A stretch of DNA of 64,000 bases from Rhizoctonia solani (lineage: Eukaryota; Basidiomycota; Agaricomycetes; Cantharellales; Ceratobasidiaceae), in NCBI RefSeq assembly GCF_016906535.1, contig NC_057379.1:1302001-1366000 (forward strand), given 5' to 3'. How positions within the stretch are numbered: position 1 is the stretch's first letter; every line of letters begins with the position of its first letter. The notes beneath the pieces are model-generated. The model was given only the letters and a program-made list of their open reading frames with translations. It had not been told where the DNA came from and made no database searches. A program made the translations under genes and the position numbers. Shown piece after piece: positions 1 through 64,000 of this stretch.

Positions 1-882
1 CCAGTCAAAACAATATCAGACAGAGGGACTACGTTCACAGGAAAGTTCCTAAGGGCACTCTACCAACGTCTTGGAGTAAAACCATCCTTTTTGTCAGCCT
101 ACCACCCGGAGTCAGACGGACAAACGGAGAGAGTGAACCAGTTCATTGAGTTCTATCTAAGGTCGTACGTTGCGGCAGACCACTCGGACTGGGCCTCTTG
201 GTTACCATTAGCGGAATATGCCTACAACAATGCAAGACACTCTGCCACTGGGAAAACCCCGTTTGAGTTGGTATACGGACAAAATCCTGTCATGAACCCG
301 TCCAACATTCCAGCAAACGTTCCAGAAGCCAATCTTGTGGCAGACACCCTTGCACAAGAATGGAAAGAAGCAGAGGCAGCCCTGAGGATGAGTAAAGAAA
401 AGATGATTGGAAACAAGGGAATAATACCGGAATACTCAATTGGTGACAAAGTTTGGTTAGACGGAAAAAACGTGGAGCTCAGAACAAACTCCAACAAACT
501 AGACCCCAAGAGACTAGGACCATTCGAGATCACGGAAAAAGTCTCCAGTCATGCGTACCGCCTAAAACTCCCAGAAACCCTGAGAATCCACGACGTATTC
601 TACGTAGGATTGCTGTCCAAAGCGCACGAATCTCCAAGCCAGCCATTCCCTGATAGACCCCCTCCAGAAACAATAGAAGGGGAAGAAGAGTACAAAGTTG
701 AACAAATCATTGACTCTAAACGCCAACAAGGAAAATGGTTCTATTTGATCAAATGGAAAGGATATGGCCCGGAAGATAACTCATGGGAACCGGAAGAACT
801 GTTGGAACACAGCCAAGAAGAGATCAAGCGATTCAACAGAACTAGACTCAGAAAGGCTCATGACGCCGCCAAGAGCCTTTAA
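1..882 (+). CDS. Ty3/Gypsy chromovirus integrase C-terminal part (5' partial)
   Basis: The reading frame is already open at base 1 and stops at 880-882. It holds the end of an integrase catalytic core: SDRGTTFTGKF carries the second catalytic Asp, and YHPESDGQTERVNQ carries the catalytic Glu. The usual GPF/Y-type region follows (KRLGPFEI, then RIHDVFYVGLL). The protein ends in a chromodomain (about 60 residues, with WFYLIKWKGYGPEDNSWEPE), which in chromoviruses binds modified histones and directs integration to heterochromatin. No stop or frameshift is visible in this part. A G-rich polypurine tract and an LTR follow directly, so this is the 3' end of a pol gene. Protease, RT and RNase H lie outside the window. 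Confidence 0.93.
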   Translation, partial: PVKTISDRGTTFTGKFLRALYQRLGVKPSFLSAYHPESDGQTERVNQFIEFYLRSYVAADHSDWASWLPLAEYAYNNARHSATGKTPFELVYGQNPVMNPSNIPANVPEANLVADTLAQEWKEAEAALRMSKEKMIGNKGIIPEYSIGDKVWLDGKNVELRTNSNKLDPKRLGPFEITEKVSSHAYRLKLPETLRIHDVFYVGLLSKAHESPSQPFPDRPPPETIEGEEEYKVEQIIDSKRQQGKWFYLIKWKGYGPEDNSWEPEELLEHSQEEIKRFNRTRLRKAHDAAKSL

Positions 883-893
883 GGGGGGGGCAA
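883..893 (+). other. Polypurine tract of the Gypsy element
   Basis: A run AAGGGGGGGGCAA sits between the pol stop codon and the first TG of the LTR. This is the expected position and composition of a plus-strand primer. Confidence 0.7.
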
Positions 894-1453
894 TGTTATA
901 ACCTCCTTAACGATACCACCAGAATCGGACGAATTTTCTATTATTTTTAGTATTTTTTACGGACTTGATATCTTATGTTTTTCAATCACGTGATCTCGGC
1001 GCTTATTATGCCGAGATGCCGCGCCGAGATGCCGTGCCAAGGGCGCTTAGGAGAAATCCACGCTTCTGCGCAATCCGCAGCACGCTTCTCATTTGTCTTC
1101 TTACTTCTTTCTCTCACGCGCACAGACCATGTAGATAGTGTGCGTTGTCTATATATACAGCAGGGAAATCGCTTGGAAACACCAAGTTGATTTTACCTTG
1201 TCTCTTACTCATTAGAGAAGGTAGCCAGCCAGCTAAGTAGCCGGCCCCTAAGTAGTTCCCAGACGCTCACCACCCCTTTACTCACCACACCTCCCAGGCC
1301 TAAGGCCCCCTTGCAGTAGTATAGAAGTAGTAGACCGCCCTAAGCGGTATTAGTATAGCCTAGATAGTTAGTTACATAAGCAGTGTCTGTAGTAGTACAG
1401 CCATAAGCGCCTGCCCACTAGCGTGTACCCAACCTTATAGTTGGCGTACGACA
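894..1453 (+). repeat. 3' LTR of the Gypsy chromovirus
   Basis: It begins TGTTATAACC directly after the polypurine tract and ends GTACGACA, giving canonical TG...CA ends over about 560 bp. It contains a TATA-like CTATATATAC near 1150 and several GCCGAGATGCC direct repeats near 1010-1035. Its left part shares the phrase TTTTCAATCACRTGA followed by GGCGCTTAT with the solo LTR family next to it, so the two families are probably related. The 5' LTR is not in the window, so the boundaries rest on termini only. Confidence 0.75.
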
Positions 1454-1891
1454 ATTTTAAACAAAGTCAATTGGACAACATTTTCAATCATGTGACTTTG
1501 GCGCTTATATCATATGCTAAGTGCCAAGCCATGTCCCCAACCTGTGCTTAATCAGCATGCATAGCCACCTCCACCTATGATGTCATCATGACATGTCAGT
1601 GACACATATGCATGAGTAAGGCCAACTGCAGAGCAGGGTTCTTATTTGATACAGTATTGCATATGTTGTATTTCTAATTAGTTCTCTCCTGTAATATATA
1701 AGGAGGCCAACCAACCATGGTAACACCCAGGTCAATTACCTCTTGTTGCATCCACTTATTGTACAAGGCCTTACAGCCAGCAACTACTTAGTCACATGCC
1801 TTAAGCATTGTTCTCATTGTACTTAGGTAGCTTGCCAATGCCTTATAGCGTCTTGTCACCATAGTATAGTTGGTTGTTGTTGTAGGTAGCT

Positions 1892-1980
1892 TTGTCATAA
1901 ACAGAGGAAAATAGAACTAGCCGGAATTGAACCAGCTTGACCACTAAGCCATAGAGCCCTATTATTCCTCTGCTGACAAC
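1892..1980. mobile_element. Small fold-back element, about 89 bp
   Basis: The ends form an imperfect inverted repeat: TTGTCA...CAGAGGAAAATAG on the left and CTATTATTCCTCTG...TGACAA on the right. It lies inside the older solo LTR, where the other copy of that LTR has no such sequence, so it belongs to an insertion. The core is tRNA-like (separate entry). Confidence 0.5.
1912..1961 (-). other. tRNA-like sequence lacking an anticodon arm
   Basis: On the minus strand there is a perfect RNA polymerase III A box (TGGCTTAGTGG) and, only about 6 nt later, a perfect B box (GGTTCAATTCC). TAGGGCT and AGTTCTA can pair as a 7-bp acceptor stem, and GCTGG-TTCAATT-CCGGC forms a T arm. There is no room for an anticodon arm, so this is not a functional tRNA gene. 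It may be a tRNA-derived SINE head or a decayed tRNA. Confidence 0.45.
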
Positions 1981-2285
1981 CCATGATTACACCTGCTACC
2001 CCCCAAATTTGGGCTTGGGCCAGCATGCAACCACTTGTACTGGTCATGTGACCGTGTCCAGGACAAGCTTGCTTGTTGCCTTAAGCAACTTTTACTTAGA
2101 ACTACACAGCCACAAGCGCCCACTGCCTTGACACCCCTTAAGGATGTTTAGGACAAGGTAACTTGTATTCTCAGAGCTAGTGTGCATTGTATTGAGCTGT
2201 GATTGAGTTCTTGTGCAACACCCATCATTGTTTGTTCTCTACTGCTCAAATTTGGATATACCCAAGTGTAGCCCACCCTCCAATA

Positions 2286-2501
2286 CTCAGCAAAATATGT
2301 GGGGTGGAATAACATGTGATTACATGTAATTGGGGTGTTGTAACATCAGGGGTTTGGTAATGGTGTAATTGGTGTTACATGATGTTATAACTGTATATCA
2401 CATCAGTGTTATCACGTGTACTTGTGTAATGACATGTTATTGGTGTGTTAATACACCATTACCAAACCCCTGGTGTTACAACAAAAACAGTTTTTGCTGA
2501 G
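2286..2501. mobile_element. MITE, 216 bp, TA target duplication
   Basis: Outer ends CTCAGCAAAA and TTTTGCTGAG are inverted and flanked by TA (2284-2285 and 2502-2503). Internally, a near-perfect inverted repeat of about 34 bp (GGGGTTTGGTAATGGTGTA on the left, its complement on the right) gives strong fold-back. No coding capacity. The TA duplication suggests a Tc1/mariner-type source. Confidence 0.8.
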
Positions 2502-2503
2502 TA

Positions 2504-5500
2504 GTACCGCTGCAATAGCGCTGGCACTGTGCTACTTAGCTGGTGAGATCTATCAGTGAAAAGTGAACACTTGGTTACTACTACTAATACACCCTTTGTC
2601 AACCAGACATCATATACACTTGATATTCAAAGATACATCTCCCGCGTCATATTCTCTTTCAATATGTGTTACGCAGTATTCAATAACTTTTACCAATACG
2701 CTCCGCTTAAGCTGAAAGCGCGTAGTTTGTATCGAAGTATATAGTATCAGTAAATGCTTCTTATATATATTTATATCTTGCTACAAGTCGTTGAGCTCTG
2801 TATTTGATCTTTTGTAAGATAATATCCTGTGTAAACGAGACTGTCCATTCGATGCGGAATACATGCGCGTTAAATACATGTCGGAATGAGACCTAGTCGC
2901 GGGAGTAAACGGTACGATACGAACAGAGATTAGATAGTATACTATGAGGTACGGAACACACATGTGGATATCTTGTATGAGATCGGTTATTTACTTTAAC
3001 AGTTTGCCACCTACACTGAAACATTGTTTGAATTAAATTAGTCGCTTGTCATTGTGAGTGATGAGAGGGGCTACACTGGAGCTTTATTCTCGTGTATCCT
3101 GTGTGCACTATAATGATATGTTGTGGGCAAACAATCGAGAGGATATTCATTGACATCCTACACTAGTGCACTTGAAGTCCCTTCAGTTGTTCCTTAACCT
3201 AGCCCATACGTAATCGGGGACACGGTGCATCATGTGGGGCTTCCCATCTTCTCAGCGATTTTTGAGAGAGAACAGATCCTAACAAAAGCATACACCACGT
3301 TATACGTAGAGCAGAGTGTACAATACATTCAATCCTTTAAGTTGAACCCTTTATCCTTGATGGATTAAAGAATCAAGTCCTATAGCTACTACGGATATGC
3401 ATTCAGGCCAATTAAATATACTGACAATAGCCACAGTTAATGAGCCGAAATATGAGTTTCATAGTATTGTACACTTACACAAGGATATTGTTTAATTAGG
3501 GCTGTGCAAATCTCTTCTTTTGCGAGATCTTCATCCCGACGATCCGTGCCATATGTTATGCTACATACTGAAGCCGACAAATCCAAGCCATTCATTGAAT
3601 ACGATGTTAGCGTAGGCTACACTCAACACAGCATTTCAACATACCAACAGGGCGCCACAGAAATTGCTTGCCTGGCGGCGCTCCAGGTTGGAACTCGTAT
3701 CTGCAGCTCAAAGCACACCCTTTAAGCTCCAACCAACGGGAGAAATAATCGTACGAAGACTCGCGGAATTGCCGTTCAAGGAGCTGGTCTGAGTTAATTC
3801 CAGAGGTTTTATGCCCAAGCCACTTGAGAATATCCAGGCTTGGATGTTGGCTAATTTTAGCGGGGGTATTATGAGACATTGAGAGAGTAAAAGAATCGAA
3901 TTCAGGGAAGGGAGCAGTCAGTACAGGTGGGTTGAAGCTCTCTCACAAGGCTCATAATATACTCAAATCCCAATAAAAAGACGGGTTGCAGCGCACACTT
4001 GTTCTTGTATTCATAGTAACTTATTTACCCTTCTCGGTAAAGGGGAAGCCCTTCGCAACTAAGGTAAATGATTATCGGTACACGAGGCCCAAAGCTGTTT
4101 TGAATCATTCCGGTCGGTTGATATATGTATTGATTGCTCTTGTGACCCTGAATAAATAGAATTCAACAACCGAACAACTGAGATTTCGGCTATGGGGAGG
4201 GTTCACGGTTATTTGCGATGGCTGTTTCCTCTGGAACGGCAATTTCGAATCCTAAGTAGGAAGAGAAGTAGCGGGCCAACTTTTAATGATGGTATAGATA
4301 GATTGCTGATCTCACACAATCGAATTCGCCTCGGACTATCGCGATATAAGAAATCTCCAACACCAGGGTATACGTGTCGACTGCGCCAGACGCCCTGTTT
4401 GTACTCACTCTTTTCCTGCTCATTTTTACTTCACTTTCTCAAGACCTGGATCCGATATCATATATCCGAGATCCATCTGACATTTACTTTGGCAAAGCAA
4501 CCCTTCCCGAAAGCTGTCTGTTAGTTGGGGAATATGTGAATACAACAGCTTCAGTGTCCCACATTACATTAGATTACAAGAGCATCCCCATGGGGAAATA
4601 GAGCGGTGGCCAGGCATGAAAACGTTGTACGTACGAAGTATTGTATCTGTAGAAATTCTTCGTCGTGTATATTTGTCTCCCTAGGTTTAGCTAGGTATAT
4701 TTTTGTACTAGCATTACATTGTCGAGCCTCCCGAGCACGGGATGATTAGAGCCTCCACCTCTATCTGGAGCTCATAATATTAGACAGGCGATCGCCGCCC
4801 CGTGGCATGTAGAAGGTCAAGCTCCCTAGGGTCCTTGCTGTTATCGAGTAGATCCCTGCAATCAACATCAAACATGTGTCTGGAAGACAATAACCTATTA
4901 GCCAATCATAGAATTGCCACCGTTTTTCACTCACGGGCGAAACTGGTTGCTGGTCCGTGACGAAGTTATTTGCAGGCAAATTGCGATGTAATCTTATGTA
5001 CGACTTAGTGTGGATCGTCTTTGCCTATACTCGACTTGCATTATCACAAGAAAACAGAATAGCATACAGTAATGAACCTTAAGTTTCATATACGCGTCTC
5101 GATTGGAATGCTGCACGGATGTCTGTATTAGTATATTATGATAAACTGCGGGTTTTTTTCGTTATCCGCGGGTGTATCCGTCACTCACGAGCCTTTCTAG
5201 CCCACAGTAGTATGTTTCGGGGTGGTGCCGTTTCATGGCTTTGTCGATGGAGTAGTACAACTTCCCAGACTTTGCTCCCTGGTCGTATGTAGTCATATCA
5301 TTGTACCTATTCGTCGCTTGTGTTAGATGACCTGGCCTATGATAAAGTAGGCTCCGGCTGGCTCGACGCCTCTGATTAAGCCATCCTCACGGCCGTATCC
5401 TCCGTTATGACGGTAGTCCTTCCTCTGATAATTTATCGTATAGTCGCCTGGCTGCAGTTTTTTGGTATGATTTTGCGAGGAGAGAATTAAGGGAAGTGAG

Positions 5501-5544
5501 GAAAGAGAGACACCGAGTACGTTGCTTTACTGGACGTGACCGAT
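2504..5544. other. AT-rich intergenic region without a recognisable gene
   Basis: I see only short, unsupported open frames. Frames near 3607-3879 (minus) and 4374-4601 (plus; GTG start, hydrophobic N-terminus) have no recognisable motif or clear gene structure. No RNA gene or complete element was identified. Confidence 0.5.
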
Positions 5545-6045
5545 GGCAGCCACGTGATACCGTAAGACCTACTTCCCAACTGGGATCGCACCACCCCCAT
5601 ACTTTATACTTTAATTTTTTATGAGATATGGTGTATCAGAAATAAACTTGTCAAAATCAATGTTCAGGCGTTTTTGTAAATTCTAACTACAAAGAGTTGT
5701 TATAGCTATGTTTGATTAGCTGGGGCTCGAATAATGGTAAACGTAGTACAGCAGAACACCCGCGGGATGGTTGTAGCTCATAACGAGTCTATGGCTTCTT
5801 GCTATGGAGATCTGACTATACATGCGTGTATGCCTATGCGGGGAGGAGGCCTGCCTTCGCAATGCCGAGTGCAAAACCGCAAAATGGGGCAATGCCCGAG
5901 TCGGGTTTGAGGAGACACGAGTACGACTTACGGGCCGCGTAGGTCATCCGCGCTCGGAAAACGTAGTGCCAGGGAAGCATGGCGGGAACAAAAGGCAACG
6001 ACTGCATTGCTCCACCCGTCTGTCCGATCGGACGTAGCTCGAGCC

Positions 6046-6225
6046 GGCAGCCACGTGAGGGAGCAGTTTGCTTTGTTCGCATGTAGCTCCTTAAATATGA
6101 ATCCCAAAAAAAGGCAGCCACGTGAGCCTTGTATGTAGCCTCGCTCTAACTGAGCCTCGGTGTCCGACCATGTGTTCGGGTCCGAGTAATAAATTGTAGC
6201 AAAAAAAAAAAAGGCAGCCACGTGA
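6046..6225 (+). mobile_element. Two stacked 5'-truncated retroposon tails sharing one target
   Basis: The 13-mer GGCAGCCACGTGA occurs three times: 6046-6058, 6113-6125 and 6213-6225. Between the first two is a 54-bp insert ending in A7, containing TTCGCATGTAGCTCC, which is the 3' tail of the LINE family also seen at 27.4, 28.3 and 29.5 kb. Between the second and third is an 87-bp insert of different sequence ending in A12. Each looks like a target-primed insertion into the same target. A fourth copy of the 13-mer lies at 5545-5557; the ~490 bp between it and 6046 lack a poly-A end and are unexplained. Confidence 0.75.
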
Positions 6226-6659
6226 TCTCGTGAGCGCCGGTTTCCTAGGCTCCGCCGGCCACGGCGCACTACCTCATAATTGGCCTTTAGCTTACTGGCC
6301 ACAATAACTCCTGGGGCGTAGCATGAATGTCCAGAAGTCGGAGATTTTTTGTACGAGATTGTTTCCCTTTCACATGTATTGTACATAAGACTTATCGTAA
6401 TCCTGGGAATGAGATGAGATATTCTAAGTCCGGCCGACGAGCCTACGTCCTCCGAACTGACCGCCTCCACTGGAGACTTATAGCACCTAATAGTTTATTA
6501 TTTTACGAAGAGAACTCTGCTTGATAGTGACACCACACTCGGCCAAAACCCGAAAAGCTCAGGGCTACTTGGAGGCAACGTCCCTTGTCCTATTCCAGGA
6601 GCCTCTGGGGATCTATTTTGAAAAGGAGAAGCGCTCAGCGCCTGTATTTCTAAACGGAA

Positions 6660-6845
6660 ATGCTCCCTCGTCTTCGGTCCAGCGCCAAGTTGGGTAGATC
6701 CGGCCCTAAGATCACACGACGATCACTGCTTGGGTCAGCCTCAACGATATTTTTGTTCTATAGCTTGTCCCGATCTTTTCCAACTTCGTCCGCCACCGGT
6801 CCTCGATTTAAACCACTACACCGCCTTGTCTTACCTATTCAAATC
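6660..6845 (+). other. In-frame N-terminal extension of the aminopeptidase, possible mitochondrial presequence
   Basis: The frame of the first aminopeptidase exon stays open upstream to an ATG at 6660, adding 62 residues. The extension is rich in Arg, Lys and Ser, has no Asp or Glu, and begins MLPRLRSSAKLGRSG, which resembles a mitochondrial targeting peptide. The inner ATG at 6846 would give a cytosolic form. Alternative start use is an inference; the extension could also be 5' UTR that happens to be open. Confidence 0.35.
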
Positions 6846-9836
6846 ATGGGTGAACAAGATACGAATGGAAAAGCAGGCGCGCGCACTGTAAATACGAGCG
6901 AACGACTGGATGCCCTTAGGCTTCTCATGAAAGAGAATCAAGTGGACGCGTAGTACGTGTATAGCGATGAAGGGTGTCTCATGTGGAGGATCTGATCATT
7001 CAAATCGATAGTGTGGTGGTGTCTGAGGATCAACGTGTGTTGGGAGTAACGCGTGCTCATAACATATTGATTGAGGCATATCGCAGACTCTAGCGAATAC
7101 CTAGCGGATTGCGATGCGAGGAGGGCATTCATCAGTGGTTTCGATGGGTCTGCAGGTAAGTACATAAACCGGCTGTCTATAGGTAAAGTCCACGCATCTG
7201 GGCATCTGGACAGGATGTGCGATCATATCTGCTTCGGGAGCCTTCCTTTTTACCGATGGTCGTTATTTCTTACAAGCGGAACAACAGCTTGATAGGTGGG
7301 TCCATCACCACTGGGGGTGCTTGCTACTGTCCTTACGATTGGCATCAACTTTAAAATAGTAATTGGACCTTGATGAAACAGGGCCTTCCTGGTATGTACA
7401 TTAGTCTCCCGGCTCTATTTTGAAGTAAACCAAAATCAATATAGGCGTACCAACATGGCAAGAGTTTCTAGCAAAGGTTTATCAGTTTGTTAAACCAATA
7501 CTTCAGTCAACTAACCCATGATTCCAGAAACTTCCTGACGGCACCAAGATCGGAATTGACCCAACGTTGATTTCCGTTTGTATGTCACTTTTTTGTTTGA
7601 TTGTTCTAGTGACCAATTTTATACATTCAGCGGATGCGACGTCTCTCAAGAAAACTCTGACCCCACGAAATTCTTCCCTAGTTCCAATCTGCTCCAATCT
7701 TGTCGACAAAGTGTGGAATTCACGTCCAGCTAGACCTGCCAATCCAATTCATCCCCTTCCGCTGGAATATGCGGGTGCATCGGCAGCCGAGAAACTGGGC
7801 ATGCTTCGAGCAAAGTTAGCTCGAGCTGGTGCCACAGGAGTGGTCGTATCTCTTTTGGACGAGGTGGCTTGGTTAGTTGGGATGAGGGGGTCCGATATTG
7901 ATTACAACCCTGGTACGCTTGAAGACACTAACTGAATATGATCGGCCATCTAACGCGACTTTGTGCAGTTTTCTTTGCGTATGCCGTAGTTACGCCTAAC
8001 ACCGCCACTCTTTTCGTCAACTCCTCTCAGCTGACCCCTGAAGCGCAAGACAACCTGAAGGAGGCGGGGTGGGAAATGGAGCAATATGAATCTATTATGA
8101 AACGGCTAGAAGAACTGGGTTCCAAGGTCACCGAAATAAAAGAGGAAGTGAAAGTGACCGAAGAAGAAGATGTCGAAGATACGCAACCGAAAGGTGAAGC
8201 ACAAGGAGTAAGTGAAAGGTCTCATCAAGCACCTTTTATAATGACCAGCGTGAGCGTAGAAAGTCCTGATCGACTCCAAAGCGAGCCTGGCAGTAGCACA
8301 CGCGCTAGGCGACAATCGTTATCAAATAGTACGCTCTGCTGTTGCCGACGCCAAGTCTATCAAGAATACCGTCGAGCTTAAAGGGTTCCGAAATTCCCAC
8401 GTTAGGGATGGAGTAGCATTGGTGCGTGCACATATACTCCTTCAGCTTCAGTATTTCTAATCTTATATACACTTAGGCTCGGTATTTCGCTCACCTTGAG
8501 GAACACTTGTCGGGCGCCGAGGAGCCCAAGTGGAGCGAATATCAGGGCGCACAGGTTTTGGAGCGTTACAGGAGCGAACTTGATTTATTCAAAGGGCTCT
8601 CCTTCACTACCATTAGTAGTACGGGACCCAATGGAGGTAAGCCATATCTATAAAGACCATGGCGCCCACTCAGCTCATTCTTCTCTGTTCGATTAGCAAT
8701 TATCCACTACTCCCCTGCCAAAGAAGGCTCCGCTGAAATCAAGAAGGAGCAAATCTATTTGTGCGATTCAGGCGGTGCGCTTTCTGTTTATCACTGATCG
8801 AGGGTATAAAAAGCCAACCTAACATGGATTATAGCTCAGTTTTTAGACGGAACTACCGATGTTACTAGAACTTGGGTAAGTTTATTATCATGATCATCAA
8901 ACCACCCTTGTTTTAATTTAAACGTATTCAGCACTTCGGGACACCGACGGCACAAGAGAAGCGCGCATTTACTCGCGTTTTGCAAGGCCATATTTCCATT
9001 GACACGGCGGTCTTTCCAACTGGGACAACGGGTGAGTATATTACTACCCTCCCTTTATTTGACTGACATCCACCTACATCCGCCAGGATACTTGCTGTAA
9101 GAGCAAACTGTCCACCACCAATTTTCTCTCAATTTCTGACATTTCGTTAACTGGGACTACAAAAGTGATGCTTTCGCCAGGCGTGCACTCTGGGCAGATG
9201 GACTAGGTAAATTCTCGATCCATTCCTGATCGTAAAATACTGATGTCATCTTGAATAGACTATAGGTATGTGTCAAAACTATGAACTCATCTATGCATAT
9301 GGCTAACTATGTTTAGGCATGGAACCGGACATGGTGTCGGTCATTACTTGTGTGTTCACGAAGGCCCTCAAGGTATCGGCACACGTATTGCCTATAATGA
9401 TGTATGTTCTTTCACTCTTGCTTTTAACGCCTTTAATGCTGATAATAAATAGACCAAGCTAAAAGAAGGCATGGTACTTTCCAATGGTATATTATGTTCC
9501 GATCACCAACTCACATTATGGTGCTCACTGACCACGGTCGCAGAGCCGGGCTACTACGAAGATGGGAAGTTCGGTATCCGCATCGAAAGTATTGTCCTCG
9601 TGCGCAAGGTCTCGACCCCAAATGACTTTGGATCTCGCGGATATCTTGGCTTCGAGCACGTTACCATGTGCCCAATCCAAACCAAACTTGTAGACAAGAC
9701 ATTGTTGACGGCTGGAGAGATACAATGGTTGAACGATTATCATGCTGAGGTACTCAAGAAAGTTGGCCCCGAGCTAGCTAAGGTTGGAGACTCGAGAGCC
9801 CAGGCATGGCTACAGAGGGAATGCGCCAAAATATGA
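6846..9836 (+). CDS. Xaa-Pro aminopeptidase (aminopeptidase P, M24B)
   Basis: A two-metal metallopeptidase that removes an N-terminal residue before proline. About a dozen exons are separated by ~50-60 nt introns with GT...AG ends. In order: creatinase N-terminal domain ([17 protein letters not shown], then [12 protein letters not shown]), a second creatinase-like domain, and the pita-bread catalytic domain. Metal ligands are all present: Asp in LCDSGAQ, Asp in DGTTDVTR, His in [17 protein letters not shown], Glu in NEPGYYEDG and Glu in GIRIES. The C-terminus ends QRECAKI. I could not resolve the joint between exon 1 (ending after QVDA, ~6953) and SEYLADCD (~7083): the conserved PSEDAH segment is not in frame, so a micro-exon (SED-encoding codons near 7020-7032) or a small lesion must lie there. 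It converges on the ANL A gene. Confidence 0.88.
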
Positions 9837-10397
9837 TGCCTACACCCAGCCTTTGTATATAAATTGAAATAGTCTGAATCCATGTAGCTGTACCTCACGC
9901 GAGTAGATTTTGGTGGCACAATTTATGTCAGCCAATTTAAATACCCCGATTCACCCGTCTATCATCCGCTCGTCGGCACATGTGGGCCAACGCCATATGG
10001 GTCAACATCAGCACATAGCATTAAAATGAGGGAGCATTTATGTCTCATTACTTTATCAGCCCATCGCACTGGGCGGTTCCAAAACAACCATTGCTCTAAG
10101 CCTACTTAGTCGTAGATATGAGGCCAATATATTCTGCGTCGTCCATATATAAATATAATTTTAAGATTCCACCCCATGTATGAGTAAGATAAATCTTCGA
10201 ACCTTCTTAAATATAGGTTGCTTCTCTGACCTCCGATATCAGCGATAAATATTTTGGGAAATTACCATAGACTGGAGGGCCAGGAAACATCCCCAAGATG
10301 TGGTGCAACCAAGACGTGGTTAACAATCTGCATTCGAAATCAATATACATAGCGCATGTCCTCGAATATCTCCTAAAGTACATGATATAGACATATG

Positions 10398-12435
10398 TCA
10401 AGGTTCACTGAAGTCCAGTCCATCCAACCATGGCTTGAATTTACAAACGCTAGCCCATCGCCTTGCTGAGCGTTTATGGGTCACGCTCAATGAAGCACAG
10501 AGGCCAGCAAGTCTCTCAGCCCCAGGGCCGCGTACAAATCTCCCATCAGAATCCACGATTAAAGTCCGTTTTCCTACATGTATGCGCTGACCTGGTGGTA
10601 GCTTCAGGTGATGATTGACTTTCTCGATCGACTCACACAATCGCTGAATGAATTTCTCGTCCGGGGTTTCCCCCCGATATGGTTTCCCCGAGATTCGTGT
10701 AGAGTTATGGATTTGAACAACCAACGCTGTGCACGGCATATTGGTACCGAAAAGTTGTATTGCATTCACATTCCAACTGTGAGCGTTAGCACAACCTATT
10801 CCAGAGTTGATTTCAGACATGAGATGAGTCTCATACGACGTAGCGTTCATGTCGTCCACCCAAGTTCCACTCAAGCGAATCTGGTCGCTGTAACGCCCAG
10901 CATGAATGTACACGGTTTCATGCGTAGAGGTTGATTTACTTTTGACCATCAACTCTTGGAATACGTCGCCCAGGTTAAATGCATACTCCCCCTTATGTGG
11001 CCCATCTCCAGGGAAAGGCTCGAGTTTAATTGGGGCACCCTTGTGAGTCTGGTGATGGGCTAGAGGCGCAAAATTCGCGAGTCGGAGCCAAAGCTCGACA
11101 TTTCGGGACCCGTCGGAACCGAAATTAGTAAGTGGGCGTACGAGAGGTAATGCCATGTCTGGGAAGGGCCGAAGTTGTGTGTAGGGTGCTTCAGTACATA
11201 TTAGTAATCGACCCAATTCGGACATCCCATATATATTCTGGTCAAACGTGATTTTATATGAGATAGTGGGTGGTTGGGATCTACGGGAAACACATACGGT
11301 GATTCGAATATCGAGTTCCTCCAAGGATTTCGATAGAGAACTTCCAATGGCTGCCCCACTCAAAGTAAACGAGTAAAGTCCCCGGAAAAATCCTGCGTGC
11401 TCCGCGAGGGTCGTTCTGGGCATTTGACAAACTTGTCCCGCATCACACGCAATTGCACCCACATCGAGCGTTTTAGCCCAATCAATGAGTTGACTCGATG
11501 AAAATTCGAGAATGTTCATGAACCAAGCAAAGGCAATGGGAGTGGCGGTCGTTAAGTGTACGAAGAGAGTTCGATAAAAGTTCTGCCAATAGAATGGTGC
11601 AAGAAGAAGGCGAGGATGGCTATGAGGTGTCTTGTCTGTTCGATCCGGGAAGATACAGTTGAGGTGCATTCGACAGTTGTACTCGTGCCCGATCGTGTGG
11701 AAATAAAGAGATAATCTCAGTAGTTTGGGATAACCAGTGGTCCCTGTAGACTGCAAGATGAGAGCCGGGGAGGGGCGTTGGGGAATAGGCCAAGCAGGCG
11801 ATGTACCTACTAATTCAATTGCGGTGAATATTACGTACGTCCAAAGAACTCAGATTCGTACCTTCCCGCTGCTTTTCAGACACCGCCAGTCGGTGAGCCT
11901 GCTCCTCTTCAGGAAGCTGTATTATTGGCCCATCAAATCGCCGCTTCCGTTCTATGACCCAAGCATCATCAAATCCCGAATATATTATGAGATCACACCC
12001 CGACTGCGTGAGCTGACTGTCCAATATATTAGGATCCGCGGTTGAAACAAACTGCACGGAGCATCCGATTGCCCAGAAAGCAAGCAAGTGAAAGATACTA
12101 TGGAAATCTGGTTCAACCAGTATACATATAGTTGTTCCCGGTCCAACGGGGCGATTGGGAATAGAGTGCTCCGTTTGATGAAGTATTTCGGTAAGCCTTG
12201 GTCTCCATACCATCGCTAAATGCGCGATAATAGATCTGGCTTCGGCGCAAGTGACGTCTATCCATCCCATTGAAGGAATATGACCAACCGGAAACCGGAA
12301 TAGGGTGGCATTAGGTGTAGAATCAGCGACGCGAGGTATAGCCAACAGAAGGGTTAGCTCATCATCGGTGAGAGGGTCGCTGTCACTCGGACCGGGATAG
12401 GCTGCTGAGAGTAAAACGGTCGGATGGAGGCCCAT
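10398..12435 (-). CDS. Stand-alone adenylate-forming (ANL, AMP-binding) enzyme, paralogue A
   Basis: Three exons on the minus strand: 12435-11862, 11809-11298 and 11237-10398. Introns are in phase 1 and phase 0, at the same places as in paralogues B-D, giving 641 residues without a stop. ANL signatures are present: phosphate-binding loop LQSTGTTGYPK (exon 2), the A5-like IYGMSELG (start of exon 3), the Asp of FNLGDVF, and the A8 hinge GRYSDQIRLSG. Near the end is SVTHKRSARRW, probably the place of the A10 lysine. The N-terminus carries the family mark DPLTDDELTLLLAIPR. There is no carrier, reductase or thioesterase domain. It presumably activates a carboxylic acid as acyl-AMP; the substrate is unknown. 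Confidence 0.88.
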
Positions 12436-15400
12436 GTGATGGAATTGAGGAAGAGATATGATGGTCTACGCTTTAATTCTGAAGTCGGTAGAGCAAAATA
12501 ACCCTACTCTGCAGTGGCCTCCAAGTATTTATATGCGTTCGAGCCGCTTTGGCCACGTAGGTACGGCTACAACACAAGCTGTTGACGTCAGCATGCTAAC
12601 TGATATGACTTGAGAGCCAAAGATTCAATTGAATGATTGATTTTAGTGTTCAGTAATTCGACTCCTGTCATCTCAGCGGCATATCAATGCTATTGGCTAT
12701 ATGGGCGACTCAAGCTTGTATACTGGTTTTGAGCTCCGTACTAAGGCATTCCCCTTTAGGATCGTCCAAGTAGCTAAAGAAGGCGAGCTCAAGTCGCCAA
12801 AGCCTGGAATCAAATAAATAAGTTGCACAGTAAGCCCCCAAAGTCCGGATTTTCCGGACTTAAAAAACCGGGCCTTATATGCGGGATTCTGGCAAAATTC
12901 GACCAGCATTTTTACGAATCCGCATCCCGGCCTCAGCTATGTATGCCGCCGAACTGCGGGTTCTGCGTACAGTGAGTTGACAACTGATTCACCACAGTGT
13001 TATTTCGCTTGTATATGCGAAGCAAAGGGGCCGAACCTTCGGGAGGTACCACGAGATTGATCAGAACAAGGACTCGATTAAAAGCGGAAGCCACAGGCGC
13101 AATCACAAATGCGGTCAGAGACCGTGAATTAAAATATTGCGTCACAAGCTGATCATGTGGGTAACACAACGGAGCGGAACTTGTGATACGAAAAGCTTCA
13201 TGGATGAATCGTCTGAATGATATCCTAGCATTAAAACTAAAAAGAAGCGAGTAGCTATAGAATCAGTGATGTCATTGGCTAGAACCTACAAAATTTTGCA
13301 GATTGATTCATTGGCATCAACATTTATATGAGGATTAATTGAAATCCGCAACCGACCTGTGTGTAATCCACGGTCGTAGAGTGGACAGTGCGACTTACGT
13401 AGGCTTGGACAATACCACCGACAACAAAAAAAAACCCTACAAACCAGAACGCAATTCTGCCAGTGATGCCTCAACCGCAACAGAATAGCGCCTATACTTT
13501 GCGAGCTACGCAGCAGAGCTGGGGGAATCGCACAACTAACACTCGATTGGGACCATGCGTCTCGCCCTAAACCCCTTCCCAGCCTGGGCTATACCCACTG
13601 GCAATTACAGTTTGCAGCATACATTCGTTCACCTCTTAGCCACTCACATGGTCCAGCGCTGTGAGGGTTTCCAACTCTCCGGATGTATTTTGACTCATTA
13701 CAATAGCCTACCGCACCTCCGTTCCAACTACTTCACGAGACTATGCATGGGGTTGTTGTTGGGTTACTTGGTTTCTTGAAATTTGCTACCGCCGCAGCCT
13801 GTCTAGCTATCCAACCTGTTCGCTGTCCTCATTCTAGTGGATATGGGGGATATTTCATTTGAATCGTCGATTGCGTACAAGAGGCAACAAATGACCAGCT
13901 AAAACGTACGTGGGCAGCTGATCTGTCGTATGTCTAGGCATCCTGTGCCTTTTTTCGTTGCCCATTTTTTCTTTTCTCCAGGCCATGGGAGTACCGTTAC
14001 TGATCTCGATAGGGCATTTGGACAAAGGCAACACCAATATGAGTACGGGCTATTTACCAAGCGCCAACTTATCCGGTTAGAACTTCGGTACGGAGTTGTT
14101 TTTTAATTGGAGAAACCCCCATAATAAAACGGATGATTGTTCGGAATACCCTCGAGTTTACTCAAATCATAGATCAAATCGATATATCAATCAAGAGATT
14201 TCAATCGGGAATAATCGATTACTACGCGTGCGCGGAAGCTTAAGGCTAATTTGAATGGTCGATTACGATGCTTTATATGGGCGAGTCTTTATCAAACACG
14301 CATGTGATGTATTGGTAATTTATAAGAGTATCAAGTTCCATAGTAGGCTTGGATTTTACTTCCATGTCATTTACAGCCGAACGCGACCATCATAGCGATA
14401 ATTACACTAGGCTCAGAACCATACGGGAAAGAGAAAGAAATGCAAAATCTTAATGTCCAAAGGCTGAAGAACGAACGTATAGCTTTGACCATCGAATGCA
14501 TATGAGTAGGGATCGCATGTAGGGGTGGTTTCAGCCTTTACTGAGAAATTTGTCCTGTAGCTAAGAGGCAGTATAGTTTTGTAGGATCTGCTTGAGCAAC
14601 CGGAGTGGATTTTCCCTTTGTTTTAAGTCTAAAGGGTCTTCTAGTTAGGCAAAATTGATTGAGAAACGGGATTATGGTACTTACGAGGGATTATAACTCG
14701 AGCAATGTATCGAATAAATTGCGTTGTTTGCACTATTTCTGAAATATCAGCAAGATGTTTCAAAGATCGAGTGAAACCAAAGACTTACCCAGCTAACGTA
14801 ACGGAAGCGGCTCGAGAAGTGGCAACTGAGGGAGACTGGCGACCCATTGAGGCAGTTGATAGTTTCAGTGAAAACGGCTTTAATGAGAATACGGAAATGC
14901 TTTCCGCTACTCAGCTCGTGCTCCATTCATTATATATCTGTTGCCTTGATGTGCAGATCCTACTGGAGAAAAGTCCCCCTATCTCCGCAAATCAGAACGG
15001 CTGTGTCGTTACCGGCGGGATGTGCCGCGGCATGGTCTCGTCCCTTGGTAGTCCATCTGTCTTGCTCTTCGATCAATGGACCTATTTAGCTGTTGGCTGT
15101 GTTAACTTTGTTTGGGTACTGATAGCGTGTAAGCCGCGGCAGATGTGCCATCGGTACCCAAGGTTATGGTTAATTGGGGCGCTGGCCATGAGGCATAAGG
15201 GATAATACCTCAAGTCCAGATGACGTCTATGAGCGCTTCATGGGGTTTGTCCTACCTGTTATTAATATGCCCTGTCTATTGCTATCATAGCCTTTCGAGC
15301 GTTCAAGGCGTTTCAGTTGATTGTACAGATTATCTTTACTTTGTTCATGTGGTGTATAAAAACTATATAAGTATCTATACAAGCTTTGCCTCGTGAAATA

Positions 15401-16221
15401 AGATGCTTATCCTTATCAAAATATTTGACAGCTAATTCACCTGGACTGTGTGAAATGCATGGTGATGGCCACTCACATCTTTGTTACTCCCGACGGCATA
15501 CTCTACTCGCCGGCGGAGCGTGGAGCGATAATTCGTAACTTGAAGCTTGGGACTAATTGAACAAGGTTTAATCAATCCTCAATCGGTCTCTTTTCCAGGG
15601 AGATGAGCGATGGAAAACCCAGCCATACGTGTATAAACAACACAAATTGAATAGATTGATAGCGCGCGCGTGAATGCAATACCATCGATTATCAGCCGAG
15701 CCGGCGGCAACTTCAGACCCGTTTTGCCGCCTCGTGTTGTGTCGTCTTATGGCTAACGCCACACTAGATAGAGCGTTCACTTGGAAGAGGTATGCATACA
15801 GTCGGACAGTTGGGGATAAAAAAAAAGGGTTGGGATCACTACGTCATGTGTACAATATATAGCATAGCTCAACATCGATTGAAGGGCGCCCCGCCGGATG
15901 TATGCCATTTACTTCGGCTCAGAGCGCAGCCATTGAACAGGACATGCGTTAACCTTGTTTCATTTACTGTTCCAGGTGCTCCTCGTTGCGCCTCGTTGGG
16001 AACTTGCCGGGAGTGACTGCTCGTTTACAACATCGAGAGCCACGTCAAACAGGATTTGCGAGGTTCATAGAGTGCTTGGTAATCAACCCTATTTGGGTCT
16101 CGAAGGTTACAAGCCACGAGCCACTCCACTTTCGGCGCTTGTGTGCAAGCGCCGACGACATAGCCACACCGTATCGGTGCAACCTAGACCAACCCTATTC
16201 CCTATCACAGACCTCACCACA
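12436..16221. other. Intergenic region upstream of ANL A and calcineurin
   Basis: No convincing gene. At about 12840-12930 there is a sequence with the palindrome AGTCCGG-ATTTT-CCGGACT followed by a stretch ending TGGCAAAATTCGAC. A similar sequence is found at 55395-55470, so it is a dispersed repeat. An open frame at 14705-15205 (166 codons) has no recognisable motif and no clear gene structure; I do not call it. Confidence 0.45.
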
Positions 16222-19346
<3,125 letters not shown>

Positions 19347-19684
19347 TGAGTGCGTAGTCGTGGAGTCCTGGCCTGGACTTCATGCGGAAATGAGTTGTGC
19401 TTCCTTGTCTGTTTGTCTGTCTGTTGTCGCGAAGTTTCTTGTTACCTTACGTTTAACTCAACCTGTGCGGTCAAATTTTGTGCGTAATATATAGCGTGAA
19501 ATACGACTTTTTTTTATATTGGACTCTTTAATTTTGCCTTGGCCTGATATATGAGGTTTTTCACGAATGGATTGTTATTTGAGTTTCTAGATATATTCGT
19601 ACAGCACTTTTTCGTGATACAGATGGTTACACAGGGGCTCTTCGGACTTGGGTCGATGACTCGAGGGAAGAACGTAAACAATAA

Positions 19685-21208
19685 CTATTCCGAGTCGCAA
19701 TCCTTATCTCCAGCCGTTACTCCAACAGATATATCGGTAGAGGTGCTGGAAACGGTCGCAGCTGTGGTAGTTAGGGTGGAATCGGTGGTAGTCACAGCTG
19801 AAACAGACTTGGAGTCCTCGCCAGCCCACCACTGAGTCGAAAGCTCAACGCTGGTGTACGACCTGGGCAGCCGAATCCCATCAGCACCCCACTCGGGACA
19901 TCTAAATCAGGTGCGACTTACGTATTCAGGCCAACGATAATAGACCCAATTAATCCTTCGCTAACATCCTGTCCACCGTACACGACATCCATGACAGCAT
20001 CGTATCCTTCCGCATTTTCGTATGCAAACCATTGATCATCTGGGGGGCTCACATATTAGCGCGACAGCAGGATTGAGGCGAGGAACGCGCACCGTCGTTG
20101 GTCAGTCGTGAGACGTTGTTAGTATTGTACGGCGCCAATTGAGCGATTTCTTGCACGATTGATTCATTGAAAAAGAATTGCCCAGTGTGCATCGCTCGAC
20201 CCGCAATAAAAGTGCCATTCTCGGCCACGGATCCATTTTCATAAACTGGGTCCGATTATCAGTCTCCAACTCGCTGTATCAGCACTTGAAAAACTCACCT
20301 TTGACGTGGAAGTGAATGGATCGTCCGGAATACCACCCCGGGAAAATCGAATGCATAGTCCAATGGCCATCCGAGTCCGCCTGCCATGTTCCTCTCAAAA
20401 ATGATTCTTGGTCGGTCGGTACATTGTTCAGCATTGACGCCGCGGCCGTGCTGTCTGCTCCCGAGTATGCATCTTGAGTGGATGTAGCTGATTCAGCTGT
20501 TGTTGTTGTCGGGAGCGAATTAGACATGGACATGTCGGGAGGAGCGGTCCCGTTGGTGTTATTTCCACCCGCTCCACCGAATCCGCCTCCCCCGCTGAGG
20601 GCCGCACCAGTCATGGAAACATAACCAGAGTAGTAGCCGGTCGAATTACAGTGCCATGCGTCGACCCAGAGGTTCTGATATCAAAATTCAGTAAAGCGCA
20701 ACAACGAGACAATGCAGTGGTACTCAACGGGAACAGCTTCACAGGTCTCGACGTCAATGAAATCGACCTCGACAGTGAGGGGTACTCCGGCCTGTCCCTC
20801 GGATATATTCTGTCTGACCATCTCGCCGAGAATGTGATATGGTCCTTGAGTAACTTCGGGAGTCAAAATACATGTACCTTCGGTCGAGTTGTCAGTCGCC
20901 TGGCGCGAGATCAGACTAGTACGTTCGTGAAGTTCGTCCAACGTTAAGCCTGCTCTGGCGGCCCGCCGAGAAAGGCGTGCCGCCCGGCGACGAGATAGTT
21001 GAGGGCCGCATTTCCCACTTATCCGGCGTTGCAGACTGAGATTCTCGGCGCGACGCTTTAGAAGTGCAGTGTGAGACGGGTTGATGGGTGCATGCGCTGA
21101 TAACAAGTCAATAACTTCTAAAACAGCCCGGGAACTAGTAAACCCACCGAGAACAGCACTCGAGGCAATTGACGCGGCGGCAAAAACGTTGAGAAATCCG
21201 ACCATCAT
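19685..21208 (-). CDS. Secreted intradiol ring-cleavage dioxygenase-like protein, copy 1 (IDO1)
   Basis: On the minus strand it starts at 21208 or 21205 with a hydrophobic signal sequence (MVGFLNVFAAASIASSAVL). A 51-nt GT...AG segment after that is in frame and could be intron or coding; the equivalent segment is clearly an intron in copy 2. Later introns include 20728-20675 and one starting at 20298. Intradiol dioxygenase features: GTCILTPEVTQGPYHILGE, Tyr in GYYSGY, and FPGWYSGRSIHFHVK, which supplies the Tyr/His/His iron ligands. After the catalytic domain comes a Ser/Thr-rich tail that ends DKDCDSE without a hydrophobic segment, so the product is probably secreted and soluble. Family members cleave catechol-type rings between the hydroxyls; the substrate here is unknown. 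Confidence 0.88.
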
Positions 21209-21591
21209 GTAAAGTTGAGTTCTTTTTTTTATTGTTCGATATAAAATTGTCGAGTGAGATGAAGCACCTAAATTCAATTCATTCGCCTTTTATATCCTTT
21301 ATGCATGACGTCGCGTGCATGGAATCCGGCTGCGCAACTGTTACCGCAGCTCTTCAGCATCCCAACCAGCCGCCAAGGACACAAGTTCTAATTAAACGCT
21401 CATTTCATCGCAACCAGTCCGCAGCCGACTAATAGTCAATCAACCTATGAGAGTAACGTTATCAAATTAGATTCCAGCCAATCGAAAACATACTGTTGTG
21501 CTGCGGGAAATACCGTAGTTGGTTTGCCTAATAATAGCTGAAATAGGGTAGGGGCCCTGGGTGGCCGAACGTATGATATTTTGATTCTCTA

Positions 21592-21971
21592 CAGCCGTTG
21601 CGGAAATAATGTGCACATTTAACTTTCCGCCCGCTGTGGCCCCACTTGTTGTTTGGTGACTTAGTCCGCACAACACGCCTCACGTGAATGACCACCAATA
21701 TACCCCCCCCCCGCCTTGTTTATAACGACACGCCGAATATGGCGCTGACGATCGCGCCATAGATGAGGGCATGCGCGACCCACTTACACTCCAACGAGAA
21801 CGCGCTGTTCCATTGAGTATGCTGACCTTTTTGGACTAAGAATCGATTGGCAAGCTTGTCATGTGATGTATCATTTGTGGTACGTTCGACGGACCAGGTC
21901 ACCAAACAACGAGTGGGGCACAGCGGGGGGGGGGGGGAATTTAAAAGTGCACACTATTTCCGTAACGGCTG
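21592..21971. mobile_element. MITE, 380 bp, with long inverted ends (copy 1)
   Basis: The ends start CAGCCGTTGCGGAAATA and their complement, with inverted similarity extending about 68 bp, flanked by TA (21590-21591 and 21972-21973). There are a C-tract near 21707 and a G-tract near 21925. Copy 2 at 28885-29677 is nearly the same but is interrupted by a LINE. No coding capacity. Confidence 0.85.
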
Positions 21972-21973
21972 TA

Positions 21974-23000
21974 ATAGATGTACATATTCGATATAACGTC
22001 GTGAAAGCACGGTTCCTTGTTTCCTTGGGGTAAGAGTCTGGCGACTGAGCGACGGGCGCTTATTACCTATCCAATCAATTTTAAGGGCCTGTGTAGTTTT
22101 TGCCATTCTCTACGGGGCGCTGAAAAACTCTGGAGCGCTCGCAGACTCATAAATATGAGCCAAGTATTACCTGACAGCCATGCTAAAGTATCTCAAGTCT
22201 CGGGTACAATTTCTAGTAGATCTAGCTTTGCCTTACCGCAACAAACAATCACCAAACAGAGATTCAAGTTGGACGCTGTCACCGCTAACCAGGGAAGAAA
22301 ACGGGTTGCATTGGGTTTAGCTCGAGTCACTTTCTGCGGGCGATCAAGTAAGCTGACTCGGTCACCTGCGGCTCATGTAATCAGACCGGGTTGTAGCAAG
22401 ACCCGCGATCCGTGCAACACAAGTGACGCACAGGGAAGACTACGGATTCATCAAACTGACTGTTGGATAATAGAAGTATTAGTTATAAGGTCATAAAAGG
22501 CATAAACATTGCACAGGATATAAGGTACAAACCTACTAGTTCCAGTTCACTTCCCTCCCAGTCATGGAATATATGCTCTACTTCATCTATATCAGGGGTT
22601 CCGTACCATGAGCCCAGGGCCATCTTTGCTTGGAAGGTTGAAAGGCTCATATGATGTTGGCGGTAATTAATTGCCATCCGACCAGCGACGTCCAAAATGC
22701 GAGCGCTGCCTCTGAACCGGACGAACCAAACTAAAATCTTACTAGAATAATAATTAACAAATAGCGCTTACCGACAAGGAGACTGGCGGAGCAGGCTTGA
22801 TCTTCGTGGTCGCTTAGATGATACAGCTCAACAAGGCTGATATCGGGGTTAGGAGATGCAACGAGAGCATTAGAAGGTGGAACAGCGGGTGTATTCACGG
22901 TATCAATCACGAGATGATTCGAACCTTACGATTCGGTACAGCCGAGTCGAAGCTATATATTATCTTAGTCCTGGTACTATACATGACCATGCCTCTAGCT
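21974..23000. other. Intergenic region with one unassigned open stretch
   Basis: On the minus strand, about 22760-22540 reads as a possible exon (GSARILDVAGRMAINYRQHH through EVEHIFHDWEGSELELV) ending at a GT donor-like site. I do not recognise it and see no partner exons, so I treat it as a possible gene fragment only. Confidence 0.25.
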
Positions 23001-23034
23001 CCAGGGCCGCGGCTATCTACCTGGCCTTGCCCGA

Positions 23035-23890
23035 TGGAACCTGTGTTGGGTTGTCCGCATAAGGTGGGCGTCAGCGATCGCCCACTACCTAGCCCGTGGA
23101 TGCACGCTTTTACTTAGCGCTGAGGCAAAAATCACAATGAATCCAGGGTTTCTCGTCAACTAGGATGAATTCGCATAAAAAACGTGGTAAATTTGTGCAA
23201 AATATATGTATAGGTGTATGTGCGTGGTCCAAATCTCATTAGTCCTAGTTTTTACGACGCTGCATTCAAAATACGGGCATCCTTGGCGGCCTGCACGTGA
23301 TACGTGAGTGACGCTGTTGCTCGAGATTGATTTCTCAGCTAATCTATAGGCTCTGGGGTCTTTGTCATTCACTCATAAATGGATCGTGTGCTCAGAGTTT
23401 GAGTTATCACTCAGTATCTCAACTATGATATACGTTGCTGTGTTCAAGTATATATCCTTGCATAATCACTTTTCTCCCTTTTTTATAGATTTCTTTACTT
23501 GGACGAATTGTATTATTTTCCAAATAAACAGAAAAGGACCCCAAAACTTCTTGCTGACCTGATTAATCTGTTAAAGCCGAATTACAAGTGCTTGCGAACA
23601 AGAACCACAGGTTTCTTGCAACACATAATCCATCCAACCTGGGTGTATTTTCGATGCACCACCACGTATAGCACATATACTGAAGCTTGAAGAATAGTCT
23701 CGTACTCCCATTTGTTATCCACACAACTTTACCACGTTTTTTTGTTCAAACTTGCTCTTGTTGGCAAGAAAGTGCGCATATATGGCGAATTTTCGCTTCA
23801 GCGCCAATTAAAAGCGTACATCCGCGGGCCAGGTAGTGGGCGATCGCTGACGTCCACCTTAGAGCCAACCCGCACGGTGCTCATCTACAT
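23035..23890. mobile_element. Fold-back element with long terminal inverted repeats
   Basis: The left arm, about 23058-23132, contains GTCAGCGATCGCCCACTACC. The right arm, about 23785-23862, contains its complement. Similarity runs through at least 73 bp and weakly beyond both ends. The ~650 bp centre is AT-rich with no recognisable gene. Exact ends and target duplication are not clear. Confidence 0.7.
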
Positions 23891-24048
23891 AGCCCCAACA
23901 CTGCCACCGGGTTGGCTCACACAGATTTGACTAAGCAACCGTCCCGAGGCATCCGTTCGGGTACCAACCCGTTGGAGCTCCCTGCCGCCAACCAAAACCT
24001 CGCAAAGGTTTGGTATCGATCGCAACCATGAGGCCTGGGGACTAGATA

Positions 24049-24713
24049 CAGTCGAACCTCTTGACTACGATACTGATGGTGGTATTTCATATTGTGATTT
24101 AGAGGTAACGAGGGGTTGGGGTAAACAAGTGCAAGCAGGCCAGGAGAACCGGCTTCTGGCTGCGGATTCCTTATGTAACTGCATATATGCTATATACAAA
24201 AGTCAAAAAAGGACAACTATAACGAACGTAGGAAATGAGTAGCTACAGAGAAATACAATGAAAAAGGAGTGAATAACTAGGCGTCCTCGTCGAGAGTCAA
24301 TCCAGCTTCGAGTCTATGTACAATTTCTTCCTCTGTTGCCTCATACTCGGTTTGTACCTGTTCACCTGGGCCCATTAGCGTCCACAAGTTCTGGAAGGCT
24401 GGGCGCATAAAGTTAGGTCGATTTTCCATTTCGTTGACAAGAACTTCTTGTTGTTGGATCGAACAATCGTTATCAGGAACCGAGGGTGATGAGGCGAGTC
24501 CGGTATGGCGCCAGCAATCTGCGATTGTCAAGGGTGAGACGGCGGCCCACGCGCTGTTCAAGAATTCCTGGGTATATGCTGCGCTTATGTCATTGTGGCT
24601 ATGTTACAGTGAGAAACAGGTGGCATATTTCAAATAAGATATGGGAGGCGAGAAGCCCGGTGATTCCGGTGGTTTAGCTATGACAAGGGGATCGTAGTCA
24701 AGGGGTTCTACTG
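24049..24713 (-). mobile_element. Internally deleted pogo/Fot1-type element
   Basis: Inverted ends CAGTCGAACCTCTTGACTAC and the complement of CAGTAGAACCCCTTGACTAC, flanked by TA (24047-24048 and 24714-24715). At 24561-24277 on the minus strand is the C-terminus of a DDE transposase: AWAAVSPLTIADCWRHTGL is the conserved end of the pogo/Tigger DDE_1 domain, and the frame ends in an acidic tail (LTLDEDA). The rest of the transposase is missing, so it cannot move on its own. Confidence 0.85.
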
Positions 24714-25029
24714 TATCCCAAAAAATGGAGAGAAAGAGGACTCCGATATCTGGATTAAATCTTTGTTGAGAGTGCCTGAGGTCCCGATCTGACCATCCTG
24801 GTTAAGGTTCAATCAAAGTGCATGCAACCCACGCTTTTTTAGAAGCCATGCATTAAATTCGGAACCGGGCCTCAATCAATAGCCAATTGGCTGGGGCAAT
24901 AACTTACTCGGAGACTCTTCAACGGTTGCTTGATCTCGCCAAAGGCGGACCTAGGAAGACGTGTTGAAGCGCACAGAGCTTATAAGTAAACCATGCAATG
25001 GTTCGACACATGACGCATTCCTCTGCGAT

Positions 25030-27039
25030 ATGTCCCTCAATACCTCTGCCTCGGCTCCCAAAGCTTCCCCCGGCCCGAACGCTGACGACCCTCTCACTGA
25101 CGATGAGCTCGCCCTCCTACTGGCCGTCCCTCGCGCTGCAGAGTCTTCGCCCAATTCCACCCTCTTCCGACTTCCCCTGGGACCTGACCCTACGATGGGA
25201 TCGATAGACGCCACCTGTGCTGAGGTTTGCTCGATTATTGCTCGCTTGGCTGAATTGTGGCAGTCTAGGCTCCCCGAGCTGGTAAGCACGCGGGACCAAC
25301 TCTGTGCAAACACACCCCTCGGGCCTGGAATTACGATATGCATCCTAGCCAAACCACTGTGTGGAGCTATTTTCCACTTGCTTGCATTCTGGTCGATTGG
25401 GTGCACGATCCAATTTGTTTCGGTCGCAATGGAACCCGACATTATAGATAGTCAGCTCAATCAGTCAGGGTGCAAGGTCGTTGTGTACTCGGGATTTGAC
25501 GAGAAATGGATAGATGAGCGAAGCAATCATTTTCGAAGAGTATTCATCAAGCTTCCAGAGGAAGAGGAATCAAGTTGGCTTATACGATCCGAGAAACAGA
25601 GACCAAGTATGTAGCTATCGAGAGCCAATTTGTTTCATGCGTCGACTAACTATCAATATGTGTAGCCTTAGCGCCTCCTCCATGGCCAACGCCTCGGCGC
25701 CCTACCCCAGCTCTCGTTTTACAATCATCGGGAACTACTGGAAAACCAAAATTGTTAAGGTTTCCTCTCCATATACTCACAATAGGGCATTCTTATAATT
25801 GTCGAAGCTACCTACGATCAAAAGGCTCAGGTAGCATCTCCAAGAACCCACATACGCACCCTCGCCTTGTCCTTGCTCCGCCATACTGGCCAAGCTTCTA
25901 CCGTTCGCTCTTCGTACATCTGACTACTGCGACTCCTATGGCTCTGCCTTATGTAAAGGGCGTAGATAGCCTGTCTCCCAGCAGAATCATTGGTTGGGCT
26001 ACCGCACTAGATGTGGGCGCGATTGCAGCTTCAACGGGATTAATTCGCCAAATACCACTCACCGCTTGGGAGGCTCATGCAGACTTTTTTCGAAGTCTAT
26101 TCGACTTTACAATAAGCGGCTCATCGATTGACTACCTAGCACCCGTGTTCGAACGTCTCAAAATCCCCATTACGGTAAGCATTCGACGCTTTATTGCCTG
26201 ACAGCTTACTGAATCCTGGACCAAAGAATCTGTACGGGACTTCAGAGCTTGGGCGCCTATTGTATAGCACGGAGCCGCCTTACAGCTACCTTCAGCCGTA
26301 CAAAGATGCTCCTCCTCCTCTTGTGTTGCCGATATCGAATTATGCACCAGACGGTTCTAGGAATGTTGAGCTCTGGTACTCTCCTCGGAACTCATATCAT
26401 CTCGCTCACTACCTTATACACGGGGGTATTCCACTCGAACTCGAACCTTTCCCCGGGGACGGGCCTCACAAAGGCGAACTTGCCATGAATATGGGCGACG
26501 TATTTCGGGAGATCACCATCGGATGTAGCTCTGAACGTGCATATATCCATGTAGGGCGCCACAGTGACCAGATTCGCCTTGGAGGGGCAGCACTCGGGAA
26601 TATGAACGCTGCTTTATACGAAAATCGACTCAGAAGTGAAATCGACAATCGCATTAGCCAACTTGGTAGCAGCCCCTGGGCGTTGGATGCGATTCAGCTC
26701 TTCGGTAATAATATGCAGTGCACTTCACTGATAATTCAACTTTGTCCTAGCAGCTGTGCACCAAAAGACGGGCCCGATGAGGCACTCATTCAAGAACTGC
26801 ACCAGTCTATCGAGTGGTTGAACGAAGACCTGAAACTTAGCCAAGGCAAACGGGTCAATGTGAACAAACGCACGTTAATTGTGACTTCCGATGGAGCATT
26901 TGCACATGGACCAGGCGCCGATTCATTGATGTGTTCGGGCCTTTCCTTGAGTACGACCCATAAACGTACACCAAAACGATGGGAAAATGTTTGCCGGTTT
27001 AAGCCTTGGCTGGATGATTTGGACTTTAGTGATCCCTAA
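25030..27039 (+). CDS. Stand-alone adenylate-forming (ANL) enzyme, paralogue B
   Basis: Three exons: 25030-25606, 25666-26174 and 26227-27039; both introns are in phase and the product is 632 residues. I chose ATG 25030 because it matches the start position of paralogues C and D relative to DPLTDDEL. The frame is open further upstream but lacks homology there. Motifs: LQSSGTTGKPK (phosphate loop), NLYGTSELG (A5), Asp in MNMGDVF, GRHSDQIRLGG (A8) and STTHKRTPKRW near the C-terminus. No carrier or reductase domain follows. IDO1 lies divergently upstream with transposons between them. Function beyond carboxylate adenylation is unknown. Confidence 0.9.
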
Positions 27040-27416
27040 ACGAGATTCTTCAGTATAGGCTTCTTGTCACGTGTGAATTGAAGCCCATACCCGTGAATGC
27101 TCTTTATAATTCATATTGATTATATTCTGTTCTCATCGACGGTCAATGTAATTAATATACTGAGGGCACACAAAGTTTGAAAACACGAGTGCAGTCCTCC
27201 CCTCCTAGCAGTGCGCCATCTACACTGAAGTCAGCCTGAGCTGGCGCCTGGTCCGAGTCTAATTAACTCGTTAGCCATCCATGAAGTCATTAGAAATTAT
27301 GATTATGGAGAAGTTACCAAGCGAATTAAAGAGCCCCTCCCTATTCTCATCAGCTGATCAAAGCCATGGCATCAGCTGGCTGTGGCAAATATTCGTAACA
27401 TATCACGTGTCATATA

Positions 27417-28311
27417 TATATATTTGAATACACTTCTATTAGAGACTAACAGGAGCTACATGCGAACAAGGCAAACCGCTCGGAGAGAATACAAAGAACA
27501 ATGCAAACGCGCACAAGGCACATGACACGACAAACGGACAGGCAACGCGAGAGCAAGAAGGAGAGAGAGAGAGAAAGAAAAGGCGTGAATGCGAGTGCGG
27601 CGGGGTTCTGTGCCGCGGGTGGGATAGACGGTAGACTTCTCGTCGAATTCAGGTGGAGCGTCGTTGTGAGGATAGGGCTATTTATAGAGGCCAATTCCGG
27701 AGTGGTAGATGAATTTGGCGACCGCTTCCAATCCCTTGGGGGTCCCGAAGAGGGTTGCGGGGTTGAGGTCTGGTGCCGCTTCGAAAAGGAGCTTGCGGCT
27801 ATCTTCGGCAAGCGGGCAGTGGAACAGGAGGTGCGGGATGGTTTGGTTCGGGTCGCCACATTGGCATTTGGCGCTTCCGTTAATGAAAGGCATTCTGGCC
27901 TTGTATTCGCCGAAGCAGCCGTGGCCTGTCATAACGTGGATGAGGCGGGAGGACACCGATCGAGGGATACTGGGGTTTTGGAAGATTGGGTGCCAATTTG
28001 AGTGCCGGGGGACGTGGGATGTGTTTTTGGACCGTTTTTGAGTGGGGGTGTTCTGCCCATAAGCGTCCCCATGACTTGGCTGCGCGTTGAGTGGCACGGC
28101 ATTTGGCCCAGGTTGCGGTCCGGTTAAAGAACGGCGTAGGGCGGGAGTCGAGTCCTGCGTTAGCCAGTCTGTCCGCGCGTTCGTTGCCTTCGATTTTGGA
28201 GTGGCCTGGGATCCATTGGACCACGATTGACCTCCTTGCGTTGCCTTGAAGGAATGTGTGGGCCTCTTTTCGGAATAGTATTGATGCGTATTGGGCGGCA
28301 TGGGGGTTGCA
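27417..28311 (-). pseudogene. 5'-truncated Tad-like LINE, end of RT ORF (RNase H and zinc knuckle)
   Basis: On the minus strand the insert opens inside an RNase H domain (PGHSKIEGNERADRLA), continues with a C-terminal CCHC-like segment (CQCGDPNQTIPHLLFHC), and stops after GLEAVAKFIYHSGIGLYK. The RNase H and the zinc-knuckle parts are in different frames, so a frameshift lies near 28000. The 3' UTR ends with GAGCGGTTTGCCTTGTTCGC and an AT-repeat tail. Flanks are direct repeats TCACGTGTCATATA at 27403-27416 and 28312-28325. Confidence 0.88.
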
Positions 28312-28325
28312 TCACGTGTCATATA

Positions 28326-28394
28326 CATATATATATTGATACACGTCCATAAAATAACTATGGGAGCTACATGCGAACTAGGCAAACCGCTCAC
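28326..28394 (-). mobile_element. LINE 3' tail, second insertion at the same target
   Basis: A 69-bp piece of the same LINE 3' end (minus strand GAGCGGTTTGCCTAGTTCGC, then an AT-rich tail) sits between the second and third copies of TCACGTGTCATATA (28312-28325 and 28395-28408). It is a separate, severely truncated insertion next to the larger copy. Confidence 0.85.
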
Positions 28395-28429
28395 TCACGT
28401 GTCATATACCTTACTTAACCTATGCTTTG

Positions 28430-28805
28430 GTCGCTATATGTAATGTGTGGGCTCTGTACGCGGTACAAGAAGGGAGCCCGTGGCCACCCGCAGGCGGCTC
28501 AGGAGCGTTGGCCGCGCCACCCAAGACTGCGACCGCCCGGACCGGAGGCTTGGGGTGGCAGAGGACCGCACATAGATGGACATATGAGCAATGAACGTAT
28601 AAGACAGGTAACGAATAAATAAAATAAACTTTCAATACGCAGCAGGAATTGAGGGATAGTGGGCGAGTACTGAAAAACGCGAGGACAGACTGAGTTCTCA
28701 CGCCAGTACGCCATTCCGAGATCGCAGCACGGAGACCGTGACCCCCGTCCTCGGTCAAGTATCGCATGTGATGCCTCCGCGCGCTGCGGCTCACATGTAC
28801 ACACG
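28430..28805 (+). repeat. Dispersed repeat R, copy 1
   Basis: It is similar over about 350 bp to 47035-47390. Shared blocks include ACCCAAGACTGC, AACGAATAAATAA and a conserved right part TCAAGTATCGCATGT followed by GGCTCACATGT. No clear ends or coding capacity. It lies downstream of ANL B, while copy 2 lies downstream of the ANL E pseudogene. Confidence 0.75.
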
Positions 28806-28884
28806 CGTATAGATTACCACTGTAACCCCCCCCCCCACCTTTCACCCTTTTACTCTTTCGGACCTGGTGTTGGAAAAATCTTTA

Positions 28885-29677
28885 CAGTCGTTACGGAAAT
28901 AGTGAGTACTTTTAACTTTCCGCCGGCTGTGGCCCCACTCGTTGTTTGGTGACTTAGTCCGCACAACACGCCTCACGTGAATGACCATCAATATACCCCC
29001 CCCCCCCGCCTTGTTTATAACGACACGCCGAATATGGCGCTGACGATCGCGCCATAGATGAGGGTATGCGCGACCCACTTACACTCCAACGAGAGCGCGC
29101 TGTTCCATTGAGTATGCTGACCTTTTTGAACTAAGAACCGATTGGCAAGTTTGTCATGTGTTTCCACCAACATTAACGATCCCACACTGTTTGGCTCCCT
29201 TGCAGGTCTCGAAGCAGTCGCAAAGCTCATTGCCAGGACGGGCATAGGTCGAAGACGAGGAGGTCCGCAGGCAGCCGCTCAAACCATGTAGTAGATACGC
29301 CCCTAAGGCCGCCATTTCATTCCTGCCCCTATGGCCTCTACCCCGAGTTAGGCCTTAAGCCACCTGTACGTCGCCACGCGACTTTAGTTTATCTCTGACC
29401 GTGCTTCCTTCTCGTTTGTGTTCTCCTTTTTCTCTCTTACGTGTTTCCTTTCTCTGCGTCTTGTGTTGTAGCTCTGACGGTTCGGTTCTGGTTTTGTGAG
29501 CGGTTTGCCTAGTTCGCATGTAGCTCCCGTATTGATTATATATGGAAATGTATCAAAAAAAAAAGCTTGTCATGTGATGTATCATTTGTGGTACGTTCCA
29601 CGGACCAGGTCACCAAACAACGAGTGGGCCCACAGCGGGGGGAAAGTTAAGAGTGCACACTATTTCCGTAACGGCTG
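28885..29677. mobile_element. MITE copy 2, split by a LINE insertion
   Basis: The same family as 21592-21971: ends CAGTCGTTACGGAAATAG and its counterpart, flanked by TA (28883-28884 and 29678-29679). A 404-bp retroposon at 29161-29564 interrupts it. Confidence 0.88.
29161..29564 (+). mobile_element. 5'-truncated LINE inserted in the MITE
   Basis: It starts inside the ORF2 C-terminus (FGSLAGLEAVAKLIARTGIG, stop soon after), continues through the 3' UTR with GAGCGGTTTGCCTAGTTCGC, and ends in A10. Flanks are GTTTGTCATGTG (29149-29160) and GCTTGTCATGTG (29565-29576), a 12-bp target duplication with one mismatch. The unbroken MITE copy at 21.8 kb shows the empty site. Confidence 0.92.
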
Positions 29678-29679
29678 TA

Positions 29680-30615
29680 CATTCAGGACTCTTGACCTGC
29701 AGGTTCTTGACCTGCAGGAAACACACAAAACACCGGAGGGCCGGACGCTTTTCTCCCGCCACTCACTTGATATTGTGGCTGTGTATATTGTGGCTGTGTA
29801 GCTTACTAATGTGCTACTCATCCAGGCATTCTGCACCGGGAGGCTCGTATCTCCTAGAAAATCCCCCTGAATTATGTATATATGCGACTCATAATTCAAG
29901 GAGATTTAAAATAACACTAGCATATACCTCTCTTCATGCAGTCATTGATTCGTTTAAATCTCAATATCGGGGGCAATTTGCACGCCTTGCAATTCGTTGT
30001 GACAACGCAGGAATTGCGAACATTTACAAAATTAGCCAGTTGGAATCGGTAGAACTGGCAGCTGTGGCATGGGAATCAGTCTTTATCCAGACACATGGGA
30101 ATTGTCTCAGCTGAGTCTGACCCCTCGTCGCCCAACGTCGAGCCTAATCATCCGGCCCCAGTACGTATACCTATACCCAACACCGAGCTTGAGGACATCA
30201 ACTACAAAGATCTGACCTTAGGCGACGCATAAACTCATCCAGATGTACGCATAATGGTGGGTTATCTTGCCGAGCCTGCTCCAACCAAACAGGAACTTAC
30301 TGACGAGCAAATTAGCTTGGGGTATGGATAGATTGCAGCTTGAATAGCCCCGATTTTTATGACTCTTACTTGTATGTATACAACTCTTACACTTTAGCAA
30401 TGTATCCAATAGTTTACTTAATGTTATCGGGCTTTGGCTATGTGAGCGCGTCATAACAGTGCGTTAAGACCCACCCAGGCAACACACTTTGGGCAGAACA
30501 CGTGACAGTGGGCACAAAAAGCAGCTCCAGCCATTTGTATGTACATATTGTGAGGAAACCCCCTCGCTTAGAATTTGATTTGTCTTGTCAACCTGCAGGT
30601 CAAGAGTCCCGACTG
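29680..30615 (+). mobile_element. Decayed pogo-type element with transposase remnant
   Basis: Its ends share GGACTCTTGACCTGCAGG in inverted orientation, flanked by TA at 29678-29679 and 30616-30617. The left TA is also the right flank of the MITE, so one element landed at the other's edge. At about 29905-30114 the plus strand encodes the end of a DDE_1 transposase (FKSQYRGQFARLAI through IYKISQLESVELAAVAW). The catalytic part is absent. Confidence 0.8.
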
Positions 30616-30617
30616 TA

Positions 30618-31299
30618 CCACAGTTTCTTCTTGAGATCGGTTGCCTACAATGTCTAGGAGTCCGTAGAACAACGGAGCCGAACAACTTTGACGTCCGCCG
30701 TCCATAATTTCTTTAGCCTAACCCCACGACACGAGGTCACTAATTCAATTTACTCTACCAATGATACGAGCTGCGCGTCATCCCCTCAGTTGTAAAAGAT
30801 GGTTTATTCGTAATTGAGGGCTTAAATTAATGTCTACTGTACCAATGTGAATCACACAATAATTCGGAATCAATTGTATTTGGAAAAGGTGATGAGCCTT
30901 CTCATCATAAAGTTTACCTTTATGCTTTATCAATACTCCAAGGGCTCCCTGCAATGATTGTGATCGGCCTAACGATTTCGACAGTCATATTAGATCTCTA
31001 TTATCAGTCAGAAATCTTGGTAGCATCTGGAATATTGCTTGGATCGGTGTATCCCATGCAATCAGCTAGTCCTTGGTAAGTCATACATACAGTCGCCTCT
31101 GTATGCTAATTCATATATGGATCAACTCCGCTCGGAGAGGGTGTGACTCGGTTCCGTACATACATTCTCCTGCCGTAATATATAGATGTGGCGCTAGGCC
31201 TTGCCACCCAGGCCTGTTTAAAGCCTGAGTGGGTAGCCGGTGGTCCAGATTCCATACACATAGCCCTCCCTTTCCATCGCTCAGAGTAGTTTTTAGGAT
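30618..31299. other. Intergenic region upstream of ANL C
   Basis: No gene or repeat recognised. Presumably contains the ANL C promoter. Confidence 0.4.
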
Positions 31300-33344
31300 A
31301 TGAGTCCAGAGCCAGCCGTTTCCTATCCTGATGTCCATCCCGGTCCCAGTGATGCCGACCCCCTTACCGACGACGAGCTCTCCCTCCTCTTAGCCATACC
31401 CCGCGCCGCGGAGTCCACTCCCAACTCTACGCTCTTCCGACTTCCACTCGGCCCCCACCCCTCTATGGGATTTGTCGATGCCACTTGCGCCGAAGTCCGC
31501 TCTATTGTTGCACGCTTAGCCAGCACATGGAAGACCAAGCTGTCGGAGCTTCTGCGTAAACCGGACGAGTCGGGCTGTGAGTGGTCGATCGGGCCAGGGA
31601 CGACTATATGCATCATGGTGGAGCCATCGTTCCATGGAATCTTCCATCTGCTTGCTTTTTGGGCTATCGGGTGCACGGTTCAATTTGTGTCGGTCTCGGA
31701 TCCTAGTGTGGGGATTGATCAGCTCAACGAATGCGAATGCAAGGTCATGGTGTGTTCGGGATTCGACGAAGAATGGATTATAGCACGCGGAAGCGAGTTC
31801 AATGGAGTTATTGTAAGCCTTCCAGAGGAAGAGCAAGCACATATACTCGTAAAGAACGAGAAACATGGCCATGGTATGTTATACATAGTACTACGCGTTA
31901 TCTATGGCTTATTCAAGTCCTAGTTGGCCATGGAGCGCCCCCTCCCTGGCCAGTCCCTCAGCGCCCCACTCCAGCACTTATACTACAGTCCTCGGGAACG
32001 ACCGGAAAGCCTAAAATACTTCGTTTCTCTCTATACTATTATACAATTGGGCTTGAGTATAACTGCCGAGGTTATTGTGGGCTAGCTCAACTGAGTAGAA
32101 CATCCAAGAGCCCTTACACCCATCCTCGTTTGATTCCCATACCATTCTACTGGACAAGTTTTTTTCTCTCATTTTTTGTCCATCTGAAGACAGCCACTCC
32201 AGTAGCTTTTGTTCACTTTGCAAACTTTCACGTTCTGCGATTCGATCCCAGCGTCTTCGTCGATTGGGCCAAAACTCTAGACGTGGGAGCTATTACATGT
32301 TCTTCGGGCCTAGTGCGTCAGATTCCGGCGGCCATGCTTGAAACTCATGCGGAGTTTTTCCGAAGTCTGTTCTCATTTGCCTTTACTGGATCTTCGCTAG
32401 ACTGCGCTTCGTCCAGTGTATTTGAGCGACTCGGGATCTTTATCACGGTGCGTCTACTGTTATCTTGTTATTATTACTATTTTGTTTCTTACAGAACCCA
32501 ATCACAGAACATATATGGGAGCTCTGAGTTTGGTCGTATATTAAACTCCTCAAACGCGCCTTATACGCACCTACGTCCTTGGGGAGACACACCAGCTCCG
32601 CTCGTCCGCGCGATATCGGAATATGCCTCTGATGGCACACGTTACGTCGAGCTTTGGATATCCTGCAAAACATCCCTCCGACTCTCTCACCATCTCTCTA
32701 ACGGTGGCGTTCCAGTAAAGCTTGAGCCATTCCCCGGTGATGGTCCCCACAAGGGCGAGCCCGCTATCAATCTTGAAGACATTTTCCAGGAGCGCACGAT
32801 TGTCAACGAATCAAACTCCAAGATTGAGACGGTATATATCCATGCCGGGCGTCACAGCGATCAACTTCGGCTTAGTGGAAAAGGATACGGAAACATCGAT
32901 GCTGCTTCATACGAGGCCGCACTCATGTCCGAGCTTAGCTCTCGGATGGGTCAATCAGACTGTTGTTATCCTTGGACAATAGATGCCGTACAGCTTTTTG
33001 GCGGCAATATGCCCTGCACTGCATTGATTGTCCAACTCGGTTCCGATCCAGGTCTGGCTGAACCAAGCGGGACGGACCTGTTGCAAGATTTTGTGGCCGG
33101 TCCACTATACAAATCAGTGGTAGAGACAAATCAAACTCTTGGGTTCATCTCGGCCCAGCGAGTACACCCAGGGAAACGTATGTTGCTGATAGGTTCATCT
33201 GGTACAATCCTACACGGACCAGATGTCGAGAGGCTTTCCGGCTCATGTCCTTTGAGTGTGACCCACAAACGCACACCGAAACGATGGGAGAATGTTTGCA
33301 AATTCAAGCCTTGGCTTGATGGACTGGACTTTAGTGAGCCGTGA
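31300..33344 (+). CDS. Stand-alone adenylate-forming (ANL) enzyme, paralogue C
   Basis: Exons 31300-31873, 31924-32447 and 32508-33344; 644 residues with no stop. The second intron (60 nt) has no stop and a length divisible by three, so it can be read through, but paralogues show it is an intron. Motifs: DPLTDDELSLLLAIPRAAE, LQSSGTTGKPK, NIYGSSEFG, GRHSDQLRLSG and SVTHKRTPKRW. At the ribose-binding A7 position it reads INLEDIF, with Glu where A and B have Gly. The first ~355 nt of coding sequence after codon 12 are almost identical to paralogue D while the rest is clearly diverged, which suggests gene conversion. Confidence 0.9.
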
Positions 33345-33452
33345 ATATATCTTGTGTAAATTGATGACCATATGTACCATGCGTTGTATCAAATATGATA
33401 GTTGTAATCTGAAAAGCTATTTATATGCTATATTTGTTCGACAAGACATGTA

Positions 33453-35401
33453 CAGTCGACTTCCACTTGATGCACCATGATGGGCCTTATGGAATTCAGG
33501 TGTTTCGATGGCTTTTAGGTTAGTAAGCATCTTGGTCATGAAGTTGGCTTCTGGCGCTACTGTAAGATAAGATAAGATATATTTAATGAAAGCTTGGTAC
33601 ATCGAGTAGACGGTAAACGAGTGTGTTGCTACATGCTAAAGTAAGACAAGCATAGTGGAATCAAAAAAATATTAAAGAGAAACATTAGACAACTGGCACT
33701 TGACTTCCCAGAGCTTGGGAAGAATACCAGTGTGTTGCCAGCAATTCTGGATGCTTGATGCAGAGACTTTGTCCCATGCTTGCTGTGACCACATTGCGTC
33801 CAGCTGATGAACCTTGTAAGGATTCAACGTACCAGCTGCCTCACAATCAAGGACAAACTTGGTGTGGAGCCGGCAATAGTTAGACTTGAAGTTGCGGATA
33901 ATACCCGCGTCCATAGGCTGGATCCAAGACATAAGGTTTGGAGGCAGGTAGTAAACTTCAATGTTGGGAGTGCGCGCTGGATCATGTTTGTGAGAGCTGG
34001 CGTTATCACAAAGCAAAAGGATCCAGCAACCTTGGGATTCCATTTGCGCATTAAGATGTTCAAGATATCTACGCGTAAATGTTTAAATAAAACTCAACAA
34101 AAGTTACTAAGAAAATTACTTACGCTTGCCAAAGCTCAGCCGTCATCCATGCCTTCTTATTGGAGGCATAATCAAAGCCATAATTGGATGGAGGACCATT
34201 TGTAAAGCAGCAAGGACGGGAGGCAAACCCAATAGTAAAGGGCGGAAGTTTCTCCCCTGTAGCACTAGTCCCAAGTACATATGTTAGCCATGTCTTGTCT
34301 GCCTTGACCCCAGGTAAGGCTTGAGAAGCAAGGCCAGACTTGGGACTCTGTGAAGGTAGGTGCGCCGTCTCATCAACATTGAAGACGCTGTCCTTGGGGT
34401 ATCAAGAAAGCACCTCTTGGATTGTGCATTTGTGATTCTTGAGCTCTGCAATTGGTGCCAATGCAGCCTCACCATGGAAGGTGTACTGCTTGATCCCAAA
34501 TCTATGCTTGAATCAAGTGAGCCACCTGTCAGAGAAGCTGTGTACAAGAGCTGGGTCAATATCCATATCACAAGCAAGCCGCTGGCCCTTCTTGCAAATC
34601 AAATAGCCGTTAAGTCAAAGTCTGTCACGCTCTTTTTCACAAATCCACTCATAGAGCTTGAGCTCAAGTGCAGGCAAGACACCAGATTGATATTGGCTCA
34701 AGGTACTATTGCAAATATCTTTGCAAATGTACTGGCAAGTGGTGTCTTTGTTAGATACATGACAGAGAATGGTCTGGCGGCAAATTGTTGAGAAGCCCTG
34801 ATTACAAAGGGAATAGACAATCTTGCCCATTGGGAGAGTTTCCTTGTTCTTGCAATAGAAAGCGGCAACTTGAAGCTGCTGCTGGAAGGTGAGGCTCTGG
34901 CGTAGGACGCAGCAATCTGCTGGCATGTTTCAGGAAAGATATCTGCAAGCCTGATTAAATTTCAGATGAATATATGCATATAACAACTCACAACTTTGGA
35001 CAAAAAAGGGTGAAAATATGATGCAAAGTGCGAAACAAGTGTGCTAGTAAGGCTATAGAGTAAACTGCTTGATTCCAATGCAACGCATAGATGGGTTTAT
35101 ATACACAGCAGGAGGAGTAGAAGAGACACGTAGCACATAAAGCTCAATTAGTAGTGCACAACAATAGTCATATGATTGAAACAATAGTCAAGCTACTGGG
35201 TGAGTAGTATTGGATACAATGAAATTTGTAAGAGAATTATAGTTATACATTAAATAATTTCCACACGCGCAATTGAACCACGTATGCTTATCTCGTATGG
35301 CTGTGCTACATGGAAACCGCTCCTTATGGCATAAGAATCGCTCAGGGTCAAAAGCCGAGAGTGGTGCATCAAGTGGGGGTGCATCAAGTGGAAGTCGACT
35401 G
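33453..35401 (-). mobile_element. Complete pogo/Fot1-type DNA transposon with TIRs
   Basis: 1949 bp, flanked by TA (33451-33452 and 35402-35403). The inverted ends are identical over about 24 bp (CAGTCGACTTCCACTTGATG and beyond). At the right end the last 15 bases of the TIR are repeated once more just inside. It carries one transposase gene on the minus strand, which is inactivated. Confidence 0.93.
33672..34926 (-). pseudogene. pogo-type DDE transposase, three premature stops
   Basis: The N-terminal part has a CENP-B-like DNA-binding region (LTFQQQLQVAAFYCKNKE...). The catalytic domain shows the expected acidic residues: Asp in VFNVDETA, Asp in LLCDNASSH and Asp in PMDAGII, then a C-terminus with SIQNCWQHTGILPKLWE. 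A 55-nt intron separates LWQA and YLEHLNAQ (near 34070-34125). The frame is otherwise continuous but broken by TGA codons at 34615-34617, 34513-34515 and 34402-34404. Each is preceded by T, as expected from TCGA changed to TTGA. The true start was not determined and may lie upstream of 34926. Confidence 0.9.
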
Positions 35402-35403
35402 TA

Positions 35404-36315
35404 CTCCCACTATCCCCCACTACCCCTGAAGCATATTCAAATGGCCATTTTGGGTTCATTTTGGCAGAATTGGTAATAATGTAATAACACGGCATGTCGT
35501 AACAGCTTGGCCAGGCCTAGGTCGAATTACATGACTAGGAGGTGCAAAGGCAAAAGAGGATACCGATGATACAATCACGTGGCAATGGTCTGTCTCCAAT
35601 GAGCCACCTTGGTGTCGCGTGTTTAGCAGATGCATCGATCAGACGACCTTTACTGTACGCACTGCTGACCCGCCGCCACACCATCCCAGATTGAATGCCC
35701 CAATAACCCACCTTGCAGTACCAATCCTACCTCGGGAATTAGCAGCAACATTCAATACCTGCCGACTCTGGAGAGCTAAACCACATTCGACAGGGATTCA
35801 ATCTTGGTCTGTATATAACGAGAAGAATAGCACTCTATTGTGTGTACTTTACATCATGCACGTGTATCCGAAGAACCGAATAGCCAAATGCACGCCTGCA
35901 GATTGTATTGGTATTCGTGTATTTACGTCAATTGTTTTCTCCTCGCTGACGCCCCCCGTTCGCCACCATTATCAGCCAGACATGGCCTACCCAATCTATG
36001 AGTACTATTCGCAGCTCAGCAGCACCGACCATCCAATAGAACCTATGTGCTGGGTCCGCTGGCCCATATATGGAACCGAGAGATGGTTCTCATTAACGGG
36101 CTTCACGACGACCGGAGTCCCAACGCCCGAGTAGCTATTCGGCCTACGTGGTTCCCTGTCAGTACTTTTATACCTCAATGAATAGTGGAGCAACACGTTG
36201 CCTCGGTCCCAGTGGGCAATGTACATAATCCGCCAACTTCAGATGGTGAGTAATTCCCACTATCTAGGCCTCATAAGACTGGTAAAGTCGTTGCAATAAT
36301 TGATTAGGAAACAGC
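35404..36315. other. Intergenic region upstream of ANL D
   Basis: An open frame of 171 codons at 35619-36134 (plus) has no recognisable domain; I cannot support it as a gene. Confidence 0.35.
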
Positions 36316-38350
36316 ATGACTCCTGAGTTCGTTAATCCGTTCCCCAAAGCCCACCCCGGTCCCAGTGATGCCGACCCCCTTACCGACGACGAGCTCTCCC
36401 TCCTCTTAGCCATACCCCGCGCCGCGGAGTCCACTCCCAACTCTACGCTCTTCCGACTTCCACTCGGCCCCCACCCCTCTATGGGATTTGTCGATGCCAC
36501 TTGCGCCGAAGTCCGCTCTATTGTTGCACGCTTAGCCAGCACATGGAAGACCAAGCTGGCAGAGCTTCTGCACAAACCGGACGAGCCGGGCTGTGAGTGG
36601 TCGATCGGGCCAGGGACAACTATATGCATCATGGTGGAGCCATCGTTCCATGGAATCTTCCATCTGCTTGCTTTTTGGGCTATCGGGTGCACGATTCAGT
36701 TTGTATCGGCTGTGGATCCCGAGGTGGGAATTACCCAACTCAACGAATGTCACTGCAGGGCCATGATATGCTCGGGGCTTAGCGAAAAGCAGATAGATAA
36801 ATGGAGGAAGGGGTTCGACGGTGCTATCATACAACTGCCAGAGCAGGAGCAACCACATAGGCTTGTACAAGCCGAGAAGCATGGACAACGTATGTTATAT
36901 AACGCCAAAATTAATATTGGGTATTGATCTTAACTCTAGATAATACATTTTATCCGTGGCCAACTGCCCAGCGTCCTACTCCGGCGTTCATCTTGCAATC
37001 ATCAGGCACAACCGGTGTGCCTAAACTACTCCGGTTTTCTTTGTATTTTTACACAATTGGGCTGGCGAACCACCGTCAAAACCAATTCTCATTAGCTCGC
37101 CTAAGTAGGACGTATAAGAGTCCTTACACTCACCCGCGTTTAGTTCTCGTCCCTTTCTATTGGCCAAGTTTTTATACTTACTTGGTCATTACTTTGGCCA
37201 CCGGTACCCCTATGGCATTCGCTTACTTCATGGATGTTCTTCGACTCACTGGAAATAAAATCGTCGAGTGGGCCCTAGCGCTTGACGTGGGGGCGATTGG
37301 CTGCACTTCGGGAATGTTTCGACAGATTCCGGAGGCCATGCTTGAAACTCATTCGGAGTTTTTCCGTAGTCTCCTTTCGCTCTCTTTCGGCGGCTCCGCC
37401 ATGGACGTTGCTCTATCACACACACTCGAGAGGCTGAAAATTCCTGTCACAGTAAGTTTTGTGTTCATACCATTTGTCAATATGATTGTCTTATTACGGA
37501 ACTACAGAACGTATATGGGAGTTCTGAACTTGGTAACATTTTGATTGCTCGGAAAGCACCTTATACCCATCTCACCCCACTCCGTGCGAAACCACCTCCC
37601 CTCGTTCGTCCGATTTCAGAGTACGGCCCCGATGGATCGCGTTATGTCGAGCTTTGGGTCTTGGCTTCAAGTTCTGTTCACATCACTCATCACCTTGCGT
37701 ATGGCGGGGTACCAATCAAGCTCGAGCCGTTTCTGGGTGATGGGCCGCACAATGGTGAACCCGCCTTCAACCTCGAAGACATATTCAAGGAAATTACTAT
37801 CAACAATGCGTCCGGTTCAGGCTCCGAAACCGTATACATCCACGCCGGGCGCCACGGTGACCAACTTCGCCTAACGGGGCTCGGTGTCGCGGACATTGAT
37901 GCTCCCCTATACGAAGGTCTGTTCACATCCGAGGCAAATGCTCGTATGGTCCAGTTGGATGGTCGACCTTGGACAGTGGATGTCGTCGAGTTGTTCGGTA
38001 CTAATATGCCCAGCACGGCTCTGGTCATCCAACTTCATCTGGATCAAGACCAGGACCATGATCTGGGTGGAGGTAGTTCGTCGCAGGAACTGCCTATCAG
38101 CGAGCTATTCGATGTAGTTGAAAAGGTAAATGACGCTCTTGGGCTTATCGGTTATACAAGAGTGGATGTGAGAAGGCGTGTATTAGTTCTGAATCCGGAC
38201 AGATGTCTGGTGCATGGACCCGGATCCGAAAGACTCGAGCCCTCCAGGCCTCTACTCTCTTTGAGTATCACACATAAGCGCACACTTAAACGCTGGGAGA
38301 ACGTTTGTAAATTCAAGCCTTGGCTCGATGGGCTGGATTTTGGTACATGA
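36316..38350 (+). CDS. Stand-alone adenylate-forming (ANL) enzyme, paralogue D
   Basis: Exons 36316-36889, 36940-37451 and 37508-38350; 642 residues without a stop. The first exon has exactly the same length (574 nt) as in A and C. Motifs: LQSSGTTGVPK, NVYGSSELG, FNLEDIF, GRHGDQLRLTG and SITHKRTLKRW. The C-terminal part has an extra acidic insert (DQDQDHDLGGG) compared with B. It is closest to C in exon 1, but the two diverge strongly after about 36715. No tailoring domain follows. Confidence 0.9.
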
Positions 38351-39117
38351 TCTTCTGTTCAACCTCTACCGGGTTGATGGTGGCGTCTTTTTCACAACCA
38401 AGGGGGTCGAGTCAATATGCTAGTTTGTGAATTTGGCCAATAAATAAGGAAAAACGTGACTTCATCTCGGCCCCCATGTAAATAAAGAAAGTTATATCTA
38501 GCAGAGTATGTGCAAAGGGCAGTCAAATAGAAGGGCGGGTTTGCGAGAGGTGCGCGAGAGCGACGTCCCAAGAAGGATAGGGAATAAGTCCTATATTCAC
38601 TTATTCTAAGCTGCAGGTGTCTTTAACAACAAAGCACTTTACCTGATATATACATGCACAGATATTCTCTTTGGGCTCCCACCCCAAATGATCTGCTTCG
38701 CTGAGCCACCGAATCACACTCTTGGATTTTCACCGGAGTTGAGAATTTCTCGGGTAGTGGATATATACTTACTAATGACAAAATTGTATTGTACGGTGTG
38801 GCTCGGGGCCAGCGAGGAGTCACGGCGCGGACTTATTCATCAGGGTCGGCGCGCATACCCCTCACTTCGTATCGTCGATAGCACGTGATCCCATCAGTTG
38901 ATTCCTCGACCTCTACTACCACAGCTTGTCGCTCCTCCTCGTTGTCCTTTTCCCACCCGACCCGCGAGCCTCCCTCGCGTCTCGGTGCCCCGGTCTTTCC
39001 TACGGGCGTCGCTAACGCGACACCGGCGGCCACACCATAATATAATATTCACCTATAGTGCACACCACCGCGAGTTCTCACACTACACGCGCCGACGACA
39101 CAGATAAGAATAAGTTG
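38351..39117. other. Intergenic region downstream of ANL D
   Basis: No gene recognised; an Arg-rich open stretch near 38900-39100 looks like chance. Confidence 0.35.
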
Positions 39118-39298
39118 GATTTTTTTCTGTAGCTATGCAACGATATCTGATTGGCCTAGTATTGATGTTTAAAGCGTTGCAATTGCACTGTTTGTAGCGC
39201 ATATTGCGGTGTAGTATGTACATTGTGTAAATCAAAGCCCTCCAGTCAACGAGCTCGGGTCTTTTAGAAACTTTTCGCAAAAAGAGACATTTTGCCCC
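39118..39298 (-). pseudogene. 3' remnant of a third intradiol dioxygenase gene
   Basis: It matches the 3' end of IDO2 at about 47640-47800: both contain AACGAGCTCGGG, a TTTTAGAAA block at the stop, and GCAAAAAGAGA, followed by similar 3'-flanking sequence (TATCTGATTRGCC, AAGCGTTGCAA). Only the last codons (a SLFA-like GPI-tail end) and the 3' flank survive; the catalytic part is gone. Confidence 0.7.
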
Positions 39299-39606
39299 AT
39301 CTCCCGCTAGATCGACAGTCTCATCCAATCTAGCGTCCTGCTTCCATACATTCGTTGTAAAATCGCGAACGCCAGGGTTAGTAATTTTCAAGGTCGTCGT
39401 GCTGTCATGTTGATTTGGCGGTACCAAATGTTCTATACCCCTAAGAACAATGGTCAGCTTACCAGACGATTTGAATACATTGGACGTGTCCCGGAAACGA
39501 AGAGCTGGAACAATGTATTCAAGGAGATTGTCGTCGGAGATAGCTCCAAAATTGCATATATCCACGTGTGGCGCCACAGCAATCAGATTCGTCTTGGTGG
39601 GGAGGC

Positions 39607-39850
39607 TGTAGAAATATCATGTATATAGTAGTAAATACAAGAAGGATCTGGAATGTACTGGAACATGCATGTAATCGAGTCAAGCGACGATACCTAGTCA
39701 TATACTAGATGACTCGACTATAATGTAAAGGTATAAATACGGGTGCACTCGACCGTATAGTACCTCATCCTCTCTTTCTCTATTCACACTACTGTCTTTA
39801 CTATTGTTTTGTATTGATATAGTTCTATTTACAAACATATTCTTTCTACA
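39607..39850 (+). repeat. Copia 5' LTR
   Basis: 244 bp, TG...CA ends, nearly identical to 46091-46334. It contains a TATA-like GGTATAAATACGGG segment near 39730. Confidence 0.95.
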
Positions 39851-39863
39851 GGTTATGAGCCCC
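39851..39863 (+). promoter_or_regulatory. Primer-binding site, initiator tRNA-Met anticodon-loop type
   Basis: Directly after the 5' LTR, GGTTATGAGCCC is complementary to GGGCTCATAACC, the anticodon stem-loop of eukaryotic initiator tRNA-Met (CAT anticodon). This matches half-tRNA priming as known for Drosophila copia and yeast Ty5. Confidence 0.75.
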
Positions 39864-42800
39864 GATTGAACGCTTATAACCAACCGTAAATAGAATATAT
39901 AAACCACTTACCCGAGTATACTCAAACACAATAAGAAATGGCTGAGAAAACACCAACCATTACTGGTGCAAGCGGATTGCACCGAATCCCATCCCTCCAG
40001 GGAACTGAGAATTACAACACATGGCGTATACAGATGGAAGATATACTTACCAATCTCAATCTGTATAGCTATGTAGACGGCACAAATGAAAGACCCAAAC
40101 CTAAGATAAAAATCAGGGTTACTGGTTGCAAAGATGACAATGGAAACAACTTACCCAACCTTGAAGTAGGCAATGATGACTCCGCATACACGGAATGGAT
40201 CAAAGCCAATCGTAAAGCACTGTCAAATATTAGACCAAGAGTCAAAGGGAACGTACTTACACACATACAATCATGTAAGTACTCCGCCGACGCTTGGAAT
40301 CTCTTGGCAGCAACATTTCAAGTTAAGGGTACTGTTGGACTAATTGACTTACAAAGAAAGTTCTTCAGCCACAGGATGTTGGACAGCAAAGACATTGAGG
40401 AACACATACAACATATGCGTAGATGGTTCCAACAAATCAATGACATTGCACCAAACTTGTGCACTGAAGCCAATTGGATAACCACGTTAGTAGCAAGCCT
40501 ACCTGACTCATGGGACATGTTCACCCAGTCTGTAAGCTTTGAATTCAACACTGAAGACAAGAATAAATTAGCCAATCAAGTGAGTGACCTACGCTCACGT
40601 ATTATGGCCAAAGCACACCAAAGAAATACCCAACAACCTGACGGTAAGACTTTCTTTGCTACAAATAAACCAAGCTTCAATAAATTTGTATGTACCAATA
40701 TGAGTAATAAAGGCCCAGATAAGTCTAAATCAAAATGCAATAACTGCAGAAAGATTGGACACTGGGCAGCCAAATGCCAAAGTCCAGGTGGAGGCGCATT
40801 CAAGCCCAACCATTCAAATAAAGGCGGTCAACCAAACAGAAGATTCAACACACCAGGAAAAGCTAGGAATGGCAATGCCTGCACGCATATAGCCATAGCT
40901 AATAACTCCAAACATAAAGAATATGTGTTCTTGACTCTTGAGGACAAAATAAGCCTGATAGGCAAGACCCCTGACACCTGGATAGCGGATAGCGGCACTA
41001 CTACTCACATAGCAATTGATTGGAATGCATTCTCCAATTATACCAAGTCATCCAGCTACGTTGCCGGAGTCACTGGCAAAGAGCCAATAATGGGCCGCAG
41101 CACTGTAGAGCTATTGTGCTTAAATAGTACAGAGAAGAACAAATACACAAAGATTAAGCTTACCAATGTAGCTCACATGCCAAGTTTGCCTGCAAACCTA
41201 ATCAGCTTATCATTAGTAACTGATAAAGGCACTAGAATTCTGATGGATCAGAATGAATTGCAAATACTAGATAAAAACAATAGACCAATCATTATTGGAT
41301 CAAAGTTGAAAAATTGCAAACAAGGAAACCTTTGGAAGATCAGCGTGAAACCTGTAAATAATTGCAATCAGAAGCTTGAGAACAATAAACTTACTGAAAT
41401 AGTACTGACCAAACAAACCAGACGCACATGGTTTGAATGGCACAAGGTACTTGGGCGCATTGGCCCGCAAGCACTCCAACAACTAAAATTCAACAAAGCA
41501 ATTAGCGGAATGGAGGTAATAGAAGACAATATTGGACTCAACTTTGAATGCAACGTATGTATGCAGTCAAAGGCACACACCCAACTGTTTCCAAAAGAAT
41601 TGCAAACCAAAGTGTCCAAAATTGGCAAATTAATTGTTACCAATGTATGGGGACCCGCTTGAACTACATCTATAGGGCAATACAGATATTATGTATCATT
41701 TACTGACATTGCAACTAGATTTACCTGCTTAGGATTTCTCAAACATAAGGATGAAACTCTGAACAAGTATAAAGCATTTGAAGCAATGATAAATACACAG
41801 AAAGATAAAAAGATAAAGCAAGTACGCTTTGACAACGGTTGCAAATTTGTAAATAAAGATTGGATTGAGCACACTAACCTGAAAGGTACAATTTTAGAAA
41901 CCACAGCCCCATACTCAGCGCAACAAAATGGCATTGCTGAAAGGTTAAATTGCACATTAGCAGACAAAGCATGTGCAATGCTACTTGAATTGGGCACACC
42001 AAAGTTCCTTTGGAACAAAGCAATTGCATATGCCTGTTACCTGAAAAATCAAGTACCAACGCAAGTGCAAGGAAAGTTCTGGAAAACGCTGTTCAAAGCG
42101 TTTTGGGGTAAGAGACCCAACATAAGTGTACTGCAACCATGGGGAACAAAATGCTATGTACTGGATCAAGGGGAGAGCCGCTCTAAGTTAGAATCAAAGA
42201 TGTTCACGGCTCTATTTACTGGCATATCAGACATTCAAGGCAAAAGCTGGCATTATTACAAAACAGGAGCAAACTGTATATTGCACTCACGCAATATATT
42301 GTTCCCAAGAACCCATACACAGGTCAATAACATACACAACACGGATTGGGGGGAATCAGTTGTTCCACCTGCTGAGGGGGAGAGAATGACTTGCACCAAC
42401 AGCACTGCGGAACAATGCAACAAAAATGCTAGAACAGGGGGAGCAAATTGAGTCAGTGAACAAATCAAGTCAGAAACAAAACATACTAGTGAGCTGAAAG
42501 ATATAAAAAGCAAAGGAAAGAACAAACAGAAAGCATCAAACTCACCAAGCCAATCTACTGAGCCTAAACTCACTACTCATGCTGCTGTTCCTAAACCCAG
42601 CTCTACTTGTTCTAAGCTTACTATGCCCCACTCTGGGACTTGTCTTGATACTGCTGAATCTGCTTGCAAGATCAATGCAAACCCCTCCCTCAAGTCCTCT
42701 GGCATCCAAACCTGTTGCCAAAACCCCAACAAGCCCAAGCTCACATTGGACACCAACTATGGAGGTGTCAAGATCACCGTCAAAGACACTGCTGCCGCTC

Positions 42801-43797
42801 CCACCAGTTTGTCTAGCCCAAACATCCCTGGTGCATTCACTAACTATGTTACAGAACTTGACAAATACTGCAATGACTCAGGAAGCAATTACTCCAATGC
42901 ATACATCCTTGGAACAAGCGCAAATCAACACAATTCAGTCACCAATATCACCTCATTTTGTTCCCACATCCCCTTGCTTGTCTCCAACACCTTGTCTATT
43001 ATATCTGCCCCAACTATCCCAACCAAACTTGCCTCTGAACTGGCCGCACAGGAGGAACCACAGATCCTGGCCTTCACCCCAACCAGTGAGTTGGCTGGAC
43101 AATTTGGTGAACTCAAACTTACCTCAGAACACTTCCCACTGCCAACAGAATTGATCCTGGAGACCTTCACAAACAACAACCCGCACTGGGTTTTTGCCGC
43201 CAACCTTCCAGTGACCAGCAATAACCCAACCACTGAGGAGGCATTATTGGGACCAGACGCAGACAAATGGAAGGCAGCAATGGAACAGGAGATTGCAACC
43301 TTGGAGAAACAGGGAACGTACAACACCTCAACGCTCCCACCAGGCAGGAAGGCAATGGGATGCCAATGGGTACTCACAATCAAACAAAACAAGGAGGGCC
43401 AACCCATCCAATACAAGGCGCAACTAGTTGTGCAAGGTTACAGCCAACAGCCAGGTATTGACTATGGCCAAATGTTTGCTCCAGTGGTATGTTTAGATTC
43501 TATCCGTACACTCACATCACTTGCCAATCAAAATGATTGGGACATCCAACAGCTTGACGTTACATTGGCGTACTTACATGCCAACGTCAAAGAAGAGCTT
43601 TACATGCATCAAATACCATACTTTGATGACAGATCCAGCAACATTCTGCGCCTACGCCAATCACTATACAGCCTTAAACAAGCCGGACGCATGTGGAATT
43701 GTATGTTTGATTCCAAAATGAAGTCACTTGGCTATTCACCTTGCTTAACAGACGCCTGTGTGTACCATTGGATCATGGATATATCCGGCAAACTCTA

Positions 43798-44376
43798 TGT
43801 TGTAGACACAATCAATACCACGGAATTTATTCCAATTTTCTCAAAGTTAAACAAAGTTGAACAGACAACCTTTTCAATCACATGACATTGGCGCTTATAT
43901 TATACAATAAGCGCCAAGCCATGTCCCTCCCTGCGCTTATTCAGCACATGTAGCCACCTCCACCTATGACGTCATCATGACACGTCAGTGACACGTATGC
44001 ATGAGTAAGGCCAACTGCGGAGCGGGGTTCTTATTGGATTACATATTTGATTTACTGTATTTGTAATTAGCTGATACTTAGAATATATAAGGAGGCACAC
44101 CAACCATGGTAACACCCAGGTCAATTACCTCTTGTTGCATCAACCAATTGTACAAGGGCCCTAAGCCCAGTAACTACTTAGTTTGCACCATCCACACCGC
44201 CTTAAGCGGCTTCTTTGCTGTATTTACCTAGTCCGCCATTGCCCTTATGGCCTTGGTCACCGTACTATAGCTGGTTGTTGTTGTAGGTAGCTTGCTCACC
44301 GCCTTAAGCAGTTTCACTTAGATACATCCGGCCGCAAGCGCCCACCCCCTTGACGTCCTTACAGACGTCTAGGACA
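43798..44376 (+). repeat. Solo LTR nested in Copia RT (579 bp)
   Basis: TGTTGTAGAC...CTAGGACA, flanked by CTCTA on both sides (43793-43797 and 44377-44381). Removing it and one CTCTA reconnects the RT frame. It is the same family as 1454-2155. It contains a TGACGTCATCATGACACGTC palindromic segment and a promoter-like AATATATAAGGAGG. Confidence 0.95.
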
Positions 44377-44687
44377 CTCTACGTATCAATTGTTGCCATC
44401 CATGTCAATGACTCAATCATTATTACAACCCCCAACAACACCAACTTTGTAGTATCCAAATTACTTTGCAAATTTGAGATGCGCAACCTTGGACCCATAC
44501 GGCATTTTTTAGGTATAAATTTCAAATGGTATAGATAACAAGGTATGCTTGTGCTAAATCAAAAGGCATATATTGACTCAATTGTTGATATTGCAGGCCT
44601 TAAAGATGCATACCCAGCCAATACTCCAATGAGTCCGAATGTGCAACTTACATGATATGATGGAATTAAGCCAAAATTCCCATACAG

Positions 44688-45262
44688 TGTCAGAGTCTGA
44701 CTAATGAAGAATGGGATAAATGCCTAAAGAGGCAGTGCTGGCTTTGGGGATAAGCAGAAGACTGCAACCAACACTTTAGATAGAGAGATTACTTGCCAAA
44801 TATGGCACAAGACCCCTTAGAGTAGAGCAGGAGAGTGGGGAGGGTAGTCAGTAGATTGACAGGAGGTCAAGTTCTGGTCTGAATGCCAGAACTCTCCCTT
44901 CATTATATACATCATACAGAACAAGGGAACTGTAAAGTACAAAGGGGAACAATGGAAGACATACTACAAAGGTATGGGTAACTAAGAGAACAATAGAAGA
45001 CATACTACAAAGGTATGGGTAGCTAAGAGAACAATAGAACAATGCAACTAAGGACATATGGTAACTAAGTAACCAGAGGACAAAGCTAACAGGCTAAACA
45101 AAGGGACCATTCACATTCCATGTTGATTGCTCTGCCAGGGGAGTCCTGCATGGCCTGTGGTCATGTTGGGAACATCCCCCTGGTCCATATAATTTGTAAA
45201 ATTTAGATAAAATGATAATAGAATATTAGGGTATCTGTGTCCATGCCTCTTGGGTCATGACA
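44688..45262 (+). repeat. Second solo LTR nested in Copia (575 bp)
   Basis: Inverted ends TGTCA and TGACA, flanked by TACAG (44683-44687 and 45263-45267). It belongs to a different family from the previous one. It contains a ~47-bp direct tandem duplication around 44947-45040 with ACATACTACAAAGGTATGGG in each unit. Confidence 0.92.
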
Positions 45263-46090
45263 TACAGCATATTTGTTGGTAAGCTGCTATACGCTGCACT
45301 ATGTACACGGCCCAATATTGCTTATGCGGTCACTCATTTAGCTCAATACACAACATGCTATGGTCCCGCTCACGTGACAGCAATCAAACAAGTTATACAT
45401 TACCTTAAAGGAACATCATTCCTTGGGCTATTGTATAAGCAATTGGAGACTGAAGTTGGATTTGGAGAAGTTGGCTACTCTGATGCCAATTGGGGAAGTA
45501 ACTTACTTGACCGTAAGTCTATTTCCGGCAATGTATACTTATTGGGCGGAGCCGCCATTTCTTGGTCCGCTAAGAAGCAACCAATGGTTGCATTATTGAC
45601 CATGGAAGCAGAGTACATGGCATTATCACATGCATGTACTCAGGCAATTTGGTTCCGTCAATTTTTCCAGGAACTATATTACCCAGCTGACGCTCCCACA
45701 CTCATACTTTCAGACAACCTTGCCGCCCTAACGTTATCCGTTGAGTTGCAGTTCCACGGTTGTTCAAAGCACATCGACATTTGCCATCACTTCATGCGCA
45801 ATACTATCGAGAAGCGTATGATCTCTATGCTGTATGTGCCATTGAACGAGAACCTAGCTGATGCGCTTACTAAAGCCCTACCAGCACCGCAATTTAATTA
45901 CCTGACAAACGCGATTATGGGCAAACAGGTATTTGAAGGACCCAAAGAGGAAGAAGCGGATTAGTGAAACTGATTGATGAAGAATTAGCTGTATAACTGA
46001 AAGACTGAAACCTGAATGAGATTGAATGTGACTGAACGAATGTAATATTTTCTCTTTACATGTATCCTCGCTTGCCTGATTAAGGGGGAG

Positions 46091-46334
46091 TGTAGAAATA
46101 TCATGTATATAGTAGTAAATACAAGAAGGATCTGGAATGTACTGGAACATGCATGTAATTGAGTCAAGCGACGATACCTAGTCATATACTAGATGACTCG
46201 ACTATAATGTAAAGGTATAAATACGGGTGCACTCGACCGTATAGTACCTCATCCTCTCTTTCTCTATTCACACTACTGTCTTTACTATCGTTTTGTATTG
46301 ATATAGTTCTATTTACAAACATATTCTTTCTACA
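46091..46334 (+). repeat. Copia 3' LTR
   Basis: 244 bp, preceded by the polypurine tract TAAGGGGGAG at 46081-46090 and followed by the duplicated GAGGC. Confidence 0.95.
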
Positions 46335-47034
46335 GAGGCACTGGGCACATCGATGCTGCTTCATATGAAAATCAAATCATGAGCGAGATTAATGGGCGAA
46401 TTAATCGAGCTGATGACAGTTCTTGGCTAGTAGGTACAGCTTTTTGGTACGAATATGCGGTGCACTACTTTAGTTATCCAACTACGGTCTTCCGAAACTG
46501 ACCATCGTCCAAGAAACCAACCCAGCGAAGAGCTGATTCAGAACCTATATGAATCAGTTAATCGGCTCAACGATCACTTGAAACTTGGGCGGTGTATGCG
46601 ACTGCATGTGAAAAAAACGTACGTTGATTATAACCTCGGATGGAAGATTCGTACATGGATCAAATGCCGGGGTGTTGGCCGGGCTGCCCTTCTCTTTGAA
46701 TATGACTCATAAGCGCATGTCAAAACTATGGGAAAACGTTTGTCGGTCTAAGCCTTGGTTGGATGTTTTGGACTTCAACGAACCTTGAGTCAAAGCTCAT
46801 ACAAACGAGCACTCATTGTAATTGAAAATTCATGGATTCCCTTCTAAGAACCGACTTTCCCCAATTCAACCTCCCGTTTCTCGATATTTTATTAGCCCTT
46901 GGCCACATAGGTGCCTAATTAGGGGTTACACAAGTCACTCGAACAGCAGTACAGGATAGTTATTTGCGGGTAAACGATTCGTTCGGGCTTAAAATGTAGC
47001 CGAAGATCCAAGACCTGACCTGTGCTACGATCCG

Positions 47035-47390
47035 CCGCGCATATATGTATACTATATGGGCTCTATACGCAGTAGAAGTGGGAGAGCCTGTGGCTACTCG
47101 CAGGCGGCCGGGGGTGTTGGCTGGGCTACCCAAGACTGCAACTGTCCAGATCGAAGGCTCGGAGCGGCAGAGAACCGCACAATAAATCCGTGACAAAACG
47201 AATAAATAACAGAAACCGATGATATTAAACAGCGCTAACATACGGCAGAGATTAGGGATGGTAGGCGGGTACCAGTGCTGAGAAGGGCGAGTACAGACCG
47301 AACCCTCGCGCTCAGTACGGCCCCTGGGCCTCGGTCAAGTATCGCATGTAATGCCTTCATACGCTGTGGCTCACATGTCCACAACTAAGA
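47035..47390 (+). repeat. Dispersed repeat R, copy 2
   Basis: Matches 28430-28805 in the same orientation with many substitutions. It begins about 250 bp after the ANL E stop codon. Confidence 0.72.
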
Positions 47391-47776
47391 AACCTAAACT
47401 ATGGTACGAGACGGCTAGAATGAATAATATTTCGAGTGGAGACAATCAAATACACACGAGCGGAGGAAAGCGGTAAAAGAGATGGTGTTCAACAGTTGTG
47501 ACAATGCAAATTTAATCAGAATGTCGAGAAGATTAGCCGCCTGTCGCACTTCTAGATGATGATATGGGCGGGGAGAATAGCTCCGGCGTTCAATCCGAGG
47601 AGCCCTCGTGTACGTATCCAAGATTGTATTATATTTTCTTCGATACAACAATACGTATATCTGATTAGCCCAATATCAATTCGAAGCGTTGCAACCACAG
47701 TATATTTGTAGCAGAAATTACAGTGCAGAATATATATTTGTAAATCAAAGGCCTCGGAACAACGAGCTCGGGCATT

Positions 47777-49306
47777 TTAGAAAAGTCCCGCAAAAAGAGA
47801 GAAGAAAGATAGACCAGCCACAAGCATCGGGCTTTCGTATCCGCTGGCAGAGTTGGTAGTAGTAGTGGTAGAACTGCTGGAGCTCGAGTCTGAACTGTTT
47901 CCGGCCCACCATTGTGTTGAGAGTTCAATACTCGTATAAGACCTGCGAAAGTAAAGGTGATAAAGATTGGGTTCGGAAGGCAGGAAAGTGAGCTACTTAC
48001 GTATTGAGGCCAACGATGATAGACCCGATCAAACCATCTGAAATGCTCGAGCCGGCGTAGACGACATCCATTGTTGCGTCGTAACCGACAGCATTCTCAT
48101 AAGCATACCATTGATCCTCTGAGCCTTCGAGTCAGCATACGAATTCAAGTTCACGATTCGCCTTGCTCACCATCATTTGTCAAACGGGTGACAGTATTAG
48201 TGTTGTATGGTGCAAGAGCAGCAACCTCCTGTGTGATCGACTCGTTAAAGAAAAATTGACCGGTGTGCATTGCTCTGCCGGCAATGAACGTGCCGTTCTC
48301 AGCCATGGAGCCGTTTTCGTAGACTATATGCATATATGTTAAGCCATGCCAAGTTCATCCTCTTGCCAACAACTCACCTTTGACATGGAAATGGATCGAA
48401 CGACCAGAGTACCAGCCAGGGAAAATGGAATGCATAGTCCAGTGACCGTCTGAATCCGCCTGCCAAGCACCGCGCAAGAATATTTCCTGGTCTGTTGGAA
48501 CAGTGTTGAGCATCGAGGCAGCAGCAGTCGAGTCTGCACCCGAGTAGGCATTCTTGGTGGAGGTCGAACCTGCGGCAGTTGTAGTTGCCGAGGTCCCGTC
48601 GCCAGCAGGAGCCGTACCGGTAGGTAATGCCGAGCCACTCATGGTCATATCTGGAGGGGCGCTGCCGTTTCCGCCGCCAAATCCTCCTCCACTGCTAAGC
48701 TCGGCTCCAGTCATGGAGACATAGCCCGAATAGTACCCAGTGGAGTTACAATGCCAGGCGTCAACCCATAGATTCTATAAAATCTAGGAATAAGCTTCTA
48801 ACTATTTAAATCACGGACAATAGACGTACCGGGACGGCCTGGCAGGTCTCGACATCAATGAAATCGACTTCGACGGTGAGAGGAAGGCCCGCTTGACCAT
48901 CCGTAATATTCTGTCTAACCATCTCTCCAAGGATATGGTACGGGCCTTGGGTGACCTCGGGCGTCAAGATGCACGTACCCTCGGTCGAGTTGTTCGTCGA
49001 CTGCCGAGGTGCAAGGTCGGTTCGTTTGTGAAGCTCTTCGAGGGCAACACCTGCACGAGCAGCGCGACGGGCGAGACGCTCGGCACGACGACGAGCAAGC
49101 TCAGGTCCACATTTCTCAGCAAGACGACGCTGAAGGCTGAGGTTCTCCTCACGACGTTTGAGCAATGCGGTATGAGATGGATTGATGGTGCATGAGCTAT
49201 AATTTATCGTTAGTGTGTTGTTAAAGGCTTATTAATAAGTATGCGCACCCAAAACGGCGGTCGTCGCATAAGAGACGGCTGCGATAACGGTGAAAAGCTG
49301 AACCAT
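47777..49306 (-). CDS. Intradiol ring-cleavage dioxygenase-like protein, copy 2 (IDO2), GPI-type tail
   Basis: Minus strand. Exon 1 (49306-49249) encodes a signal sequence (MVQLFTVIAAVSYATTAVL). Intron 1 ends at 49197. Later exons give TEGTCILTPEVTQGPYHILG, GYYSGY, FPGWYSGRSIHFHVK (Tyr/His/His iron ligands intact), HTGQFFFNESITQEV and DGLIGSIIVGLN. The last exon has a Ser/Thr-rich linker and ends in a hydrophobic stretch (MLVAGLSFFSLFAGLF), typical of a GPI-anchor signal that IDO1 lacks. Just after intron 1 the sequence reads GCACCATCAATCC where IDO1 has GCACCCATCAACCC. This one-base deletion puts the signal peptide out of frame with the enzyme, so it may be a recent pseudogene or an assembly error. 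Confidence 0.85.
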
Positions 49307-50637
49307 TGTGTGAGCTAGTGTGAGTTGTTCTTACCTTGACGAGCATGAAGAGAGCTATATTTAAGGCAAACCCGTTAGGATGTTTCCCATTGGCTAGGCC
49401 AAATAGCATGCGCGAACCAACTGCGGAGAGGCTCTGATCACACTGCTTGAGGGCGATATTTCAACAGATTACGCCAAGTTCAACATCGGTTCTGCTTGCG
49501 ACGGGTAATTTCAATATTCTATCATTCCTTGGCGCACTGCGGAAACACTCACGCAGTATCTAAAATTAAATGGCTACTAGTGATATTGGACCCGGAGATA
49601 CCATGGCAAAAAAATCACGTCGCACCTGCGCAAATTGATGAATGCATGGAATTTACGTATATTAACAAGGATTTTGACTACACCAGAGTGAGAGCTTTTA
49701 CTTCATATCCAATCCAACTTGGTGATACCCACCCAATCCAGGGTGCGACATTTTGAGCTGATCCTAATTAGTTTGTGCTGCGTCGCCTATCGTCCGTTTG
49801 AAAACAATGATGGACTTTGCCGGAAGTCGAATTCGCGAAGAGCAAACTACTGTATTATCGGCTGCTTAGCAAATTGCCGTGTCACATGACGATCGGCTCC
49901 TTCCATCTCCTTGTTTGCCGATCTGAAGATTCCGAACTCTCGAAAGCCCGAGTGCCGAAAATGCAGGTACAGACCTCGGACCAAGGCCAGACTTTCTACG
50001 CCATTCAGTAGGCCAGAACTAAATCTCTCGTGTGATATTCTCTTTCGGCAGTTCTTGACCGAAAAGGTGGTCGCACTGGACACGTCAACAAACGCACCTT
50101 AATTCACGTATATGATGAATTAGAGTTGCTGGTAGCTCGTATGTGGCAGGTTCTGGAAATTGGGAAGAGCGCTTCGAGGGTATCAGTGTAAAACTTGATT
50201 GGACCAGTATTGGATGGTTCTGAGTCGGGTCTGGCAGCTTGGCCAACATGGTCACTTCGGAGGTTTATAGACAATTTACAGGTATGAAGCCGAGTATAAA
50301 CCTCCTATTTCAATTCTGATCGAATATCGCGATGTAGGTTATTGCGAGGATATCTAAGCTAAAGGCTTGTCCATAGCCGAAATAGCCACTGCTTCTACTT
50401 CGATTCTTGCAAGTTAATTTATATTCTCAAGCTAGATTGCTTGCTTCGTTCCTGCGAAGACCGTTGTAGCTGCGGACTCATATCATGCCTAGTGCCTCCC
50501 GACGGAGCAGCCAGTCGCGAAGTGGATTATTGTCTATATAAGCTGATAGGTTTGACGCACTGCTTAACCTAAATCAATCTCTTAAGTCGTCAACTTTACT
50601 TAACCCTTCATAATTCTCGAGTGTCCATCTGTTCACC
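49307..50637. other. Intergenic region between IDO2 and pectin lyase
   Basis: Divergent promoter space. No gene recognised. A stretch at 49840-50060 has overlapping short frames on both strands without motifs. Confidence 0.4.
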
Positions 50638-52687
50638 ATGTCCCTGAATTTGAAGTTATTTGTTGCTCTGCTGGCCACTTCTCGAGGTGTGCTTGCCATT
50701 GGAACCCCGTTCGGATATGGCGCTGGGACTACTGGAGGTGAGGGCTCCACCGCGGCTGTTCCATCTTCGACAGATGAACTAATTAGCTGGTAAGAGCAGA
50801 ACTATATTTCTATTTCGTTTTGATACTTAGATTCTACCATCCAATCAGGCTCGGAGATGATACCGCCCGGGTTATTGTGATCGACAAAACCTTTGACTTT
50901 ACTAGTACCGAGGTACTCTTTTTTTAATCTACCTAATGACTTGTCTCACACATAACTATATTAGGGAACTGTGACCGGAGATGGATGTATCCCATGGACT
51001 TGTACTCCAGGTGCACAAATTGCGATCAATTTGAATAGCTGGTGCGATAATGATCAGCCGAATGCTGCGACTGTACGTATACTACCTATTTGCTCCTTAT
51101 TATTGTTAACAAGCTCCCGGTTATGGCAGACTACCGTGACCTATAATAAAGCCGGTATTAGCGGCATTTCTGTTGGGTCTAACAAAACGCTACTCGGAAA
51201 AGGGACCGCGGGGTGGATGTGAGTGTATCTAAGATAAGCAAACCAATACGGATAAGTTGATTACCTCCATTTGTCGTAATAGCAAAGGAAAGGGTCTACG
51301 TATCGCCGGTAGTAGCAACATTATCATTCAGAACGTCAGATTTTCCGACATTAATGCCGAGTACGTATGGGGTGGTGATGCTATCGCCATTGATGGCGGG
51401 AAGAATATCTGGGCAAGTACCTACGATCTCTTAATCACAATTTACCAATTTGACTAAACATTGCCATAGATTGACCACAACTACGTAAGTGTTTACAGAT
51501 CTTAGTACAATAGCTTCTGATCCCCTTTCAGTTCAAAGACGTTGGCCGACAATTTCTTGTAACTGTAAGTGACGAAATGGACGTCCGACGACTTGGTCCT
51601 CATTCTGGTCCTCGTTCTAATATGAATAGGGCTATGGGGCTGCGGAAGGCGTCACAATTTCTGATAATGTATTTGATGGAAACGGGTAAGTAGTACATGA
51701 GGCCCATATGTTGTCATATTAACCCTTTCATATAGCGATTATTCGTGAGTAAAGTACCATCCTTACTATAGCAGTTCTCAACTCACTTGTGGTACCTCAT
51801 TAACTAAAAAGGCCATTGTGTGACGGTTAGTTTTGCTCCTCATGTCTGTTCTACTCGTAATAATCGATCTATAGGCCACCATTACTGGACATTGTATTTC
51901 ACCGGAGCAAGCGATACGATCACGTTTGCTCGTAATTAGTAAGTTAATGCATCCCAGCTCCTTTAACTCGGCTCTGACCACATATACCTTAGCCTGTATC
52001 AAACATCGTAAATAAGTCATCATTTTATTCTGAAATAGCTAAGTCAATATACCTTTATTAGTGGACGGGGACCTAAGCTTGGCGGTGTTTCTTCGTACTC
52101 GCGTAAGCTTGCCCACTACGTCTTATGTTTACCCTCTAATTTTCCGATTCAACAGAAACGGTCCATATTTACAACAAGTGAATAAACTTGACTGTTCATT
52201 AATCTCAGCACTAACGTTCTGCAGCTATTTCGTCGATATTACAGATCACGCGCTAGATGCTGGCCCCGGTTCCAAGGCTATTGTGGAAGGCAACTACTTC
52301 AATACTGTAAGACAGGCCCATCCAAGTTTATCTGTCTCACAACCATTACTTCTTGCTCTAGGTGTTTGCCCCGATCGATACAACCACAAGCGCCCAATGC
52401 ACGAGTGCTCTTGGAAGGAGCTGTGTAGCTAACATTATGTGAGTATCTTGTCCTCCTGTCTTTTAACAAACCAACATCTCAACTTGATACCATTTCAATT
52501 CCTCTATAGGTTAAGTTCTGGCGAACTTGCTAATGCCGAAGATACGAGTATTATTGGATCATTTACCAGCGTGAGTCTATACGAATCACCCTGAGGTCAT
52601 AACTGACAACCCATATGCGATCCTAGTCTGCAGTTACGCCCTGCATCTTATGTTCAAAGTAACGCAGGAACGGGCGTTGTGAATTAG
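50638..52687 (+). CDS. Secreted pectin/pectate lyase, polysaccharide lyase family 1
   Basis: Cleaves galacturonan in plant cell walls by beta-elimination. The ATG at 50638 gives a signal peptide of about 20 residues ending before IGTPFGYGAG. Many small exons with ~50-nt introns join to the PL1 beta-helix: RVIVIDKTFDFT, GDGCIPWTCTPGAQIAIN, GSNKTLLGKGTAGWI, GLRIAGSSNIIIQNVRF, WGGDAIAIDGGKNIWIDHNY, then NGDYSPLCDGHHYWTLYFTG (joined over three exons), ARNY, SGRGPKLGGVSSYS, VHIYNNYFVDITDHALDAG and KAIVEGNYFN. The last exon ends SYVQSNAGTGVVN with the stop at 52685. All joints I tested keep frame. The family usually serves plant pathogens or saprotrophs. Confidence 0.9.
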
Positions 52688-53888
52688 TTTTAGGTGCAGT
52701 TTGTGGATCCAGTCCACCGTGATTGATCGTTATTCTCTGGGTATTCCCTATCGCGTAGCTAAACATGTGATACTCTGCCATAATTTATACCAGTAGCATC
52801 GTTTCCACGAACATGTTCCTTGGTTGATTCTGAATCAACCTGTGCCACTCGGGTTCTTCAGAAATCCCACAGGCCAGATTGGCGCTCATTCTTGACACAT
52901 TGCGGTTGGACTATCCGCAAAACTTTTAACCCTTTTCGATTCGCTACTCCACTCGGACCGGTTCAAAGCGTGGCACAATTGGACGGCAAATGATCTGCAG
53001 GATTCTGAGGGTCACATGTTTGAAATAGTGAAATTGCGGAGAATGCGGGGTATTTGCAATAATGTAATGTCCATCTTCAACTATGTTCCATCTTCCACCC
53101 ACAAAACTTTTGAGCGGAAGTTTTCAGCTACTGAAGCGCATGGGCCGTCTGAAAGTAGTATAAATAAGGTCTCTCCCTGCACCTCCAAGTTTCCTCAGAA
53201 CATACTCAGCTAGGATCTATTTATAGTTTCTAACCGAGTCTTGCAATTTCACAATTGCCACTTCTACAACCTCAGTCGATGAGAGGATGTTCCAACTCGA
53301 ACCGAGACCATATACGGCTCACGCTGTATTCGATGACGTTCTGGCCTTCTAGGTCGGGAGTTGTGGACAACTGTCTGATGGGGCCATGTTCTCATTTCTT
53401 TCTAACCACTCAAGGCCTAACCCTAACGTGACGTATATGCTCTTTATATGCGACCTTATATATTATGAATTATTAAAAGAAATCCTGCGCATCATACGCG
53501 ATCACTATTGTGTAAGCATTGTGAGTGGGGCCGCGAAACAACCCCACCGTTACTTGACATCAAGTGGATAAGATTGGCTGCTTGAGTTAAGCGCTCCCCG
53601 GGCGCTCTCAGGAGTAAACACATTTCTTCGGAGTTCGCACCGCATCAGGGGCGAAATGCGGCGGAACCGCGCCTGCGAGATAATTGCCAACAATTATCGG
53701 CCTCTTGACTGTTGCCACGATGCGACCAGCCTTTTCCTTTCCTTCGCAACGTGGGATATTAATATATAAAACCATGCCTGACAATCAGCCTTTGCTCCAC
53801 ACGCCCCACCACCCCTATATTAGAGTTTATTTATTTAGAATACAGAATGCAAGTAGAGTTAATTCAAGAAAATGTTTATTCCTAAAAC
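52688..53888. other. Intergenic region downstream of pectin lyase
   Basis: No gene, repeat or RNA recognised. Confidence 0.4.
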
Positions 53889-55150
53889 ATGGTGTTCCAT
53901 AGGCACTTGGCATTACAGTCTGTCGACGTCCTTCCTGCAATCTTTGGGCACTTGGAACAATCGGATCTTGCTCGGGCACTACGGGTTTGTCGACTCTGGA
54001 ACCAGTGGTCCGATGTGCTCTGGAGCATCCTCCCTTCATTGACCCCAATGCTACACCTTTTATTCCCATTTCTGTTTACCGACGCAGACGACCAGTACGT
54101 ACGTACAAACGTCCGTATAACTAACCTTAGTACTTTTTGACTAAACCTTAAGTCTATAAGGTCCGTGGAGTGCCATTATACCAGATGGATCGGCAAAGAC
54201 TTTCCAAATTGAATCGGACTATCCGACACCTTGATGCATCTTTCTCAACATCCAAGTCACTTTTTGAGGGCTATAACCCTGATATACCTAGGCTTCTTCT
54301 TGACCTCTGCGAGCTAGATACCTCTTTATTCCCTCGGCTCTTATCTCTGAACACAGAATGTCGCAGTGATGCTGAAGTTCTCGGGATACTCCCTCTGTTG
54401 ACACCTTCTCTGCGCTCTCTCCACATAGTTATTCACCAGTCTGCTACCGACTATATGCACGAGCTTCTGGAAGGGGTAGAGAGTAACCTTCCCAACCTTA
54501 AGCGTCTCAGTATTTCCTACCGTCAAACACCTTCTTCTATCTCAGGGCAGCACGAAGCCGAAGATGGTCTAGCGCATAGGGAAACGGACCCATATTTATA
54601 CCTCCCGATACAATCTCTTTGCCTCCCTCGGTCGCTTAGATGCTTATCTGTCCCGTCGACCTGCGCCTCTGCAGATGCCCTGTTCAATTTTTCCTGCCTT
54701 CCTCACTTAGATTCTTTGGAATTCACCGGAAGCTGGGAGTCAGATGTATACGAAGGAGAATGGTCAGAACTCCCGTCATCCTCTTTCTCTGCTCTCGCTC
54801 AGCTTTCGCTGCCCGATTGTTCAACTCGGATTGCCTCCACACTGCTTACCATTATACCCGGAACTGCGCCTCTAAGTAAGGTTGCCATTGCTTTATCGGG
54901 GACAGATTCGGGCCTTCGCGAGTTATGCGCCGCATTAGCTCGGTTCTGCAACACGATCCGGGGAATTTCTATAAACGGGTTTTGCCTTCATTCAAACCCA
55001 GTACATCTTCAGGAAATCGCAGAAGCTCTCACTTCATGCTCGAAGCTTGAGAAGCTCGCGTTAAATATGCCAATTCAGATGTCGGATGTTGAGCTCAGGG
55101 ATTTTACATGTCGGCTGCCTCAAACTTGCGTAGTGCACATTGGAGAGTAG
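53889..55150 (+). CDS. F-box protein, fungal type
   Basis: Exon 1 from ATG 53889 encodes an F-box (VDVLPAIFGHLEQSDLARAL, then VCRLWNQWSDVLWSILPSL), the typical SKP1-binding fold with the LP..IF..L pattern, and ends near 54093 at a GT. The second exon (about 54160-55150) carries leucine-rich repeat-like stretches (LLTPSLRSLHIVI, LPNLKRLSISY, LPHLDSLEFTG, CSKLEKLALNM), suggesting substrate recognition in an SCF ubiquitin ligase. The exact joint of the two exons was not fixed. Such F-box families are large in Agaricomycetes. The target is unknown. Confidence 0.75.
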
Positions 55151-55394
55151 TCCGGAATTTTGAGGATGGTAGGACGCACATTCAATAGCTAGCGTCATAA
55201 CAGGAGTCATGATAATAAGCACAATGTTGGTTTCCGTACACCTAGTCAAGTATTGTTTCTAGCGTACTGTATGATGTATTAGGGTCACAGTTTATATATA
55301 TAGCGACAGTTCTATTTTATTTCTCAACTCATTTCAGAGCTCATGTGCAGCTATCTCGCATACTTCTTACTCCTAAGCAACATTCTAGGTCTGG

Positions 55395-55480
55395 AACCCA
55401 GAGGGCGGATTCCCGGACTTAAAAAGGTCGCACATTATGCGCAGAGTGTTGGCAAAATCCGACTGCTATTTCCATGAGTC
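55395..55480. repeat. Short dispersed repeat shared with 12.85 kb
   Basis: CCGGACTTAAAAA and TTGGCAAAATCCGACTGC correspond to CCGGACTTAAAAA and TGGCAAAATTCGACCAGC at 12855-12905. Boundaries unknown. Confidence 0.5.
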
Positions 55481-55702
55481 CAAGTTTCCAGTCCGCCTCC
55501 GTGTTCGGTCCAGCTGTGAATTTTGGAACTCTGGTACGGGTGCTTGGTAAGATCTGGAAGTGATGCGGATTTTCCGCACCCTTGAGGCTCGCCGTGCAAG
55601 TCCACGGTGGCTGATCGAGTGTGGGGTAGGTAATCGGGCATAACCATATCTTATCAAGGAAGCAATTACCGAAACGAAACCAAGGCTTGTAATAAATTTC
55701 AT
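55466..55702 (-). CDS. Possible small secreted protein (78 aa), uncertain
   Basis: The minus-strand frame starts MKFITSLGFVSVIASLI, a plausible signal peptide, followed by a basic stretch. It has no cysteines and no recognisable domain. It overlaps a dispersed repeat at its 3' end, which weakens the case for a gene. Kept only as a candidate. Confidence 0.2.
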   Translation of the reverse strand: MKFITSLGFVSVIASLIRYGYARLPTPHSISHRGLARRASRVRKIRITSRSYQAPVPEFQNSQLDRTRRRTGNLDSWK

Positions 55703-57041
55703 TACTGTTGCGTCACCTGCGCATGACTACCTTTCGTGGTTTCTTGTCCTCGACCACCAGCACCCGCTACCTATGGATATCTTCAAACTTCATTGCCCTA
55801 TCTACTATCTAGTTGGGCTCTCTGAGGAGGAGGCGTGCTTTATCCCACCCCTTGAAGCTAGAAAAAACTGTTCGCCATTGCACCAGTCTTTGGATTCTGT
55901 GACCTCTGCTGTCATCAATGGTGGCCGAATCCTTTCAGTGGAGGGCTGCTATGACCATGCACATCAGCTGGCTTAGTCTGCTAATATCTTCTATTCGAAA
56001 AAAAATCTACCCTATTGACACGATATTATACCTCTATCTTTTGATTCATTCCCCTGAGTCAGACCACTATGGATCTCTTGGTTTTAGGATTTGTCTTCCC
56101 ACGAAGTCCTAGCAACGTTGATTTCACGTTAGTGACAAGAGATGTGTACTTCCCAGTAACGACTTGATACAAGCGACGGCTTATCATCTTGAGTCCATGG
56201 AGGCTATACGTTTGATACATCTGGCGGCTTGACAAAACAACTCAATACACCCGCCTGACACGAGTTTAGCTCAAGGATTTGCCGTGGCGACCCAATTTGT
56301 CGGAACGATCGAGGCTAGCTATTTCTGAAACACCTATGCCGACGAAATAAGATAACGATGTTGTTTATCAAATTAGTATTTTTTTTTGAGGTTTGGGCTC
56401 AGGCTGTAGTACTATCAGAATTTTGGAGCGATCATATCTGGCCTCTCTAGTTAGCGCCAGTTTCATGGCACAGTGACTCCAAACCGGTCCATTAGTACCC
56501 CAATGATGCTTCACAATATATTCAGAGGTGGAGCTCTTTCTCAACGACTGAACTACTTTGAAAACTTTGATTATCCCGAAAGCGATATTTTTTTAGTCGG
56601 GCTTCCGCGTTACGTTACCACTACTGTTGGACCCAACTGACTTCGCATATATTCACTGAAATTACTGATAACCGCCTCACGCTTAGCATGACTCGCACCA
56701 AACATTGAACTGGGCTAATGCACGGCTACAATTCTGACTTCTCTGGCTCTGTTGTTAAGCACTCTGACGCTGTGTATTCTAAATGTTGCTGCTTGTTGGA
56801 TACCACGTATTATTCTGAGTGGAGTACTGAAAATCAATATTGAAACCCATCTATCTATGTGCGTTGGATGACGTATCAATACTTCCGTAATAAGATAACT
56901 TATAGCATCGATAGTTCCTTATTTGGAACTTTGTCTCGGGGTGACGGTCGCTTCTTGCTCTTCTTGGTGTATGCGCGTGCTTGGCTCTAGGTGGCGGATA
57001 AATGAGAGGGGCTTCGCCTTTGTGCCCCATGCTGCATCACC
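55703..57041. other. Intergenic region, nothing recognised
   Basis: Short frames only; no motif, RNA or repeat identified. Confidence 0.4.
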
Positions 57042-57141
57042 ATGTCTATTGAGACAGAAACTCCGAACAACCAATATGCAAAAGAGAATGTGTAGGAGAC
57101 CCACTTGTCTAGAAACCCATGACATTGTCTGAGTCTCTGCA

Positions 57142-58286
57142 GATCCGGCTATTGGAAGAGTCCCGATCAAGATTGCCACCCGATTCGAGAACACTAAGAA
57201 CGACGATGAGCTGAGGCTCAAGGGAATTCCCCTCTGTTCAATCGATGTCACTATCTCGCATGTGGCGGTTATGTATGCGGCTGGCCGACTACTCGATAGC
57301 ATACGCGAGCCATTCAATGCATCAATCATACGCGCGGAAATGGACCAATTGAGCGACCGGGAAGAAAGGACTCCGACAGTGACCAATGAAGATTATGAAA
57401 ATTGGAAGCAAGAACAATTAAAGGCGGGAACGATTGACCCGGTAGATATACCTTCCCTACCGTTAAGCAAAATCACTAACAAGGGGAATAGCTGTTTCTC
57501 ATACCAACCATGATCCTAGTGATGCGCGGAAGTCCATACCAAAATGTCCATATCTCTGTCAATTGTTATTCAAGTCGTTCAGCATTGGAAATAAACCTGG
57601 ATTTTGGTCTGGGGCGCGTGAGATGCTTCATACCCAAGGCAGCGATGGAGTTCGTAACATCCGAGGAAGGTCTGGTATCGATGATATAGGTGAGGCTTAC
57701 AATTAATCTCAGCCCTCGGTTGGCAGCTTATTATTTCACAGCGATTCGGAAGGTTCAGACTTGGTTTCTTTATATAGATGTTTCTGATCCTCTTCGCCCA
57801 CGCTACGCTTTCTTGGAGGAGTGTAACATTGTTGAGTCAACTCAAGCGAGGGATAGCGGAAGACCCAAACCACTTTATATCTTCAATGCTCGCGAACATG
57901 CTTACCAACTCATGATACCCGAATCTGAACTATTCTCCAATGGCGGGAGGTTCGGTGAAGAGCAGTGGTCGCGTCATGTAGAAGGGGTTCGTCAAACCGG
58001 ATTTAGAGCATTTAACAAGCTCCCTGACGATCCCGACTTGGACCCGGACTACAAGGCCTTACTGATATCAAGGATGAAGAGAGCGCGAGAGCATCCAGCC
58101 GTCGTCAGAATGCAATCTTTTGGGTGGTTCACACCCGACGATGTAATTAACCCCGACGGGAGTGCCCTACTGCAAGGAGTATGGAGATTCTCGCTTGAAA
58201 ATTTCTCAGATGATGAAAATGGATCGGTCGTTGGGCAAGTCTCACTTTCGTTGAGCTTTAATCGTCGATATATTAATTGGAAGTAG
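57142..58286 (+). CDS. Unrecognised protein-coding exons (hypothetical gene, partial model)
   Basis: Two long exon-like stretches in good codon context. About 57127-57490: IGRVPIKIATRFENTKNDDE, ISHVAVMYAAGRLLDSIREP, then an acidic/basic helix-like part; an AG acceptor precedes it at 57126. About 57713-58286: preceded by AATCTCAG, with AAYYFTAIRKVQTWFLYID, FGEEQWSRHVEGVRQTGFRA, DPDYKALLISRMKRAREHPA and LQGVWRFSLENFSDD, stop at 58284-58286. The segment between (57530-57690) may hold a further exon. A possible start is ATG 57042. I do not recognise the family. The Gypsy LTR begins about 10 bp after the stop, so the native 3' end may be displaced. Confidence 0.45.
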
Positions 58287-58296
58287 AGTTGTTGTC

Positions 58297-58740
58297 TGTA
58301 AGGGTTACGCTATCACTGTAGGTCTAGCTCTGGTGTATGCGTTACCCTTACGATACACCGTTACTTCTCCTTATGTTACACTTGTACCCGGTGCTCTGTT
58401 CAGGCTGATTACTAACTATATACGTTCATTTGGTTTCTTCTGTTTACGCATGTATCGACCCGGGCACCTTATAAGGTCCCGGGTCCTCTACCCACTCTCC
58501 TCCTGCCTTTACTCTTAATATCAATATCGAGTGTGTGTTACGACTTGTCATTTAGGCGACGCCGTCGCCGACCGAGTCACATATATACATCCGATAAGTA
58601 GAGACCTCACATTTTTTGACATATCCAATACCACACTTCGGAGCTAACAACTCACGAAATTTTCGAACGACAGTAGCACGGGTTGGCCTCCGTAGCTCTG
58701 TCACCTTGTTTCTATCTTAACCCTTATAGATCGATCTAGA
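58297..58740 (+). repeat. Putative 5' LTR and leader of the second Gypsy element
   Basis: TGTAAGGGTTACGC at 58297 is a likely LTR start, but without the 3' LTR in the window the right boundary is uncertain. A near-perfect 29-nt palindrome at 58457-58485 (GACCCGGG...CCCGGGTC around TTATAA) lies within it. TTAACCCTTATAG at 58717-58729 is complementary to the LTR start. Confidence 0.5.
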
Positions 58741-58758
58741 ACTGAAAGTACGTACAGA

Positions 58759-61260
58759 ATGAGCAGACAGCTACGCAGTGGGCGCAGCTACGACGCCTCG
58801 AAGGAACTCCAAGTTCCTAAACGAAAGACGCGGCAACGCAAGGCCGCTGGGGCGAAGGCCGATGCCAATGAACAGGCACCGGAGACGAACGGTAAGCAAT
58901 TGATAGTACCTAGAGAAAGGGAACGGCTTACGTTCGGGACGGCTCCTGGGGAGAGAAACCCCAGAGAGAGCGTACACATAGTAGGCACCGGGAGGCGCCG
59001 AGGAGTGGCACTCGTCGGGAACGACGCGGTCAAGCTATCCCCGTCTGCCTACGCGGCCCTAATGAATAGGGCCCCACCCATCCGGAGGGTGCTGAGCTGG
59101 CCGAAACCAGCGATCGAGACCCGCATGATAGCGGATGCCCCCAAGGAAGGGGAAGCAGCGGTTCCTAGGAACGCTGAGGCAGCCGTCAGAGTCCCGGGAG
59201 AGCAAGAACTTACTCCCGGAGGAACCGACAGAGCGCCGGCTGCCGTTAGAGCGCCAGAGACACCCTCGACGAACATGAGGAGGAAGGACACGTCCTCGGA
59301 CGACGATGTGTATGTAACTGCCAGAACAAGTCGAGTATGCGACGAGAGTGTCGTTCTGGATAGTGAGGGTGAACCGCTGTTAGCGCAATACGTAGTAAAT
59401 GACGATACCAGTAAGACGCCCTCCGTTAGTAGCGAGCGAAGGAAGCGCTGGCGCCGTAAGTCCAAGGGGAACATGAAAGACCCGATTGGAAGCCCCAGTA
59501 ATGAGTCTAAGTCAACGGCTAATTATGAGGGACTTACCTGGGATGAGGAGGTCCGACGGGTCAACGGCGAAGACCCGGGTGGTCCAAACACCAGCCTCCC
59601 GGACATTAGTGAATGGGTGAATCCCGACTGGTCACGGTCGGACTACATCCACGAAAGCAATGAGCAGAGCGCTGGGACCGATGGAGAGAGCGTACAGGTC
59701 AATGCGCTCATCTTCGAGGTTGATGACAACTACGTATACGACGACGACGAGTACGTGGAGGTGCTGCGCAATTTGCGCAATCAAGACCGACCTGAGAGCA
59801 CACATAGTCAGTCCCGAGGGGCTGGCCCATCGCAAGCTCGCCAAACGCACCGAGTCACGGTGGAGGAAATTGACGAAGAGACTGAAACAACTGAGACTAG
59901 TCGGACGCGCTCGTACGTCGGTAAAGGAAAGGGCAAGAAGAAGCCTAGGGAAAGGAGCAGGAAACGCAAGCGGCCAAGCCTTGGGATGGCACTCGACGAC
60001 CTAGAAGGGTCGCGAGGAGAAAGGGGCCGACCCACAGTCAGCAGGGAACCCTCAGTCACGTACCGAGGAGGAGGATACCTGGAAGGACTTATCAGCCCCT
60101 CACCAGCTCAACCTACGATGAACGCTGAGAACGACCGAGAAACCGTACCAAGGGGTGATAGGGGCGGGGCTAGAGACAAGCCTACAACCTGTAGCAGAAG
60201 AACCAACCCACCGCCTTCTACGGTGGAGTCGCCGGCCCCATTGCATGGGCAAGGTGGTGACGGGGAACTCCCGCATACAGGCACCCCTGGAAGTGACTCA
60301 GAGCCCTCCGATTCAGACTCGTCTGACAGTGACTACAGCTTGACCAACAAGTCTATCTCCTCACGATCCACGGGGATGACGAGACAACAAGCTAGCCGTG
60401 AGCTGGAAGACATAGTCAGAAAGCTCAGGAAACAGAACAAACAACTGGAGAAGAAAATTGTGACACAGGCAAGATCAGGGTACAAAGCCCAGACGCCTAA
60501 AGCTTACAAGGGCGAGGCGGACATTGATAAATACGACATGTTTATCTTTAACTATAAACTATACTTGTCAGATACCAAGCTTAGCGACCGCAAGGCCGTC
60601 CTCACAGTGAGCCGATTCCTTGAGGACAAGGCGGCGACATGGTACATGATGAATGTAGCGCCAGACCCTGAAGCTTATACAATGGAAACAATATACATTG
60701 GACTTTACAAATATTGTTTCCCCCCCGACTTCAAGGAGGAGGTGCAACGTCAGTATAACCAGAAGCGGCAAGGGGACCTGAGCGTTCAGGACTACTTCGC
60801 CAAGCTGGCTAGGCTCCATCGCAGACTTAGGGATATTGACGATAGACAACACATTCTGAGAATCTGGGAGGGCGCCGCGCAGTATATTAAGGTTGAATGG
60901 GCTCTAAAATACATGCAGCCGGAAACTACAGACATAGAGACACTGCAAGAAGCGGCATTGGCAGCAGAAAGGGCGCATAAGATCAAACGGAAAATCAAAA
61001 GGTTGGGAAACAACAAGGGAAATCCACAGAAGGAGCGGTCGTGTAGCCCCCCCAGGAAGAACAACCGCCATCCTAATTACAGAAGCTTGGCTAATGGATC
61101 AAACGGGAGGAACCGCAACCATAGAAGCGGAAGCTACAATGGTAACGGTAACAGGACGGACAAGCGCCAAGACGAGAATAGACACAAAACGCAAGAAGGA
61201 GGGCGCAAAGAGGCGAACACGAGGAAGGAAAACTCACAAATGAAGAACGGGATAGGCTAA
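58759..61260 (+). CDS. Gypsy Gag-like protein, 833 aa
   Basis: Start MSRQLRSGRSYDASKEL. A long, charged, low-complexity N-terminal part (~570 residues, with acidic and Arg/Lys-rich patches) precedes a retrotransposon Gag domain: DKYDMFIFNYKLYLSDTKLS, AATWYMMNVAPDPEAYTMET, QRQYNQKRQGDLSVQDYFAK and LQEAALAAERAHKIK. The frame ends at 61258. The usual zinc knuckle is not in this frame but in the overlapping pol frame, shifted by -1, so either programmed frameshifting or a recent indel separates Gag from its nucleocapsid part. It is unusually long for a Gypsy Gag. Confidence 0.85.
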   Translation: MSRQLRSGRSYDASKELQVPKRKTRQRKAAGAKADANEQAPETNGKQLIVPRERERLTFGTAPGERNPRESVHIVGTGRRRGVALVGNDAVKLSPSAYAALMNRAPPIRRVLSWPKPAIETRMIADAPKEGEAAVPRNAEAAVRVPGEQELTPGGTDRAPAAVRAPETPSTNMRRKDTSSDDDVYVTARTSRVCDESVVLDSEGEPLLAQYVVNDDTSKTPSVSSERRKRWRRKSKGNMKDPIGSPSNESKSTANYEGLTWDEEVRRVNGEDPGGPNTSLPDISEWVNPDWSRSDYIHESNEQSAGTDGESVQVNALIFEVDDNYVYDDDEYVEVLRNLRNQDRPESTHSQSRGAGPSQARQTHRVTVEEIDEETETTETSRTRSYVGKGKGKKKPRERSRKRKRPSLGMALDDLEGSRGERGRPTVSREPSVTYRGGGYLEGLISPSPAQPTMNAENDRETVPRGDRGGARDKPTTCSRRTNPPPSTVESPAPLHGQGGDGELPHTGTPGSDSEPSDSDSSDSDYSLTNKSISSRSTGMTRQQASRELEDIVRKLRKQNKQLEKKIVTQARSGYKAQTPKAYKGEADIDKYDMFIFNYKLYLSDTKLSDRKAVLTVSRFLEDKAATWYMMNVAPDPEAYTMETIYIGLYKYCFPPDFKEEVQRQYNQKRQGDLSVQDYFAKLARLHRRLRDIDDRQHILRIWEGAAQYIKVEWALKYMQPETTDIETLQEAALAAERAHKIKRKIKRLGNNKGNPQKERSCSPPRKNNRHPNYRSLANGSNGRNRNHRSGSYNGNGNRTDKRQDENRHKTQEGGRKEANTRKENSQMKNGIG

Positions 61261-64000
61261 AGGCCGCCGGGCTATGCTACGTGTGCCAGAGGTCGGGTCA
61301 CCTCGCCCGTGATTGCCCAAAGTTTCACAAGGCAAAACCGTTGCATATACGTGCAAACGCGGTTAAAGTCAGACCCAAGGAGAAAGTCCAAGTGTCCTCA
61401 GTCATGCTCAAGGAACTGGAGGAACTCACCCAAACAAAGGACAGAATCAAAGTGAACGCCGTGAGGGTGGGACCAAAGAAAGAGCCGACACCGAAACATA
61501 TAGAGCGCAATACTGTCAAGGTCAAGGACAACTCACGCAAGGTACCGGATACACTGGTTGTCGAGGCCAAGATCAAAGGCAAGTCGGTCCGTGTACTGCT
61601 CAACTCAGGATGTCAAACTGACCTGGTGTTGTCGGCGTTGGTCAATCAGCTTAAATTGCCAAGGATGGCACTGACAAAACCGTTACAAGTGCAACTGGCA
61701 ATGGCGGGGTCAAGAGGCACATTACATTATGGTGTATCAGCTAGATTAGAATATCAAACGATCAACAAAAAGCAAGGGTTTGATGTGGGAAACCTGGACA
61801 ACTACAACGTGATCCTGGGCACGCTGTTCCTATTCCAACATAGCGTAAGACTGAGCTTCAACCCGTATGGGGTATACATTGGGTCTAAGGAGTCGTTACC
61901 ACTGGAAGGAGAGAACGTGATCCAGATAAACTTGTTGTCAGCAGACATAGTTGGCGCCAGGATGGTCGAGCTACGAGAAAGTCTGAGAGCGGAGGCGTCC
62001 AACGTCTGCAAACCAAAGGACGGAACAATACCATTACCACCATTTAGAGCCATAAACCACCAAATACCCCTGTTGGACGAATCCAAGGTGTATAAGTTCC
62101 GACCGTCTAGGTGCCCTGAAGCGCTGAAAGGTCAGTTTGAGGCTAAGGCACACAACTACCTGAAATCGGGACGGTGGAAACACAGCACCAGATCAAACGC
62201 TATACCAATGCTATTCATACCTAAGAAGAAGGATGGAAAGGTTGAGCTACGCACCGTACTAGACAAGCGGGAACAGAACGCAAACACAGTGAAGCTGGCG
62301 TTGCCGTTACCAATACCAGAGGATATACTAAGCAAAGTCAGTAAGCACAAGTACCGGACGTTGTTGGACGGGAAAGATGCGTACGAACAGATCCGCGTAG
62401 TAGAAGACGACGTACCAAAGACGTTGTTTCATACACCGATGGGCACGATGGTCAGCCAGGTGATGCAACAAGGGGACTGCAACGCAGGGGCCACATACCA
62501 AGCACTAATGAACCACATATTTGCCCCCTACATAGGCGTATTTATGTTTGTGTACCTGGACGACGTTGTGATATTTTCAGACACGCTAGAGGAACATGTA
62601 GAACACATACGTACCGTACTGAGAGTGCTGAAAAGGGAGCGGCTATTCCTGAGCCCAAATAAGATGCAGTTCCTAGCTGAGGAACTGCATATACTTGGGC
62701 ACATAGTGGACGACCAAGGCATTAGGATGGATCCTAATAAAGTTGACTCAGTATCGAAATGGAAGACACCCAAAAGCAAGGACCAACTGGCAAGCTTCCT
62801 GGGAGCCGTGGGATACCTCGCCCCAAATTGCCCAGGGATACGGATCCCAATGGCGCCGCTGGCCAAACGAGCGAGTGGCGACACCCCGTTCCGCTGGGGC
62901 GGGCTGGAGGAGCGGGCCTTCCGCAAGGTGATACAATTAGTAGAAGACTACAGAGATAAACATTGCGTAGCATTGAAGTACGGGCCGAACAAGGACCCAA
63001 TCTATCTGATAACGGATGCTAGCCTCACGGGAGCAAGTGGACTAGTGAGTCAAGGAAGAGAGTGGCAGACGGCGCTGGTAGCGGCGTTCTGGTCAGCCAA
63101 ATTTACCTTGGCGCAGCAAAACTACACAGTGACTGAGCGCAAGGCATTAGCAATAGTGGCATCGCTGGACAAATTTCAGCCGTTACTGCATGGCGTGAAA
63201 TTCGAGATACTCACCAATCACAAGGCACTTGAGTACCTGATGACACAGAAAACGCTCAACGCGAGGCAGACAAGATGGTTAGAGACAATTAATCAATTTG
63301 ACTGCACAATTAGATACATCGAAGGGTCCCAGAACGTGCTGGCGGACGCACTTTCTAGGATGTACAGCGAGGACAAAAAGGGAACGGTACAGGCGGCAAG
63401 TGAATACATGGCGGACATAGATGGAAGCGACACGACGGGGGACGCGCATACACCCACTGTACAGTTGACGCGACCCGTGATCACAGGTATGGCAGCAAAA
63501 GTAGCGGCCAAGAGCCGAGTAACATTGGAAGGGGTGAGGCGAAACCCAGCTCGTAAACGTGTGGCGCCGGAACGATACAACCCAGAGATCCCGGGAAGGG
63601 GCAATTCCGGAAGAATTGGGACAAGAGCCCCGAAGAGAAGAGGCACCGCTGATAAAGCAAATTGGGACCCTGACAGAAGGGAAGAATTTGATGAGATCAT
63701 GAATGGGTCAACAGAAGCCGGGAGTGAAACACGTGAGACTGAATCAATGAGCTCACCAGCAAGCGTCAAGCTGGAGGGCGGGAATACTACAGGAAACAAA
63801 GTAGACCCAATGGACAGATCAGACCACAGGCACATAACACAGCTAGTGAGCGAAATAGACATAGTGAGCGCAATAGCAGAAGGATACAAGAAGGACAAAG
63901 ACTACGAGAAAATAATTGAGGAACCATTGCAATTTCCTCAGTTTGAACTCCGCAAGGAACTAGTATACTTTAGCAAGCACAGTCGATTGTATCTATGTGT
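61182..64000 (+). CDS. Gypsy Pol: zinc knuckle, protease, RT, RNase H, start of linker (3' partial)
   Basis: Open from 61182 to the window end in the -1 frame relative to Gag, overlapping it by ~79 nt. Order: zinc knuckle CYVCQRSGHLARDC (61275-61316); retropepsin-like region where the catalytic DSG is NSG (LLNSGCQTD, Asn codon 61602-61604); RT with LLDGKDAYEQIRV, QQGDCNAGATYQALMNHIF and YLDDVVIF (catalytic Asp pair intact); RNase H with LITDASLTGAS, VTERKALAIV and LTNHKALEYL, the last with Asn where Asp is usual (63216-63218), then VLADALSRM. An Arg-rich variable linker follows to 64000; integrase lies beyond. Two catalytic substitutions imply a dead copy despite the open frame. Confidence 0.9.

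Follow-up and report, generated by a model that had tools for sequence, protein, structure and literature searches.

Do transposon copies in the fungus Rhizoctonia solani undergo a RIP-like mutation that converts TCG to TTG? The question arises from a 64,000-nucleotide stretch of its genome (the window), in which a preliminary description had attributed nine inactivating lesions in pogo, Copia and Gypsy elements to C-to-T changes in TCG. That TpCpG-biased repeat mutation is known from Pucciniomycotina, as it also stated, agrees with the literature (PMC4014442, PMC5381629). R. solani belongs to Agaricomycotina (Cantharellales), outside Pucciniomycotina, which makes a strong TpCpG signal in this genome more notable, as had been anticipated.

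TCG depletion in the transposons of the window

All nine sites (pogo stops, Copia stops and Asp-to-Asn changes, Gypsy Asp-to-Asn changes) read as described, with the three pogo stops (TGA at 34615, 34513 and 34402) on the minus strand. Pfam matches place the elements in three unrelated classes, namely DDE_1 for pogo, gag, rve and RVT_2 for Copia, and Ty3 gag, RVT_1 and RNase H for Gypsy (Table 1). At eight of the nine sites, another compared copy has either the CpG or the product of the same CpG mutated on the opposite strand; across 42 site-by-copy comparisons, 16 matched the window state, 20 showed the other-strand product, 4 retained CpG and 2 had something else. The preceding T reported for the lesions is informative for the five stops (T-TGA). 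The four Asp-to-Asn codons test CpG only, because their second position is A, which makes a T before the mutated C automatic. Two more Copia stops, 44536 (TAA) and 44653 (TGA), had been set outside the TCG pattern; the latter reads A-TGA and would suit a change of ACG to ATG, a second-tier target described below. Within the Copia frame, the T state of 136 variable TCG/TTG sites creates two stops and the C state none, which is the right direction but few. Besides point lesions, the Copia element carries two nested 576-bp insertions.

Table 1. Features of the window, with the evidence for each.
Feature	Positions	Strand	Evidence and remarks
Multi-copy repeats, TCG reduced, left edge of window	1–2160		Copy search, TCG composition
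TCG-free stretch adjoining repeats	2161–2731		571 bp, 33 TTG, 10 CpG; no other copy detected
pogo-like DNA transposon	33450–35404	-	DDE_1; boundary from copy L047; TCG/CGA absent 33619–35030, some at both ends
Copia element	39600–46335	+	Pfam, copies, TCG map; no TCG in 40289–44635, TCG kept at both ends
Copia 5' LTR	39600–39851	+	LTR comparison, 98% to 3' LTR
Nested insertion 1 in Copia, short repeat with many copies	43801–44376		~576 bp; TCG 0, other NCG 38
Nested insertion 2 in Copia, lone LTR of Tf2-like Gypsy family	44686–45261		576 bp, CpG 0
Copia 3' LTR	46084–46335	+	LTR comparison
Gypsy element	58696–64000	+	gag 58696–61260, pol 61182 onward; extends beyond window

The TCG-biased lesions are real, and the signal far exceeds nine sites. 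The ratio TCG/(TCG+TTG) was 0.016 in Copia (39856–43800) and 0.11 in pogo (33453–35600), compared to 0.45 in the host DNA of the window, where the corresponding ratios for ACG, CCG and GCG were 0.42, 0.47 and 0.49. The longest TCG-free runs span 4347 bp in Copia and 1412 bp in pogo, in which approximately 144 and 47 TCG would be expected at the host rate, whereas no such run in the window's host DNA exceeds 281 bp. The Gypsy element is partly mutated, with TCG at 52 of 204 TCG or TTG positions in 60500–63500. Among 41 1-kb bins of window host DNA the lowest ratio was 0.30, and 10 of 12 1-kb host stretches chosen by a fixed rule had normal TCG. Judged on composition in one isolate, with host stretches taken collectively rather than by individual copy number, ordinary DNA shows no TCG deficit, as expected of the Pucciniomycotina type; the same bias in single-copy DNA would have contradicted the preliminary description. 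These results confirm that transposon copies, unlike host DNA, are depleted of TCG through C-to-T mutation, which is a RIP-like mark. The depletion is near-complete in many copies and absent from the ordinary DNA sampled.

Target spectrum and independence of the mutations

We compared one TCG-rich Copia copy with five lightly mutated copies, re-using sites across pairs, and found C/T discordance at 327 of 560 TCG sites (58%), 28/319 CCG, 25/378 ACG, 14/261 GCG and 23/5198 CpH (0.4%). The non-TCG CpG contexts were therefore discordant at 5–9%, and TCG stood 6.6-fold (bootstrap 4.4–9.5) above the CpG context ranked second, which is the excess over ACG, CCG and GCG on which the earlier claim depended and which characterizes the Pucciniomycotina type. 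Relative to CpH, discordance was 134-fold higher for TCG (74–318) and 16-fold higher for the mean of other CpGs (8–41); the CpH count shows none of the CpA preference of most Pezizomycotina RIP. With the Copia and pogo families of the window masked, the remaining repeats were divided into five identity bands, each of which had TCG at the top and GCG at the bottom, and Gypsy pairs gave the same two extremes. The pogo comparison (nine loci, eight aligned) yielded small counts, with the short pieces L051, L052 and L053 fully discordant in several CpG contexts, such that pogo alone would not prove T preference. Extended context at -2 and +2 revealed no clear preference (mutated fractions 0.55 to 0.73).

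Mutation affected both strands equally, with 76 changes of TCGA to TTGA and 75 to TCAA. Strand runs, sought in 11 copies as a sign of processive deamination, were absent (z -1.38 to 0.65). The Copia LTR pair differs by a 2-bp gap and only two substitutions, both TCG/TTG and in opposite directions. Copia copies span TCG-rich to TCG-free, and mutated sites shared in six Copia copy pairs matched chance expectation, which indicates that the copies were mutated independently. Taken together, these graded copies argue for mutation after insertion rather than inherited loss.

Spared edges, copy number and an almost CpG-free family

Where Copia copies lie beside TCG-normal flanks, their outer 400 bp were spared, with TCG mutated at 4 of 87 sites versus 352 of 415 mid-element (sums from terminal 400-bp bins, partial copies counted in). 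Mutated ends occur in two copies, the same two that carry the heaviest mutation overall, which confounds age and embedding. The TCG-rich copy L039 directly adjoins a TCG-free repeat block, which indicates that surroundings alone do not decide mutation. For a 580-bp repeat with 25 copies, TCG content tracks the flanks (rho 0.60), which age or length could explain.

Single-copy DNA was sought inside four mutated stretches. Three of these (L045:6000-7900, L039:400-2700 and L042:1-3600) are multi-copy almost throughout; in the fourth, window 1–3900, bases 1–2160 are multi-copy, but the TCG-free 571 bp that follow them (2161–2731) lack a detected copy, and this piece is the sole exception among the mutated sequences checked for copy number. 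It possibly represents leakage or an orphan old repeat. Because the mutated DNA checked is nearly all multi-copy, it does not distinguish among homology, transposon identity and chromatin as triggers. An AMP-binding-like host gene pair (71% alike over 1.7 kb) is too diverged for a homology test.

Copies of the Tf2-like Gypsy family are 99% identical, with long open frames and a CpG o/e of ~0.04, and among the copies scored, 12 others match the lone LTR nested in Copia at 99%. This family amplified after losing CpG, and its composition gives the impression that its targets were exhausted with the frames still open.

Candidate mechanisms

A search for C5-methyltransferase genes yielded one, of DNMT1 type with PCQ and ENV triads. 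No RID-type gene (EQT or EET) was seen in this search, which ignores introns and could therefore miss another gene; the only TET/JBP match fell below the cut-off of its family. We lean toward repeat-directed, CpG-specific hypermutation of transposon copies after insertion, with methylation-coupled, T-preferring deamination as the favored route. The results above show the target spectrum, the independent mutation of each copy, the symmetry of the strands, the confinement to repeats within the DNA sampled and the spared edges. Conversion of TCG to TTG would come earliest and run most rapidly, with CCG and ACG following at a slower pace, GCG the least affected of the CpG contexts and CpH nearly untouched; the two strands would be affected equally. 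Mutation would work from the interior of repeat blocks, sparing a few hundred bp beside ordinary DNA. The DNMT1-type enzyme may methylate interior CpGs of silenced blocks, and the methylated C, or an enzyme intermediate, would become T through a putative deamination step favoring a 5' T. A family could then survive by youth or, as seems to be the case for the Tf2-like elements, by near-total CpG loss with frames kept open.

Under a model of passive 5-methyl-CpG decay in silenced repeats, repair or chemistry would cause the surplus at TCG. Such a model would account for the CpG-only spectrum, and the ~16-fold excess of other CpGs over CpH is the usual magnitude of such decay. However, the human 5mC-decay signature is not known to favor TCG, which here stands far above both the next CpG context and CpH, and UV damage at methylated dipyrimidines would be expected to lift CCG clearly over ACG (0.088 versus 0.066 here), such that we consider this explanation quite unlikely. 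Deamination by an APOBEC-like enzyme, acting on cDNA or single-stranded DNA, shares the TC preference, but the need for a 3' G, the equality of strands, the lack of strand runs and the mutation of a DNA transposon make it exceedingly improbable. Scarcely more credible is inheritance from a master element that had lost TCG before its copies arose, or misassembly at these sites: amplification did follow CpG loss in the Tf2-like family, but the TCG content of Copia copies grades from high to zero, with independently mutated sites, and edge sparing with sharp Copia/host borders is unlike miscalls.

True RIP, here with the motif TCG, would mean that every duplication exceeding some length and identity is recognized by a homology search before meiosis and mutated; this seems unlikely. 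In its favor, each repeat copy is mutated independently, with C-to-T changes on both strands, unstable pairing where homology ends could leave the edges spared, and the TCG-free 571-bp piece beside repeats would suit RIP leakage. Against it stand the absent strand runs, the tracking of flanks by the 580-bp repeat (with the caveat above), and the ENV triad of the methyltransferase found, since RID and Masc1 enzymes have EQT or EET (PMC6709928).

The TCG mutation most resembles the TpCpG RIP-like hypermutation of Pucciniomycotina (Hood 2005, Horns 2012; PMC12730594), which has been described as specific to that group (PMC4014442, PMC5381629), a group reported to have a Masc2/DNMT1-type enzyme and to lack RID (PMC4352252, PMC12730594). 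In both, repeats undergo C-to-T changes at TpCpG on either strand, with a DNMT1-type enzyme and, in R. solani, no RID-type gene seen by a search that ignores introns. R. solani differs in its subphylum, the near-complete target loss in some copies, the CCG/ACG second tier, the spared edges and the almost CpG-free amplified family. Neurospora/Pezizomycotina RIP likewise changes C to T in repeats and spares ordinary DNA, but uses a CpA motif and RID rather than CpG with a 5' T. In R. solani AG8, of the same species complex, published work describes C-to-T hypermutation at CpG between nuclei, as heterozygous SNPs in genes and repeats alike, commoner near repeats, and expected no TpCpG bias (PMC4014442), whereas mutation here is repeat-borne and TCG-led. 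In Zymoseptoria tritici, the DNA methyltransferase Dim2 is reported to promote mitotic C-to-T changes at CA (PMC8016269) that help inactivate transposons outside meiosis, which resembles our proposal; the target there is CA, and here, from sequence comparison, it is TCG.

Ascomycetes alone stood out for repeat-enriched mutation signatures in a 2025 survey covering 1,239 fungi (PMC12543289), and a Rhizoctonia genome paper concluded that RIP is not prevalent (PMC7884421). The index (CpA+TpG)/(ApC+GpT), by which RIP is called at <=1.03, was 1.46 and 1.74 in mutated cores versus 1.15 in host DNA. This shift is opposite to a RIP call, and reliance on indices blind to TCG mutation can explain how it was missed.

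The TCG form is extreme in an Agaricomycete, beyond the subphylum to which TpCpG hypermutation was tied. We tentatively propose a TCG-directed transposon mutator, distinct from RID-based RIP, that would act outward from methylated repeat interiors and may have driven a Tf2-like element almost CpG-free yet open-framed, such that it now spreads unharmed. If true, such a mutator may be common in basidiomycetes, escaping both the RIP indices in general use and screens for enrichment. In this crop-infecting fungus, the mechanism and the arms race can both be tested through the graded copies of a single element, the spared edges and the almost CpG-free family.

TCG loss inside transposons and in ordinary DNA

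The analysed genome comprises 40.7 Mb in 16 contigs, and the best matches of a host protein were from Rhizoctonia solani, which belongs to Agaricomycotina, Cantharellales. In host DNA of the window (4000-33400), TCG/(TCG+TTG) was 0.45, in line with the same ratio for ACG (0.42), CCG (0.47) and GCG (0.49), which supports the expectation, set beforehand as a test, that ordinary DNA lacks a TCG bias. In contrast, the ratio fell to 0.016 in the Copia element (39856-43800) and to 0.11 in the pogo element (33453-35600). The longest TCG-free runs were 4347 bp in Copia and 1412 bp in pogo, where approximately 144 and 47 TCG would be expected at the host rate, versus 281 bp in the host parts of the window; inside the two element runs, where TCG is absent by definition, ratios for ACG, CCG and GCG were 0.19-0.39. 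Per 2 kb, the sum of TCG and TTG was approximately constant while TTG almost doubled, which indicates that TCG was replaced by TTG. The lowest TCG ratio among 1-kb host bins of the window was 0.30 (n=41). Beyond the window, among twelve 1-kb stretches chosen by the fixed rule of starting at base 1,000,001 (contigs C1-C5 and C7-C13), ten lay at 0.35-0.60 and two were depleted (0.00 and 0.11), which is about the number expected from a repeat share of one fifth (PMC7884421). The fixed-rule stretch on C2 contains one CpG in 1 kb.

The sequence at each of nine lesion sites was as the preliminary description had stated, and a T precedes the mutated C at all five stops. The four Asp-to-Asn sites, all in CGA, likewise fit a CpG change, but the codon imposes the preceding T that had been offered as evidence, and therefore these sites show CpG and not T. 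The Copia stop at 44653, described as non-fitting, reads A-TGA and would fit a change from ACG to ATG. When the nine sites were compared with other copies (42 comparisons), we found the other-strand product of the same CpG in 20, the window state in 16, CpG in four and something else in two, with CpG or the other-strand form present in some copy at 8/9 sites.

Locations of the features discussed
Feature	Location	Remark
Window	G000:C10:1302001-1366000
TCG-free segment	window 2161-2731	571 bp
AMP-binding-like genes in tandem	window 31335-33344 and 36351-38350	flank the pogo element
Abundant repeat, ~580 bp	window 43801-44376	nested in Copia
Lone LTR, Tf2-like Gypsy family	window 44686-45261	second Copia insertion; 0 CpG in 576 bp
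Repeat of ~1.9 kb	L045:6032-7854; also L060
Fixed-rule stretch	G000:C2:1000001-1001000	L062
C5-methyltransferase gene	C3:2180619-2184713
TET/JBP match	G000:C2:5076-5339	below threshold; near contig end

Mutation spectrum among repeat copies

Comparing the TCG-rich Copia copy L038 with eleven others, in pair counts where identical sites recur from pair to pair, we found C-to-T fractions of 546/866 at TCG, 150/676 at CCG, 117/793 at ACG and 24/543 at GCG, with every CpH context at or below 0.011. Copia copy L039 and five lightly mutated copies were discordant at 327/560 TCG, 28/319 CCG, 25/378 ACG, 14/261 GCG and 23/5198 CpH sites. By block bootstrap of this set, TCG exceeded the next CpG 6.6-fold (4.4-9.5) and CpH 134-fold (74-318), and the mean of the other CpGs exceeded CpH 16-fold (8-41). 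In these copies, TCG exceeded the other NCG contexts, the comparison for which the preliminary description had proposed a genome-wide alignment of family copies. From these sequence comparisons, we read the Copia spectrum as two components, which may be an ordinary methyl-CpG-like excess at all CpGs and an extra excess at TCG.

Other families were also examined. With the window Copia and pogo families masked, TCG was highest (0.57-0.92) and GCG lowest in 5/5 identity bands, while CCG and ACG swapped ranks from one band to another; these counts cover matches of at least 300 bp with identity below 99.9%, and rest on non-independent pairs, many supplied by the short 580-bp family. Two other Gypsy copies retained 9 and 1 TCG versus 175 and 180 TTG in 3 kb, and they differed from the window Gypsy at 31/34 and 29/29 TCG, at 0.26-0.42 of other CpGs and at 0.18-0.19 of CpH. 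For pogo and its longest copy, the counts were small: TCG 8/10, ACG 10/20, CCG 6/11, GCG 5/24 and CpH 7/724.

In six pairs of lightly mutated Copia copies, shared hit sites were near chance (e.g., 45 observed versus 45.3 expected and 29 versus 29.0; further pairs, 39 versus 37.6 and 10 versus 12.2), which indicates that most hits postdate the separation of the copies. TCGA sites were found as TCGA (82), TTGA (76), TCAA (75), something else (2) and TTAA (0), and the order of hit strands revealed no strand runs along eleven copies.

Spared edges and almost CpG-free families

Two insertions are nested within the window Copia. Where Copia ends adjoin a flank with normal TCG content, TCG was hit in 4/87 cases within the 400 bp at those ends, versus 352/415 in the middle (1600-3600). 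These sums cover the window, L036, L038, L040, L041, L042, L044 and L045 where covered, with L040 and L041 being two pieces of one split copy and fragment L043 omitted, and flanks were classed by TCG content rather than copy number. Copia copies in depleted surroundings (L035 and L037) were hit at 19/19 terminal TCG, but they are also the most mutated, and therefore age is confounded with surroundings. The ends of pogo, which has no LTRs, keep TCG too. TCG content of the 580-bp repeat tracked the flanks (rho 0.60, P 0.002) across the 25 copies in the loci examined that reach 450 bp and have sufficient flank, with exceptions that include one TCG-rich copy with depleted flanks. The L039 Copia retains TCG despite an adjoining 2.5-kb TCG-free block, probably because it is young. 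Conversely, the TCG-free segment at the left edge of the window adjoins mutated repeats, and no second copy of it was detected; it is possibly leakage, or else an orphan old repeat. The AMP-binding-like genes share 98% identity in their first 300 bp versus 71% over 1.7 kb, which hints at gene conversion.

For the lone LTR, with 40 of 50 candidates scored, we found 12 other copies at 99% identity and four pairs of copies approximately 6 kb apart, on C3, C9, C15 and C16. The C9 LTRs are 92% and 99% identical to the window LTR, and both C3 LTRs are at 99%. Between the C9 LTRs, 3,001 bp contain 5 CpG (o/e 0.035), 0 TCG and 155 TTG, with open frames for gag (271 aa) and pol (at least 735 aa), the latter matching the 'Transposon Tf2-7 polyprotein' cluster (21 sequences). 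Interior stretches from C3 and C15 are 99.8% and 99.1% identical to that of C9 and CpG-poor alike, with CpG-involving transitions making up 1/6 and 2/17 substitutions, respectively, which indicates that this young Tf2-like family amplified after CpG loss. CpG loss may have caused this spread, and the family is apparently a lineage escaped from TCG mutation; target-site shedding has been proposed as an evasion route in Microbotryum (PMC5381629). The repeat of approximately 1.9 kb has 12 near full-length copies including itself (at least 97% identity) and no open frame of 150 aa, and two copies that were read contain 0 CpG over 1.8 kb and 4 CpG in 1.9 kb.

Candidate enzymes and relation to other fungi

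One C5-methyltransferase gene was found, which matches DNMT1 structures. Read across two introns, its motif IV is PCQ and its motif VI is ENV, unlike the EQT or EET of RID/Masc1 enzymes (PMC6709928); basidiomycetes have mainly DNMT1 and DNMT5, with CG methylation (PMC7862722). We propose that repeat interiors would be methylated and that T-preferring deamination would act through a putative enzyme. In Zymoseptoria, the methyltransferase Dim2 can promote mitotic C-to-T change at CA (PMC8016269), whereas change in R. solani repeats is TCG-led. A TET/JBP match on C2 stayed below threshold.

In the cores of the mutated Copia and pogo elements, both RIP indices fell short of their thresholds: the first was 0.80 and 0.69 versus 0.81 in host DNA (threshold at least 0.89), and (CpA+TpG)/(ApC+GpT) was 1.46 and 1.74 versus 1.15 (threshold at most 1.03). 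In a k-mer screen of 1,239 fungi for enrichment above 2-fold, ascomycetes were called unique (PMC12543289); a TTG rise of less than 2-fold would probably go unseen by such a screen. In R. solani AG8, hypermutation was described in genes and repeats alike, more commonly near repeats, with a CpG but not a TpCpG bias expected (PMC4014442), whereas the present genome is TCG-led. Searches of the free-licence part of PubMed Central returned no description of TpCpG hypermutation for Agaricomycotina. As the preliminary description anticipated, a strong TCG-biased signal in this genome is notable, the more so as the host belongs to Agaricomycotina and not to Pucciniomycotina. Taken together, we conclude that R. 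solani has real and strong TCG-led repeat hypermutation, of the same kind as in Pucciniomycotina but in a new place, and that in this Agaricomycete it comes with sparing of edges and with a lineage that has apparently escaped.
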